64,000 bases of DNA, from NCBI GenBank assembly GCA_022605405.1, contig JABYQQ010000001.1, positions 124,001 to 188,000 of the forward strand. Direction: 5' to 3'. A model generated the notes under the pieces. That model was not told the DNA's origin and ran no database searches. It saw only the letters and a program-made list of their open reading frames with translations. Shown piece by piece: positions 1-64,000 of this stretch (the first letter of the stretch is position 1; each line of letters begins with the position of its first letter). Source of the DNA: Earliella scabrosa (Eukaryota > Basidiomycota > Agaricomycetes > Polyporales > Polyporaceae). The translations under genes and the position numbers were made by a program.

Positions 1-292
1 AACCAACTCGAGGTCAGCTCATCTCCAAGCAGACTTCAGCACGACGAACCTTGTTCGTACAAAGCTCCGTCCAGTACTGCCTGCTAGTGCGAGCACGAAC
101 TTAAAGTACACCTATGTGCTCGAAACTGTCGTCCGCAACGCCTGGATCGCTGTCAGAGGAGAGCCGTCTGGTGGAGAGGTGCAGGTGCAAAGAGATCGCT
201 CAACATTTGCGGCAGAGCGTCCACGGGTATGTAATTCCTGTTATCGAGCGACGCATCAGGACTAGACTGGTGCATTGTAACAGAGCACATGG
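1..292. other. Left edge, no gene recognised
   Basis: This stretch lies outside the part that is duplicated near 49 kb. Open frames here overlap on both strands and carry no recognisable motif, so I assign nothing. Confidence 0.5.
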
Positions 293-1948
293 ACAAGCGA
301 GGTTGACGGACGGGATAAACGTACCGCAGCCCGTACTCTACTTGCCGCATGAACGGCACGGAGGTGTACCCGACACGTTAGGTGACGATCACAGTCGCAT
401 TTTTCGTGTCGGCCTTCGTGTGCTCGACGCTGATGCGCGAGAGTCACATGAAGGAGGAAAGGATGCCTATAATGTTAATGGCTGTGAGATCAAGCGTTGA
501 CGTCCAGACGTGGCAGACGTACCGGTTGGCCACTAGGAGAGGAGCAGCTCGATGGTGTTCTCCAACCCAAGTAGCACGTCGACATTATTGAGCATGAAGG
601 GGACCGCGCCAACGTACGCACGATCGTCCCTGCAGCGCGTCGAGAGCGACACTTCCGTAGATGGCCACATTAGATGGAGCCGTCCAGGACCCGGACGAAG
701 TCGGGAAGATTCGCTTTTGGTTCCTGAAGTTGTCGAGAGCAAGCAACAGTGCGAACATCGACATCTTGGAGGTCGTTCAGCGCGTTACAGGACTGGCAGA
801 CGGCGTGAACGAAACACGCTTAAGCAGGAGACGTTCCGGAGCTGACGCACTGCACGGCATCCGAGTGGCTTGCTCGCAGGGACGATGTGCTGCTGCACCG
901 GTATCGCGGATGAGCACTCGCATCCAAAGCGTTGGGTACAACTGAGAACGAACCTGGATGTACGGTGGAACTCTGGAGCTGCGTGGGCGCTGCCTCTCTT
1001 CCTACACCATTATACCCGGTCCCCATGTCTCCGTCCAACCGACGGAAACAGATCCAAAGTGACCGGCCATGGACTGGACTTGCGCATTCTTGTGTGCGCG
1101 CGCAGCATACAGCGAGGTATCGCACTCGGAGCGACTGCAGACGTATGAACATACTGTTCGACGGAGTCAGAGGTGAGGGAGAAGAGCTGCGAATGCACAT
1201 TGGAAGGAGGGGAGCGTCGGAGGACGTACCTCCGTAGCAATCCAAAGTGGGCGTTGTCGACCCGATCCGCCGTCGCGTCGTGTATGCGTGCCGTAGATGC
1301 GGGCAGAGGCGGGACTGGACGTGCCCCAGTCCATAACGTGCACCGGAAGCTCTCATGGGAATGGGAAGGGAGATGGGGTATGTGGGCAACAGCAGAGGCG
1401 GCGACGTGATTCAGGAGAAGTGGCGAGCCCGAGCATGATTGTGGAGGGCGTGTCGGAGCACCTTCGACCGGGATCTGGGAGGCGGGTTCATGTACCGCCG
1501 AGGAAGCGGGTGCTGCCAGGCAAACCATAGACTTGAGGACCCGACGTGTGCATTCGAGAAGATGTAGACGTCTCGGATACAAGCTGGGCTAGAGGGTCTT
1601 GATGGAGCGGCATGGTCTCTTGAAGCAGCTGAGGAGAAGACGTGACAAGCTGTCTCCACCATGCCAGCGGTCCATGCACCACCACCCTCCTATCCCGTCC
1701 GAATGTGTGACGCAGCTGCGACTGAAGAAGCTTTGCAAGTCGAATGCGACGTTGGCGTCCGGTGCTGCCAGTGGCCCATCCGGCAGGATGACGTCCTTGT
1801 CGAGCGTCCCGGCCGCGGAGCTCATTGCTCAGATAGATGAGTCGTCCATACTCTGGCTAGGGGGCAATACAGGCAGGGCCCAGCGACAGACTCTAGAGGG
1901 AGAGAGGTATGGCGACGCGTCCAAGCCTGTCATTGGCTAGCGCGTTCG

Positions 1949-1993
1949 GTCACACGCCACGTGGACGGCACCTGCCATATCGGGTGGCGTGAC
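1949..1993. other. Conserved imperfect hairpin
   Basis: Arms GTCACACGCCAC (1949-1960) and GTGGCGTGAC (1984-1993) pair over 10 bp with a 2 nt bulge around a 23 nt loop. The same structure occurs at 50711-50755 and, with both arms changed, at 61622-61666. Function is unknown. Confidence 0.45.
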
Positions 1994-2777
1994 TCGCGAC
2001 GACTCGGTACGCTCGTTCTCTCGTCGCTCGATGACTAAAAAGGGATCGACTGTCATCCCTGTCCGTATATGGTCAGCCACGGAGACTAGCTCGATGACGG
2101 CCTGGACGTACGCTCTCAGCCTATCATAGCAGCATCGATCGTGCAGCTGTTGACCAGTCACTTTCAACTTCTCGCCTGCGGGTACAGCGCCTCCCTCCGA
2201 CATGGGTCCTTCGCTCACGTCCTAGCTCGATCGTAGGGACCACCAGTACGTCTCTGTCCACTGGATAGCACACCCTCCGAGTATCCCCTGACACGTCCGT
2301 TCTGTCGCCATCAGGCCATCCATCTTCTCCGACGTCTCGACATGCCTACTGTTGAGGGTCTACTGGACTGCGGGAAGGTGTCGGCTCGTACCAGCTGATC
2401 GACGCTCGGCGAGGATTTATCTAGCGGTGCGTCACAACAGTTGAGGGCTTTGCAGCGACGAGCTCTGGTGCTGGCATTCCGGCTTCATCTTCTGCTGGCT
2501 TTACGGCTTCGGACACTACTGACGAGTACGGGCCCAGGGCAAGCCATCCTGCTGGTGGGGCCGCAGCGTCGCATGCGCTTGTACGTGCAAGTCAACCATC
2601 TAGCGTGGCGCATGGGTCATTGCACGCACCGAACTCGGAAGGTGCGTCAGTCCGTGCCCTATGTCTTGCTCTCCCTCTCAAAGATATCATTCGGAAATCT
2701 CAGCGACTTCCCGCAGACATACTACGGCTCGGCTCGCAGGCCGTCCCCAGGAATTCAAGCCGAGGAGACGTTGGTGC

Positions 2778-2782
2778 GCGCC
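2778..2782. repeat. Target-site duplication, left (GCGCC)
   Basis: GCGCC directly precedes the left terminus ACGACGGGC. It recurs directly after the right terminus at 40688-40692. The unoccupied paralogous locus has it once, at 51480-51484. Confidence 0.88.
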
Positions 2783-2910
2783 ACGACGGGCATGGCCCGC
2801 TTTGTGGTACCTGGGAAATTGATAGGAAAATAGTGGGGAATCTATCATTTTCGGCCGATGTACTAGGTGTAAACTGAATCAGGACATTTCAACGATCCAG
2901 CCTATAACCT

Positions 2911-3228
2911 ACCTATTTCCTGGGCTCCAGGCCAGGTCAAAGTGCGTCAAAGCCGGACAAAAGTGGGAAACAAGTGGCCGACGTCACATACCACGTGATT
3001 TTCTGGCCCTGGGAAATCATCGAGCTAACGGCAAGATACGTTAAATGCCCATTGTTCGACCCAAGTATTTCCTACCTGTGTCCTAGACGAGAACACGTCA
3101 AGTAGCTCAACAAAAGCAGTTCTACAATAGCGCTATGGACAGATACATAATCGTTCCTAGCCTAGGAAATAGGTGAGCCACGCAGACGGAACATGTCTCA
3201 TTGACCATGCAAAGGAAATACATAGGAC
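2911..3228. promoter_or_regulatory. Subterminal TATTTCC / GGAAATA motif cluster
   Basis: The core TATTTCC or its complement occurs at about 2914-2920, 3066-3072, 3165-3171 and 3214-3220, in both orientations, in the outer unique part of the TIR (mirrored at 40242-40559). Repeated subterminal motifs are typical transposase-binding sites in TIR elements. That role is inferred. Confidence 0.35.
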
Positions 3229-3289
3229 ATGTAACGTCCCTGGGACCGGGAGCTCCCACCTGGAGCTCCCTGTGCGGGCTCTGCGGGAG

Positions 3290-3510
3290 CGCCAACGGGC
3301 TACAAAGGTGCGAGGACGGGCGACAAAGGCGCGCAGACGAGCTCCAAGGTCGCGAGGACGGGCTTCAAGGTCGCGTCAAAGAGCTCCTAGCTCGCGACTG
3401 TGGGCTCCAAGGTCGCGTACACGAGCTCCTAATTCGCGACCGTGGGCTCCGAGGTCGCGCGAAAGGGCTCCCAATCCGCGACCGTGGGCTCCGATGTGGC
3501 CCGAAGGACC
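3290..3510. repeat. Short tandem repeats in left TIR
   Basis: Degenerate units of roughly 24-36 bp built around GGGCTCCNAGGTCGCG and GAGCTCC recur through this interval. The right TIR carries the mirror image at 39960-40180. They create long open frames that are by-products of the repeat period. Confidence 0.75.
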
Positions 3511-3540
3511 CCCAGCTCACAACAGAGCAACCGAGCGCGA

Positions 3541-4060
3541 GCGCGGGTATCGCGAGGAGTCGCAGGCAGGAGTCGGTCAGGAGCGCCCGAGTCGCTCCTG
3601 CTGCATCTGTCGCTCCCAGGTCGCTCCCCAATTTCGCGCGAAGGGCTCCCAGAACGCAACGGTAGCAAGCTCGCGCGGGCCGGTATACGCGAGGAGTCGC
3701 AGGCAGTAGTCGAGACAGGCGTCGGCCAGGACCGTCCCTGTCGCTCCTGTCGCTCCCCAATTTCGCGCGAAGGGGTCTAGCTCGCAACGATTGCAAGCTC
3801 GCGCGGGCGGGTATACGCGAGGAGTCGCAGGCAGGAGTCGAGACAGGCGTCGGCCAGGACCGTCCCTGTCGCTCCTGCTGTACCTGTCGCTCCTGTCGCT
3901 CCCCAATTTCGCGCGAAGGGGTCTAGCTCGCGACGATGGCAAGCTCGCGCGGGCGGGTATACGCGAGGAGTCGCAGGCAGGAGTCGAGACAGGCGTCGGC
4001 CAGGACCGTCCCTGTCGCTCCTGCTGTACCTCAGGCTGTCGCTCCTGTCGCTCCTGTCGC
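3541..4060. repeat. About four tandem units of 105-147 bp in left TIR
   Basis: Units start near 3541, 3684, 3811 and 3957. Each has CGCGAGGAGTCGCAGGCAG, then GTCGGCCAGGACCGTCCCTG (degenerate in the first unit). The first three then have CCCCAATTTCGCGCGAAGGG and a GCAAGCTCGCGCGGGC boundary, while the fourth runs into the GTCGCTCCT array. Unit length varies through gain or loss of GTCGCTCCT steps. The right TIR carries the mirror set. Confidence 0.8.
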
Positions 4061-4394
4061 TCCTGTCGCTCCTGTAGCCCCCGCTACACCTGTAGCTCCC
4101 GTTACTGGGGGTCGTCCCCGCCGCACCCGTTGTTCCTGCCGTGCCCGTCGTGTTCGCTCCCTTCCTTCCCGCCACTTCAGTCGCTTTCGTAGCTCCTGCC
4201 CGTCCTCCCGCCACTCCCGCCGCTCCCGCCGCTCCTACCAATCCCTTCGCTCCCTTCGCTCCCGCCACTCCTGTCGCTCCCATTGCTCCCGTCTTTCCCG
4301 TCATTCTCTCCGTCCTGGCCATTCCAGTCGCGCCTGTCCCTCAGTCCGTTGCAATCCCTCCCACCCCACCCGCCGCTCCCGCTACTCCCGTCAC
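4031..4394. repeat. GTCGCTCCT-type minisatellite at inner TIR edge
   Basis: This is an array of degenerate 9-12 bp steps (GTCGCTCCT, CCGCCACTCC and similar). Read on the other strand in one frame it mimics a collagen-like Gly-X-Y protein. The inner edge of the right TIR (39000-39440) has the same array in opposite orientation, extending slightly past the exact TIR. Confidence 0.75.
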
Positions 4395-5525
4395 GCCTGT
4401 CGCTCTCGAGAGTCGTGCGAGAGGGGGCCGAGCTCGCGACCAAAGCTTTTAAACTCGCAAGCCCTCGAAGAGGTGGAAATGCCGGAGAGAATGGCAGGAG
4501 GCGGAGGGGTAGCGTGTCGAAGAACTGGTGGAGAGAGATCGCAGGAGCGGTGCGCTGCGCATGTCATCGCAGCGTAATGAGGAACCTCTGATACGATGTA
4601 TTCGTCGAAAGTGGATAGGCGCGTTACGAGTGCCACGCGCGCGTCATGCAAGTAGCTGGTCCTGCGGGAGCTACCAAGTGCGTTGACAGGTGTGTCATCG
4701 GCGAATGCGGTGGGCCGCAGTCCGAGACTCCGAGCTCTGCACTCAGGGCGCTCCTCCTCTGCGTTCTCGGGAGTCAGTTCCGAACCCGTCAGAGGCGCAT
4801 CGTGCGCATGGACGGTAAAATGTATCTCACGTTGCACTCAGCGGCAGCGGCGGGAAGGGCGGAGGCGACAGAAGGGAGTGACTGGAATGGCGGGAGCTAC
4901 AACTGCGGAGGGAGCGACAGGAGTGAATGCTGGGGTGGCGGCGGGAGCGACACGGGGGCGGGGGAGCGACCCCAGTGTCGGGAGTGCAGGGGAGCGACAA
5001 CGGTGACGATAATGGCGGGAGCGACAAGAATGTACGTATTGATTCCTCGAAGGTGTGGTATGCAGTTGGGGCGCTGCAATGCAATTGCACCGGATCTGTT
5101 CAGCCCGACGGTAGAGGCGTTAGCGTTGGAGACAGCATACAGAGCATCTCACACGGTATCGTTTCTACGCGTTCATCCCACCAACACCAGGAGCGCGTCG
5201 TGGCGGTGAGCGTTAAGTATCTCCAAGCTGACATCTTCTATATCAGCGTGTTCTGACCTGACAACGCCAAGGGAGAATCAGCAGCGTCTTGTCTAGATGA
5301 TGGATGGACGTACATACGATCTGTTTCGACCGGGAATGATGAGATCTAACCGTGTGAGCACGACGTGCGGCCGATGTTGTCCTATCAACATGCGAGGCAG
5401 CACTGAGCAATGCCTCGCGTTCCAGGCTCAGTGCGCGGACAGGAAATGCACGAAGTAAACTTTGTCCGCGCGTTGACTATTTGAGATGATATAGTAGGAA
5501 CATCGTACGTATACCTGGGGAGTTC
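4395..5525. other. Left inner spacer, no gene
   Basis: No supported gene. Between about 4846 and 5030 it contains another GGGAGCGACA-type array, opposite in orientation to the GTCGCTCCT array of the adjacent TIR. 5040-5525 shows nothing recognisable and is probably the 3' flank of the F-box gene. Confidence 0.5.
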
Positions 5526-8011
5526 TCATCGTCTATCAGACCACGTACTCCAGGCGTCCTTGGGGAACTGCATTGGAGTAACGCGAGCGTCAACCAGCGT
5601 AGAGGCTAGTTCCCAGACGACATCGTCCACACTGGCATGATCGTCACCCAGACCTTCTTCATGGATTATTACGGGTGGATGCATAGACTCTGGAGAGTCG
5701 CATGAACGCCGGTACCACTTGCTGTGAAGAACGACGAGAGGGTGGCTGCGACGACCAGCAGTTGAGTACGAGGCCTCAGTAAGACATGATGAATCGTCAC
5801 TGACCTCTCTATGAAGTGCTCCCGAAGTTGGTCGAAGGTGTACGCAATCCGGCATTGCGGCCACCAACACCGAACGCAGGTCCAACGGGCGCGCGTTCCC
5901 ATCACATGAGCCGAACCCTCTTGCTCATCGTCCTCCATTTCCTTGACCTTACGAACCACTTCGGGGCGGACCTTCATCCAGTCTACTTGATCGTGGTTAT
6001 GCGCTTCTGCCATATGCTGCACCTGCATTGCCCCAGTGAGTGAACAAGATAGAAGAAGATTGTCTCTGCCCTGGCCCACTTACCGCGCGGCGCCATCCCA
6101 TGACCACCATGACTCGATTCATCTGACTGCATTCGCAGCATGCAAGTCGTATGTCGTCCAGCTTCGTGTCGCGGGTATCAAAGGCACTGAGATCCGTACC
6201 GAGCGCCTCGATAACCGTACGGACCAGGTCACCACAGGGACGCAACGGTAGAGGAGACCATGGCATGACACCCTGCGAATAAACGATGCAAGTGCGCCGA
6301 AATAAAGGCCCGCCGTCGGCGATGAGTTGTGAATACGCCCCATCAATCCACGGGGAACATTCCTGGTGCAGATTGGCCCAATCCGGGTCGAAGCCGTAGC
6401 AACAACTGTGCGTCATCGCTACTATTCCATGAACCAACTGCTTGCAGTGAGTACACCAGAAGAGCGCCGTAGGGGAAGCCAGTGGACTAGCATGGCTCGG
6501 AGGACACGAGGGCGGTTTACCCAACAGCAGGGTGACGAGAGCGGTTTCTCTAGCTTCTCTCCACTCGTGGACGTACGCGTCGACCATCGCTGAGTACGAG
6601 ATAGCAGGGATGATAACCGCATCGTGGAGTTGCACAAGGTGAGCAACGACAGGCAATTCAACGAGGTCGATAGCGGATGGCCATAGGATGTCCTGATCCA
6701 ACGCTAGCTCTTTCCGGCGGACGTCAAGAGTGGTGTCGATCATCCCCAGACGTGCCGACATAGCGCTCACTTGAGATCGACGGCACTCCAACGTCCGCCG
6801 ACTGTCAAGGAAGCGCCGCAGCTCGGGGAGATATTCCATCCATTCTGACGGCCGCAGGCTGTGAGTGGATGGTCTCATGACTTGGAAGATGGACTCACCA
6901 TCGTCAGAGAGAGGGCGCGGTCTCTTGAAGAATGCATATACACTCGCGGACAGTCCCTGCAGTTTAATACCCAGGTTGAGCAATTCCGAGTTGTATCCAA
7001 GCGCAACGAGCCGGTCCTGTATCCTGTTAGAACACATGTGAGCAGTGCATCATGTGCATGCTGACCGAGAACCTCGGACGCACTTCTTGTACCGCTCCAA
7101 CCTGACGCTTTCCACACGTTCGCGTTCAGCCTCGTCAGCGATCATCTTCCATACATGGCACTTCTCGGCATGCTGCAAATCCAGGTCAGTACTTGATAGG
7201 ATCAACGAGGACTTACTGACCTTGTTGCGCTCCGACGTATAGGTGAGCCACTCTTGAACGACGACGTCACGTTTGGAGGGGTCACAACGAAGGGCATTGC
7301 GCAACTTCAATTGTTCCGGGAGATGGTACATGGTCACCGTGATCGACTCGTCGTCATCTAGGACAGGTCTCGGCGTATTGTCAGCGACTGAAGCACAATA
7401 CGCACCGGTAACAACCTCGCGCCGGACGGAGGGTATAATCTGGGCGGCCTTCCCTGCGATCAACTTACGGAAAGTACCGATTCTGAGGTGTTGATGAGGA
7501 AGTGACCTGGTCGTTCTTCATAACAGCCATGCCTCTTTAGCGACAACGGACGAGCTACAGGCACGGGATGACGCACCGCACAAGGTCACATCGAGCGCAG
7601 TACCGGACATAGAATTGCCATATCGGTATTTTGCTTGTATCATCCACAGCAAGGCAACGCTGGCAGTGCTGTTCAAAGCACAACGCGGCAAATCTCATCT
7701 CGCTCAACCATTCAGGACAGTCAGGAAGTCCCGGGACGTTCCGACGTGTCCTTCGCCAGTGGAAACTAGCGTCAGGTCCTGCGAGATAGTTGTAGGTCTC
7801 CTTGTCGACGCGCGACAGACTGAGAAGGTCTCCGGGTTGAAGGTAGGTGCAAATCTATAGCTCAGTAATATTCAGTAATGGTTGCATGACGGAGTGAGTG
7901 GCGCACCTCCGCCAGAATGTCTTCCGGTACAGTGAGCCAACTAAAGCGCGGTCGTAGCACTTCATCGCCCGATATGTGTTCGTTAGTTCTAATCTTCTTC
8001 AAGGGGGACAT
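5526..8011 (-). CDS. F-box protein with C-terminal Cys-rich segment
   Basis: F-box proteins act as substrate adaptors of SCF ubiquitin ligases. The N-terminus has the F-box (VPEDILAE joined across a 52 nt intron to ICTYLQPGDLLSLSRV). It is followed by the Agaricomycete pattern WRRTRRNVPGLPDCPEW and FEQHCQRC, a second Cys pair CARC, and a helical region. The C-terminal part has CVRCWWPQC and a downstream His. Introns inferred include GTGCGCCACT..CTATAG, GTCAGTAAGT..TTGCAG, GTACAAGAAG..TAACAG, GTAAGTGGGC..ATGCAG and GTCAGTGACG..TTCACAG; joining RLER to IQDRLVALG restores both frame and family pattern. The junction near 7470-7560 is less certain. Start chosen at ATG 8011; 8098 is possible if there is no upstream intron. 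It is the outermost left gene, transcribed toward the left TIR. Its substrate is unknown. Confidence 0.82.
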
Positions 8012-9320
8012 GATTGACACTGAAGACAGCGGTGGTAAGGGATGAAGAACGCACCAGTTCATCACGATGACAGGGAGGAAGGACTGTCGACCAGACAAAG
8101 AGTCCTTTTGCTACAGTGGAGGCTCTTGACGCCTGTCATCGGCCCGTTCTGTGCGAATTGGTGAGATATACTCCAATCTCACTGCTGCATAATGGGGGTG
8201 TATTGGGTAGTAGAGGCACGCAAGTTGAGAGGAGCAAACTTCATATTCTGCCTCAGGCCTCAGCTGCATGCAGCGGGGCCTCAGGTTCTTGCAGCGAGCG
8301 CTCCTCCCGGGCGACGATCCGCAGCGCCCGCGCGCAGCGTGCTTCTACGGAGTCCGTGCAACAACCTCTCTCTATTCCTCTCAAAGCGCTGCCTTCGTAA
8401 CGAATACCCCGGTATACAGTGAACTATATGCAGGACGCGACGTTGCTGTTGGTCTATATTGCATTTCTGCGGCAACAAGTACATCAGGACTCCTTCTGGA
8501 CTCACCAACACGTCCAGTCTTCCCGTACAGACGACATACCCACCTCAGAGCCGTCCTCCGAGGCCCACTCGTCCGTGAACGGGGGTGGCGATGAACTCGC
8601 GCACAAGCTCAGCAGGGAGGGGCGAGAGGTGGCGGCGGGATTCAGAGGGGGGACACGTCAACGTTGAAGGGGACGAGCCGGAGAGAGGGATGTCGGGCTG
8701 CGGCCCCTTGGTACTTCGAGAGAGGGATAACGTGTCAATTCAGTCGACATTCGACGTGACTGAGACGGCCTTGAGGTCCATCTGAAAGATGGCCGACGTC
8801 ATTTCCTCCCTGGCCTCGTCCTCGGCTTCTTCCAACATCGGGCTTCGTGTCCATCACCGCGTGCGCCGAACTCGCCGAGCAGGATGTAATGCGCACCTAC
8901 AGAGATGGAGAGCTGCTTGTACAGCGCACTGGATCGGGCTTGAAACGGGCAGACGACGCATCTTTTCCCAGACGCGACCAAGTACGGGCGCGCCCCATCG
9001 GAATCCTTAGGTTGTCCGCGCGACGTTGGTCACAATTCTGTGGCTTTGATAAGGAACTTCATCGAGATATGTACATAGCCGGCGCGGATCGTGAGCGTGC
9101 TGAGCAATTTGGAGCGACGATGCGCACTGGATGAAGGTGGAGAGAGAAGTGGGATAGGCGCCGGAGTCTCCCCGAGAAGCTCCCCGGAGCTCCCGAGGGG
9201 ACTGCGTCTCTCATACCTCCTCTCCATATCTCTCCCTCCTCTTTCCCTCTCTCTTTATCTCCCTCTTCCTTCCTTTCTCTCTCCCTCTCTGTCTGTATGT
9301 CTTTCTATCTCCTTCTCTGG

Positions 9321-9378
9321 CTCTCTGTCTCTGTCTCTGTCTCTGTCTCTGTCTCTGTCTCTGTCTCTGTCTCTGTCT
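9321..9378. repeat. (CTGTCT)n microsatellite
   Basis: About nine near-perfect CTGTCT units lie in a longer CT-rich tract. The Ser/Leu-rich and Arg/Gln-rich frames across it are artefacts. Confidence 0.95.
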
Positions 9379-9641
9379 CGCTCGCTCCCCTGGCGACCTT
9401 AACCTGCGCGCAAGGCTCCTCAAGCCTCGTATCTCCGTGTTCTGTGAGTATTCCATCTTGATGTTCATGACTCCCTTTCTCGATCGTGATCCTACAGCAC
9501 TCGACGGAGCCACGAAGACCTACGGACTATACGGGTGAAATGTGCACTTCGCGTTTTGAGTCGTATCGGATGTAGGTCGCGTCTGTCTCCGTCTCAGCGC
9601 CGGTTTCCTCCTCCTCACACCTCTTCGCACCTCAGTAACCC

Positions 9642-10196
9642 ATGCTCCGGGCAATTCTTTCGGATGAGCTCGCCATGCCGCTAGTCCTGACTCAGCCTCC
9701 CTCCTCTTCCCCGCATTCTTCGACCGTCCGTCACGCCTACATCATGTGCTCAGCAACGCAACATGTGTGGTTTTTGGCGCCATATCTGGTAACAGGTCGT
9801 ACACCTGTTGCTGTCACCTCGATTGACGATACTCTACGTGACCACGGCCCGGGCTGCATACCCTGTAAGGCCACGAAGCTGAGGGGAGGAGGAAGGATTA
9901 AGTGGGATCAAGGGATTGGTGGAGACTGTTCAAGATGCGAATGCGCAAGGTATGTTGCGATGTTTGTCGTCTGGATCATCCGTCAGACCGCGAAGATGCG
10001 CCATACTTTCGTTAGTTTGCAGCCTTGTCCTCTCTCATCCCTCTTCCCAATGCCAGTCTGTCTTGTCCCCGTATCCTGCGATGAGTGCGACCGCCGAGTG
10101 GACTACCTAGTTTATCACGCTCGGGTTGCACCACAAACATGCCAGATAGTGACGCGGAGACGGAAGTCATTCGTCGTCGTCGGAATCGAATATTGA
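9642..10196 (+). CDS. Doubtful ORF with cysteine pairs
   Basis: This is a continuous 184-codon frame with CIPC, CSRCEC and CDEC. The spacing could suggest zinc binding, but no family is recognised. A GTATGT donor-like site follows CSRCECAR, so if it is a gene the reading may change there. It faces away from the flanking minus-strand genes. I keep it only as a candidate. Confidence 0.2.
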   Translation: MLRAILSDELAMPLVLTQPPSSSPHSSTVRHAYIMCSATQHVWFLAPYLVTGRTPVAVTSIDDTLRDHGPGCIPCKATKLRGGGRIKWDQGIGGDCSRCECARYVAMFVVWIIRQTAKMRHTFVSLQPCPLSSLFPMPVCLVPVSCDECDRRVDYLVYHARVAPQTCQIVTRRRKSFVVVGIEY

Positions 10197-10729
10197 CGAC
10201 TACCGACTAGTCCTCAAAGCGGAGAGCAAGCCTAGGGTGCGTGGTGTGTAATGAAAGATACTGCTATGGAGCTCGCAGGAGACCTCAGAGGAGAACTTCG
10301 TCTGTTCATCGAAACCAGGTGAGTGCTCTCTCGTCCCGCAAGCTTCCTAAGGGAGGTCCCGTCGCTGCCGTCCAAAGCTACGCCCATGCGAGGATGGTGG
10401 AAACAGGCGTCAACTTTGAACGGTGACAGCTGCTGTCCATCGCTGTCTCTACAACTTACGGGCCCAGCGAGCCTCCTCGGCATCTGTGCAAGTTAGCGTC
10501 TTCGGCTCCCGCCCAGGGCATGTTGCAATGGAGGACGCTGCTGCAAGCAGGTACACGATCGTATCATTCATGTTCTTAACGGACAAATGCGACCCAGTAC
10601 GTCTACTCGCTCGTGCTAGTCAACAAGTCGACTCGCGGGTCCTGTTCATCGTCGTGAGGAGAACTGGGTCCTTCATCGTCGTCAGGAGAACTGGGTCCTG
10701 CAACAACAATGAGCCATGCATGTCAGCTA

Positions 10730-11433
10730 TCATCCTATCCACCACTCACGCTCCTGTGTCTGCGGTACCGGCGGCAAGGGGTCGAGCCGGGGTATCGCCG
10801 TGGCCAGCCCGCGTCGAAGGGCCATCTTCATCTCCTCCTGACGGCTCTCGGTGTCAACTTGAGCGTCGTTGATAACCTTCACGCACGCCAGGTAATCCGA
10901 ACGCTGGTCAAAGCGTAACTTGAGTAGCAGAAATTCGGTGTCCAGAGGGACGAGCGTCACAAGCGAAGGGGCCTGCGAATCGTTGTGGTATCAATGCTTG
11001 CGGTGAGTGAAGAGCTATAACCGCAACAACTCACTTTGTTCACGCGCAGGAGCACGACGTTATCGTCCGGTGCAGTATACATGCTCACATTCTCGTTCAG
11101 AACGAAGCCAACTTGCGCAGTAATCGGGCTAGGTGCACGCCCACACTCGAGCACGTTGCACACGAGGAGCCCTACTGCATTTGCTGTACGTTGAGCCAGA
11201 TGATCGTTACAGATCGCTATACCTCCACTCACGCTCTTCATGCCTGACTTCCACAACAGCGATGTGGGCGGTGGTCCAGTCAGACACTCCGCAAATGGAA
11301 TAGGAAGCCTTCCCAGCGCTGAGCGCGACGGAAGGGATATCGAACCAACTGTCCCCCGCAACATACAGGTAAGAATATGCGCATGCGAGGACCGCGGAAC
11401 TTACGAGCTAATGGGAGCTTCAGTGGCGGGCAT
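10730..11433 (-). CDS. Small unknown protein, paralogue of the gene at 23350-23909
   Basis: This is a four-exon gene of about 177 codons. It starts MPATEAPIS at ATG 11433. Introns GTAAGTTCCG..GGACAG (phase 2), GTGAGTGGAG..GTACAG (phase 1) and GTGAGTTGTT..TTCGCAG (phase 0) join to one open frame ending at 10730. The protein has alternating hydrophobic stretches (VGLLVCNVLECG, DDNVVLLRVNK, TEFLLLKLRF) and a charged helical tail, with no signal peptide or membrane span. I recognise no family. The gene at 23350-23909 has the same size class, the same order of segments and two introns at matching positions and phases, so the exon model supports itself. Confidence 0.65.
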
Positions 11434-11838
11434 TGGTTGGAGAAAGAGTTGGATGGTAGCGAGCAGGGAGCGAGGGGTTCATATGGGAGGCAATGACAAA
11501 GGAGCTCACAGAGATAATCGGAGGAGGTACGCGCGTTCCGGTCCGACAAGCAACAGTGGCGTGGGCACGGAATCGCGGCGACCGCACTTGTGTGGTCATT
11601 GCTCCGTCCCAAGTCGAACCAACCGTCTGCGTCTTGCCTCGGGCTCTCGCGTATGTCGTGTCGAACACATGATCTGAACAAGAGCCGACGCTGCGGGCGT
11701 AGTGGATATCAATACGTGACATGCTATTCAAAGTATTTGAACAAATCTGCGGAAGGAGTATTCGCATCGGCGGCTGCTCGTCGAGACTGGAAGAAAGCAC
11801 CCGGAGAGATACGAGAGTCCCACCCCTCACAGTAGTCC

Positions 11839-14800
11839 TTAGCTCTGTATGTGATGGTGTCAGTGTCACGAATGTTCCAGAGCGACATGATCATACCCGA
11901 TCCAATCCCTTCACAATGACGCAAGGCTTCCCCAAACCGGTCGGTGTGTAGTTCAGTGCGGCAAAATGGGACAGAATGTCGGGAAGCCTGATGATGCGTA
12001 CAGCCGGCTTGAAGCTATTGTAGTAGAGCTGGGCATCCAGGTCGGGGAACCCGAGGAAAGGATCATGCTTCTTGTCTTCGTCGGCAAGAGGCCTGTACTC
12101 GCGAACGACGACGAACGGCTCGACGAGGAGCTCGCCTGCTTCCTTTCGGCGGTGGTAGAAAATGCTATCGATGGAAGCAGCGGTTGTGGTAGTGGAGTCC
12201 ATTGACTTGATGATGACCAATGAATTGCGACGTAGCGAGCGGGAAGTGGAGAATCGCACGTTGCCTCGTGTGACCCTCTCGACGAATTGTGCACAGCTGG
12301 GGAGGATGGGTCGTCCCCGAGTCATGACGCCGTGGATGGATTGAAACAGAGGGCCGTCAGGGGAGTCAGAGAGCAGGTCCACCAGTTTGTCGTAAAGCTG
12401 GCGAGGCAGTTCTGTTTCCAAACGCTGGGAGTACTCGAACGGATTAGTTGGCTGGGTGAGGAATGACAAGATGTCCGTGTATCGTGTCCCCTTCGTGGCG
12501 TCCTTGAAGGCGTCTCGGAAAGCCTTCATCCAATCCGCGTACACAGGCAGATCTGGCCATCGAACTGAGCTGACCAGCCATCGGAGCCCTGAGCCCATAT
12601 AGAAGTACCGAATGAACGTGAGGGGTATCTGGTCTGAGAAACACAGAGTCAGGTCATGTACGAAGACAACGAGCCAGATTACATACGAGGCTTATGATTG
12701 GTATTGAGTCGTTGCAGAAGACCGTTGAACCGTTCAAATGGGAAAGCCCACCATCCATGCACCGGGCCGAAGAGTAGGAGACAGATCTTCAAATGAAGCG
12801 CCATATGATGGTTCGGAACAAGCTCATGGTCGTACAGGTCCCGCAGACCTTTGACGTAGAGTTCCATATGGTGATCAAAGAGATCGGCTCTAGCGACGCT
12901 CATGGATCTACGAGTCGCGGCATCGACGGCCACCACAAGATGAACGAAGTTACGTAGGACCGCGCGTTGCTCTTCGGTTGCGCCTGCGGAGCCCCAGAGC
13001 CTGACTAACGTCATCGCAAGGTAGATCGTGCATACGGTTCTCCACTGATCGGCCTTCAGGCTGCCGTGGCTGGCCTCACCGAAGTTCCGAGGAGGCTTCT
13101 CAACCCAGGTCGGCACGGAGATGTTGGCGATATCGTCTTGAACCTGCTTGAGCACATCTCCAGTGAAGACATAGTATTTGGCCGTGTGATCGCCGTCCTC
13201 TTCGTCGTTTCCTGAGGGCTCGACGACGAGGTGGAAATGGTTCGTCGACTCGCCAAGAGGGGGAGGAAGACGGACAGTTCCGCCGATGTCGACGATTGGC
13301 TCAATCTAGACAGGTATCATTCAGACCCGAACAGTTGGAAGAGGTATCAAACTAGAATACGTACCCAAGCTATGAGGGCGGCAGCAATCTGTGCCCGCGA
13401 AGGTTCCTCGTGGGATAGCGCCACCCCGTTGTACTCGGCAACGGCAAGCAGGTAGTCCTTGCGCACGCGTGCCAGGGATTTCTCAGATCGCTTTTCTAGG
13501 TACTTCATCACGCGATCGAGTTGCTGCTGCTGTTCCTCTGGAGAATGCGTGAGGGCGTCTTTAGCGGCAGGAGAGGGTACTTTGATCTCGGCCAGGTTCC
13601 AGACATCCATGCAGTGATGACGGAGCTCTCCAAGAAAGAGATTGTGCATCGCGTCTACGACGGCATACCTCGTCGGGTCCCAGTACTCCAGCCGGAGAAG
13701 CTCGGACCAGCGTATCCCGTGCGCCTTGAAGATCCTCTCCTTTTCAGCCTTCGTGTCGGCATCCCTCCAGGACCTGGCGATCCGAAGATGCTCCTCCCAC
13801 GTTATCCTCGCCGGCCAGGTAGAGCGATCAGCGTTAGACATGTCGTCTAGGGTGATCGGACAAAACGAGCAGAAGTGTTTGGAGCTATGCGACCCGAAAC
13901 CGGCAACCTTCCGAAGGGCAGGAAGGTCGCAAACGAGGGGAATGATCGCGGCGCGGACAAGTCTCCCAAACGGACGCTTCGCCGTTCGCGCCACGAGAAT
14001 GCCCTGATGCCAGAGCTCAACGAGCTCGTCAACGAGAGGGCGTAGCAAGTGATTCAGCTCCGTGACTGAGGGTTCCCTAGGACCGGGGATGACTCCGACG
14101 AGATACATGTATTCCGGACGGAAACGCAGATGGGGAGGTAGGTTCAGGCACACCATATAAATCCCGCCCACGGAATGAGACTTGCCGCCTCGCTTGTTCA
14201 TATGCGGGTTGAACCAGTCGACAAAGAGACTGAAGACTAGGTGAAGCGAACCGTCAGCTTGGACAGAAAAGCGAGTTTTCCCATCAGGTCCTATGAGATC
14301 GCGTATCGCGGGGGAGTGCATGATGTCCTTCCAGGTTGAGTCGTCGATCCCGTCGGGTAAGTCCCAAGATGTCTCCAGATGGTCCTCGACGCCGAGTCTC
14401 ATGAGGAGGGTTGCGATATAGGACTTCATGGAGTAATAGGGGAAGGGCATGATGGGACGAAAGATCCTTCGGGTTGCGTTGTTCTTCTTGGAGGAGCGGT
14501 TTTGCGTGTAGACGAGGGGAGTGCCACATATGCGCTTGCGCGTGAGCGTGTGTGTACACGTGTGGGGATAAGGGTCGTCTTCGCGGGCAGGATCTGGGGC
14601 ATATATGGCGAAGCAGGTAGGGCAAGCGGCGTGTATAGTGATTTGCGGCTCCAGATGAAGTGCAGATAGAGCAGTTCGGATGTCAACCGGGATGCGGCGT
14701 AGAAGGGCGTCTTGGGATGCCGAAAGGACCTTCCGAGCGAGGGGATTTTGCCAAGTCATCATGCCGAAGAGAACAACCTTCAGAGTTGCCAAAATGAGGC

Positions 14801-15967
14801 GGGTGTAGGGTCGAGAAACACCTGCAAGCGTGTGTAGAACGGTGACCATAAAAAGGGCTGCCAGGATGAAAGGCGTGACCTCAGGGGAGTTCGCATCATA
14901 CACTGTAGCTGTAGCGATATTCAGCGGTCCGCTCTCGTTGGCAACACACGTGGGTACGAACCTGCAGGAACCGTGATGTGCTCCGACCCTGGCAGATCCA
15001 TATGCACCATCCCGACTGCGACAATCTCCTTTTGCCATGCTTTCTCTTCGAGGGATTTCAAACGTTTCAACTCCTTCCGGTAGTCCCGAAGCATCACCGC
15101 GAGGTGACGGTCTGCAACGTCGTCACCAATCTTGGACATGCTGTTCAGTCGCTCGATGACTCCCGAGATCCACATGCGGTGTAGTTCGAACTCGGCGCAG
15201 TCGTGTAAGGTGGTATCCAGTCGAGCAGGTCTATCATTAGGCGACTTTGGAGGGTCTTGGAACTTGAGTTTCACGTAAGGGCTGACTAGCCTGGATCGCA
15301 ATACGAGCGATGACTCCAAGCTGGCAAGCTCGGTTCTCCTCTCGGTGATCTTCTCCATCTGCAAGAGACACATATTCGTAAGCGCGGTCATGTGTTACGA
15401 AGTCGTCCTTACGAACCTCCTCGGACACAGGTTCAACATCGCTGTCTTCATCAGCACCACCGACGGCCTCATCGCCCTCATCATCAGTCATCTCCTGGAC
15501 CTTATCAGAAGTCTTTGGACAGTCTGAGCCTACGTGGACAAACAGTCTGATTGGGGATGAACACGTACCTTCCTCTGGGTGATGATAGTACTCCGCATCG
15601 GCAACCCTTCCTCTGGTCCCTCTCCGGCAAACGCTGCCATGAATAGAGCGTTCTGTCTCGCCCGATCTTCATGGTCATCCCCGCTGGCAGTCTCGTCGTC
15701 GCTAGATGCACCGCCATTCCCACCGGAGCCTCCCTGGACCTCCTCGGCGTCGCCAGCAGTGTCCTCGTCGTTGTCGATGTTGTCGCTCCTAGTCGCGCCG
15801 CCATGTTGCTGGTGCCAAGAGTCGGCTCGCTCTAACTTGCGTTGCAGCCGGGCAGCGTGCCCGTGGGCGGTCACAGTGGGTGCATCCAATCTACGACCAC
15901 GACGACGTCGACCGTCGACACCCTTGTACGTCCAGTTGCGACACGAGTCGCACTTGCAAATCGGCAT
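11839..15967 (-). CDS. tnp2: Tnp2-type (CACTA-like) DDE transposase
   Basis: Transposases of this family cut and paste DNA at terminal inverted repeats. The N-terminus starts MPICKCDSC followed by basic and acidic linkers. The core has Cys pairs (CPTC..CTHT, HFCSFCP) and blocks I read as the catalytic D, D and E: LFVDWFNP, VVDAMHNLFLG and FPFERFNGLLQRLNTNHKP. Exons are joined at about 15571, 15409, 14977, 13361 and 12689 with short GT-AG introns; the long middle exon (13361-14927) is uninterrupted. After the E block the frame resumes (IPLTFIRYF) and ends at a TAA at 11839 if a 50 nt GTATGA..ACAG intron is used, otherwise at 11891. No frameshift was seen, so it may be functional. It could be the element's own transposase or a nested CACTA; no separate CACTA ends were identified. 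Confidence 0.85.
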
Positions 15968-16204
15968 CGACGCACTGTAGTCTTCGTATGTCGAAGGGTG
16001 GGAGGAGTGGGAGGGTGGTCTGAGGTCAAAATTCAGAGAGACTGTCGTGATGGAGTGCTCTGGAGATGATTTCCGAGTCCGACACACCCAAATCAAGTTA
16101 CCTTTCTGATTATGCCGGGTTATTCCTTGGATGATACACTGTCCATTTGTACACATGGATTTCCAGCCTGATATATAACCTGTTCGACCAAAGTACGCAA
16201 ATTA

Positions 16205-17685
16205 TCAAAGTCTCGTCGATGCCCAGACAGGATATTCCGGAACGTCAGTCGCCTGGCCTCGCATCTCATGAACTGCGAGCCATATGCAACTCAAGAGCAC
16301 CACGCAGCCAAGTATAGAGACGTCGATCGCACCAAAAGACTGTTGAGGATAATCAAGTGGCAATGCGTCCCCATCGTTCGCCCGCGGCTTGTCAGGAACG
16401 ATATGGCGTTAGCGCACCTTACACATCGAGCTATGGAGGACGACTTACGGCGTCAGCGCTCGTCTCCGGGTCACCCGCTGGCAAACTATTGTCTGGAAGG
16501 GAACCTTGCTCCGACACGTCGATGCAGGAGAGCTTATCATCGACAGCTGCCTCAGTGCCATGGTCCGACACTTCGTTGGGAAACTGCGCACATTATACGA
16601 GTGTCACTGCAATGACGCCGCTTCAAGAGAGTTGCACACTTACATCGTTCGTCGGAGTGCTGCCGATCTCAACCGGAGGAACGTCGCGGGCCGGCATAGA
16701 GAATAGCTTGTCAGGAGATGAACCAGAACCCTGAGATAGATTGGGACGTCAGCGGATGGGTGAGAGATGCAGTAGCCCGAGACGTACCCTCATGCCATCC
16801 CGAGCGTCAACGTGGTCGGTTGGAGAGGCAGGCGGTAAGAGCGTGATTGAAGATTCATTCCAACCAGTGACCATGTGGTCCCCATCGGTGAGTCCCAAGG
16901 GCGGTTTGAACCATTGAGCGGCAACAGGATCGTCCCGTTCAACCGTCTCTGTCCGACGTCGAGCATAGTGTCTCTGCGAGGGAGGATTGAAGCGATAGGA
17001 TAGTAGACTAGTGCGTTCTAACACATGCATAAGCCTTCACTGTAGCAAGACGAGATCGTCACGGCACTCACTCTTAGACGGTGATTTCGACAGGAAACTT
17101 TTAGCAGCTCGCAGATCCGTTTCGATGTCGAGCATACGATACGCGATCTTGTTGTCGAACGTGGGATTACGGACGTCCTGAAGCAAGCGATATTAGCCTA
17201 GCACAGAGACTAACAACCAGAATACAACATACCCCCGCCTCAGCTAGCGCTCCGGCTGCTTGAACCACAACACGACTAGACCGTATGCAGGTCCTGAGAT
17301 TCGTGAAGATGTCGTCGTAGAGCTCCGCACTGTAAAGCTCCAATTAGCATCAAGGCGCGATGAATGCAAAGGACGATGAACCGCGCGGCGCGTACCTGGT
17401 CTTACGCCGTCCAAGGTATGGAACATGCTCTGTATCGCTTCCGGATGCCGAGCTCTCTGTAATGGACGCATCAAGCGAGCGCAAATAAGTCGTGGTCCCC
17501 AGGGGTGCTAGCAACTGCGATGTGCCCAGTGGCTCAAAGTCGCATGTCTTCGAAGAACCGGGATGATCCTCCTCTTCCGAGAAGCACAACTCCATGGATC
17601 CGGAGCGAAGTAGTGGGGAGTTGTGCAACGAAGGAAGATTCGGCAACGATGCAGGAGACTCGACTGACGGGGAGGAGGGGATATC
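16205..17685 (-). CDS. Unknown protein with C-terminal transmembrane segment
   Basis: This is a multi-exon gene read from ATG 17685 (MDIPSSPSVESP). The N-terminal half is Ser/Pro-rich and acidic. Internal exons give AELYDDIFTNLRTCIRSS, then DVRNPTFDNKIAYRMLDIE, then a region ending near DARDGMR. The last exon holds one hydrophobic span (VSILGCVVLLSCIWLAV) and ends at TGA 16205. Introns such as GTATGTTGTA..CTTCAG, GTGAGTGCCG..GTGAAG, GTACGTCTCG..TCTCAG and GTAAGTCGTC..GACAAG keep frame. The likely topology is a large N-terminal domain with a membrane anchor near the C-terminus. No family recognised. An upstream in-frame ATG exists at 17727. Confidence 0.55.
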
Positions 17686-17962
17686 CATGGCGAGGACAAA
17701 GATGCAAGCCAGTGCCACTTGGCCCAACGTGGGTGGCCAGTAGGCGTGACGACAGCACCCGTGTCACAGCACCACGAGGCAAATCATACATGCGCGCGTT
17801 GGGTGCAAGCAGCAAAGACTAAGGTGGAGATGATAACGTCGATATTCATTACAGGTCGAACGGTAAGCTATGCAACATGAACGAACAGCGGATGGGGTTG
17901 GACACGATTCTGAGCGTGACGTTAGCATCGATGATGAGGACCGGAGAAGACAACTCACTGTG

Positions 17963-19234
17963 TTAGAACGGTTGATCGGGGGGAGTATTGAGCATGCGAC
18001 CGACGTTTTTCCATCTACCAGAACCTTTTGACCAGCTCGTCAAGATACCTCCGCCTGGCTGCTCGCATCGATACCAGACACGCAGGTACATCAAGGCTGG
18101 ATGTGAGTGCTTGAGCACGGTAGAGGGTGAAGGCCGTGTCATCTTCGTAGACCACTTGATCACCGTCGCCTGTTCGGTGTCCAGACTAGTCGACAGCCCG
18201 GTGAAGGTAGCCGCGGTGCGTAGCCGGAGATCCTTTAGGCGGTCGAGCCTAAATAAGGACTTAGACCAGCGACTGGCATGGTTCCAGACACGGCGTGAGG
18301 AGCGGGAATGACCATCCCGACCCTGTGTGCCCACATCAGCGATATGAGAAGCAGAAGTAGTATCATGATACTCACAAAGGTCCTCGGCTTCTCCAACAAC
18401 TTCAGGTTCTGGAGCCTCGGCACTGCGAGTACGATCTGGTCGACCAAGTCGTAGTCGTCCGGATAGAAGTCGAGCGTAAGCGTGAAGAGGGTTGCGAGGG
18501 GACAGGCCAACGACCTGAGGACGGTGGGAGCGTCGGGACAGGGATCCCCCATGTACTCCACGGCTAGCCGCGACAAGGCAGGATGTGCCACTGCGGCGGT
18601 GCACTCGAGGGCGCATTCGATGGTACCGATGTGACTGAGGTTGAGGAAACGTAGAGGACAGAGCTCATCCGCTGCTCGAGCTGGATCACAACCTCCCAGA
18701 CAAAGGTCCGTGATCGTGTCGTGGGAGGTGAGGAACGCAGGGAGGAAGCGATGCGGTAGGTTGGTTTTGAACAACTGTAGTTGGTGCAAGCGGACGCCGA
18801 CGAGGAGGTTTGGAAGAACGTCAGGGGGTAAGATGAGAACAAGGTCGACGACATGGATACAGGATAATAAGCAGTGCCGGAGAGCATTGAAAGAGAATGG
18901 GGAATCGAGGTGGAAAGTGAGGTCTCTGGCGGAAGAGGCCACTTCGGCGTCCTCGTCCACGTCGTCTTGAAAGTCGTGCAAGTCAAGACTAGATTGTATC
19001 ATCACATACGGCTATGCCATACAATGAACAAGATGCGCATCGAGAGAAGAGCACTTGGAGGGCTCACCTTCGGGGGCAGGTACTTCATGTTGGGCGCGGA
19101 GGATCTTGCTGTCAGGGAAGTTCATTGGAGTGTCGCACAGTAGCGGCGCGGACGAGTACTCACCAGGAAGGCAGCAGCAACGTTGGGCACCAGCGGGGAA
19201 ACGGGGAAGACGAGTGCATCGTGACGAACGAGGA
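17963..19234 (-). CDS. F-box/LRR-like protein, 5' end unresolved
   Basis: The central exon (about 18375-19005) shows leucine-rich periodicity of fungal F-box/LRR proteins: VVDLVLILPPDVLPNLL, LRFLNLSHIGTIECAL, ATLFTLTLDFYPDDYDL and VPRLQNLKLLEKPRTF. A 54 nt intron (GTGAGTATCA..ACACAG) leads to a last exon containing RLKDLRLRTAATF and HPALMYLRVWYR, ending at 17963. Two short upstream exons (VLVRHDALVFPVSP; QDPPRPTMKYLPP) are joined by GTGAGT introns. I could not find the start codon or an F-box motif upstream of 19234, so either the first exon is missed or the gene is truncated. The role as a ubiquitin-ligase adaptor is inferred from resemblance only. Confidence 0.6.
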
Positions 19235-20721
19235 CTGCAAGATAAAGCGCACCATTCCTTCACAAAGGGTTTTCGCCATCCCTACCAAAGGCCACTCCAG
19301 CATCCCACTACTCCTATGTACGACAAGGAGGACATAAAGGTCAGACACAGTCTTTTGAACAAATGATCAGCGATGCCCTTGCGAAGAAGCTACCCGTTCT
19401 CGTAGCCACGTACCGTACCAAAGTATCCAGCCCCGAACGCGAGATCGACGATGGTGTGTGAAGAGAAATAGACAGACGTCTAGATGCATGAGTATATATC
19501 GGGCTATTTTTCAACGTCGATGGACTGCCGTAGACAGATGAGCAGTAATGGAGGAGGAGGAGGAACCCATGGCCCTGCCAGTGGTCGACGGAGAGAAGGA
19601 GGAGGTGTCGTCCCAGTTTAGTAGGATAGGCGCCGCCGGGAGCTCCGGCGTGTGCACTCCCGACTCCAAGTTGCGACTCGCGAGTCGCGGGCTAGTATGT
19701 ACCTCGGTCCTCAGCTGGCCTCACTACTTACGTAGCTGTATCGGGACGCTCATCACGCCTTGCTGTTGTTGTCAGGGTGCATCAAGCTTACTGGTTGCGT
19801 GCACTGAGAAGGAATGGGCGTAGATTCTTCCAGTTTATCCTTCCACTCCTCGAATGCTGAATTTCCTACATAGATTCAATGAATGGATGTCTGGGACGGC
19901 GTCCGGTCTCTCGGCAAGTCGTGACTGAACTACTTGTTTACATCATGCAGTGTTGCACGCGCGCGGTGTACGTAACTCGAACTCCTTGACCGTTCGGTAA
20001 CACCGTGAAGAATACGCTAGGCCTGTGAGTCCTCGAGGAGCGTGCGACTACAAAGGATACAGTGTTGACATAAGTACCCTCAGGTCGTCGTGACAGTACT
20101 AGTGTGTGGCAGCGGCAAGAGACGAGCCGAGATTAGAAGAGGTGGGATCGTTGCCTGGTCCTTCAACCCGTACATAGGTAAGAGTATTCCCTCCGAACAG
20201 CTTACCTACGTGCATAGGCAGGCAGACCGCGACCGTACATGCATCAATCACTTCGTGTCAGTGAACTTTTGCTCAACCAACCCGCGTTAACTGACTTCGC
20301 TCTATTAGATGATGCTGAGCACAGAGGCTGTGTAAGCACACACCGCCGTGGGTGCCTGAGTCTTCTGAAGAGACCAAGCATAATTCCAGTTCCTGAGACG
20401 CGACCGTCTGGATGGGAGACGATTTGCAGCTTCGTGACCACAGAAGCACAGAGCATAGGGTCCGCATGGGAATTCAAGACGAGTCTGGCTCCATACGGTT
20501 AGCGGAACCGGATTAGCCGCGCCGCGCGGCATCCTCCAAGCCAGGCGACTCATCTCTCTCCATCTGACAACCTGCTCAGTCAATCTGCCATTCGTCCCTC
20601 ATGTAAGTGACCACTTACAGCTCGCTTTGCGGCATTATTCTGTTTCTCATGTGGAGTGTCGCTACACGAGCTCTCGAAGCACTAGCCATATGGATAGCGG
20701 GGCTAACTGAATGTTCTCCAG
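19235..20721. other. Stretch without confident gene
   Basis: It includes an ORF at 19548-19823 beginning with a Glu run from a GGAGGAGGA tract, which looks fortuitous. The missing first exons of the flanking genes (minus-strand LRR gene, plus-strand gene from 20722) probably lie here. I could not define them. Confidence 0.4.
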
Positions 20722-21619
20722 GCTGCCGACGCTCTACTTCAACTACAAGGAGGCCGCGTATCCCTCTCAGTCTTATCTCAACGGTCATGTACACCCGCTT
20801 CCTCCAACTATCTCTACCTACACCACTCTGCTACCGGATGGGAGCTCCCAGACGCCCGCGGAGACAGAATGTGCACTCGCGTTCCTCAAGTGGAGACATG
20901 ATCTCAATGCTAGCAGCTGGACCGGCGACTCGCAAGATCCGCTAGACGGCTCTCAATTGGCTGTGACTTCAATCTCTGCCCGGACGCGGGTACGCCGCCC
21001 AGGCGCGACTCGAAACCATGTTACAGTGGCATCTCCTGCAGACAAACGCTCCGGACGCCTGATATCGATTCAATCACGCCAACACGCCGAAAATCATAAT
21101 CGAAACCAGCACATCAATGAACGCAAGCGCTACTTTCGCTTGGTGTCCCAGAATGTGGGCTTCCAGACCACCGATCCGTTGGTTCTCTTCCGAGTCGTGC
21201 ATCCTTATTGGCATCACTAACACGCCTCGCTACGGCAGGGATACAATCAAAACTCATAAGAAGAAACGTCGATATTTGGAGTGCCTGGAGGCTGTCGCGA
21301 CGTACCTCTGCGGCCATATCAACTCCTTAGGTGCAGTGCCGCTGATGATGCCTGAACGGAGGCCGACGCCGACAGGCCTCAAGAACTGGTCTCTCCGTGT
21401 GAGTATACTCCTAGTCTGTTCGTAACTCTTCTGACTACTTGGCGTATGGTCAGACGGTCCTGGTTCTTCGCCAAAGGGAGCTGCGCCGGCTCGGTACTGA
21501 AAGGAAAATCGCGGAGTTGAAGGTCAGCGCCATTCACGAAATTTGCCCCAAGTTCTGACCTTCGATCTTAGCTGCTTGGGCTGCGGAACCAGTCCGCACT
21601 TCTCCCCCCGATCGCGTAG
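20722..21619 (+). CDS. Unknown helical protein, 5' end unresolved
   Basis: The first supported exon follows an acceptor (TTCTCCAG) and reads LPTLYFNYKEAAYPSQSYLNG, then ETECALAFLKWRHDLNAS. A 60 nt intron starting at GTTGGT joins VGFQTTDP to DTIKTHKKKRRYLECLEA. Further introns (GTGAGTATAC..GGTCAG and GTCAGCGCCA..TCTTAG) lead to a basic helical C-terminus (TVLVLRQRELRRLGTERKIA) ending at TAG 21617-21619. No family is recognised. The C-terminal Arg/Leu pattern would suit a coiled coil. Confidence 0.5.
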
Positions 21620-21896
21620 GTTCATTACTGCTAGAGTACATATGAGGCAACCGTGGGTGTTGCCGCGGAGCAGCATACCCGGGCCGGCTTTCTTGACACC
21701 GCGTCTCCTTCACCGCTCGTCGTCCGAGTCCATTGTTTCACGGTTACCAGTTACCCCCTCTCCTCACAAGCTTTGTGCACAAGTACACACCATCAATACA
21801 CATACTCTCAAGCCATAACATGCCGAGGAGGGAGGACAGCAACAGCAATAGAAGGCAGACGCATTACGCGGGGGCATTAGGTCGGTCATAAAATTC

Positions 21897-22202
21897 CTAC
21901 TCCGTCTGATTTCCATCGGTTGGACGGAGAAGCCCGACGTCATATCGGTGTTTGAAGAGATCGTCTGATTCACACTCCTTCACCGATAGCTTGGATATTA
22001 AACATTGTCTCCGTCTTGGAAGCTCCTCGAATACGACGATCCGCTGGATCGAGTGGCCCGCGGTAACGGCGGCCGTCACAAGAGTCGCGGTTGGGACGAC
22101 AATAAACAGAAGGAAAACATGCAGCGGCCGTCCGAGCTGAGGTTCGAAGGTCATGACCACGGGAATCGAGCCCCACGATGAGTCCGGGTCGCTCTGCCTC
22201 AC
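21897..22202 (-). CDS. Possible small membrane protein
   Basis: A 101-codon frame starts MRQSDPDSSWGS and contains one convincing hydrophobic span (VFLLFIVVPTATLVTAAVTAG) followed by charged residues. It has no recognised domain and no clear splice partner. It lies between two plus-strand genes, so orientation gives no support. Confidence 0.3.
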   Translation of the reverse strand: MRQSDPDSSWGSIPVVMTFEPQLGRPLHVFLLFIVVPTATLVTAAVTAGHSIQRIVVFEELPRRRQCLISKLSVKECESDDLFKHRYDVGLLRPTDGNQTE

Positions 22203-22313
22203 GACCGGCTTCTGGCCTCATGCTGGGCAGTCTTCGCGACTATACATAAAGCTGCTGGAGTTGATGGCGCCGCCGCTCCCACACACCCTCTCCCTGTCGA
22301 GTTCCAGTCACGG

Positions 22314-23025
22314 ATGTCTCTGATCCCCTACACCGAACTTATGCGTGGGCCAGCACGCCCGGACCTCGATCGGAGTGTCTCCTCTACTCTCTTACTTGCA
22401 TCGTCTGTCGCCTCTCCTATGCCGACCCCCGCTGGACTTCACGCGATTGATTATGGTCGCAACTTCAACCGGCGCCAGGTGTGGGTTCATGCCTTCGAGA
22501 AGAGCATCTTCACCCCCGAGGAAATGTACGAGTCACTATATTGTCGTCTCCACCATCTAACCAAGACTGCGCGCTGAATAGAGAGACGATGAGCATTGCG
22601 GACAGACGACCCATCTATATCGCGACCTTGGAGGCATACATCGAGATACTGCTCCTCCAACTGCACGACATAGGAGGTCTTCCCGTATCGGCCGAAGAAC
22701 TGGCGATGTACTCGGGTTTGCACGATGTGACAGCCAAGGTACGTGGGCACATTATCCGAGGCATATTGGGGATATTGAACGAGTCGTTGCAGGCCATCAT
22801 TTGTGGCCTGCAAGACGATATTGTTCGGGTCGAGCATGAGCTCATGTTGCTCTATCGTGAGGTGAGGACTTCTGTCGGCATATCGACGATGTCGCTGACA
22901 CTCCCCAGATATACCGGCTTGGCCAGATTCTTCCCGTCGCCATGGACGAGGAGGTCTTCCTGGCGCATACTAGCGAGGCTTTGAGCTCGTATAACGTAGA
23001 CTATGAGGACGAGGGTTCTATTTAG
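22314..23025 (+). CDS. Unknown helical protein, three exons
   Basis: It starts MSLIPYTELMRGPARPD. Intron 1 (GTACGAGTCA..GAATAG, 53 nt, phase 2) joins FTPEE to IETMSIADRRPIYIATLEA. Intron 2 (GTGAGGACTT..CCCCAG, phase 0) joins MLLYRE to IYRLGQILPVAMDEEVFLA. The stop is TAG 23023-23025, giving about 200 residues. The middle exon is amphipathic helix throughout (IEILLLQLHDIGGLPVS, IIRGILGILNESLQAII). No family recognised. Consistent phases and a complete frame make the model credible. Confidence 0.6.
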
Positions 23026-23349
23026 CGTCTGTGTAGCTAGATACATGCCGTCACATCAACTCCTGATGCGGACATCGAGAACACTAGTGCCTTATCGTCG
23101 ATCGAATTGATTCCCCGATGGCTCCAATTTGCCTTTACTTGAGAGGGAAGCTGGCGGCATCCAACGACGAAGGCACACAGAAGAACCAAGTGGTAGACGT
23201 GAAGTGACATATCACGTCGTCAATTGTCAGCGAACATGCAGATCAGACAGATGATGTACAGAGAGCAGCAGAGGAAGAGGCCGCGGTAGCAACGAAGTCC
23301 AGACATGCCAGTGGTGAGGAATCACCACACCGTCTCCGTGTCCTACGTT

Positions 23350-23909
23350 CTATCCGATCATGTCCAAGCCTCCGGCGAGAGTTGGAACGTGCCGCAGCGC
23401 ATCGACATGTAGATCCTCGATCTGTTTCTTAAACAACTCTCGGGACGCGTGAGCGTCGGCGATGATACGGGTTACTTCCCAGAAGTCCAACGCCTCGTCG
23501 AATTGAAGAGAGAACCGAAACGTATCGCGAGAGAACTGGATTGCGCGATTGGCCTGGTGTGGAGGTCGGTCAGAGTCTCGACCGGGAGCACAGAGCATTG
23601 CTTACATGACTGATGTTGATAGTGACAGCATCGTCGGGGATCATCACTCGGAACAGGACTACCGGTGGTTTAGCGCAGACTGAGCCGTCAACGAGTTCGC
23701 ACAGGAAAAGGGCATCTACGGGCAAAGCTGAGCCATCTAGCCGACAGAGCGAGTCAAGTTAGAAGGAACTCACGGATATCCTTGCCGTATTCTGCCAACA
23801 GGAAGAACACGTCGCGCTCCTCATTCCTCATGTCGTCCCCGCCGACCATGTGCACGCGACAGGTAACATCTGTGTTACCTAGCGAGATCAATGGTTCACT
23901 GATGGACAT
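23350..23909 (-). CDS. Small unknown protein, paralogue of the gene at 10730-11433
   Basis: Three exons read from ATG 23909 (MSISEPLISLGNTDV). Intron 1 (GTGAGTTCCT..GCTCAG, phase 1) joins AEYGKDI to PLPVDALFLCELVDG. Intron 2 (GTAAGCAATG..CACCAG, phase 0) joins TINISH to ANRAIQFSRDTFRFSLQF. The end is at 23350. Size, segment order and both intron phases match the gene at 10730-11433, although residue identity is low. No domain is recognised. Having two copies in one element suggests an old intra-element duplication or repeated capture. Confidence 0.62.
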
Positions 23910-24384
23910 CAGTACACGAGCATCGTCGGGGCAAAGACTGGCCTACGCGTGCAGAGACATTGAGTGTTCGAGAGGGCGTATGAGTTGGGGGAGGGAGAAG
24001 GGAGTCCGTGAAGTAGACAGGTAGCGCGACGCCTTTTGTGACCCGGCACAAAGGTTGGAGGGGACGTTCTGGACGCATGAATGTGAACAAAGCAACGACA
24101 AGTGAGGATGAGTACCTTCCCATGACATAGCGCCGCGCAGCTCGACAAGAGCTTCGCTGTGCTAGCAGAAGACCGGTAGTGACCCTGCAACGCAGGCACA
24201 ATCCGTAAGTAGCGGCGACAATTGAAGCTTGAGGAGGAGGAGGAGGACCAAAGTTGGAAGATACAAGGCGCCCGCGCGCAAGGCACCTAACGGTGGCAGT
24301 GCAGTACGCGGCTTCGTGGAGGAGGAGCCCCGCAGAGCCCCGCGCGCTGTACCTTGCGCATTCCTCTCTACCAACCCATCTACC

Positions 24385-25966
24385 ATGACTCGACGCTACA
24401 CCCAGCTATGTCACTTGAACTGCCACGAAGATGCAATTACAGCGGTCGTCTTCAGTCCTCAAGGCAACTTCCTTGCGACGGGTAGCTTGGATGGGAAACT
24501 ATGCATCTGGAATGTCGAGGAAGGCCGTCTGCTCTATCGTCATATAGGAGAGCACGAGATCACATCTATTGTTTGGCTGCCGGATGGAGAGGAGGAGCTC
24601 TTGTTCGGCACAAGATGCGGTCACGTCGCGCGGCTGACCGTGACACAGGTGAGCACCCTCCTCATCTGCCTTCTTACTCACCCTGTTCAGAAGCACAGAA
24701 CGATTTATCGGTGAGCGGCTTCTGGGCGCACGCATACCCAGTAGAACATTTGGCCATCAAGGACTCGTGGCTGGCCTCAGGGGCCCTTAAGGAGGTCAAG
24801 TTATGGCGATGGGATCCGGCAGGTGGGTAGCTCTAATCATCTCGCTGAAACGCCTTCATTCCAACTGTTATTGCACACATCAAGTCAGAATCTATGTCTT
24901 CACACAGTCGCTTCCGGGACCTGCAACGGTCAAGAAGAACGCCCTCAGGGAGGTCATCGTAACGAGCCTTCACTGGACGACCTCGAAGCAACACGAACTC
25001 CTGCTTCTAGTGACGTACATGTATCATGGCGTGTAGTACGTCCTCCATGCGACGTATCGCGCGATCCCATCTGATTGCTTCACAGTCTCTACGATGCTCG
25101 CGACTGGCATAGTGTGCGGACAATTCCAGCGCCAGGAAAGATGCAAGTGACTACTCGATATCGCGTCTTCTCTCGCCTGACGGCAGTTTAGCGGCCATGC
25201 TTCTCTCTCCCAGTCCGGGACCCATCTTGCAATCTCGAACTTGGACACCGGCTTCGATGTGTATAGGATGGAGGACGGAGTACCTGTATGTTCCTTCGAG
25301 CACGAAGCTCCGGACCCGGACTACGTCCCTGTGCAATTCATACATGGTGGACACGCCATCTTCGGAGGGAACTCTGTCGGAAGGTTGGGCGTATGGGACA
25401 TCTACCTCAAGCGACGACTAGATCTTCTGTCCATCCCTAGTGCGTATCCGCCCTTGCGTACCTTTCTGCAAACCTCCGAGACTCAGGGATGTAACATGAA
25501 CAACAGACAACGCCCCCGTTCGTGCTATCGCGGTTAGTGGACTTCGGTTTTACGTAGTCGGGTCTGTAAGACGGTAACGCCTCTAGGGTCACTGCAAGGC
25601 CGCATCCGATCCTGCCGACTATCGCTTCCTCCTGGCAACTGGAGCATATAATTTGCGCAAAGATTCCCCGTGCATTCTGTGGGAAGCTCAGGATCCCAAG
25701 GCCCGCGCCATCGAGGAGGATGACGAAGAGGAGGATGACGAGGATGACGACGACAACCAAGCCAACGGACATGAGGAGAGGGCGGAGATCATCACGACCG
25801 CACATACTACGTTCACGGTATGTCACATTTTACTTGCAGACTGCTCATGCTCATCGCACCTCAGTTGTTCCGGTTGGCGACCGCCTTGCTCGTCGTGCTT
25901 GTCGCTTACGTATCGGCCACGGTGGTCGCGGACATGCAACTCGGACCGCAGGCAAGTTCGGAGTAG
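24385..25966 (+). CDS. WD40-repeat protein with probable C-terminal membrane anchor
   Basis: WD40 repeats form beta-propellers used as interaction platforms. From ATG 24385 the first exon has two clear repeats (DAITAVVFSPQGNFLATGS, DGKLCIWNVEEGRL; then HEITSIVWLPDGEEELLFG). Later exons give VKLWRWDPAG, LYDARDWHSVRTI, THLAISNLDTGFDVYRMEDG, GGNSVGRLGVWDIYLKR and LLATGAYNLRKDSPCILWEA. A run of Asp/Glu follows, then a hydrophobic tail (LATALLVVLVAYVSATVV) just before the stop at 25964-25966. The tail depends on intron 25818-25864. Another intron uses a GC donor (GCAAGTGACT..GTTTAG), and only that choice restores the WD40 frame at GKIGHASLSQSG. The gene is convergent with the minus-strand gene at 26108. 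The anchor is inferred. Confidence 0.78.
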
Positions 25967-26107
25967 GCAGGCGCGCCGCGCGTTGAACTCAGATTACAGT
26001 CGAGACCAGTACAATACATCGATTCCCATCCGGTTCTCTCTCCGTCACCACCTCATGAGCCAGCAGCGCCCGAGGGCCGCCTTGCCGGCGTACCAGATCC
26101 CGGCGTA

Positions 26108-26637
26108 CTAGATCGCACGAGGAGCCTGGGATATGACGGCCGTCCCCTCCAAGGATGCCGCAAAGAGCTTGAGGTCGACCGCATCGACAAAGGTGATGCT
26201 AACGGCGCCAGGGATGTGGCAAACGTCGACGTCGAGGTCCTTCTAGCAGAGGAGAGGGTGAGTAACGGGTCGTCCACTGGGCTGATTGGACATAGGACCG
26301 ACCATCTCAAAGAGGAAAGCGAATGCAGGGGCGGGAGCAAGCACCGTGGAGACGACGTTGTCCACGCTTGATACCGCGCAAACATACCCTGAAGGACGCT
26401 CGATAAACAAACTGAATCGATGAGAAAAAGCTGACCTTCGTTCGACGTGGGAAGGGTGACGAAGGACACCGTCGTGTTGACATACGACCCGCGTGTAACA
26501 CCGTGCTCCCAGACTTTGATGACCGCGGGCGGATTCTCAAAACTGTCCCACATGGTGGCCACAGTGATGTACACCACGTAGTAGCTAGCAGCGAGGAGAA
26601 CGCTTGTGAGCATGGTTGCATGGTTGTAAGACGGCAT
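26108..26637 (-). CDS. Unknown small protein with N-terminal hydrophobic segment
   Basis: It starts at ATG 26637 (MPSYNHATML), followed at once by SVLLAASYYVVYITVA, either a signal anchor or an uncleaved signal peptide. Exon 1 continues to VTLPTSNE. Introns GTCAGCTTTT..CTTCAG and GTCGGTCCTA..TGCTAG join a middle exon (VCAVSSVDNVVSTVLAPA) to a last exon (KDLDVDVCHIPGAVSITF) ending at TAG 26108-26110. The result is about 130 residues with one membrane segment. No family recognised. It is divergent from the gene at 27158, with about 520 bp between them. Confidence 0.55.
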
Positions 26638-27157
26638 GGCGTGTATGTGGTGTGAGTTGAAGGGGGGGAAGAGTTGAGAGCGACCTCCGTCGAGCTCCCG
26701 CCGTAGTCTCATATAGTGCGTGATCACAAAGACAGGTAGCAAACGTGGCGTAGAATAAAGAAAGCGGACTCACCGGGGTGATGTCATGGAGGTCCTGACG
26801 AACCCGCAGAATCTCGCAGCGCCCTATCACGATGCGTATCTTTCTCGCCCTCATTCGCCAGAAACTGTGCACAGAGCTGAGCAGTACAGGGAGGTTGTCT
26901 GCGGGCCCGGCGGACTCGCGAGTCGGACGGACTTCCGTCCAACGTTGAACTTAACGGCTCACGCGGGCCGCTGGGAGCTCTATGATCCGACTGCGAGCGC
27001 GCGCCAGCCTGCGCGCGGACTCCGCGGTTCTCAGCCATGCTCGCGTTCCTTTGTTATGTTCGAAGATGCGCCCCCTCCTGTCCCTGCCATGTTGCTCGTC
27101 TTCAATCTGGAGGAAGGGCGCGACTCTTCGCCGTGACGACTAGCCACTCTGAACACC
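26638..27157. promoter_or_regulatory. Divergent intergenic region
   Basis: It separates the minus-strand gene at 26637 from the plus-strand gene at 27158 and so must hold both promoters. No TATA box or defined motif stood out, and the ORFs inside it are short and unsupported. Confidence 0.4.
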
Positions 27158-30022
27158 ATGTCCAACCCCTCTTCGTCGCCTCGTCTCTTACGAGGCGCTG
27201 TCCCTGGGGCTTTGGACCCTTCTCAGCCCGACCGAGTCCTCAGTCATCCTCTCGCGACACTCCAGTTTGCCACAATCGACTTGGCGGTTTGCAATGGCGA
27301 CCCCAATATCTCAACTTTTGACCTCCCTTCCAAGAGGATAGTCATCGAAACAATACTCAATCGACCTGACCCGAGCCGGTGGAGATTCGTACCAACGGCC
27401 AACTTGGCCCCGGGTGTCAGGTCTGAGGGTTCTTGGCCTCGGTTGGTGTCTATATGCAGGTGAGTATCTTCACTCGTATGGCTCGACGTAAAGCTGAATT
27501 GCACTAGCCAGATTGTAGTGTGTTACGAGGAGCAGTGGGATATATACAAGCTTGACCCCGCATATGTTTGTTACGTTCCTGCCTCGCCTGAGATCCCTTT
27601 CATCATCAAGATACCGCAGCTACGACGTCGACATCATCCCTCATCGTCTGCCCACCCTATCCCCATTACCGAGCCTTCCTCCAGCGCTGCGCCGAATGGT
27701 CAGCGCTTACCCAAGAAGCCCAACTTTGGTACAAGCACTGCAGAGCGATCGTCTGATGAGTCCTCTTGGGCTAGAAAGGGCAAATGGCGGGAAAACGAGT
27801 GCCCCCTCGAGGAGACGCGAGGTGCTTCTAGAAGTCGCGCGACCTCGAGACCTCCATCCGCCGCTTCGCGGGTGCGGAGTGGCCCCGCCCTGTCACCCAG
27901 CACCGCCGGGAACACAGGCGCACACGTTCGCCCCCTCGGTACCAGCCCTCCCACAAAATCTTCCACAGCTCAGAGCTATGCGCCGCGCGCTACGCAAAAG
28001 TCCGCACCGCGCGCATCGTCTGAACCTCAAGCACCGGCTGGTGGTCAAGCAACCACATCCACTAGTGCACCTTCACCTACTACTCGTCCGTTGTCCCCAG
28101 CGTCCCACAGGGCGTATCCGATCTCCCCTTCTGGACCATCCCAATCCACCTCTCCCTCCGAGTCCAGTGCCCCATCCAAGACGACTCAGTCGGCTTCTTC
28201 ATCCACCTCACCTTCGTTGTCTACCGCTAAACCGGAGCATAACCCAACTCCTGCATCCTTTCCTGCGGAGTCAATAGCTATGGACCAGTCAACCTTTTCT
28301 GGCAAGGCCCAACCCCCGTCATCTAGTTCCGAGCACGTACCGTCCGCTTCCCCGCCGGCCCAAGCCTCGCCCTCCCCTCAAGAGTCTGCCAACTCCACTC
28401 CTCATCCAGAGCCATCGACTTCCCAGCAGCCTGCCTCTGCGCCTGAATCGGCGTTCGCTCCCGTGACCCCAAACCTCAGTGAACCCGAGTACCCTTCGGC
28501 GCAGGCGTCCGCCACACCACACACACCACAATCCACGCCTCACGATCAACCCCATTCTTCAGCAGCAACTCCCGATCATCCCGAAGCGGGACGGACTGCT
28601 GCTGATCCACCGGGCGGTGAACGTGACGACGATATTGAGATGGGTGAGGGAAGTATACCAACCACAGAAGATGCAGATTACACGAGCGAGGTCGAGATCA
28701 TGGACCTACTCATCGACACCGACGACGAGGATGAATCGGCTCTTAGCAATGGCGGGAATGACGACGGTAGGGACGAAGCCCCATCGGGAGGTCAGCATTT
28801 GAGTCCTTCCGTCTTCTCGATCCGAAGGTTAACATTGACCCCCACTAGACGACGCCGAGATGGAAGCTGATGCCGAGAATGTCGAGACAAACCACAAGCG
28901 AAGGAGAACTTCATCTCCTGGGCATCCGAAGTACACCAAGGCTGAAGAGCGCGCTTACGACCGTATCTACCGGAGGCGAGTGGAACAGTACTACCGCCGA
29001 CAGGATGACCTCGAAGAGCAGCGGCATAAGCGCAACGAGAAGTTGTGGGAGGACATTCTGTCGAACGCGCCTCATCCTGGTGAGTGATCTCATGAACTTG
29101 CTGTGGAAGCGAACTAATCTATGTTTCTTTCTGAACGTGTTCAGACGCACAGGCTCAGCGTACCCCGGAAGCCAATCCGCCGGCCTTCGAGCCTGAGCGC
29201 GATCCACCTCATACACCCGATCCACCTCATACACCCGATCCGCCTCCAACACCTGTCGATCATCTACAGTCAACGAATGGCGATGGCGCACACCGTCCAC
29301 CTTTCCCGAGTACTTCAGAGCCTTCTCCGGAAGATGAAGAGCGACTACGCCAAGCAGCGATCGAGGAATCGCGTAGGAAACTGGCAGAACTGGAGAAGGA
29401 TCGCCCTCTGTGGGAGGCAGAGGCACACCGGCGTCGGCAGGAAGAGCAGCAGGCGGAAAAAGAACGCCGTGCTGCACGGGAAGCCGCTGAAGCAGAGCGT
29501 CAACGTGCCAAAGCTGCCGCTGGGAAGCCTCCTACGCAAGCCTCCCCAGCCGCTACGGCTGGCGCTCAGGCTGAGCAGGACCGGCTCCGGCGCGAGCGAA
29601 TCGCCCGATGGACTCGTGTACGGAGGGAGTTCTATTACAAACCTTGGGATGACCCCACGGCGCTGCGTCGATATGTCGGTCTCACGGAGCAGTTTGACAC
29701 TGCTAAATTCGCGGTGGAACCACCGCCTGACTTTTTCGCGATTCCATGGCCGGTTCTCGCCTCACCAGCAGAGCTCAAGCCGGAGTCCATCGACTGGCAG
29801 GCGGTCGAAGCCTTCTTCGACGCGGCGAAGGAGCGTCTACCGACCCCGGACTACGTGACATTCATCAATCAGGCCCAGAAAAGGTTTCACCCAGACCGCT
29901 GGCGTTCTCGCGGTATCTATGCTAATATCGTTGAGGACGAATACCGTACCATCCTGGAGGACGCCGTGAATGTGGTTGCGCAAGCTATCTCACCTAAGGT
30001 GGCCGAGAGCCGCCGCGGCTAG
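27158..30022 (+). CDS. Large Ser/Pro-rich protein with coiled coil and HPDRW C-terminus
   Basis: Four exons give about 900 residues. Exon 1 starts MSNPSSSPRLLRGAVPG. Introns GTGAGTATCT..CACTAG (phase 2), GTCAGCATTT..CACTAG (phase 1) and GTGAGTGATC..GTTCAG (phase 1) preserve frame. The N-terminal about 130 residues look folded (CYEEQWDIYKLDPAYVCYV). Next come about 300 residues of Ser/Pro/Thr low complexity, an acidic patch (SEVEIMDLLIDTDDEDES), a HTPDPP repeat, a long charged coiled coil, and a folded C-terminus with FINQAQKRFHPDRW. HPD is the signature of J domains, but the context here is not a canonical DnaJ domain, so a chaperone role is only a possibility. It is the first gene of the rightward block. 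Confidence 0.68.
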
Positions 30023-30227
30023 CGTTACGAATTGTTTGTCCTTTGTATGATATCGTCGCTTATGTCAACTCCATTGCACCTTCTTATCTGTGTCTCATTG
30101 CACCCTTGACGGCAAAGCCTCCTCTCGCGAATTGTGATGCATCACTAACAATGGACTATCACCCTCGCCACGGTATAAGTTCGTGGACAACGGGTCAGCG
30201 GAGCGTACGCCCTCTAGATCACTCGAC

Positions 30228-31395
30228 ATGGCTCAACGGCCCTCCAACCACACGCCGTATACCTTCGGTGCTCGTGTGCTGGTTCGCCGCAACTATGTCA
30301 CCGACCTCGTATACTCTGCCGCAGTCGCCCCGGACTTCGTAGGCGCCGCGGAGATGACGATTACCCGTCGTTTCCATGACGAGTGAGCTTGCTCGCCAAA
30401 TCTTTTGTGTCCTACCGCTAACAAGCTCTCGTAGCCCAGCACTAGATGGCAAGATGGATATGTCGGATGACGGGCAGGCTCCCGTCGTTCCGCCTGCTAC
30501 ACGAGCTACCACGCCGCTCCGCAAGTTCCCTCAGGACCCGTCTGCGCACATCCCAGTGCAGTCGTCCTCGTCAAGCTCGTCTACGACGACGCCGCGTTCG
30601 TCTACATCGCGATCGCGGTCGACCACTCCCGCCCTACCGGATGACGACGACCAATCACCGCCTGAGCCGCAAACAACGCCATCGCGTACCTCGCCAGCAC
30701 CCAGCACCCAGCAGACACACACCCGCAAAACCAGCAGCTCCAGGCGCCCTCTGAAACGTTCGTCGGTGAGGACCACCTTCCGCGTCGAACCAGTGCCGCC
30801 ATCCACTCCGTCGGTCCCTAGCACCAGTACAGTAAGTTCTCTCCTCGCTCCCCCATCAATACACGTCTGATTGTACCGCATAGTATGTGCACTATGAAGA
30901 TGATGACATCCGTCGCCAGTACAAACGGGATTACAAGATCTGCTCGCCGACAGACGAGGAGAAGAGGCTCGACGTTAGGTATGATACGGCATGGTTCTAC
31001 TCTAACGGCAACTACTCTCTGTCCGCCCCGCCTCCTGCTATGGCGAAGCATCCGGAGTTGAAACTCGGAGACATATTCTTCCACTGTGCGCCTCATCTCC
31101 AGGAGCCGCAGATGTGGGTGTGGATGGAACGGGCTGGGGGACAACCATTCTGGACCGCTGTGTACAAGGGGGACGTGCGACCCGAGGACGACCGTAAGCT
31201 TGCCATTGGTCAGGACGACGATGGACTTCCGAAACCCAACTGGGTAACCCACGAATGGTATCGCAAGTTGGGCTACAAGGAGCGGCAGGCCGCGAGGAAG
31301 AGTAAAGGGAAGGCTAAAGCAAAAGCAAAAGCACGTGAGTAAACAGTCTGTCCTCCGGACGGTCCGCATACATACTGATTGAAATGCCAGTCTGA
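30228..31395 (+). CDS. Unknown protein with Ser/Thr-rich linker and basic tail
   Basis: It starts MAQRPSNHTPYTFGARVLV. Intron 1 (GTGAGCTTGC..TCGTAG, phase 2) joins RRFHD to DPALDGKMDM. A Ser/Thr-rich disordered stretch follows. Intron 2 (GTAAGTTCTC..GCATAG, phase 0) joins STST to YVHYEDDDIRRQYKRD. The conserved-looking part includes DTAWFYSNGNYSLSAPPP and WVWMERAGGQPFWTAVYKGD, then a Lys/Ala-rich tail interrupted by a last intron that leaves a two-codon final exon ending at 31395. No known family. The aromatic-rich core suggests a small beta domain. It precedes the SUN-domain gene by about 180 bp on the same strand. Confidence 0.58.
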
Positions 31396-31461
31396 GATCA
31401 AGAGACTCCGGAGGAGGAGCTCCCAGAGGGTCGGACGGTTGGCGGACGGGTATTGTTTTGC

Positions 31462-31473
31462 TAAATATTTATA
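31462..31473 (+). promoter_or_regulatory. TATA-like site upstream of the SUN-domain gene
   Basis: TAAATATTTATA stands out in a GC-rich background, about 104 bp before ATG 31577. The position fits a core promoter. It also lies close to the 3' end of the preceding gene, so it could be an A/T-rich polyadenylation element instead. Confidence 0.3.
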
Positions 31474-31576
31474 CTCAATTGTAGTGGAATTGTGATATGT
31501 ACTTATCGACGAGTCTTGTCCGATGTCTTGTTTGCCTTCCTCACTTGGCTTGACCAACAACCACACTCTACTCCCC

Positions 31577-32679
31577 ATGTCGAGCAACCCTGGCGTGACC
31601 GACAAGCTCGTCAATCCCTTCGATGGGACTGCGTTCCTTGACGATCTTGAAGGTCAGTATCGTGACATTTAGACCGACAGCCGACGTACGAGGATTGAGT
31701 GTGTGTAACAGGTCGCAAGCATGTACGATTCACCGAGCCAACTGGCCCCTCCTCGCCTCGCTCCAAGAGTGCTGAGCCCAAAAAAGGCCCACCCGGTGCT
31801 CGCAAATCTCCAGGCGTGGTCACCCAGAAGCCGGCGCCATCTGGTATGACCATCGGGTGGCTCAGGTGGTTCCTGCGGGTTGGCTTATCCGTCCTGTCGC
31901 TACTGCTCGCCCTTTCTATCGCATTCATCCACAACCACTATCCTGATCATCATGGCTTCTCTTCGCGCATCGCTTCACGGTTTCCCGCCCTTCCCCGCTT
32001 TGCTAGGCCGACTGCACCCCACACAGTCCCGTTGTACTTGCGGGAGTATATCGACGCAGCAATCGAGACCGCCATCCTGGCTCAGATTGGTCAACGCGAT
32101 CATGCCCTCGAAGAGGGTGATACCCGGATAGTCTTCTCTCTAACTTCAAACGACTCTACCCCGTCCCCGTCGCCCAACCTCGACAAGCACCCTGCTCGCG
32201 TTATCATCCGCGACAATTCCCATGGGGGACCTTGTTGGATGATTGCCTCCAGTCAGGGTCAAGTCGGGATCTCTCTTCCGTACGTCGTGTACCCTACAAG
32301 TGTCACACTGGACTACGTACCGCCTTCCGACCCTGCGGGGAGAGCGCGAGCACCTAGGAATGTACGGTTGTGGGGAATGCTGGAGGGGAAAACCAACGTC
32401 GAGCGGTACGAATTTGTGCGACCATTCTTCCCTCCCGTCTTCCTTCAACATGCTGGTCCGGCGGTGACCCAAGGGCATCCGTTCCTCCTACTAGTAGATG
32501 CGGAGTACCAGTCCGCTGCCAAGCACGTCCAGACTTTCCCTGTCTACCAACATATACAGGACGCACAACTGGTCTTCGGCTTGTTCGTGTTGGAGATTCT
32601 GAACAATTGGGGAGATAAGCACACCTGCGTCCATCGTGTACGAATTCACGGTAGAGCCGAGGCTGATCCATTGGAATAG
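31577..32679 (+). CDS. SUN-domain membrane protein
   Basis: SUN proteins sit in the inner nuclear membrane and bind KASH partners across the perinuclear space to form LINC complexes. Exon 1 starts MSSNPGVTDKLVNPFDG; a phase-1 intron (GTCAGTATCG..TAACAG) leads to a 325-codon second exon. The product is about 348 residues. It has a basic Pro/Ser-rich N-terminus, one transmembrane span near residues 79-99 (FLRVGLSVLSLLLALSIAF), a short helix, and a SUN domain from about residue 188 to the end. Diagnostic blocks are CWMIASSQGQVGISLPYVV, YPTSVTLDYVP, APRNVRLWGM and LEILNNWGDKHTCVHRVRIHG. The luminal coiled coil is much shorter than in animal SUN proteins. It appears complete and unbroken. It sits in a same-strand run with the neighbouring unknowns. 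Confidence 0.85.
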
Positions 32680-33055
32680 GTGAGTACTTCCTCCGTCGTT
32701 AAGCCATGCCTCGCCCCGTCTGATGTTGTGCGCCACAGGATGAACCCCCATTATTTACTAGGAGTTCTTTGTATCATACCGAGCGGCTCATTGCGTAATT
32801 CATGTCTTTCTGCGAAACAGAGGCGCCGTTTCTGCTTTGCAAGGACTTGTCAGATGTTGTTCTTTGGGCGGGTTATAAGCGTATGCGCGATGTTCCCCGC
32901 TCCTCACCGCTTCCCCCAGCTCCCTCCACTTCGCTCGTGCACCCGCGTTGCCCCCGTTAGAACACAGCGCGTCACTTGCATCAGTGAGTCCTGATATCGC
33001 GCTGCCAGAGCTGTGGGTACTAAGACGGCTCCGGACACAGCACACGTCGCTCCTT
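32680..33055 (+). other. Intergenic spacer
   Basis: It contains the SUN gene 3' end and the presumed promoter of the next gene. Open frames extend through it, but the first well-placed ATG (MDQQYPAGYYP) is at 33056. Nothing else is seen. Confidence 0.5.
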
Positions 33056-35841
33056 ATGGACCAGCAATATCCGGCTGGTTACTACCCATCGACGGCTGAG
33101 CCGTCGACCCATCAGCAGCACCAGCAGCACCAGCACCCGCAGAGACAGCGACAACATCAGCCGGAGGGTTGGCGATCGCCCATGTCGTTTAACGACATCC
33201 CTCCTCAGCATGGTCCCCAGCCCGCGTCGCCCCAAGGGCAGTACGAGACCTTTGCCCAGTATGTTCGTCGTACACAGCCCCAACCTCACCAGCAACCGCA
33301 ATTCAATCCCAGTTACCCCTTCCTCCCGGGCGACTCTGGTCGTGCTCCACAGTATGCCCCGCGAGGCATGCCGTACCAAAGCGAACACCCTCAAGGCCGT
33401 TGGGCCTATTTTACGGGTCCTGTAGATGCGACTATGCCTACTCAGTATAGCCAAATCCCCACCAGCGGACCGACGCCCGCTCCTCCACACCATTACATGC
33501 CTCCCCCTCCTGGAGGTACACGACCGGTCCAGGAACCCGTCCAACTCCCAGGAGGGTTCGCGGCACCTCGAAGCTATCCCGCAGGGAACAGCGCATACGC
33601 GCAACCTGAGCGAGTGGCCTCGAAGCGAACCCGTGAACCTGCTACGGCAAGCACGTCCCAAAACGAGACACGCCCAGCCCAGACCAAGACAACGTCTACT
33701 GAGTGCGAGACGAGCACCTCTCCTCCAGCTGAATTCGCCGCCATGTTCAGTGCGGAAGGGGTATGTTTTGCTGTCTTGTTCAGCGAGAGAGGCAATGCTG
33801 ACGGATTCGTGGACCTGCAGGGCGAGGCTGAAGCGTCAGCGGTATGGAATGCGTTACCCAAAGATGACAGATCTCGTTTGCTCGCCTTCTACTCATCGTC
33901 CCAGCGGACGCGGGTCACTGACTCCCGTCCAATGGACGTCGATGAACCTGGGACAGTACGTGTGGTGAATTCTGCCCAAGCTGTTGTCTAATCCCAGCAT
34001 CATCGTCTACTAAGTCTCGCAAGAGACCATCTACATCTCCAGGTTCTCCGCCGAAGCGTCAGGCCACTGCACAGGCCCCGCCACCGACACAGGGGCGCAA
34101 TGCCAAAGGATCGGCAAGCGGGCCGCAAATTCGCACCCGAGTCAAAACTGCATACGTTGATGATGCGGACGACGAATCCGTACGTTGTTCACATCTCACG
34201 CCCATGCTTCGCTTGACCATGCCCCAAGGAGGAAGACTACATTCCTCGAAGCAATGGCCCCGTAGGGAAGGGCGTCCCGAAAGATTCTCCCCGGCAGGTA
34301 AGTAATGTGGCAACCCGTACGTCACCATATATGAGTCTCACTGGTCGCATGATCAGGGGGCACAGGAGGCAGCACGCGCGTTCGGTATGCAAGGCGGGAC
34401 ATCACCCGAGACATCTTACGACGTCCCATCTGGTCCTAACAGCATCGGCGTGATGTTACTCAATGCCGCCCACCGAACGGACGAACGATTCGAGAGGATC
34501 GAGTACGTGTGCTACTCCACATGACTTCGGATGTTTCCACTGAGGGGGCGACTAGAACCATTTTGACCGATATTGCCGACCAGCGGGCTGCCAATAGGTC
34601 TAAGGGAAAGGCCAAGCAACGCTCGGGACATAACGCTCGCAAGACAACGTCTAGGCCGGAGCCCTGTGACTCTGAGGAAGACGAGGAAGCGGAGAACGCG
34701 CGTAAGCTCGCGGAACAGATCAAGCTGCAGAAGGAGCGCGATAAGCCCCATATGAACAGTCTGAAGGTCAGTATTGATCGATTGACAATTGCCTGGATGT
34801 CTTACGATGCTCCTTTCTCAGGCCTTCATCCGCGACTTGGTCGACGTGAAGTTACTCAAGTTGAAGGATATGAAGCAACTTCCGCGCAAGCATGGCCGGC
34901 CTACAGAAGCACAGCGGGCGGCTTACGAGAACAGCGAGGGGCCGTACTTCACCATGGAGAACTTCACGATTGACCTCACCAATGGCTGGAAGGGCTGCTC
35001 GTTCAATCGCGGAGCCGAGGCCTTCATTCTCGACACCTTCTTCACCATGCATGCTGGTGGCTGGTATAACGATCCTCCCGTCCCTCCTCGCCTGCTCTGT
35101 CGGGGCGTATTGGCTGGCGTCTTGAAGAGCCACGTCGACTACCTTCGTAGCGAATACAAGAGATTGACTCAGCCGCAAACGGATGCGACCGAGAAACGCG
35201 CGAGGGAGCGCCTTCTGCGCAACCGGTTCACTGCTCGTCGGAACACGGTAAGCTGATGTATTTCGTTGCTATATGGATGTATTCTGATAGTCCCAAAGAC
35301 CTACAAGATTCGCGCGAGGGTCATTAACAGGCACGAACTAGCTAAACACAAGGCTCTCTTCGACACGCTCAGGGGACGTCATATGAGCGGCGACGAAGCA
35401 GTGGTGGAGGGCGTGGACGATGATCGCCAAAAGCATCCCCGAGCGTACCACATTGTCGAGGCCGCCTGGCAAAGCGAGGAGTTCAAGGCTTTCGTCCGCG
35501 TGCTCGATGAATGGCACATCGAAGACTGGCGACTCAAGGTCGGCGAGAAGCTCCGTGGGGGCAACAGCCCGCGGGTACGTATCCCGCTTGCAAAGCCCCG
35601 GGTCATCAATTCTCCAGCCCCCATCGGTCTCTGGAGGAACTGCTACAGTCCGTCGTGGCTCAGGTCCCTCAAGGACCATGCACGCGAACAGCTACACATC
35701 ATCGACGAGGATTATGATTTCAGTCTGCCCGAGTACAAAAGGCCCGATAATCTGGACAACATTGACATCGATGAGGAGGATGACGGGGAGGATGACGACG
35801 ACGACGACGAGGACGAGGAGGAAGATGTGACCATGTCGTAG
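33056..35841 (+). CDS. Unknown multi-exon protein with Gln/Pro-rich N-terminus and acidic tail
   Basis: It starts MDQQYPAGYYPSTAEPS. The first exon is Gln/His/Pro-rich and disordered. At least six short introns follow (for example GTACGTTGTT..CCCAAG, GTAAGTAATG..GATCAG, GTACGTGTGC..ACTGAG, GTCAGTATTG..CTCAG, GTAAGCTGAT..CAAAG), giving about 750 residues. A basic segment with TKSRKRPSTSPGSPPKRQ resembles a bipartite nuclear signal. The folded C-terminal third contains EQIKLQKERDKPHMNSLK, PYFTMENFTIDLTNGWKG and LLCRGVLAGVLKSHVDYL. The protein ends in a long Asp/Glu run. I recognise no named domain. The nuclear signal and acidic tail suggest a nuclear protein. Confidence 0.66.
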
Positions 35842-35916
35842 GATTCATAAGCGAGCTAAATGTTTTGGTCAATGTTTATTGACCAGGGTCTAAGTCGCGT
35901 GACTCGCACACCCCGC

Positions 35917-35932
35917 GCGCGACGCGTCGCGC
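35917..35932. repeat. Perfect 16 bp palindrome
   Basis: GCGCGACGCGTCGCGC lies between the stop of the preceding gene and the recombinase-bearing remnant. It might mark the edge of the inserted retroelement fragment. No function is shown. Confidence 0.6.
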
Positions 35933-35948
35933 ATACTTCTTACATCCT

Positions 35949-37409
35949 TTGTGCATTCTCTCGTATATCTTCGCTTCCGCTCGTCTTCCTCTCTCTCCAC
36001 CTCCTTCCTCACCCGCGTGCTCGAAAGTCTGCGACTTCGAGTACCTTGTTGCTTTTTCTCAGGTCACGGCTCCGCGCCACCGGAAGCAACCGCCCCGCGG
36101 CCCCGACGGTCGTTTTTTGAAGTCCTCCGAGACTCCGCCGACCTCCAACGACTTCGACATGCCCTCTGGCGACGGCCCCTCTTCTAGCGGAGCGTCTAGC
36201 TCTAACGCGACGACGCCCGCGACAGTCCCAGCCACGGGCACCAGCCAGAACGCCACTCAGAGCACCGGATCAGGAACGTCTGCAGCTAGCACTGCTGCCG
36301 CGCAAGCCGTGGCAGCAGTCACGAGCCAAGTCAGCTTCACGCCGGATCAAGTCCAGGTCCTGCAGTCCTTCGCAGCAGCGCTCAGCATCCAGAACAACGC
36401 TGCGCAGCCCGCGCCCACAGTTACGGCAGCTGCGCCCGTGACGGCGGCTGCGTTCCCCGCATTCACGTTCGCGCCGTCTTCTGCCCCTCCAGCTGGTGCG
36501 TCTCTCCTCGACCTCTTTCCCACTATCGATGGGGCCCTCCTCCCGGAGATCGCGCGGCACGAGTTTAAGCCCAGCGACCTGTATAAGCTTGACACGCGGC
36601 ACAAAGATCGCGCTGCACGGCAAGTGCTCGAGCTGAACAGCGGGGTGGTCTCGGTGCGCGACCAGGCGCCCCGCGACTACCCTTCTTTTCACTCCCTTTA
36701 CTTATATACCGCTGAGCACTATCCAGACCCTGTGTATGTACAGTCGCTGCTGCATATAATAGACTATGGTGCTGCCATAGGATTCTCGGGTCCACAGTCC
36801 GAACAAGGATGCCGCAATCTCTCCACCGCTCTGGAGCACCCCGATACTGTCACCGCCGACATCTCTGCCCTCTGCTCGCGCCAGCGCATGCACGGCCCAT
36901 TCCCAGCTCCGCCGCTGCCCCTCTTTCGTGTCTCTCCTCTCGGAGTGGTGGTCGGTCTTCTACTCGCGGTGGAACGGCGTCCGCCTCATCGCACCATCAC
37001 GGCCAACCGTTCATGTCTTCACCGATGCGAGCGGGGCCGAGCGAAAAGGCATCGGAGGAGTCTTTGGCAATGAGTGGTTTGCCAGCCGTGTACCGCGCCG
37101 CTTTCGCAAGCGGGACGTTCAGTTCAAGGAACTGTTCACAGCTGTTCAGGCAACGCTCCGCTGGGGACAGCAATGGACTGGTTGTCATGTGGTCTTCCAT
37201 ATTGATAACCAGGTCATTGTTGAAGCCATTGAATCAGACCGCAATCGCTCACGTCACACCATGTCGCTGCTGCTTATGCTTGCCGCGTGTCTCCAGTTCT
37301 CTTTTTCGTCAGAATGGCTCCCATCGAAACAGAACGCGCTTGCTGATGCAGCCTCTCGCTTTCAGTATTCCCTCCTCTTCCAGCTCGCCCCGCACCTCCG
37401 CCTGAAGCC
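35949..37409 (+). pseudogene. DIRS-like gag/RT-RNase H remnant with reverse transcriptase deleted
   Basis: Frame one (to about 36940) has a low-complexity gag-like start, the block EIARHEFKPSDLYKLDTR, then EHYPDPVYVQSLLHIIDYG and HGPFPAPPLPLFRVSPLG, which normally leads straight into a reverse-transcriptase domain. Instead the frame shifts at about 36935-36950 into SEWWSVFYSRWNGVRL, a segment that normally precedes RNase H. RNase H itself is present with TDAS, E in FKELFTAV, D in HIDNQ and D in NALADAASR. The whole catalytic RT region is therefore missing. A further frame change separates this from the recombinase ORF. YR retroelements of the DIRS group encode RT-RNase H plus a tyrosine recombinase, so I read this as an internally deleted copy. 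Confidence 0.75.
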
Positions 37410-38501
37410 ATGCTCGCCGAACCCCCAGCTGAGTGGTATGAGACAAATGCTCATTTCACTCGACAAGTCGCCCGCTACCTCTGGTTTGGACTCGCATCCA
37501 GCACTCGCAAGTCGTACAGCACCGGCCAGTGCGGATATCTCGACTTCGTGCGCCTCCATCCAGCATACTGCAACCCCGATGGTGGGCTTCTCCCGGCCAC
37601 TCAGCGGGGAGTCATGGAGTGGACCGCTTCGCTCGGAGCACGCGGTCTTCAACCCAAGACCATTAAGAGCTACCTCTCCAGCCTCCGATCCCTGCATGTC
37701 GACGCCGACCTCCCCTTTACTGCTTGCGAGTCTCCGCTCGTACAGCGCCTGCTCAGGGGCATCAAACGCTGCCACGGCGAGCGCGAGCGCAACCCAAAAC
37801 TCCCCATTACCGTCAACATCCTGCGCCAAATCTGCAACGTCCTGGATGAGTCGAACTCACCCTACGACAACATCATACGTGCGGCGGTCACCCTAGCCTT
37901 TGCAGGATTCCTTCGCTGCGGCGAGTTCACGGTTCCGAAGCGCGACTCTGTCTTCAATCCAGCAATTCACCTGGCACGCGGAGCAGTCCAGTTCTGGCCT
38001 GACATGGAGTCTGCGACGCACATGTCCCTAACCCTGCCAGCTTCGAAGACTGACCCATTCCGCAAGGGCGTCACAGTCATGATAGCGGCAGCCCCCGCTT
38101 ACTCCACTTGTGCGGTGACCGCGCTGAAGTGCGTCTTCCGCCAGGAGTTCCTCCTCAATGACTCGTCGCCTCTCTTCCCTGGTGTCACAGGTCCTCGCTC
38201 CGCGCTCTCTCGAGACGTCTTTCTGGCACGGCTCAAGACGATTCTTCTCGACTTGGGCTATGACAGCACCAAGTACTCGGGCCATAGCTTCCGCCGCGGC
38301 GCTGCGACCTCAGCAGCAGCAGCGGGATACACCGACCTCGAACTGCAGCAGATGGGGCGCTGGCGCAGCGACGCGTTCAAGCTCTATGTTGACGTACCCC
38401 GCGATCGTATCCTCCATCTCTCAGCCCGACTCCATTGGGCCGATCCTCACGCTCAGCCTTACGAGCCTCCGGCTCTCCCCTTCGCTCCTTCTTTGGCTTG
38501 A
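37410..38501 (+). CDS. Tyrosine recombinase (DIRS/YR-retroelement type)
   Basis: Tyrosine recombinases break and rejoin DNA through a Tyr-DNA intermediate. This 363-codon frame is open from ATG 37410. The N-terminal SAM-like part has FGLASSTRKSYSTGQCGYLD. The catalytic part has Arg169 (AFAGFLRCGEF), Lys213 (LPASKTDPFRKG), His292-x-x-Arg295 (GHSFRRGAAT), Trp319 (QMGRWRS) and nucleophile Tyr326 (DAFKLYVDV), so the tetrad is complete. It overlaps the end of the RNase H frame by up to 487 nt in another phase, as in compact YR retroelements. It is the last gene before the right TIR and points toward it. It may be just a nested remnant, or it may help move the large element. Confidence 0.85.
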   Translation: MLAEPPAEWYETNAHFTRQVARYLWFGLASSTRKSYSTGQCGYLDFVRLHPAYCNPDGGLLPATQRGVMEWTASLGARGLQPKTIKSYLSSLRSLHVDADLPFTACESPLVQRLLRGIKRCHGERERNPKLPITVNILRQICNVLDESNSPYDNIIRAAVTLAFAGFLRCGEFTVPKRDSVFNPAIHLARGAVQFWPDMESATHMSLTLPASKTDPFRKGVTVMIAAAPAYSTCAVTALKCVFRQEFLLNDSSPLFPGVTGPRSALSRDVFLARLKTILLDLGYDSTKYSGHSFRRGAATSAAAAGYTDLELQQMGRWRSDAFKLYVDVPRDRILHLSARLHWADPHAQPYEPPALPFAPSLA

Positions 38502-39075
38502 GCTCGGCCCTCCCGGTCGCGCAAGAGAGCGGTGGCGACGCGAGTCGGATGCCCGCGCGCAGTTCGCAGCGCGCGCCCAATGCATTCCCTTTCGCCCTGC
38601 CCGAGTTCACGCGTGATTAGACGGTATCAGAGGAATGATGTGGTTCATGCGGTTGACTCGTCTGACATTCTCCCACCTGTGCACTCTATGGCGCGATACA
38701 TATTACTTCTCCTTAGGCCCTACCAGCGGCATAGATCAGGCGCTCCCGCAGAGCGAATGGGATGCCGCGACGCGACAGCCGATTGAACGCCAAAGCGTAT
38801 GGGCCCCCAGAACATGGATCCAGCAGGTAGCGTGTTGAAGGGCGGGGCGTGGATGGCTGCAGCGACAGGGCGCAGCACAGGGTTGCTTGCCTCTCTATTC
38901 GCGGGCGTCGCGATCGAACGCGAGGAACGGTGATGCGCATTGGGAGGGTATATCTCGAGATCTCTGTCTCGCCAGTTGCGTCAGGTTGCGTCAAAAATCA
39001 CACGACGGGAGCGACGGGAGCGACGAAAGCGACGGGAATGACGGGGGTGCGCTGGGAATGACGGGAGGGGCGCGA
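38502..39075. other. Right inner spacer, no gene
   Basis: It contains the 3' end of the recombinase unit. From about 39000 it holds degenerate GGGAGCGAC repeats that continue the minisatellite beyond the exact TIR boundary. ORFs here are shadows of that repeat. Confidence 0.5.
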
Positions 39076-40687
39076 GTGACGGGAGTAGCGGGAGCGGCGG
39101 GTGGGGTGGGAGGGATTGCAACGGACTGAGGGACAGGCGCGACTGGAATGGCCAGGACGGAGAGAATGACGGGAAAGACGGGAGCAATGGGAGCGACAGG
39201 AGTGGCGGGAGCGAAGGGAGCGAAGGGATTGGTAGGAGCGGCGGGAGCGGCGGGAGTGGCGGGAGGACGGGCAGGAGCTACGAAAGCGACTGAAGTGGCG
39301 GGAAGGAAGGGAGCGAACACGACGGGCACGGCAGGAACAACGGGTGCGGCGGGGACGACCCCCAGTAACGGGAGCTACAGGTGTAGCGGGGGCTACAGGA
39401 GCGACAGGAGCGACAGGAGCGACAGGAGCGACAGCCTGAGGTACAGCAGGAGCGACAGGGACGGTCCTGGCCGACGCCTGTCTCGACTCCTGCCTGCGAC
39501 TCCTCGCGTATACCCGCCCGCGCGAGCTTGCCATCGTCGCGAGCTAGACCCCTTCGCGCGAAATTGGGGAGCGACAGGAGCGACAGGTACAGCAGGAGCG
39601 ACAGGGACGGTCCTGGCCGACGCCTGTCTCGACTCCTGCCTGCGACTCCTCGCGTATACCCGCCCGCGCGAGCTTGCAATCGTTGCGAGCTAGACCCCTT
39701 CGCGCGAAATTGGGGAGCGACAGGAGCGACAGGGACGGTCCTGGCCGACGCCTGTCTCGACTACTGCCTGCGACTCCTCGCGTATACCGGCCCGCGCGAG
39801 CTTGCTACCGTTGCGTTCTGGGAGCCCTTCGCGCGAAATTGGGGAGCGACCTGGGAGCGACAGATGCAGCAGGAGCGACTCGGGCGCTCCTGACCGACTC
39901 CTGCCTGCGACTCCTCGCGATACCCGCGCTCGCGCTCGGTTGCTCTGTTGTGAGCTGGGGGTCCTTCGGGCCACATCGGAGCCCACGGTCGCGGATTGGG
40001 AGCCCTTTCGCGCGACCTCGGAGCCCACGGTCGCGAATTAGGAGCTCGTGTACGCGACCTTGGAGCCCACAGTCGCGAGCTAGGAGCTCTTTGACGCGAC
40101 CTTGAAGCCCGTCCTCGCGACCTTGGAGCTCGTCTGCGCGCCTTTGTCGCCCGTCCTCGCACCTTTGTAGCCCGTTGGCGCTCCCGCAGAGCCCGCACAG
40201 GGAGCTCCAGGTGGGAGCTCCCGGTCCCAGGGACGTTACATGTCCTATGTATTTCCTTTGCATGGTCAATGAGACATGTTCCGTCTGCGTGGCTCACCTA
40301 TTTCCTAGGCTAGGAACGATTATGTATCTGTCCATAGCGCTATTGTAGAACTGCTTTTGTTGAGCTACTTGACGTGTTCTCGTCTAGGACACAGGTAGGA
40401 AATACTTGGGTCGAACAATGGGCATTTAACGTATCTTGCCGTTAGCTCGATGATTTCCCAGGGCCAGAAAATCACGTGGTATGTGACGTCGGCCACTTGT
40501 TTCCCACTTTTGTCCGGCTTTGACGCACTTTGACCTGGCCTGGAGCCCAGGAAATAGGTAGGTTATAGGCTGGATCGTTGAAATGTCCTGATTCAGTTTA
40601 CACCTAGTACATCGGCCGAAAATGATAGATTCCCCACTATTTTCCTATCAATTTCCCAGGTACCACAAAGCGGGCCATGCCCGTCGT
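39076..40687 (-). repeat. Right terminal inverted repeat (1612 bp)
   Basis: This is the mirror of 2783-4394 with no difference found in the parts compared. Its outer terminus is GCCCGTCGT followed by the duplicated GCGCC. The internal repeat layout is the same as in the left arm, in reverse order. Confidence 0.95.
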
Positions 40688-40692
40688 GCGCC
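40688..40692. repeat. Target-site duplication, right (GCGCC)
   Basis: It is identical to 2778-2782 and is followed by CCAGTGTAGTAGTACGC, which continues the host unit exactly as at 51485 onward in the unoccupied copy. Confidence 0.88.
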
Positions 40693-43600
40693 CCAGTGTA
40701 GTAGTACGCACTCGCGATCGCGACACTCGTAGTGCGCTGCAGCTGCGGTAGGGACCGGCGCGTCTTCGCGAGCATGGACACCGGTGACCGTTCTGCATCC
40801 GGGCTCCTGTGGCTGCTCAGTGGGCTCCTCGTATCCCTGCTGGTGCCCAAACCCCTCCCTCTCTTCCCGTACCAGTGCGACATCCAGAGCCGCCGCCAAG
40901 GACACGCAGCAGGCACCCGCAGCGATCTCCTAACAGACTCGGACCCGGACTTTGCGTCGGGCATACCCTCGAGACCCACCTCGCTCTCCTTCTCCTTCCC
41001 CCGGCTCCATCTCGCCTACCTCAACCCGCTTCCTGTCCCATCCGTTTGCAAGACGTGATGACGCTGTTAGTCCGGTTTGTGGCTCCTTCTCTGCCAAGGA
41101 CGTCCAAGGACATCAAGAGTGCGACACCCGGAGGCCTATCTGCCTGCATCTACGGCGGTGTCGACGCTGCAAGATCGATCAGGCACCTGACGGCCACACG
41201 GTCAGTACAGCGGTTTATGCGACCATTCGCTCGCCCGCTGAGCGGATAGGTATGGCACGACTGCAACTGTAGCCTTGAAGCCTCCACTCACATCCCTCCG
41301 GCGCGCATCTGAAGTTGGACCGGCGAAGATGAAGCTATCGGTGATGGAGACAACGACCGGGCGCGCTCCCTCGAGACCGCTAAGGCTCTCGCCGACGGGC
41401 AGCACTACGACGATTGCCTTCTACGAGGTGATCGCTGCCGGCGCGGAGGCCGATTCGAACATGGGCACATACTTTGTCGACCTCAGTCGCTTGTCTCGCT
41501 CATGCGTATCCCGCACCCGGGCCTTCGCCTGCATAGACTCGCCCGCTCGCATACCACCTACCAGCATCCGCGGATACTCGGCGCGCTGTTGCGGGGTCCT
41601 GTGACTACTACTGGATACCGACGGTGGTCAACGAAACGTATACGCGCAGAAGTTAGTTACACATGGAAATCGAGTGTGACCGTCCTTCGTGCGTCCTCAG
41701 GGCAGGGTCTAGTGGCCCACCGTCTCGTTCTCGTCCACCGAGGTCCGACCGGGACGGCTTTCCCGCTGCAGCACACAGTCCTCGGATCCACATAGGATGT
41801 CAGCAGCAACGGGCGATGCCAGCACGACTATGACGAACTCTCTCTGCAGCAACGGTTGCGATCCTCGACGTCCTCTACCACGTCAAGCTTCACAGCCGTC
41901 AAGACTACGGACGACTCGACTCGACTCGCGCTTCCAGTCCCTTCCTGTCTGAGCTAACTGGTTCTTTTGGCTCGTCCCCGTCCCGTCTTCTTCCCTGTTG
42001 CTGCGATGGTTCTATACGTACCTGTCCGTACAGACAGCATGTGCATGCTGAAACGTCTTGTGGACCATGTTTCTGTCGTCAGTGGTCGACATGATTACTG
42101 AACGTCCGTGCTAATAAACACTCGCATTGTTCTTACCATGTGTGTTCGGATGATTCGAGCACCAGCTTAACGGCAAACGGTGTCAGTCATGCTGCCTTGC
42201 GTGTGCGAAGCCGAACACAAGAAAGGGCGACATGCGGGCACGTGCGGTGTGACCCTGCGCGCCAGCCAATAGCGTTGGTGAACTCGAACTCCCTGAGTCG
42301 CTCTGTATCTGTCGCTGCATCCTCGTCTGCACCTTGGTCGCGGCGGTCTCTGCGGTCTCCGACCCGTCAGCAGCACCCGAATACTGGCGTCGTTCTTCCC
42401 GGTGCCGACATCCACCGACTTCGATCGGTTCCCTGTGCTGAGCACACTCTGCGCCTGCCTCGACTCCTCGCTGCCCTAGGTCGATGCCGGCCTCTCACGT
42501 CTCTGCTCCACCAATCTCGTTTAGCTGCGTTATCCAACCCACGGACGACAGCGGCCAGTCCTTGGCTGCACGACGGCCGACTACCACCGTTTCGCCCTTT
42601 CTCGGCGCGGCGCACTCTGCGGAGTCAGTTCGCGCCGTCTGGTCTTGGTTTCCAGTGCGCACATATGGTACGTGTCCATGTGCTATTCAGGTCCTTCTGT
42701 ACTCTGATTTGACACCTCTCTGTATGATCAGCCGCCCATTCTCTCTCGGCACGCGTATCCAGATGAGCTCCGGAGTAGATCTGCATTGGACAAGGCGGAT
42801 GACACACACGGGGATGTCGGCTCAAGTTGAGTACGACTCGATCGAGATCTTCAGGTGCGAGACTGCTGCTCTGCAACCGGATTCCGATGACTGTGGTGGG
42901 CCCAGATTCCGCTGGCTGCAGTGGGGACTCCATAACGTCGAACTCCATCCCATCGCCATAGCAAGCATTCTGGTCGAGTGCTTGAGGTGCGTCCCTCTGT
43001 CTCCTGCTCCAAGCTTCGGTTCACCCATCTCGACTCACGCTCCATGGACTTCTCACCGCCGCGGGATTGAATATATGCGCGAACACTCCTCCTGTGTCTC
43101 CTTTGGTTACCAGGAGCAATCACACCACCGTGACCCTAAATACCAATCACGTGTCGCCGCTGGATTGTTCGGAAAGCCTCCCCAAACATGAAGCCCCCGT
43201 TCTCCAGGTCCTACTCTCCCACCCGCGTTCCCGAACGTTCTCCAAGCTGACATCAGCCTTTGACCAGATGCCGCACCGGACAGTAACATCGTGACCATCG
43301 GCGCTGGTCCGGCGACGCGTGCTCTCCCTTGCAGAAGTATCATGCTTTTATACGATGAGGCACGAACTCGGACCTGCAGCCGCGTCCGTACGCGCGTCCA
43401 AGGCTCCTCGCGCATTCGACGAGGTGCATCGGTTCGAGTCGCGCCACATCTGAGCAGCCGCAGAGATGCGGTAGATGAAGGACCCAGGACGGGTACTCGT
43501 TCGGATCGCACTGAAGAAGAGGAAGGGTCCGCGCGTTCCCGATACCCACGCCGCGCGCTGCTGCTCTCGTCAAGTTTCAGTGCTACCACGAGCCTCGCCG

Positions 43601-44351
43601 ACGGCCTCCAAGCAGCCGCGGCTCCTGGATCTGAGGCGAACATCGACACTAGCACCGACTCGCTAGCGGACCTGTAAAGGGTAGGGTGTTCCAGGTCGAG
43701 TGCGATTCGGACTTGCGCGCATCAGGATTCAGGACGTATCGCACGAAGGCGAAGGCAAGGGATAGCGACGGGCTCTCAGATATAAGCTGACGAGAGCGAG
43801 GACTTCCGCTCTGCTGTGCCTACGTGTTTGCCGTGTATCCTGCTTCGCATCTGCTCGAAATGTCTCGCTATCAACCATGAATGTCAACGCCTGGTGCGTG
43901 ATAGCTCAGTATGCGTACTGGTTCTGATTCACAGTACCATAGACATACGGAACGAGAATGGGAGGACGGGAGGCACGTAGGTAGAGCGCCGACGCTACCG
44001 ATCTACATGTATGGATGGTAGGACGGATAAATTTGTTCGAGGAAGTCGCAGAGTTGAGAAGCGCGAATGCAAGAAGGATATACGACGTGTATGAGAAGAC
44101 TGATTTGGTACCTTGACGAGATACATAGGAGGAGGAGAATCGGGCTGGGATGGAGCTGCTCTAGGAGAGCAATAACGGCGGCCGTAGACTATGATAGTGC
44201 ATCAATCCAGTAGAGGCCCTTTCTGCCTCGGAGTGAATGAGCGTGCGGCTCGGAGTCGGAGAGACGTAAATGGGATGGGAAATGGTAGCCAGTCGGGTTT
44301 AGAGCCTTGCCCTCGATATAAGACGATGCGCATCAAAGTCGATGGACTTGT
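40693..44351. other. Long stretch without confident gene
   Basis: Many overlapping frames exist, but none has a recognisable motif. The best plus-strand candidate runs from ATG 41059 through a 49 nt GTCAGT..GATAG intron to 41604. Differences from copy B (51851-52396) in that frame are about as often non-synonymous as synonymous, so I do not call it a gene. A second conserved frame (LQWGLHNVELHPIAIASIL near 42920) is equally unassigned. Confidence 0.45.
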
Positions 44352-47300
44352 CTAGTCGCCTGAGTACGCAGTTGGAGGGTCATTTGCAGAAGCTCGATCC
44401 GGATGACTCGATCCACTCGTGTCCGTGTCTGTAGCATCTCTCGAGGGAGCCTATTGTGAAGATCACGTCCGTCAGCTCAAGGTATCGTGCATTTGAACGC
44501 CGATTGCGACAAACCTCGATGGGATTGTCAGGCCCGGGGGAAGCAACGGCTGTAGTAGAGGTGGGGGTAGGCTCCAGTAGGCTCGTGTCCGTGTTTTCAT
44601 GGTCGGCCGCCATACTTCGCTGTGGGAATTGAATGTGTAGGTGAGACGTTGTATACATATAGAGCGGTAATAACGTACCTCTACACCGTGCTGGACCGTT
44701 ATAGAAGCCAGGTTCTGAGTGAAAGACGCAGCTGCAGGGATGGAGGTCTTCGATGCATTAATGTCCGTCCGAGTTGCACCCCCGAACGAGATCGTCTGCG
44801 GCTGGAATTCCAACATGTCAGTGTAGGAGCGCACATAAGATCACATCCACACGGGTCACAAACTATGGCGTGGTCGTCGGGCTTGGAGGAGACGACGTCT
44901 GGCGAGGGCAGGATTTCCGAAGAGATGGAGGGTTGCGACGTTTCCATGAGGCTTGGATTGTTCATAGTGAGAAGGCGCTGTAAGGATTCAGTGGACGGTT
45001 GAAGACATGGTGCGCGACATCAAGAGTACAACATACCTCCTCGCCATCCTTCGGCTCGGAAGAGAGGATGGGAGCACTAGCCGCAGAGGTCCCGGTAAAA
45101 GGTGCGTCAACTCCAGGAACGGATATCGTGTTCTCCTGCTGTGAAAGTCAAAGCCAGATTGTCAGTAGTGTTGAGCTCCGAGTGTCCAAATCAGATCATA
45201 CCATTCGACGCACATCAAGCTTACGTTTCTCATCTTTGAACCACTCTTCATGGCGGTGAAAACGGGGGTGCAGTTGTCTGTCGATCCCCGTCTGGTCTTT
45301 CGTGATCAAGGAAGCCAGCCCGTCGACCAGGTCGGGGAGGAACTCGTCATCTTGATATCCTTGCCCCCGGAATTGGTAAATGAGCCAGTCCATGTGACGC
45401 CATGCCCGGTTCATCTCCAATCTGTCAGCTGCGCTGTTGGTGTTCCCGACAAGAGTCCGGAACCGCGCGAAGAAGACGGAGATGGCATGATGAGTGAACG
45501 TCCGGATAGCCTCGATAGTCTCCTTCGCGTCGCCCTCAGGCGTGGCAGGATTGGCGCAAATCAAAAGCAGAACAAGTGCGTCACTCAGAGTGTTGATGTC
45601 GTCCGCTGTGGGGTTTCTGTCTGTTGGAACCGCGTCGAATACCTGCTGTGCAACGAGGGCAACTGGGCGGTGTCGACAGATTAGCATGTGCACAACGACA
45701 GCAAGGATGGACGGCTCACCCCTCCAACGTAGAGTTTCAGTGAGGTGTGATACGTCGGATATGTGCACGACGTATAGAAGCACATTCAGGGCTTTTGAGG
45801 CATTTTTAGGATGTGTAAATAAGGATGCCAGCCCGTCGACCAGGTCGGGGAGGAATTCGTCATCTTGATACCGTCTCCACCGGAGGCCACCAACAAACTG
45901 GTTCATGAATGTCAATGCCCTGTCTATGTCTCCTTCGTCAGGTTCACCGTTGGTGCCTCCGACAAGAGTCCGGAACCGCTCGAAGAAGACGGAAATGGCA
46001 TGATGATGAGTGAACGTCCGAATATCCTGGATCGTCGTCTTCGCGTTGCCCTCAAGCGCCGCCGCGGCAGGATCGGGAGCAGCACAGACCAAAAGCAGGT
46101 AAAGTGCGCAACTCAGAGTGTAGATGTCCCCCGCTGACGGCCTTCTGTCTGGCAGAATCCTGTCAAACGTCTGCTGTGCGACGAGTGCGACTGAGAGATG
46201 TAGACAGATTAGCATGTGCACGACGGCAGGAGGGACCGAGGACTCACTGCTTTGACGTATTTCCGGGGTCAAGCTTGACGCATCCTTCCCGAGTCGAAAA
46301 ACCAAGTCGCGTAGCATTGACAGAGCTTTGGAAGTGCTGTACGCTATGGTACAGATATTGGCAGTATAGGAAGCAAGACGTGCAGTGTTCGGCTGAGGAT
46401 CCGGACCCCGTCTACAATACGCCTCAACGTCTTTCTGAAAAGCATGCCAAGCGTCGTCTCGTTCATTCTCAGGCGTGGTGTACAGCGCAACCCAGACGTC
46501 GGTCCAGAAGTGCGTCGGCATCATCCACCGAACATCGAACACATTGTTTTTCCAATGACGCACGGTGTCCTCGTGGACCGCTTTTGAGCAGCGGAGGACT
46601 TCTTCCGCAGACAGCGCGCTCAGGCAGGGCGAAGCGACGTCGAGATGGACCGGGTTCAGGGTGGTCGTGTATACCTTTGTGATGATGTCGCTGTCCAGAC
46701 CGGACAAATTCTTTGAGACATGCTGGATCTCCCATCCCCGCCAGAGCTGTGACGGCCGGTCCGTTCTTCGGAGCCACCATACCAGCTTGTGAAGTGTGAG
46801 CATGAGCCTGAAGGATACACTTCCACATCCAATGGCAAGCACTTCTATTCCGTTCGAAACTGCACAGCGGACATGATACCACACTCGCCTGAGGAGGAAC
46901 AGTGTGATGTAGAGCCAATGGGCAGGGGGTGAGATGTAGCAGCAATCCCTCTTCACAGACGGGAGGGTGATGGAACCAGCAGTGACGATGAACAGGATCC
47001 CGATGAGGGCCGATGCGACGCCTGCAACAACGTCGTTGAGGCCCCATAGGAGAACCAAGAGGCCGGAAAAGAACAGGACGAGGGCAATCTGTAGGAGTAC
47101 TGGGAGAATTGCGACAATCCACCCGACCCGCCACTTGATAAGGCCGTTCAAGCGATGCTGGCGGAGACGGGCGGTCTGCCGTGAGGACCCAGACAGACCG
47201 GCGCTGTACTCGTTCAGCCATTGCTTGACCATTATGCCAATCGATGCGGCGGAGAGACTGAAGATGAGACTGGAAAACCATAGTGTGTTGAGCCACACGG

Positions 47301-47941
47301 CTGAGCGGGGGGCCCGAGGAGGGGGAAGCGTGGTCTGGGAGACGGCGGGGGCAGTAGAGTTGACGAAGGAGGGATTGACGGAGAAGCTGCTGAGCTGGGC
47401 GGATATCTGCTGCAGCGCATCGAGAAGACGGTCCTGGGGATCGGGTGCGAGGAGCGTATAAGACTGGACGTTAAAGGCCGTAAGGACGGCGGAGAACAGA
47501 CCGGCCTGTTTAGTTACATCCAGGTCATGACGCGAAGTAGAAATACAGCAATTAACACATACGTAGACCAAGAGAGTGTCGATCTCTTTATTCCACCGAA
47601 TGATCAGCTCGTCGCTGTATTTCTTCACGACGTCTGCTGTCTTCTCCCAGGCGTCTTTTTTCTCTTCTTCGGTAAAGTCGTTCGTACGCTCTCTCCACCG
47701 TTGCTGTAACATTATATGTACTGCGATCGTAGCAAGCAATAAAATAAATACGCACCCACGGTGTAAGCAGTTCCCAGTCCGGAAGTCGCGGTGGAGGGTC
47801 GTGGCCTTCGGCGGCTGGCACAGGAAGGTCAGTATCACATGAAGTGACAGAGCTCATAGGATCTCGCACCACTGTATACTCGCCGGCTGGAATCTCAGTG
47901 TCGTCTCGTACAGCAGAGGACGGCGCTCCAGGGGCGGACAT
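44352..47941 (-). CDS. DUF6535-like multi-pass membrane protein, copy A
   Basis: This belongs to a large Agaricomycete membrane family of unknown function. Exon 1 (47756-47941) starts MSAPGAPSSAVRDD. Exon 2 (47563-47703) gives QRWRERTNDFTEEEKKDAW. Exon 3 starts at 47505 with AGLFSAVLTAFNVQSYTLL. Hydrophobic spans follow: WFSSLIFSLSAASIGIMV, ILPVLLQIALVLFFSGLLVL and VASALIGILFIVTA. The cytosolic C-terminal part holds two tandem copies of a helical module (VALVAQQ..FDA to DDEFLPDLVDGLASL), each with its own in-frame 57 nt intron beginning GTGAGCC or GTGAGTC. After about 45217 the frame continues through several short exons of Ser/Thr/Pro-rich tail (SISSEILPSPDVVSS, TISFGGATRTDINASK) to a stop at 44352. 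It seems intact. It is paralogous to 55355-58570. Confidence 0.8.
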
Positions 47942-48985
47942 GGCTGGGGTGCAGTCGGAGGCAAGTGCGTGCTCGTCTACATGCGCTCACGGGCCAGCAT
48001 ACCAGATATCCCAAGAATAGCGCATATTTGCATGGAACACGTTAAACCTGGCGGGCCTGTCATGTCAAGGTGGCCCCGGAGAAGCTCGACCGGCCCCGGG
48101 GATGCCCCGCCGGTCCTTCAAAGCGCCGTTGTCCTCTCGCTTCTCCGAGCGCGATTCATCTGAGCGCGGCACGCCCGCCCTCTCTATAGCTAGCTAGAAG
48201 CAAGCCCAGTGGCTGGAGATGTACACACGATCGCGAGCGACATGGCCATATACTAGCATCTGCGTCCGCCCCGCGACCACAACAGCGCCGCTCGATGTCC
48301 ACTGCGCCACGACATGCTGTTCTCACCTGTGCATGGTTCCGGTCTTCTTTGTGGCCCGTGGGACGCTGCGTCTACCATGAGATGTCTAGAGTGGCCTTGC
48401 ACTGCCAGAACTGGAAATACTATCCCCGTCTTCGCATACTCACCGACAACGTCCCCGAATAAACGGTCCGTATCGCTCAAATCGAGGCGCATATAGTCGA
48501 ATGTACACAGCTCTAACTTGAGGTAGAGAAGGTCAGATTATTCATTGACTCGCCTCCATGTCTCCCATCGTTCGCAGCCCCGGCGAACACGGCACGGCGC
48601 GCCTTCCATTGATACACCTCATGACCTTACATACCGTCTCTACAGGCACGCATCAGAGCCACCGACGATGTCCGTCTGTCAAGTCCAGGAATTAATATTC
48701 GACGTCAGCACATACCCAAGCGAGACGCAAACGCAACGCAACAAACCTTGTCCACCGACCACGCCTCCTGGGTTCCATCCGCGAGATCACCCTCGACGTA
48801 TAGGGACCCTCGTCACACCTGTCGCGAATTCCGCATCGCCGCCCGGCAGGCCATCGAATGTAGAGTAACACGAGCACGAATGCCGTGGCGTCTGCGGCTG
48901 ATCGGCCTTGGCCCGTGGTTCCTATCGCCAGAGCCATGTCACAACCCAAACTTCAGAGCCCCGCGCTGTAGCATATAAACAGGAA
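47942..48985. other. Promoter side of the DUF6535-like copy A and spacer, no gene
   Basis: It matches 58571-59110 up to about 48500. No supported gene. The rest is the poorly conserved junction between the two duplication units. Confidence 0.45.
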
Positions 48986-50710
48986 AAAGCAAGGTTGACG
49001 GACGGATGGGACAGACTCACCATGGCCTGTACTCCGCCGATCGTATGGACGGCGCGACGGGGCGGCCTACGCAGGAGGCGACGAGCATAGTCGCATTTGT
49101 CGTGACGCGCTTCGTGTGCACAGCGCTGACCCTCAAGAGCCACGAGAGGGGTGGGGAGAATGTCCACCGTGCTAATGGCTATGAACTCAAGCGCTAACGT
49201 CCAGAAGTGGCAGACGTACCTGTCCGCCACTAGGAGAGGAGCAGCTTGATCGTGTTCTACATTCCAAGTAGCACGGCGACGTTATTCGGCATGAAGGGGG
49301 ACGTGCCAACATCCGCGCGATTGTCCCTGCAGCGCGTAGACAGCAACGCTTCTGTATAGATCGTCACACTGGATCGAGCCGTCCAGAACACGGATGAGGT
49401 CGGGAAGATTCGCTTCTGGTGCCTGAGGTTGTCCGGCGCAAGGAGCAGTGCGAGCGGCGGGGGCTTGGGGGTCGGGGTCGGTGTCCGCTTTCCAGAGCTG
49501 GCAGACGGTGTGCACGAAACATGCCTAAGCAGGACACGTTCCGGTCCCGACGTACTGCACGAGTCTCAAGAGGCTTGCTCACGATGCCGATGTGCTGATG
49601 CGCTGATGCCATGAATGAGCACCTGGATTCGAAGCGTTGGATACAACCGAGGACAAACCTGGACGTGCGGTGGAATTCTGGAGCTGTGTGGGCGCTGCCT
49701 CTCGTCTTACACCACTATACCCGGTTCCAACTGCGCATGTCTCCGTCCAACCGACGGAAGCGGTTCCAAAATGGCCGGCCATGAAGTGGAATTGCGCATT
49801 CTTCTGTACGCGCGCAGCATACAGGAAGGTGTCGCACTCGCAGCAAACGGAGACGGTTGGACGTGCTGTTCGAGGGAGTCAGAGGTGAGTGAGAAGAACT
49901 GCAAATAGAAAGGAGGGGAGCGTCGGAGGACGTACCTTTCGAGCAATGCAAAGTGGGCGTCATTGACCCGATCCGCCGTCGTGTAGATGTTGCGTGCCGT
50001 AGATGCGGGCAGAGGCGCGACTGGACGTGCCCCAGTCCATAACGTGCACCGGAAGCTCTCATGGGAGAATGAGCAGGGAGATGGGGTATGTGGGCAACAG
50101 GAGAGGCGGCGACGTGAATCAGGAGAAGTGGCGAGCATGATCGTGGAGGGCGTGTCGGAGCACCTTCGACCGGGATCTGGGAGGCGGGTTCATGTACCGC
50201 CGAAGAAGCGGGTGCGGCCAGGCAAACCGTGGGCTTGAATACTTTACGTGTGCATTCGTGAAGATGTAGACGTCTCGGATACAAACCGGGCTAGAGGGTC
50301 TTGAGGGAGCTGCATGGTAGGCTCTTGAAGCAACTGAGGAAAAGATCAAGACGTGACAAGCTATCTCCACTGCACATTGAACGCACCTTTCGTACCTAGA
50401 CCACCATGCCAGTGGTCCATGCACCACCACCCTCCTAACCCGTCCGAATGTGTGACGCAGCTGCGACTGAAGAAGCTTTGCAAGTCGAATGTGACGTTGG
50501 CGTCCGGTGCTGCCAGTGGCCCATCCGGCAGGATGACGTGAGTCCCGACAGGCCTTGTCGAGCGTCCCGGCCGCGGAGCTCATTGCTCAGATAGATGAGT
50601 CGTCCAGACTCTAGCTAGAGGGCACTATTATAAGTACAGACAGGGCCCAGGGACAGAGGAGCGACGCATCCAAGCCTGTCATTGGCTAGCCCGGGCCACT
50701 AGCGCGTTCG

Positions 50711-50755
50711 GTCACACGCCACGTGGACGGCACCTGCCATATCGGGTGGCGTGAC
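50711..50755. other. Conserved imperfect hairpin, second copy
   Basis: It is identical to 1949-1993 in both arms and loop. Confidence 0.45.
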
Positions 50756-51479
50756 TCGCGGCGGCTCGGTCTCTCCCGACGCTCGTTCTCTCGTCGCTCA
50801 ATGACAGCCTGGACGTACGCTCTCAGCCTATCATAGCAGCATCGATCGTGCAGCTGTCGACCAGTCACTGTCAACTTCAACTCGCCTGCGGGTACAGCGC
50901 CTCTCTCCGACATGGGTCCTTCGCTCACGTCCTAGCTCGATCGTAGGGACCACCGGTACGTCTTTGTCCAGATAGCACACCCTCCGAGTATCCCCTGACA
51001 CGTCCGTTCTGTCGCCATCAGGCCATCCATCTTCTCTCCGACGTCTCGACATGCCTACTGTTGAGGGTCTACTGGACTGCGGGAAGGTGTTGGCTCGTAC
51101 CAGCTGATCGACGCTCGGCGAGGATTTATCTAGCGGTGCGTCACAACAGTTGAGGGCTTTGCAGCGACGAGCTCTGGTGCTGGCATTCCGGCCTCATCTT
51201 CTGCTGGCTTTACGGCTTCGGACGCTACTGACGAGTGCGGGCCCAGGCCAAGTCATCCTGCTGGTGGGGTCGCAGCGCCGCATGCGCTTGTACGTGCAAG
51301 TCAACCATCTAGCATAGGTCATTGCACGCACCGAATTCGGAAGGTGCGTCAGTCCGTGCCCTATGTCTTGCTCTCCCTCTCAAAGATATCATTCGCAAAT
51401 CTCAGCGACTTCCCGCAGACATACTACGGCTCGGCTCGCGCGCCGTCCCCAGGAATTCAAGCCGAGGAGACGTTGGAGC

Positions 51480-51484
51480 GCGCC
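51480..51484. other. Empty target site of the giant element
   Basis: GACGTTGGAGC-GCGCC-CCAGTG has one GCGCC, where copy A has GACGTTGGTGC-GCGCC, the element, then GCGCC-CCAGTG. Confidence 0.88.
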
Positions 51485-54000
51485 CCAGTGTAGTAGTACG
51501 CACTCGCGATCGCGACGCTCGTAGTGCGCTGCAGCTGCGGTAGGGACCGGCGCGTCTTCGCGAGCATGGACACCACCGTTCTGCATCCGGGCTCCTGTGG
51601 CTGCTCAGTGGGGTCCTCGTATCCCTGCTGGTGCCCAAACCCCTCCCTCTCTTCCCGTACCAGTGCGACATCCAGAGCCGCCACCAAGGAGACGCAGCAG
51701 GCACCCGCAGCGATCTCCTAACAGACTCGGACCCGGACTTTGCGTCGGGCATACTTACCCTCGAGACCCACCTCGCTCTCCTTCTCCTTCCCCCGGCCCC
51801 ATCTCGCCTACCTCAACCCGCTTCCTGTCCCATCCGTTTGCAAGACGTGATGACGCTGTTAGTCCGCCTTGTGGCTCCTTCTCTGCCAAGGACGTCCAAG
51901 GACATCAAGAGTGCGACACCCGGAGGCCTATCTGCCTGCATCTACGGCGGTGTCGACGCTGCAAGATCGATCAGGCACCTGACGGCCACGCGGTCAGTAC
52001 AGCGGTTTATGCGACCATTCGCTCGCCCGCTGAGCGGATAGGCATGGCACGACTGCGACTGTAGCGTTGAAGCCTCCACTCACATCCCTCCGGCGCGCAT
52101 CTGAAGTTGGACCGGCGAAGATGAGGCTATCGGTGATGGAGACACCGACCGGGCGCGCTCCCTCGAGCCCGCTAAGGCTCTCGCCGACGGGCAGCACTAC
52201 GACGATTGCCTTCTACGAGGTGATCGCTGCCGGCGCGGAGGCCGATTCGAACATGGGCACATACTTTGTCGACCTCAGTCGCTTGTCTCGCTCATGCGTA
52301 TCCCGCACCCGGGCCTTCGCCTGCATAGACTCGCCCGCTCGCATACCACCTACCAGCATCCGCAGATACTCGGCGCGCTGTTGCGGGGTCCTGTGACTAC
52401 TACTGGATACCGACGGTGGTCAACGAAACGTATACGCGCAGAAGTTAGTTACACATGGAAATCGAGTGTGACCGTCCTTCGTGCGTCCTCAGGGCAGGGT
52501 CTAGTGGCCCACCGTCTCGTTCTCGTCCACCGAGGTCCGACCGGGACGGCTTTCCCGCTGCAGCGCACAGTCCTCGGATCTACATAGGATGTCAGCAGCA
52601 ACGGGCGATGCCAGCACGACTATGACGAACTCTCTCTGCACCAACGGTTGCGATCCTCGACGTCCTCTACCACGTCAAGCTTCACAGCCGTCAAGACTAC
52701 GGACGACTCGACTCGACTCGCGCTTCCAGTCCCTTCCTGTCTGAGCTAACTGGTTTTTTTGGCTCGTCCCCGTCCCGTCTTCTTCCCTGTTGCTGCGATG
52801 GTTCTATACGTACCTGTCCGTACAGACAGCATGTGCATGCTGAAACGTCTTGTGGACCGTGTTCCTGTCGTCAGTGGTCGACATGATTACTGAACGTCCG
52901 TGCTAATAAACACTCGCAGTGTTCTCACCATGTGTGTTCGGATGATTCAAGCACCAGCTTAACGGCAAACGGTGTCCGTCATGCTGCCTTGCGTGTGCGA
53001 AGCCGAACACAAGAAAGGGTGACATGCGGGCACGTGCGGTGTGACCCTGCGCGCCAGCCAATAGCGTTGGTGAACTCGAACTCCCTGAGTCGCTCTGTAT
53101 CTGTCGCTGCTTCCTCGTCTGCACCTTTGTCGCGGCGGCCTCCTCTGTTTCCCGACCTGTCAGCAGCACCCGAACAATGGCGTCGTTCTTCCCGGTGCCG
53201 CGACACCCGTGCACGGACTTCAGTCCGGGGCTCCCTGTGCTGAGCGCACGCTGCTTCTGCCTCGACTGCTCTCTTCCCTAGCTCGATGCCGGCCCTTGCT
53301 TTCTCCGCTCCCCCGGCCTCTCCACCTGCGTCGTCCTTCGTGCGGACGACAGCGGCCAGTCCTTGACCGCACGACGGTCGACTACCACCGTCTCGCGTCT
53401 CTCGGCGGCGGGGGACTCTACGCATGCACTGTCTGCTCGCGTCTGGGCTTGGTTTCCCGGGCGCACGGCACGTGTCTATGCACTATTCGGGTCCTCCTGT
53501 ACTCTGATTTGACACCCCTCTGTATGATCAGCCGCCCATCCTCTCTCGGCACGCGTACCATGAGCTCCAGATGGGCTCAAGTTGTGTACGACTCGATCGG
53601 CATCCTCAAGTGCGTGACTGCTGCTCTGCAACCGGAGTTCGATGACTGGGGCGGGCCCAGATTCATCTGGCAGTGGGGACTCCATAACGTCGAACTCCAT
53701 CCCGTCGCTATAGCAAGCATTCTGGTCCAGTGCTCGAGGTGCGTCCCTCTGTCTCCTGCGTCAAAGCTTCGGTTCACCCATCTCCACTCACGCTCCATAG
53801 ACTTCTCACCGCCGCGGGATCGAATATATGCACGAACACTCCTCCTTTGTCTCCTCTGCTGCCTTCTGGCCACCGTCAGGAGCAATCACACCACCGCGAC
53901 GTTAGATGCCAATCGCATGTCGCCGCTGGTCTGGTCGGAAAGCCTCCTCAGGCATGAAGCCCTCGCCCTCCAGGTCCTACTCTCCTACCTGCGTCCTTCA

Positions 54001-54071
54001 CGAACTCGGACCTGTAGCCGCGTCCGTACGCGCGTCCAAGGCTCCTCGTGCATTCGACGAGGTGCATCGGT
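54001..54071 (+). repeat. 71 bp direct repeat, first copy
   Basis: It begins CGAACTCGGACCTGTAGCCG and recurs exactly at 54344-54414. Copy A has one equivalent only, near 43364-43434, with two substitutions. Confidence 0.9.
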
Positions 54072-54343
54072 GCGAGGAGATCATGACAGACCTAACATGC
54101 CTTGACGGAATTTGCACCGAAGTCGTCAAACAGGTCAAGTCCATGCGGCAGGTCCGGATTGGCCTCATCTAAGCCTTTCTTGTCGTGCTCGTCCTCTCTG
54201 ATGCAAGTCATTATTGACCCTCGTCAGTGAGGCCGGGTATTCTGGAGAAGACACGACATCGTGCCCATCGGCGCTGGTCCGGAGACGCGTGCTCTCCCTT
54301 GCAAAAGTGCTATGCTGATGGATACACCACATACGGCGAGGCA

Positions 54344-54414
54344 CGAACTCGGACCTGTAGCCGCGTCCGTACGCGCGTCCAAGGCTCCTCGTGCATTCGA
54401 CGAGGTGCATCGGT
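54344..54414 (+). repeat. 71 bp direct repeat, second copy
   Basis: It is identical to 54001-54071. The 272 bp between them includes sequence also found near copy A 43300. Confidence 0.9.
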
Positions 54415-55354
54415 TCGAGTCGCGCCACATCCGAGCAGCCGCTGAGATGCGGTAGATGAAGGACGCAGGACGGGTACTCGTGCGGATCGCACTGGAGAGG
54501 AGGAAGGGTCCGCGCGTCCCCGATACCGACGCCACGCGCGCTGCTGCTCTCGTCAACTTCCAGTGCGACTACGAGCCTTCGCGACGGCCTCCACGCAGCC
54601 ACGGCTCCTGGATTTGAGGCAGACATCGACACCAGCACCGACTCGCTAGCGGAGTGTGTTCCGTGCGATCCGGACTTGCGCGCACCAGGACGTATCGCAC
54701 GAAGACGAAGGCAAGGGCGGGGATGGCGATGGGTTCTCAGATATAAGCTGACGAGAGCCAGGACTTCCGCTTTGCTGTGTCTACGAGTAGTATGTCGGGT
54801 ATGTTGCATGGCATCTGCTCGAAATGTCTCCGTATTAACCATCAATGTTCTCCACGCCTGTTGCTTGTCATCGAGCCATGAAGGTGCTGGATAGTACTGG
54901 TTCTAATTCACAATACAATAGACATACGAAACGGATGGTCGAGAATGGGCGGACGGGATGCCTGTAGCTATAGCGGCGACGCTACCAATCTTCGTATATG
55001 GATGGTAGGACGGGTATATACAGTTTCACAAAGTCACAGAGTTGAGAAGCACGTTGAATGAAAGGTGGATATACGACGGGAGATTGAAGAACGATTTGGT
55101 ACCCGGACATAATACATAGGAGGGGGATCGGGCTGGGATGGAGGGGCTCTAGGAGAGGAATAACGGGAAGCTTCGGGCGGCGACTACCATGAATGTGCAT
55201 CAATCCGGGTAGAAGACTCGGAGGGAATCTGGATGAGCGTGCGGCTCAGAGAGACGGATGATTGGGATGGGGGATGGGCAGACTGCTAGCCGGGCTTGGT
55301 GCTCGATATACGACGATGTGCCTCATGGTGGGAGGTCCAAGTCGCTGTATTCGT

Positions 55355-58300
55355 CTAGTCGCCGGATCCGGAGTATGCAGTAGGAGGGTCGTTTGCAGAA
55401 ACTGGATTCGGATCATTCAATCCACCGTTCGCATCCGTGTCTGTAGCATCTGACGAGGGAGCCTATTGTGAATATTAGCTCGAGATATTATCCACTTGAA
55501 CGCCGATTGCGACATACCTCAGGATCCGTGGTTTCAGGCCCGGAAGAGGCAACGGCTGTAGTAGAGGCGGCGGTAGGGGCGGAAGGCTCCAGTAGGTTTG
55601 CGTTTGTGTTATGGTCGGCCGCCATACTTTGCTGTGGGAATTGAACGTGTAGGTGAGGTGTTGTGTCCATATACAGCGGTAAGATCGTACCTCTACACCG
55701 TGCTCGACCGTCATAGAAGCCATGTTCGGAGTGAGAGACGCGGCTGCAGGGATAGAGGTCTTCGACGCATTAATGTCCGTGCTCGTTGCATTGCCGAACG
55801 GGATCGCCTGCGGCTGGAGTTCCAACATGTCAGTTTAGGAGCGCACATAAGACCACATCCACACGGGTCACAAACCATGGCGTGGTCGTCAGGCTTGGAG
55901 GAGACGACGTCTGGCGAGGGCAGGATTTCCGAAGAGATGGGTGGTTGCGACGCTTCCATGCTCGCACTGTTCGTAGTGAGAAGCAGATGTGAGGAGGGAG
56001 TCTGCGAGTGGACGGGTAAACACATGGTGCGCGACATCAGAGTTTAACATACCTGCTCTCTATCCGCTGGCCCGGAAGAGACGACGATGGGAGTGCTGGC
56101 AGCCGCAGGTGCAAACGCGTGAACTATGTTGCTGTTCTTGGTTGTAGGACTAGACGAAGAAGCCTGTCGTGTAGAATCGATTGAGTAAGTCAATATGAAA
56201 CTATGGATGACAGCCAGAACCAACCTCACTGTTCTTTCTGAGTCTGCAGGCGGCCACAGAAGGTGAGCCACTTTGAGGAGCCAAGTTCGTGATCGCCTGC
56301 TGTGAAAGTCAAACCTGAGTGTCAGTGTCTAGCCCCGAGCGCTATTGATCAGATCATACCTTTCTGCTCACATCGAGCTTACGTCTCTGATCTTCCAACC
56401 ACTTTCCATTGTCATCTCGAAGTGGCTCCCAAAATCTGGGTCGCCGATTTTCCTGTTGCGTCAAGGCTGCCAGCCCGTCGACCAGCTCGGGGAGGAACTC
56501 ATCATCTTGACACTGTCTCCTCCGGAGGTCATCAATAAAGTTGTTCATGATCCACCATGCCGTGTCTACGTCTAAGTCGTCAGCTCCGCCATTGGTGTCT
56601 CCGACAAGAGTCCGGAACCGCTCAAAGAAGACAGAGATGGCATGGTGAGTGAATGTCTGGATAGTCTGGATGGCCGCCTTCGCGTCGCCCTCAAGCGCGG
56701 GAGGATCGGGAGCAGCGCAGACCCAAAGCAGGTCAAGTGCGCCGCACAGATCTCCAATTTCGTCCGAAGTCTGTTTTTTGTCTGTTCGAGCCGCGTCAAA
56801 CACCTGCTGTACGACGAGTGTAACTGCGAGATGTTGAAAGATTAGAATGCGCACGACGACAGCAAGGATGGATGGCTCACCGCTCTGACGTATTCTCGCA
56901 GTAAGGCACGATACATCTATTCTGTGCAGAGAGAAGCAGAGCATATGCAAGTTTTTACGAGTGGCGTACACTATGCTGCAGACGTTGGCAGTATACGAGG
57001 CAAGAAGTGCAGTGTTCGGCGGGGGATCCACACCCCAGCGACAATAGTCCTTGACATCTTCCTGAAAAGCATGCCAAGCGTCGTCTCGTTCATCTTCAGG
57101 TGTGATGTGTAGCACAACCCAGACGTCGCTCCAGAAGTGCGTAGGCATCATGTGCTGAGCATCGTCCATATTGTCCTTCCAATGACGCACGGTCTCCTCG
57201 TGTACTGCTTTTGAGCAGCGGAGGACTTCTTCCAGAGGCAGCGCGCTTAGGCAGGGCGAAGCGACGTCGAGATGAACCGGGTTCAGGGTGGTCGTGTATG
57301 CCTTCGTGATGATGTCGCTGTCGAGACGGTCCGAGTTGTCTGAGACATGCTGTATCTCCCATCCACGCCACAGCGGTGACGGCAGGTCCCCTGTCCATAG
57401 CCAGAAGCTGAGCTTGCAAAGTGTCCGTGTGAGGGTGGGTGCACTTGTATGTCGGATAACGACATGTACTCCACGTGAAAGCCCGCTACGTACATGATAC
57501 CACATGCCCTTGAGCAAAAACAGGACCATGTAGAGCCAATAGGCTGGAAGTGAGATGTAGGAACAGTCCCTCTTTACGGAAGGGAGGATGATGGAAGCGA
57601 TGGTGGCAATGAACAGGATCCCGATGAGCGCCGATGCGACGCCTGCAACGACGTCGTTGAGACCCCACAGGAGAACCAAGAGGCCGGAGAAGAAGAGGAC
57701 AAGAGCAATCTGGAGGAGTACCGGGAGAATTGCGACGATCAATCCAACCCGCCACTTCATCAGACTATTCAAGCGCTGCTGGCGGAGACGGGCGGTCTGC
57801 CGTGAGGACCCAGACAGGCCCGCGCTGTACTCGCTGAGCCATTGCTTGACCATGATGCCAATCGATGCGGAGGAGAGGCTGAAGATAAGGCTGGAGAACC
57901 ATAGGGCGTTGAGCCACACGGCTGAGCGCGGGGCTCGAGGCGGGGGAAAAGGGGTCTGGGATACGGCGGGAACAGTAGAGTTGACGAACGAGGGATTGAT
58001 GGAGAAGCTCCCCAGCTGGGCGGATATCTGTTGCAACGTATCGAGAAGTCGGTCTTGGGGATCGGGTGCAAGGAGCGTATAGGATTGGACGTTGAAGGCG
58101 GTGAGGACCGCAGAGAACAGACCCGCCTGTTCATTTATATTTCAGGTCATGATGCAAAGCAGAAATACAGCAATTGAGACGTACGTAGACTAAGAGAGTG
58201 TCAATCTCTTTGTTCCACCGGTCCACCAGCCCATTACTGTATTCCTTGACGACCTCTGCTGTCTTGTCCCAGGCCTCTTTCTTTTCTTCTTCGGTGAAGT

Positions 58301-58570
58301 CCTCGTTGCGCTCGTACCAGCGTTTCTGAAGTATGATATCTACTGCGACCGTAACAAGCCATACGATACATACGTACCAACGGATTTGGCAGTCTCCAGT
58401 CGGACGGAAGTTGCGGTGGAGGGTTGTACGTGGCCTTCGGTGGCTGGCACAGGCATCTCAGTACCATATAGAGTGATAGAGCCCATAGGGCATCGTACCG
58501 CTGTAGACTCGCAGGTTGGAGTCTCAGTGTCGTGTCGTACAGCAGACGAGGATTCTCCACTAGCGGACAT
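55355..58570 (-). CDS. DUF6535-like multi-pass membrane protein, copy B
   Basis: It is paralogous to the gene at 44352-47941. Exon 1 starts MSASGESSSAVRHDTETP at 58570. Exon 2 reads RWYERNEDFTEEEKKEAWDK. Exon 3 begins AGLFSAVLTAFNVQSYTLL and has the same membrane spans (WFSSLIFSLSSASIGIMV, ILPVLLQIALVLFFSGLL). The C-terminal helical module (VTLVVQQVFDA to DDEFLPELVDGLAAL) is present once, not twice as in copy A. Short Ser-rich tail exons follow (SSSSPTTKNSNIVHAF and others). The stop is at 55355. No internal stop in the inferred exons, so both copies could be expressed. Confidence 0.8.
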
Positions 58571-58654
58571 GGCTGGGGTGGCACGGTGCAGTAGGAGGCA
58601 AGTGCGTGCTCGTGCGACATGCGCTCACGGGCCAGCATACCAGGTGTCCAAATT

Positions 58655-58670
58655 TAGCCCTATATATGGA
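58655..58670 (-). promoter_or_regulatory. TATA-like site upstream of DUF6535-like copy B
   Basis: TATATA at 58661-58666 lies about 90 bp before the start codon. Copy A lacks an exact counterpart at the matching place, so the two promoters may differ in strength. Confidence 0.3.
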
Positions 58671-61621
58671 TCACGTCAAACCTTGCAGCTTGCAGGCCTG
58701 TCGGTGATACCCAGTGAGAAGCTCGACCTGTGTCGGCCCGCCGGCCGTCCACAGCGCTGTTGTCCTCTCGCTCCTTCGAGCGCGATTCGTGGCACGTACG
58801 ATCGCTCCCAAGCGCAAGTCTCCGGGGAGGGGTGCACACGATCGCGAGCGACATAACCGCATACTAGCATCTGCATCCACCCCGCGACCACAGCAACGCC
58901 GCTCGAGGTCCACTTTGCCTCCACATGCTGTTCTCGCATGTCCATGCCTCTGGTCGTCTTTGTCGCCCATGGGACGCTGCGTCCACCACGAGGTATCTCG
59001 GGTGGCTGTCCTCCGGAAATGGAAACACTATCCCCGTCTTCGCGTACTCACCGACAACATTCCCAAATTAACGGTCCGTATCGCTCAAAACGAGGCGCAT
59101 ACAGCCGCACACGGCATAGCACATGTAAGTTGTTGATTTTTACGAGTCACGACCATGCCTGTCCTGGTATTAATTGATGTCCCCATACATGGACGAAGGA
59201 ATGGGTCTGCGATTGAAGACGTACTAGACGTGCACGTAGATGGGCACTTCAGAGCCTTCCCGACGCCGAGCGCGCGAGAGCTCCGCCCGGCGTAGAAGAG
59301 GCTTGCACTCCTGGCTATGTAGGACCGCCCGTCGGATCAGCCGAGGATCCACCAGGCGTCCTTGGATGCGGTCTCGTCCATTTGCGGCGTGAAACTGGCT
59401 GCACTTGCTCCCGAGCTGCACCGGGGCCTCTCAGAGCGGGCGTTGTCGTCAACGATCAGCTTCGCATTGGTTGCTGGTTGGACCTGTACGTGTGCCATGA
59501 ATGTGAACGACGTCTGGGAGGAGGTCGCTGAGGTAGATGTATGTCAGAGAAACATCCTGCGATACGACGCATCTTCTGACGCACCAGAGACTGACTATCT
59601 AATCTGTCCGCTCGACCCCAGCGTCATTCCGATACGTGGACATACGGGCGTCCAGCACGTTCGTGTTCAGTCTGTCCTCTGATACGCGCAACGAGCGTGT
59701 CAGCGAACGCGGCCTATGCCATCCTGGAGTTTCGCTCGCCGGCCAATCCCTCGGGAATCGGGTATGCAGAGAAAGAACGTCGACAAGCCAGAAGCAGCGG
59801 GGAAAGACAGAGGTCGAGAATCAAGCCGCGCTGTGTAGCTCACGAGGCAAATCAATGCGTGTTCACGTTCTACTTCGTCCGAGTCATGTTGACGTCCACC
59901 TCAAATCTCGTCATCTCTGGCTTGTGCAGCCGGCTGCCGACGCCCGACAGCCACGTATGCGTGGCATACATTTCCCGTGGACCGGCCTCGCGCGCACCAG
60001 CAAAGACAGACGTCCCCGCCTCCGAGCTTCTCACGGTCAATCGGGACCTCCGAGCGTACCGCCGCGATGCATAACTCGCCGTCGGGCCCGAGCTCGTGGC
60101 CAGTCATAATGGGAGGCTGACCGGCGAGCCGACGTGGACCTGAACGAGCACGCCTTGTGGGATGGGCTAAAGTACGGGGAGAGGAGTGGGCCGTCCGGGA
60201 AGGAAACATGGGAGGTGAGGGCAGAGAGATCGAGGACGAGAGGCGACGCGGGGAGCGCATCCAGGGGAGCGCGGTTGATGCAAGGACGCCGATGTTCAGG
60301 CGATTGCCCGACGAAAAAAAAAGAGATCGTCTGCTGTTCAAGCCAAATAAGGATGATGAACGCGTATCAGCCTGAGGTAACGTCGATAGTGAGTAGAACA
60401 TACCTGCCCATGTGCCCATGTGCCCATGTACTGGTCATATTCGCGTATTGCGTAGTGAGCTTGTCGTCGTATGAGAACGCGGAGACCCCGTTTCCTCAGG
60501 CTCGATTGCGCCGTTTCGCACTTCGTTCTGGTTGAACTACACCCGGAGAGCGACGGCAAAGGTCATGTTATAAGTTTCTTCAATATCGGCCAACCCCGAC
60601 CTCGTTCTCCACCATAGACCCCGGCGCGGGGTGCGAAGTCCTACTCGAGGTGGGCGATGTCAGACTCGACTCGCCTGCACGTCTTACTACCTGGTTGACC
60701 ATCGACTTCATCGTCCTCCATAGCGTCTCGACAGCAGCAGCTCCTCTCTACAGGTCGACGTCAGCACATCCGTCAGCGGAACGCAGTTCAACCAACCTTT
60801 TTCACCCGCCATGCCGTCAGGATACCGTCCCCAAGAGAACACACTACATGCGGAGGGGCTAAGACGAGCAAGTATTGTTCGCCGGAATCCGTGGCACATG
60901 CTCGAGGACGTCTGGTCACGTTCAGGGTAGGTTCTAGAGGTGGACAGCAGCAAGCGTTGCTTCTATACGTGGATCGCCTGCAATCAAGGCACAACACCGC
61001 TGCACGCGTGCGTGGGTCCTGACAGGGTCTGTGTGCAGGGTATACACGCAAATGACGAAAGTTGACTCACCTCGTTCAGGTCGACGAGCTGCTCGACAGG
61101 CGTCCAGGCCCACTCCGTGGTACCTGACTCAACTTCATAGCCATGTCATTTAGTGCGGTGGACTCCAGTGCTATTGAGAGATCGGGTGTCGGAGTCCAGC
61201 ATGCTCCAGCGTGCACGGGCGTTGCATCACTAACGCGTAATGCATCCTCAGGCTGCATCATGAGCGATTACTCGCAGCACAAGCATCGGGTAGTACTGGA
61301 CACACCTAAAGCTAAGCTAGAACCCATCTATCCCTCTATTGACGAGTCTCTGCCATGGATCAAAGCGCACGGGAGATGTGGACTGCGCGATACTCGTTGA
61401 AATTGTTGCGTTCAACAGTGGGCGTGTGTCGACATGAGTCGAGTCGTCTAGAGGCATGAACGTCTAGAGGCATGAATTCAAGCGGCGGCGGACAGAGGAG
61501 AGAGCAGGCAGAAACTGAGAGAGGTGGCCAAGAAACAGCTCAGAGAACTCGATAGAGCAGAGAACTGGCAAAGAACGAGTCGCGTCCAAGGAGCTGTCAG
61601 TGTCATTGGCCAACGCGTTCA

Positions 61622-61666
61622 GTCACACACCACGTGGGCTACACCTGCCATATCGGGTGGTGTGAC
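61622..61666. other. Conserved imperfect hairpin, third diverged copy
   Basis: Arms GTCACACACCAC (61622-61633) and GTGGTGTGAC (61657-61666). Relative to 1949-1993, one base has changed in each arm at paired positions, so the stem is kept. Confidence 0.4.
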
Positions 61667-64000
61667 CGCAACCGGGCCGATTGGCGTCTGCAGGGCTGCC
61701 AGTGTCCCGCTGCTCGATCCTCCGCCTCCTCCGAGGACCGGTTCAATGCTTTTCTCTCTTACATGTGCTGGACGAGGGCCTCTAGATCTACTCCCGCTCT
61801 AGCACTACCATTCTATAATCAACGCGTCAGCTGGCGTCATCCGTCCCCGTGCAGACTCAGTATCCGGACGACCGTTCCCCAGGGCTTTACAGACACAGCA
61901 AGCTGCTCTGTGCGCAATTGCGTCTCGGGCCGCCTTCAAACTTTGTTACATGTGCAGCTGGTACGTCTTCTTTGCTTTTGAGGCCTTCGTGTTCCCGTCC
62001 ACTGTGAGCTTAGGCCGTTAGGCCGTCCATCTCACATCTCAGCTGGCATATCATGGGGTTCGACCGAATCGGACGAGACGGGGGGTCAGGAAATGTCACC
62101 TCAACGAACAGACTTATTAGACACCGCTCAGCTGAGTGCGCCTCAAATATATCGCGGACTGTATGAGCGCAGGATCGGTTCCTTTACTGTACCTCTCCCA
62201 GCCGTCTCACAAAGGCATTGCTTCATTCTATCGATGGTCGCGACAACTTCTCTCGCCTATACGCTAGCTCACGGCCGTATGCAATCTGCCCCCGCCAGCT
62301 AGCATTCCGCATACGGCGTAATCACACATTCAACCTGAACGTGTCGAACTCTGGTCCCTGGAGCCCGCGACCCCCGGCCCCACCGCCATCTTGTCTACCC
62401 ATGTCTTTGGGGGGATTCATGCGGTTATCAGGACCAGATATCCCGGGAATTTTTCCCGAGGTTTTGTTTCGTTCATTCAACGAGCACGCTCGCAAAATCT
62501 AGCACAAAAGGTGCGAACCTCATACGCTGGTCACCGCTCACATACTGTTGCTGATACAACACTCACAGTCCACATCAGCTTATGCAAAGCGACCCTGTGC
62601 GCCTCCCTACCCGCCGTCGGAATACGTTGTGCTACCCGTCCATGGCTTGCACGATGACGACCAGCCCAGCTCAGCCTGAGCGAACCGCCGGTGCGAAGCG
62701 GATTATGCCGTGTTCAGTGGTTTTGCACGGATAGGCCTGCAGACAGGACATGGATTGTTGAATGTGAGTGTCCGGTCCTCTGTCGTGGTTCGGCTGCTCA
62801 CTTTTCCTGCCCACTGAAGGAGGAAGCGTTATACATGCTAATCCACGTCATGAATGATGTGCAAGTGTTGAGCCTGCGCTTGTTGGATGTGACGCTGAGG
62901 TTCACAGGTGAGTCAACGCATGTCCTCCATACACTCCGTCCTTCCACGCACCTATATCAGCCGCGTCACGCTGTCTCATTTGTTAACGCGCATTGCATGG
63001 TTTAAAGGCTCCGACTCTATTCGACATTCGACCTTCGTCTTGCCTGGCTTCACCGAACGCCCCTCTCAGCTCGTTCATCAACATTGCCCGACACGGTATC
63101 GCAGCCTCCAGCGCCCGGGTCGCGATGCGCATCTCATGAGTCCCGATGGATCTCCCTGTACGTGTACGCAACCCAGGCTTGGAGCACAGGTTCATTGAGC
63201 GACTCTGGATGGGCTGGAGAACGCTGGTCGTCGTCCGAGATGCAGCTGCACCACTGCGTGCGTCGGTGACCGTCGATGTATCCGGTCATACTGAAGGATG
63301 AATGTAGAATGTGCCCTTTTCGTGCGCCTATCCTCCGCCCGGCTTTGTCGCCAACAGTGCTCTAGGACACCAACACGGGCACGGCCGATGCGGGATCATG
63401 GCTCGAGACAGGAGGAATCTCGGCTTCCTTGGATGCGCAGCTAGCTCCCGTGTACACTGGATCATGATGAGCATGAACATCCATTCAACAGGTTTTGTGC
63501 AATCTCGTCGTCGACGCTGAGCTCCTTTTCTCCGTCTCAGGCAGCGCGCTCCGCATTCACGTCGTTATAAAGAATATACAACTCGGAGTCCCGATCGAGG
63601 TGTGCGAGCATATATGATGGATTGCGCTCGATGGTCAGACAAGGTCACCCTGTACATGGCGACGATTCGGTGGGATTCTAAACGATTAATGGCATTGCAA
63701 CTAGGGGATTCTCTACGATATACCGGGATTCATGTACACTGGTACTACTAGGGCGTCAGATATACTATCATACTACTACTCCAAGCCAGTCACCGTGATG
63801 GTGGGCGAGGACCGCAGCCGTCAATGCAACCATACCCATAGGCAGGCCAAGTTCGCATGCACATGTGTCGACATGCAGATGGTCATAATACCGCTGACTT
63901 CTAGGCTGCTAGAGTAGCGTCGCCGTCCGCCGTCGCCGTCTGTGTGAGAGTCAAGGATATCAATGCCATGCTGATGAAGAGACGTTTGCATAACAATGGC

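Follow-up and report, generated by a model that had tools for sequence, protein, structure and literature searches.

What kind of mobile element occupies 38 kb of the window analysed here, a stretch of 64,000 nucleotides from Earliella scabrosa? An earlier note on this DNA had described a giant element with many genes between terminal inverted repeats (TIRs), a duplicated target and an unoccupied site, a description that was borne out, and had taken it for a cargo carrier of no described family. The present analysis leads to a different assignment, to which we give a probability of roughly 0.88: a giant, probably autonomous CACTA (EnSpm) transposon, one of about 20 related insertions in its genome. 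It represents no new class and is not of the Starship kind. The gene types have the look of a basidiomycete.

The true extent of the element is 2782-40688 (38 kb). The left TIR (2782..4394, + strand, 1,613 bp), which starts CACGACGGGC, pairs without mismatch with the right TIR (39076..40688, - strand, 1,613 bp), which terminates in GCCCGTCGTG. Perfect inverted repeats of 1612 bp had been announced from 2783 inward; the pairing was right and the extent 1 bp short, since the next outer base is also paired. The element is bordered by a 3-bp target-site duplication, CGC, at 2779..2781 and 40689..40691. As had been noticed earlier, an unoccupied paralogous site lies in the same window, at 51475..51488 (GGAGCGCGCCCCAG, with the unduplicated CGC at 51481-51483), and differs by one base from the junction around the element, GGTGCGCGC joined to CCCAG. 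The flanks of the element, which are part of a tandem duplication, are identical to those of the empty site at 572 of 604 alignment columns (~300 bp per side). Two longer duplications were considered and rejected. The 5-bp GCGCC first proposed fails in the two other elements compared (C28 and C33); the additional letters on both sides are a chance extension, and C28, C33 and C3 fit 3 bp only. A 4-bp duplication (G plus the duplication) fits the window, C28 and C33 and fails in C3. The end ACGACGGGC also had to be abandoned, as the window, C28 and C33 elements all begin CACGACGGGC, with 3-bp duplications CGC, TCT and ATA, respectively.

The earlier note had advised a search for more copies with such ends, and copies with ends of this kind were found in the same genome. 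All 10 end pairs start CACG and finish CGTG (CACGACGGGC in four, CACGGCGGGC in six), although similarity to such ends was how they were detected, so that their CAC...GTG agreement is not independent. The opening pentamer is CACGA or CACGG in each, and the literal CACTA is absent. A matching 3-bp duplication is read straight in six of the 10, including, besides the window, C28 and C33, C3 (AGA), C39 (TAT) and C43, which is a repeat of C39. The three short copies all carry one as well (TCA, TCT, TTA). Four end pairs (C1b, C22, C2 and C4) show no matching duplication in a straight reading, and swapping flanks restores it in three of them (TCT and AGT for C1/C22, TCC for C2/C11); the TCC match was predicted before the C11 flank sequence was retrieved. 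C4, an inverted duplication running beyond its ends, is the sole end pair left without a duplication.

These swaps bear on the idea that the inverted repeats are an artefact of mis-joining during assembly or of segmental duplication. Like copies have their flanks swapped between contigs C1/C22 and C2/C11, one right flank is common to C2, C39 and C43, and both flanks are common to C39 and C43; therefore, identical copies confuse the assembly or have recombined. For the window copy, however, the TIRs are its own, CGC stands on both sides and an unoccupied paralogous site exists; a matching 3-bp duplication likewise flanks each of five more end pairs, one of them a repeat of another locus. This leaves the artefact barely credible.

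The outer TIR zone (2782..3261, 480 bp) contains the motif GGAAATA four times, in both orientations, and these copies are candidate transposase-binding repeats. The motif was chosen by eye ahead of counting. It is found four times in the window, four times in C28 and six times in C33, versus a shuffle mean of 0.07 (0 of 300 shuffles reach the observed counts), and its frequency in the element interior is 0.00 per 480 bp. C1b has no GGAAATA and carries GACCTTT twice instead, a count reached by 3 of 300 shuffles. Further inward, the TIR contains GC-rich tandem repeats (3295..3492) with a unit of ~21 bp of the GGGCTCCAAGGTCGCG type, and similar 21-22 bp repeats are present in C28. Within the family, TIR lengths range from 0.7 to 2.3 kb, which is long for CACTA elements.

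The transposase gene (10733..16354, - strand) has several exons, and its Transposase_21/tnp2 domain was detected in ORF 13350-15122 by Pfam scan (PF02992, E 4.3e-17, 62.5 bits versus a cut-off of 28.6). Patterns for the CMC motifs, picked by eye following PMC12730594, start at 14228 (D), 13931 (D), 13877 (CxxC), 13655 (DAMHNL) and 13098 (E). The putatively catalytic motifs D, D, CxxC, H and E occur in order as exact patterns, 5/5 in the window, 5/5 in C1b, 4/5 in C28 and 3/5 in C33. By its CAC...GTG ends, its 3-bp duplication and its tnp2 transposase, the element is to be classed in the CACTA/EnSpm (CMC group) superfamily. Transposases of the Plavaka/KDZ type (PF18759, PF18758) were not among the matches listed within the window and C28 elements; the inserted middle of C33 contains one Plavaka locus.

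The ends had been thought to match no described family, and this no longer holds: CACTA/EnSpm elements, fungal EnSpm families included, have the same CAC...GTG ends, 3-bp duplications, Transposase_21/tnp2 and subterminal repeats, and the ends and duplication agree with the account of fungal EnSpm in PMC12730594. The family reported here differs from them by its size (24-84 kb), its TIRs of 0.7-2.3 kb and about a dozen conserved genes including a SUN-domain gene. For comparison, CACTA elements are given as 16-20 kb in Chondrus crispus (PMC6431247), 20.5 kb in soybean (PMC2613891), and a mobile Cryptococcus element measures about 7.5 kb (PMC12810828). The largest element of a Marasmius repeat library, about 42 kb and of a kind left unstated in the relevant passage (PMC9674265), may be a relative of these elements.

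About a dozen conserved genes were counted in the element, so that the figure of about 15 given earlier was a fair estimate. G1 (5532..8107, - strand), a gene with several exons and no Pfam family, is present in C28 and C33. The transposase gene is followed by an LRR-like conserved gene (17064..19008, - strand), labelled by eye for its leucine-rich look and without a Pfam match, then by G4 (20717..22864, + strand), less conserved (dN/dS 0.23 and 0.44), and G5 (23377..23915, - strand), also a conserved gene. A WD40 beta-propeller gene (24352..25700, + strand; PF00400, E 1.3e-12 in ORF 24226-24711) precedes a weakly conserved segment, G7 (26117..26640, - strand), and a conserved one, G8 (27152..30383, + strand), which corresponds to one or two genes. 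The conserved short gene G9 (30736..31339, + strand; ORF 30884-31339, 152 aa) lies upstream of the SUN-domain gene (31568..32676, + strand; ORF 31699-32676, PF07738, E 1.8e-17). The last two are G11 (32996..34188, + strand), low-complexity, Q/P-rich and weakly conserved (33-34% identity), and the conserved G12 (34306..35838, + strand), with exons near 34306-34512, 34801-35253 and 35278-35838. Structure predictions yielded no function for G9 or G12: the G9 model (mean pLDDT 66) gave 578 PDB matches at E <= 10 and none at E <= 0.001 (best 0.11), a PDB profile search with G9 returned a single match (E 0.98), and the last exon of G12 gave no usable model (pLDDT 39.6).

This gene set was compared with those of relatives. 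Between the window and C28, 53 matching blocks, all in one order, cover 16.9 of 34.7 kb, and matches to the 35-kb relative are collinear from 5.5 to 35.7 kb. The window, C28 and C33 agree in which genes they carry and in their order, with protein identities mostly between 50 and 85%. In the more distant C1b (tnp2 identity ~51%), tnp2, LRR-like, WD40, G9, SUN and G12 genes are all present, with G12 at the opposite end and G1 without a match. From 53 tnp2 matches, 33 loci were used, the other 20 being pieces of listed loci or weaker matches. SUN, G9, G12 and LRR genes are all found within 100 kb of tnp2 at 16 of 20 related loci, a radius that may reach a neighbouring element (e.g. C28 494831 and C14). 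The identity of the partners to the window genes climbs with tnp2 identity (Spearman 0.56-0.77). Partners are kept down to ~50% tnp2 identity, and the tnp2 group at 37-43% is mostly without them in these searches. In 18 of 19 chosen ORF segments (those with a finite ratio), dN/dS ranged from 0.05 to 0.44 (G9 0.05; G12 0.10 and 0.17; one WD40 exon 0.06; SUN 0.18; dS >1), rough values because dS approaches saturation and conservation guided the choice of ORFs. As judged from sequence comparison, the gene set is a conserved core, in one order and under purifying selection, and not the variable cargo first supposed.

A cargo element in the Starship sense, in which host passenger genes are moved and the transposase (or a tyrosine recombinase) is the only element gene, would account for the many non-transposase genes, for a tyrosine recombinase and for WD40, a common host gene type. 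This explanation is very unlikely, since C28 and C33 share genes and order, C1b shares much of them, and the partners track tnp2 across the genome. Nor does the recombinase belong to the core. It lies in a nested insertion (35883..38498, + strand), a DIRS-like remnant with RNase H-like and tyrosine recombinase ORFs, whose matches to RVT_3 (RNase H-like) and Phage_integrase (E 0.0013) are both under the Pfam cut-off; nothing in C28, C33 or C1b matches five ORFs of this insertion. The recombinase is evidently a passenger of a nested DIRS-like retroelement, and its candidacy as a captain was rejected. Of the DDE and tyrosine recombinases reported together, the tnp2 domain and a weak recombinase match are indeed there, the second outside the core. 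The element resembles Starships in its giant size, many genes and target duplications; it differs by its tnp2 transposase, long TIRs, conserved gene set and lack of a conserved tyrosine-recombinase captain. The earlier note was thus right to set it apart from Starships, while its restriction of these to ascomycetes has been overtaken by a report of Starships with a captain gene in the basidiomycete Tremella fuciformis (PMC13066641).

The partner genes could also be hitch-hikers: an ancestral element would have trapped them once, as neutral passengers that are now slowly decaying, the SUN gene then having no role. In favour of this, G4 and G11 are poorly conserved, and the 37-43% tnp2 group mostly lacks partners in these searches. 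Low dN/dS values at dS >1 (G9, G12, the WD40 exon and SUN) and the persistence of partners to ~50% tnp2 identity argue against such decay, which we consider improbable.

Purifying selection on a dozen genes, large TIRs and a constant gene order would equally be expected of a virus-like self-synthesising element (a Polinton/Maverick or an integrated DNA virus) with a CACTA transposase in the place that piggyBac takes in Teratorn. Polintons/Mavericks and Teratorn are likewise large, TIR-bounded and constant in gene set; here, the transposase is of the CACTA type and no viral family passed the Pfam cut-off among the ORFs scanned (30 from the window, 29 of them in the element, and 10 more, nine from C28 and C1b). 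Polymerase (family B DNA polymerase included), packaging ATPase, protease and capsid gave no match over the cut-off in these ORFs, although a very divergent viral gene could sit among those without a family. A coiled-coil ORF of C1b matched a herpesvirus UL78 model at chance level (E 0.063). Two scans of viral contigs for relatives returned 1 and 45 stretches matching a pattern, none of which was confirmed. A viral origin of this kind is accordingly given very little weight.

We thus retain a CACTA transposon with its own gene set, and its most unexpected member is the SUN-domain gene. The window SUN ORF matches SUN1/SUN2 in the PDB (E 5e-11) and the C1b gene matches PF07738 (E 2.1e-21). The protein has one N-terminal hydrophobic helix followed by the SUN (Sad1_UNC) domain. 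The hydrophobic stretch is present in all four SUN proteins compared (window, C28, C33, C1b), a weak test as tnp2 and LRR-like ORFs were also flagged. In the 51.7-Mb genome, 44 SUN rows were merged into 25 loci by joining pieces of one locus. No fewer than 22 of the 25 have a tnp2 domain (PF02992) at most 100 kb away, versus 4.1 expected, and 23 when C43 is counted; the count is query-independent (Pfam), the C43 tnp2 being taken from a separate tnp2 search, and its significance assumes uniform placement with each of the duplicates C39/C43, C1/C22 and C2/C11 counted. Conversely, no SUN gene stands within 100 kb at 10 of the 33 tnp2 loci, nine of these in the 37-43% group and one cut by a contig end. 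By blastp, the element SUN genes share 30-33% identity with a lone SUN gene, probably of the host, and 35-64% with one another; with another aligner, the window SUN is 38% identical to the lone gene and 37% to the C1b SUN. Altogether, 23 of the 25 SUN-domain loci seem to be transposon genes rather than host genes. To our knowledge, a nuclear-envelope (SUN-domain) gene in a transposon is previously undescribed. None was found among the listed titles and abstract beginnings of open-access PMC literature.

Accessory genes in fungal DNA transposons have a precedent in TET/JBP, carried by Kyakuja, Plavaka, EnSpm and others (PMC12730594). In both cases a stable accessory gene probably aids the element; here the accessory genes are SUN, WD40 and several unnamed ones, and no TET/JBP family was detected in Pfam scans of ORFs from the window, C28 and C1b. 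The terms "SUN domain" and "Sad1" do not occur in the main text of PMC12730594. We read these elements as one family of multi-gene CACTA transposons, giant in size (24-84 kb), that appear to hold a nuclear-envelope gene in their core.

By analogy with its class, the tnp2 transposase would bind the subterminal repeats, excise the element and reinsert it with a 3-bp stagger. In plants, TnpA is the second CACTA transposition protein, and G12, whose gene also lies close to some of the most divergent tnp2 loci, is a candidate for a similar part beside tnp2. The partner genes would, with less assurance, work for the element rather than for the host. Tentatively, and with the odds clearly against it, the SUN protein might be the element's own nuclear-envelope anchor, linking the element, transposition breaks or its nucleus to the envelope or the spindle pole, so that copies would be gained at repair or meiosis, or the nucleus favoured in dikaryons; these elements would then be a lineage of "whole-genome" transposons of mushroom-type fungi.

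If this assignment is correct, the size known to us for CACTA elements is roughly doubled, a size already surpassed by the copies of 24-38 kb that lack large inserts. It would also provide a case, in eukaryotes, of a cut-and-paste transposon whose core of several genes is stable and under selection, in place of variable cargo. For annotators, it is a warning that in this genome the SUN-domain genes near tnp2 seem to be transposon-borne and not host genes. A SUN gene in the core raises the question of whether selfish elements act via the nuclear envelope. In mushrooms, the nuclei of mating partners compete (PMC5031618), and action at the envelope, if true, would bear on genome conflict in these fungi. 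Should the SUN protein prove to be an anchor, this would be a transposon manipulating nuclear architecture, beyond DNA alone.

The inverted repeats of the window element, read inward from 2783 and 40687, run for 1,612 bp without a mismatch. Since the base just outside them is paired too, the TIRs extend over 2782-4394 and 39076-40688; the 1612 bp inverted repeats described in the earlier note were thus confirmed, with an extent of 2782-40688. A tandem duplication includes the flanks; its other copy lacks the insert, and the joined flanks match this copy at 572 of 604 alignment columns, which upholds the unoccupied paralogous site proposed from the sequence. The window element is a real insertion and probably a recent one. 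The tandem duplication (about 10.8 kb, window 40787-64000) holds the element in one of its copies, and a DUF6535 gene (45199-47853, reverse strand) was found in one copy.

When the TIR was searched for in the genome that the window comes from (G000, 51.67 Mb, 48 contigs), two inverted pairs were recovered beyond the window, on contigs C28 (389394-424563, 35.2 kb) and C33 (152035-236291, 84.3 kb), both with ends starting CACGACGGGC. The C28 TIR is identical over 2.3 kb except for one base, and the C33 TIR shows 21 differences in the first 600 bases. Target duplications were CGC for the window, TCT for C28, ATA for C33 and AGA for a further element of 81 kb (C3 2559175-2640313). Three short non-autonomous copies with like ends also carry 3-bp duplications: TTA for the 175-bp copy (L028, C7:940859), TCA and TCT for the two 292-bp copies (C7:2364170-2364461 and C11:1031520-1031811). 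Among ten end pairs read, six match straight (one being a repeat locus), three after cross-pairing and one not at all. A 5-bp duplication (GCGCC) had been read at the window; this reading fails at the other elements, which fit 3 bp. The further copies that the earlier note proposed to look for exist, with shorter duplications and a shared gene core instead of variable cargo.

Pfam identified a Transposase_21/tnp2 ORF at 13350-15122 (reverse strand), and the motif patterns D, D, CxxC, H and E appear one after another as far as 13098. Plavaka and KDZ transposases were searched for inside the element and not found. In their outer 480 bp, the window, C28 and C33 elements carry 4, 4 and 6 copies of GGAAATA, a motif chosen by eye ahead of counting, in both orientations (0.07 in shuffles), and the element at C1 1417492-1441856 (C1b) carries 0; GC-rich tandem repeats of 21-22 bp stand behind this zone. 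These subterminal repeats, candidate transposase-binding sites here, resemble plant CACTA binding sites. PMC12730594 classifies fungal EnSpm by CAC...GTG ends with 3-bp duplications. The window element is a giant, multi-gene CACTA element, of a class itself already known; the open literature covered gives 16-20 kb for red-alga EnSpm elements (PMC6431247) and 20.5 kb for one in soybean (PMC2613891).

Among the best 120 tblastn matches, window ORFs were collinear with C28 and C33, except where 43 kb are inserted midway through C33, a stretch that holds a second SUN match, out of order. After removal of overlaps, 53 blocks joined the window to C28 in a single order (5.5-35.7 kb, 16.9 of 34.7 kb covered), a few of them antisense to the gene. 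The more distant C1b (tnp2 51% identical) has tnp2, LRR-like, WD40, G9, SUN and G12 genes, with G12 at the opposite end, but nothing in it matches G1. Of the 19 ORF segments chosen for comparing the window and C28 elements, 18 gave a finite ratio; their dN/dS was 0.05-0.44, and at most 0.27 in all but one of the 18, with dS above 1, near saturation. ORFs at 35883-38498 gave RNase H-like and phage-integrase matches, each below its cut-off, arranged as in a DIRS-like retroelement, and none of the five ORFs tested matched C28, C33 or C1b. Judging from the sequence, this tyrosine recombinase stretch is a nested passenger; of the two recombinases attributed to the element, only the DDE (tnp2) transposase is retained. 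At C33:177532-180500 (loci L015 and L016), a second SUN gene and a C1b-type TIR-like stretch lie within the C33 element, so that giant elements seem to nest in one another.

The gene core follows the transposase across the genome. Within 100 kb of the 33 tnp2 loci were found 24 of 25 SUN, 23 of 25 G9, 26 of 28 G12 and 17 of 18 LRR loci, for 2-4 expected by uniform placement; from the transposase side, 23 of 33 tnp2 loci have SUN within this radius. All four partners accompany 16 of 20 tnp2 loci (19 with at least 49% identity, plus C43, a repeat of C39) and none of the 13 of 37-43% identity. Partner identity climbs with that of tnp2 (Spearman 0.76 for SUN, 0.77 for G12, 0.56 for G9, 0.61 for LRR). 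Query-independent Pfam counts gave 25 SUN loci and 42 tnp2 matches, with 22 of the 25 SUN loci within 100 kb of a tnp2 match (expected 4.1), or 23 counting C43.

Some loci were irregular. C1b and C22 86632-110996, compared by length, TIRs and tnp2-SUN spacing, agree in all three: each is 24,365 bp long, and their TIRs, of about 1.55 kb, are identical. The left and right flanks read TCT and AGT in C1, AGT and TCT in C22. The C2 element (C2:1484333) has TCC on the left and TAT on the right, and the truncated copy at C11:1640667 carries TCC, as predicted beforehand. These swapped duplications go back either to an assembly switch or to ectopic crossing-over of identical copies. C39 and C43 have TAT on either side and both flanks in common, and thus represent a single locus twice; on its right side, C2 shares their flank as well. 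At C4:830938-937083, a CACGGCGGGC end pair stands 106 kb apart and the inverted identity runs on into the flanks, an inverted duplication extending beyond the element ends that was left out of the clean insertions. Matches to tnp2, G12, LRR, G9 and SUN lie between these ends.

Only two of the 25 Pfam SUN loci, C12:1197994-1198515 and C26:210014-210473, are far from any tnp2 and probably represent nuclear-envelope genes of the host itself. By blastp, the SUN proteins of the elements share 30-33% identity with the C12 protein (38% for the window protein in a separate alignment) and 35-64% with one another. All four proteins examined (window, C28, C33 and C1b) have one N-terminal hydrophobic stretch and a C-terminal SUN domain, the N-terminus is basic in window and C33, and the closest PDB entries are SUN1 and SUN2. 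Directly upstream of SUN in C1b, an ORF with hydrophobic stretches (L062:1817-2995), without noted counterpart in the window copy, possibly encodes a membrane partner. No report of SUN genes in transposons was found in the open literature covered, and the family may already bear another name, since the search for fungal relatives covered its own genome and the reading covered open papers. The conserved core with a nuclear-envelope gene is the unusual part of this CACTA element. SUN proteins hold persistent breaks at the nuclear envelope, and our best guess is that the element protein would anchor transposition intermediates or the donor break there; a role in meiosis or in nucleus-nucleus competition is also possible.
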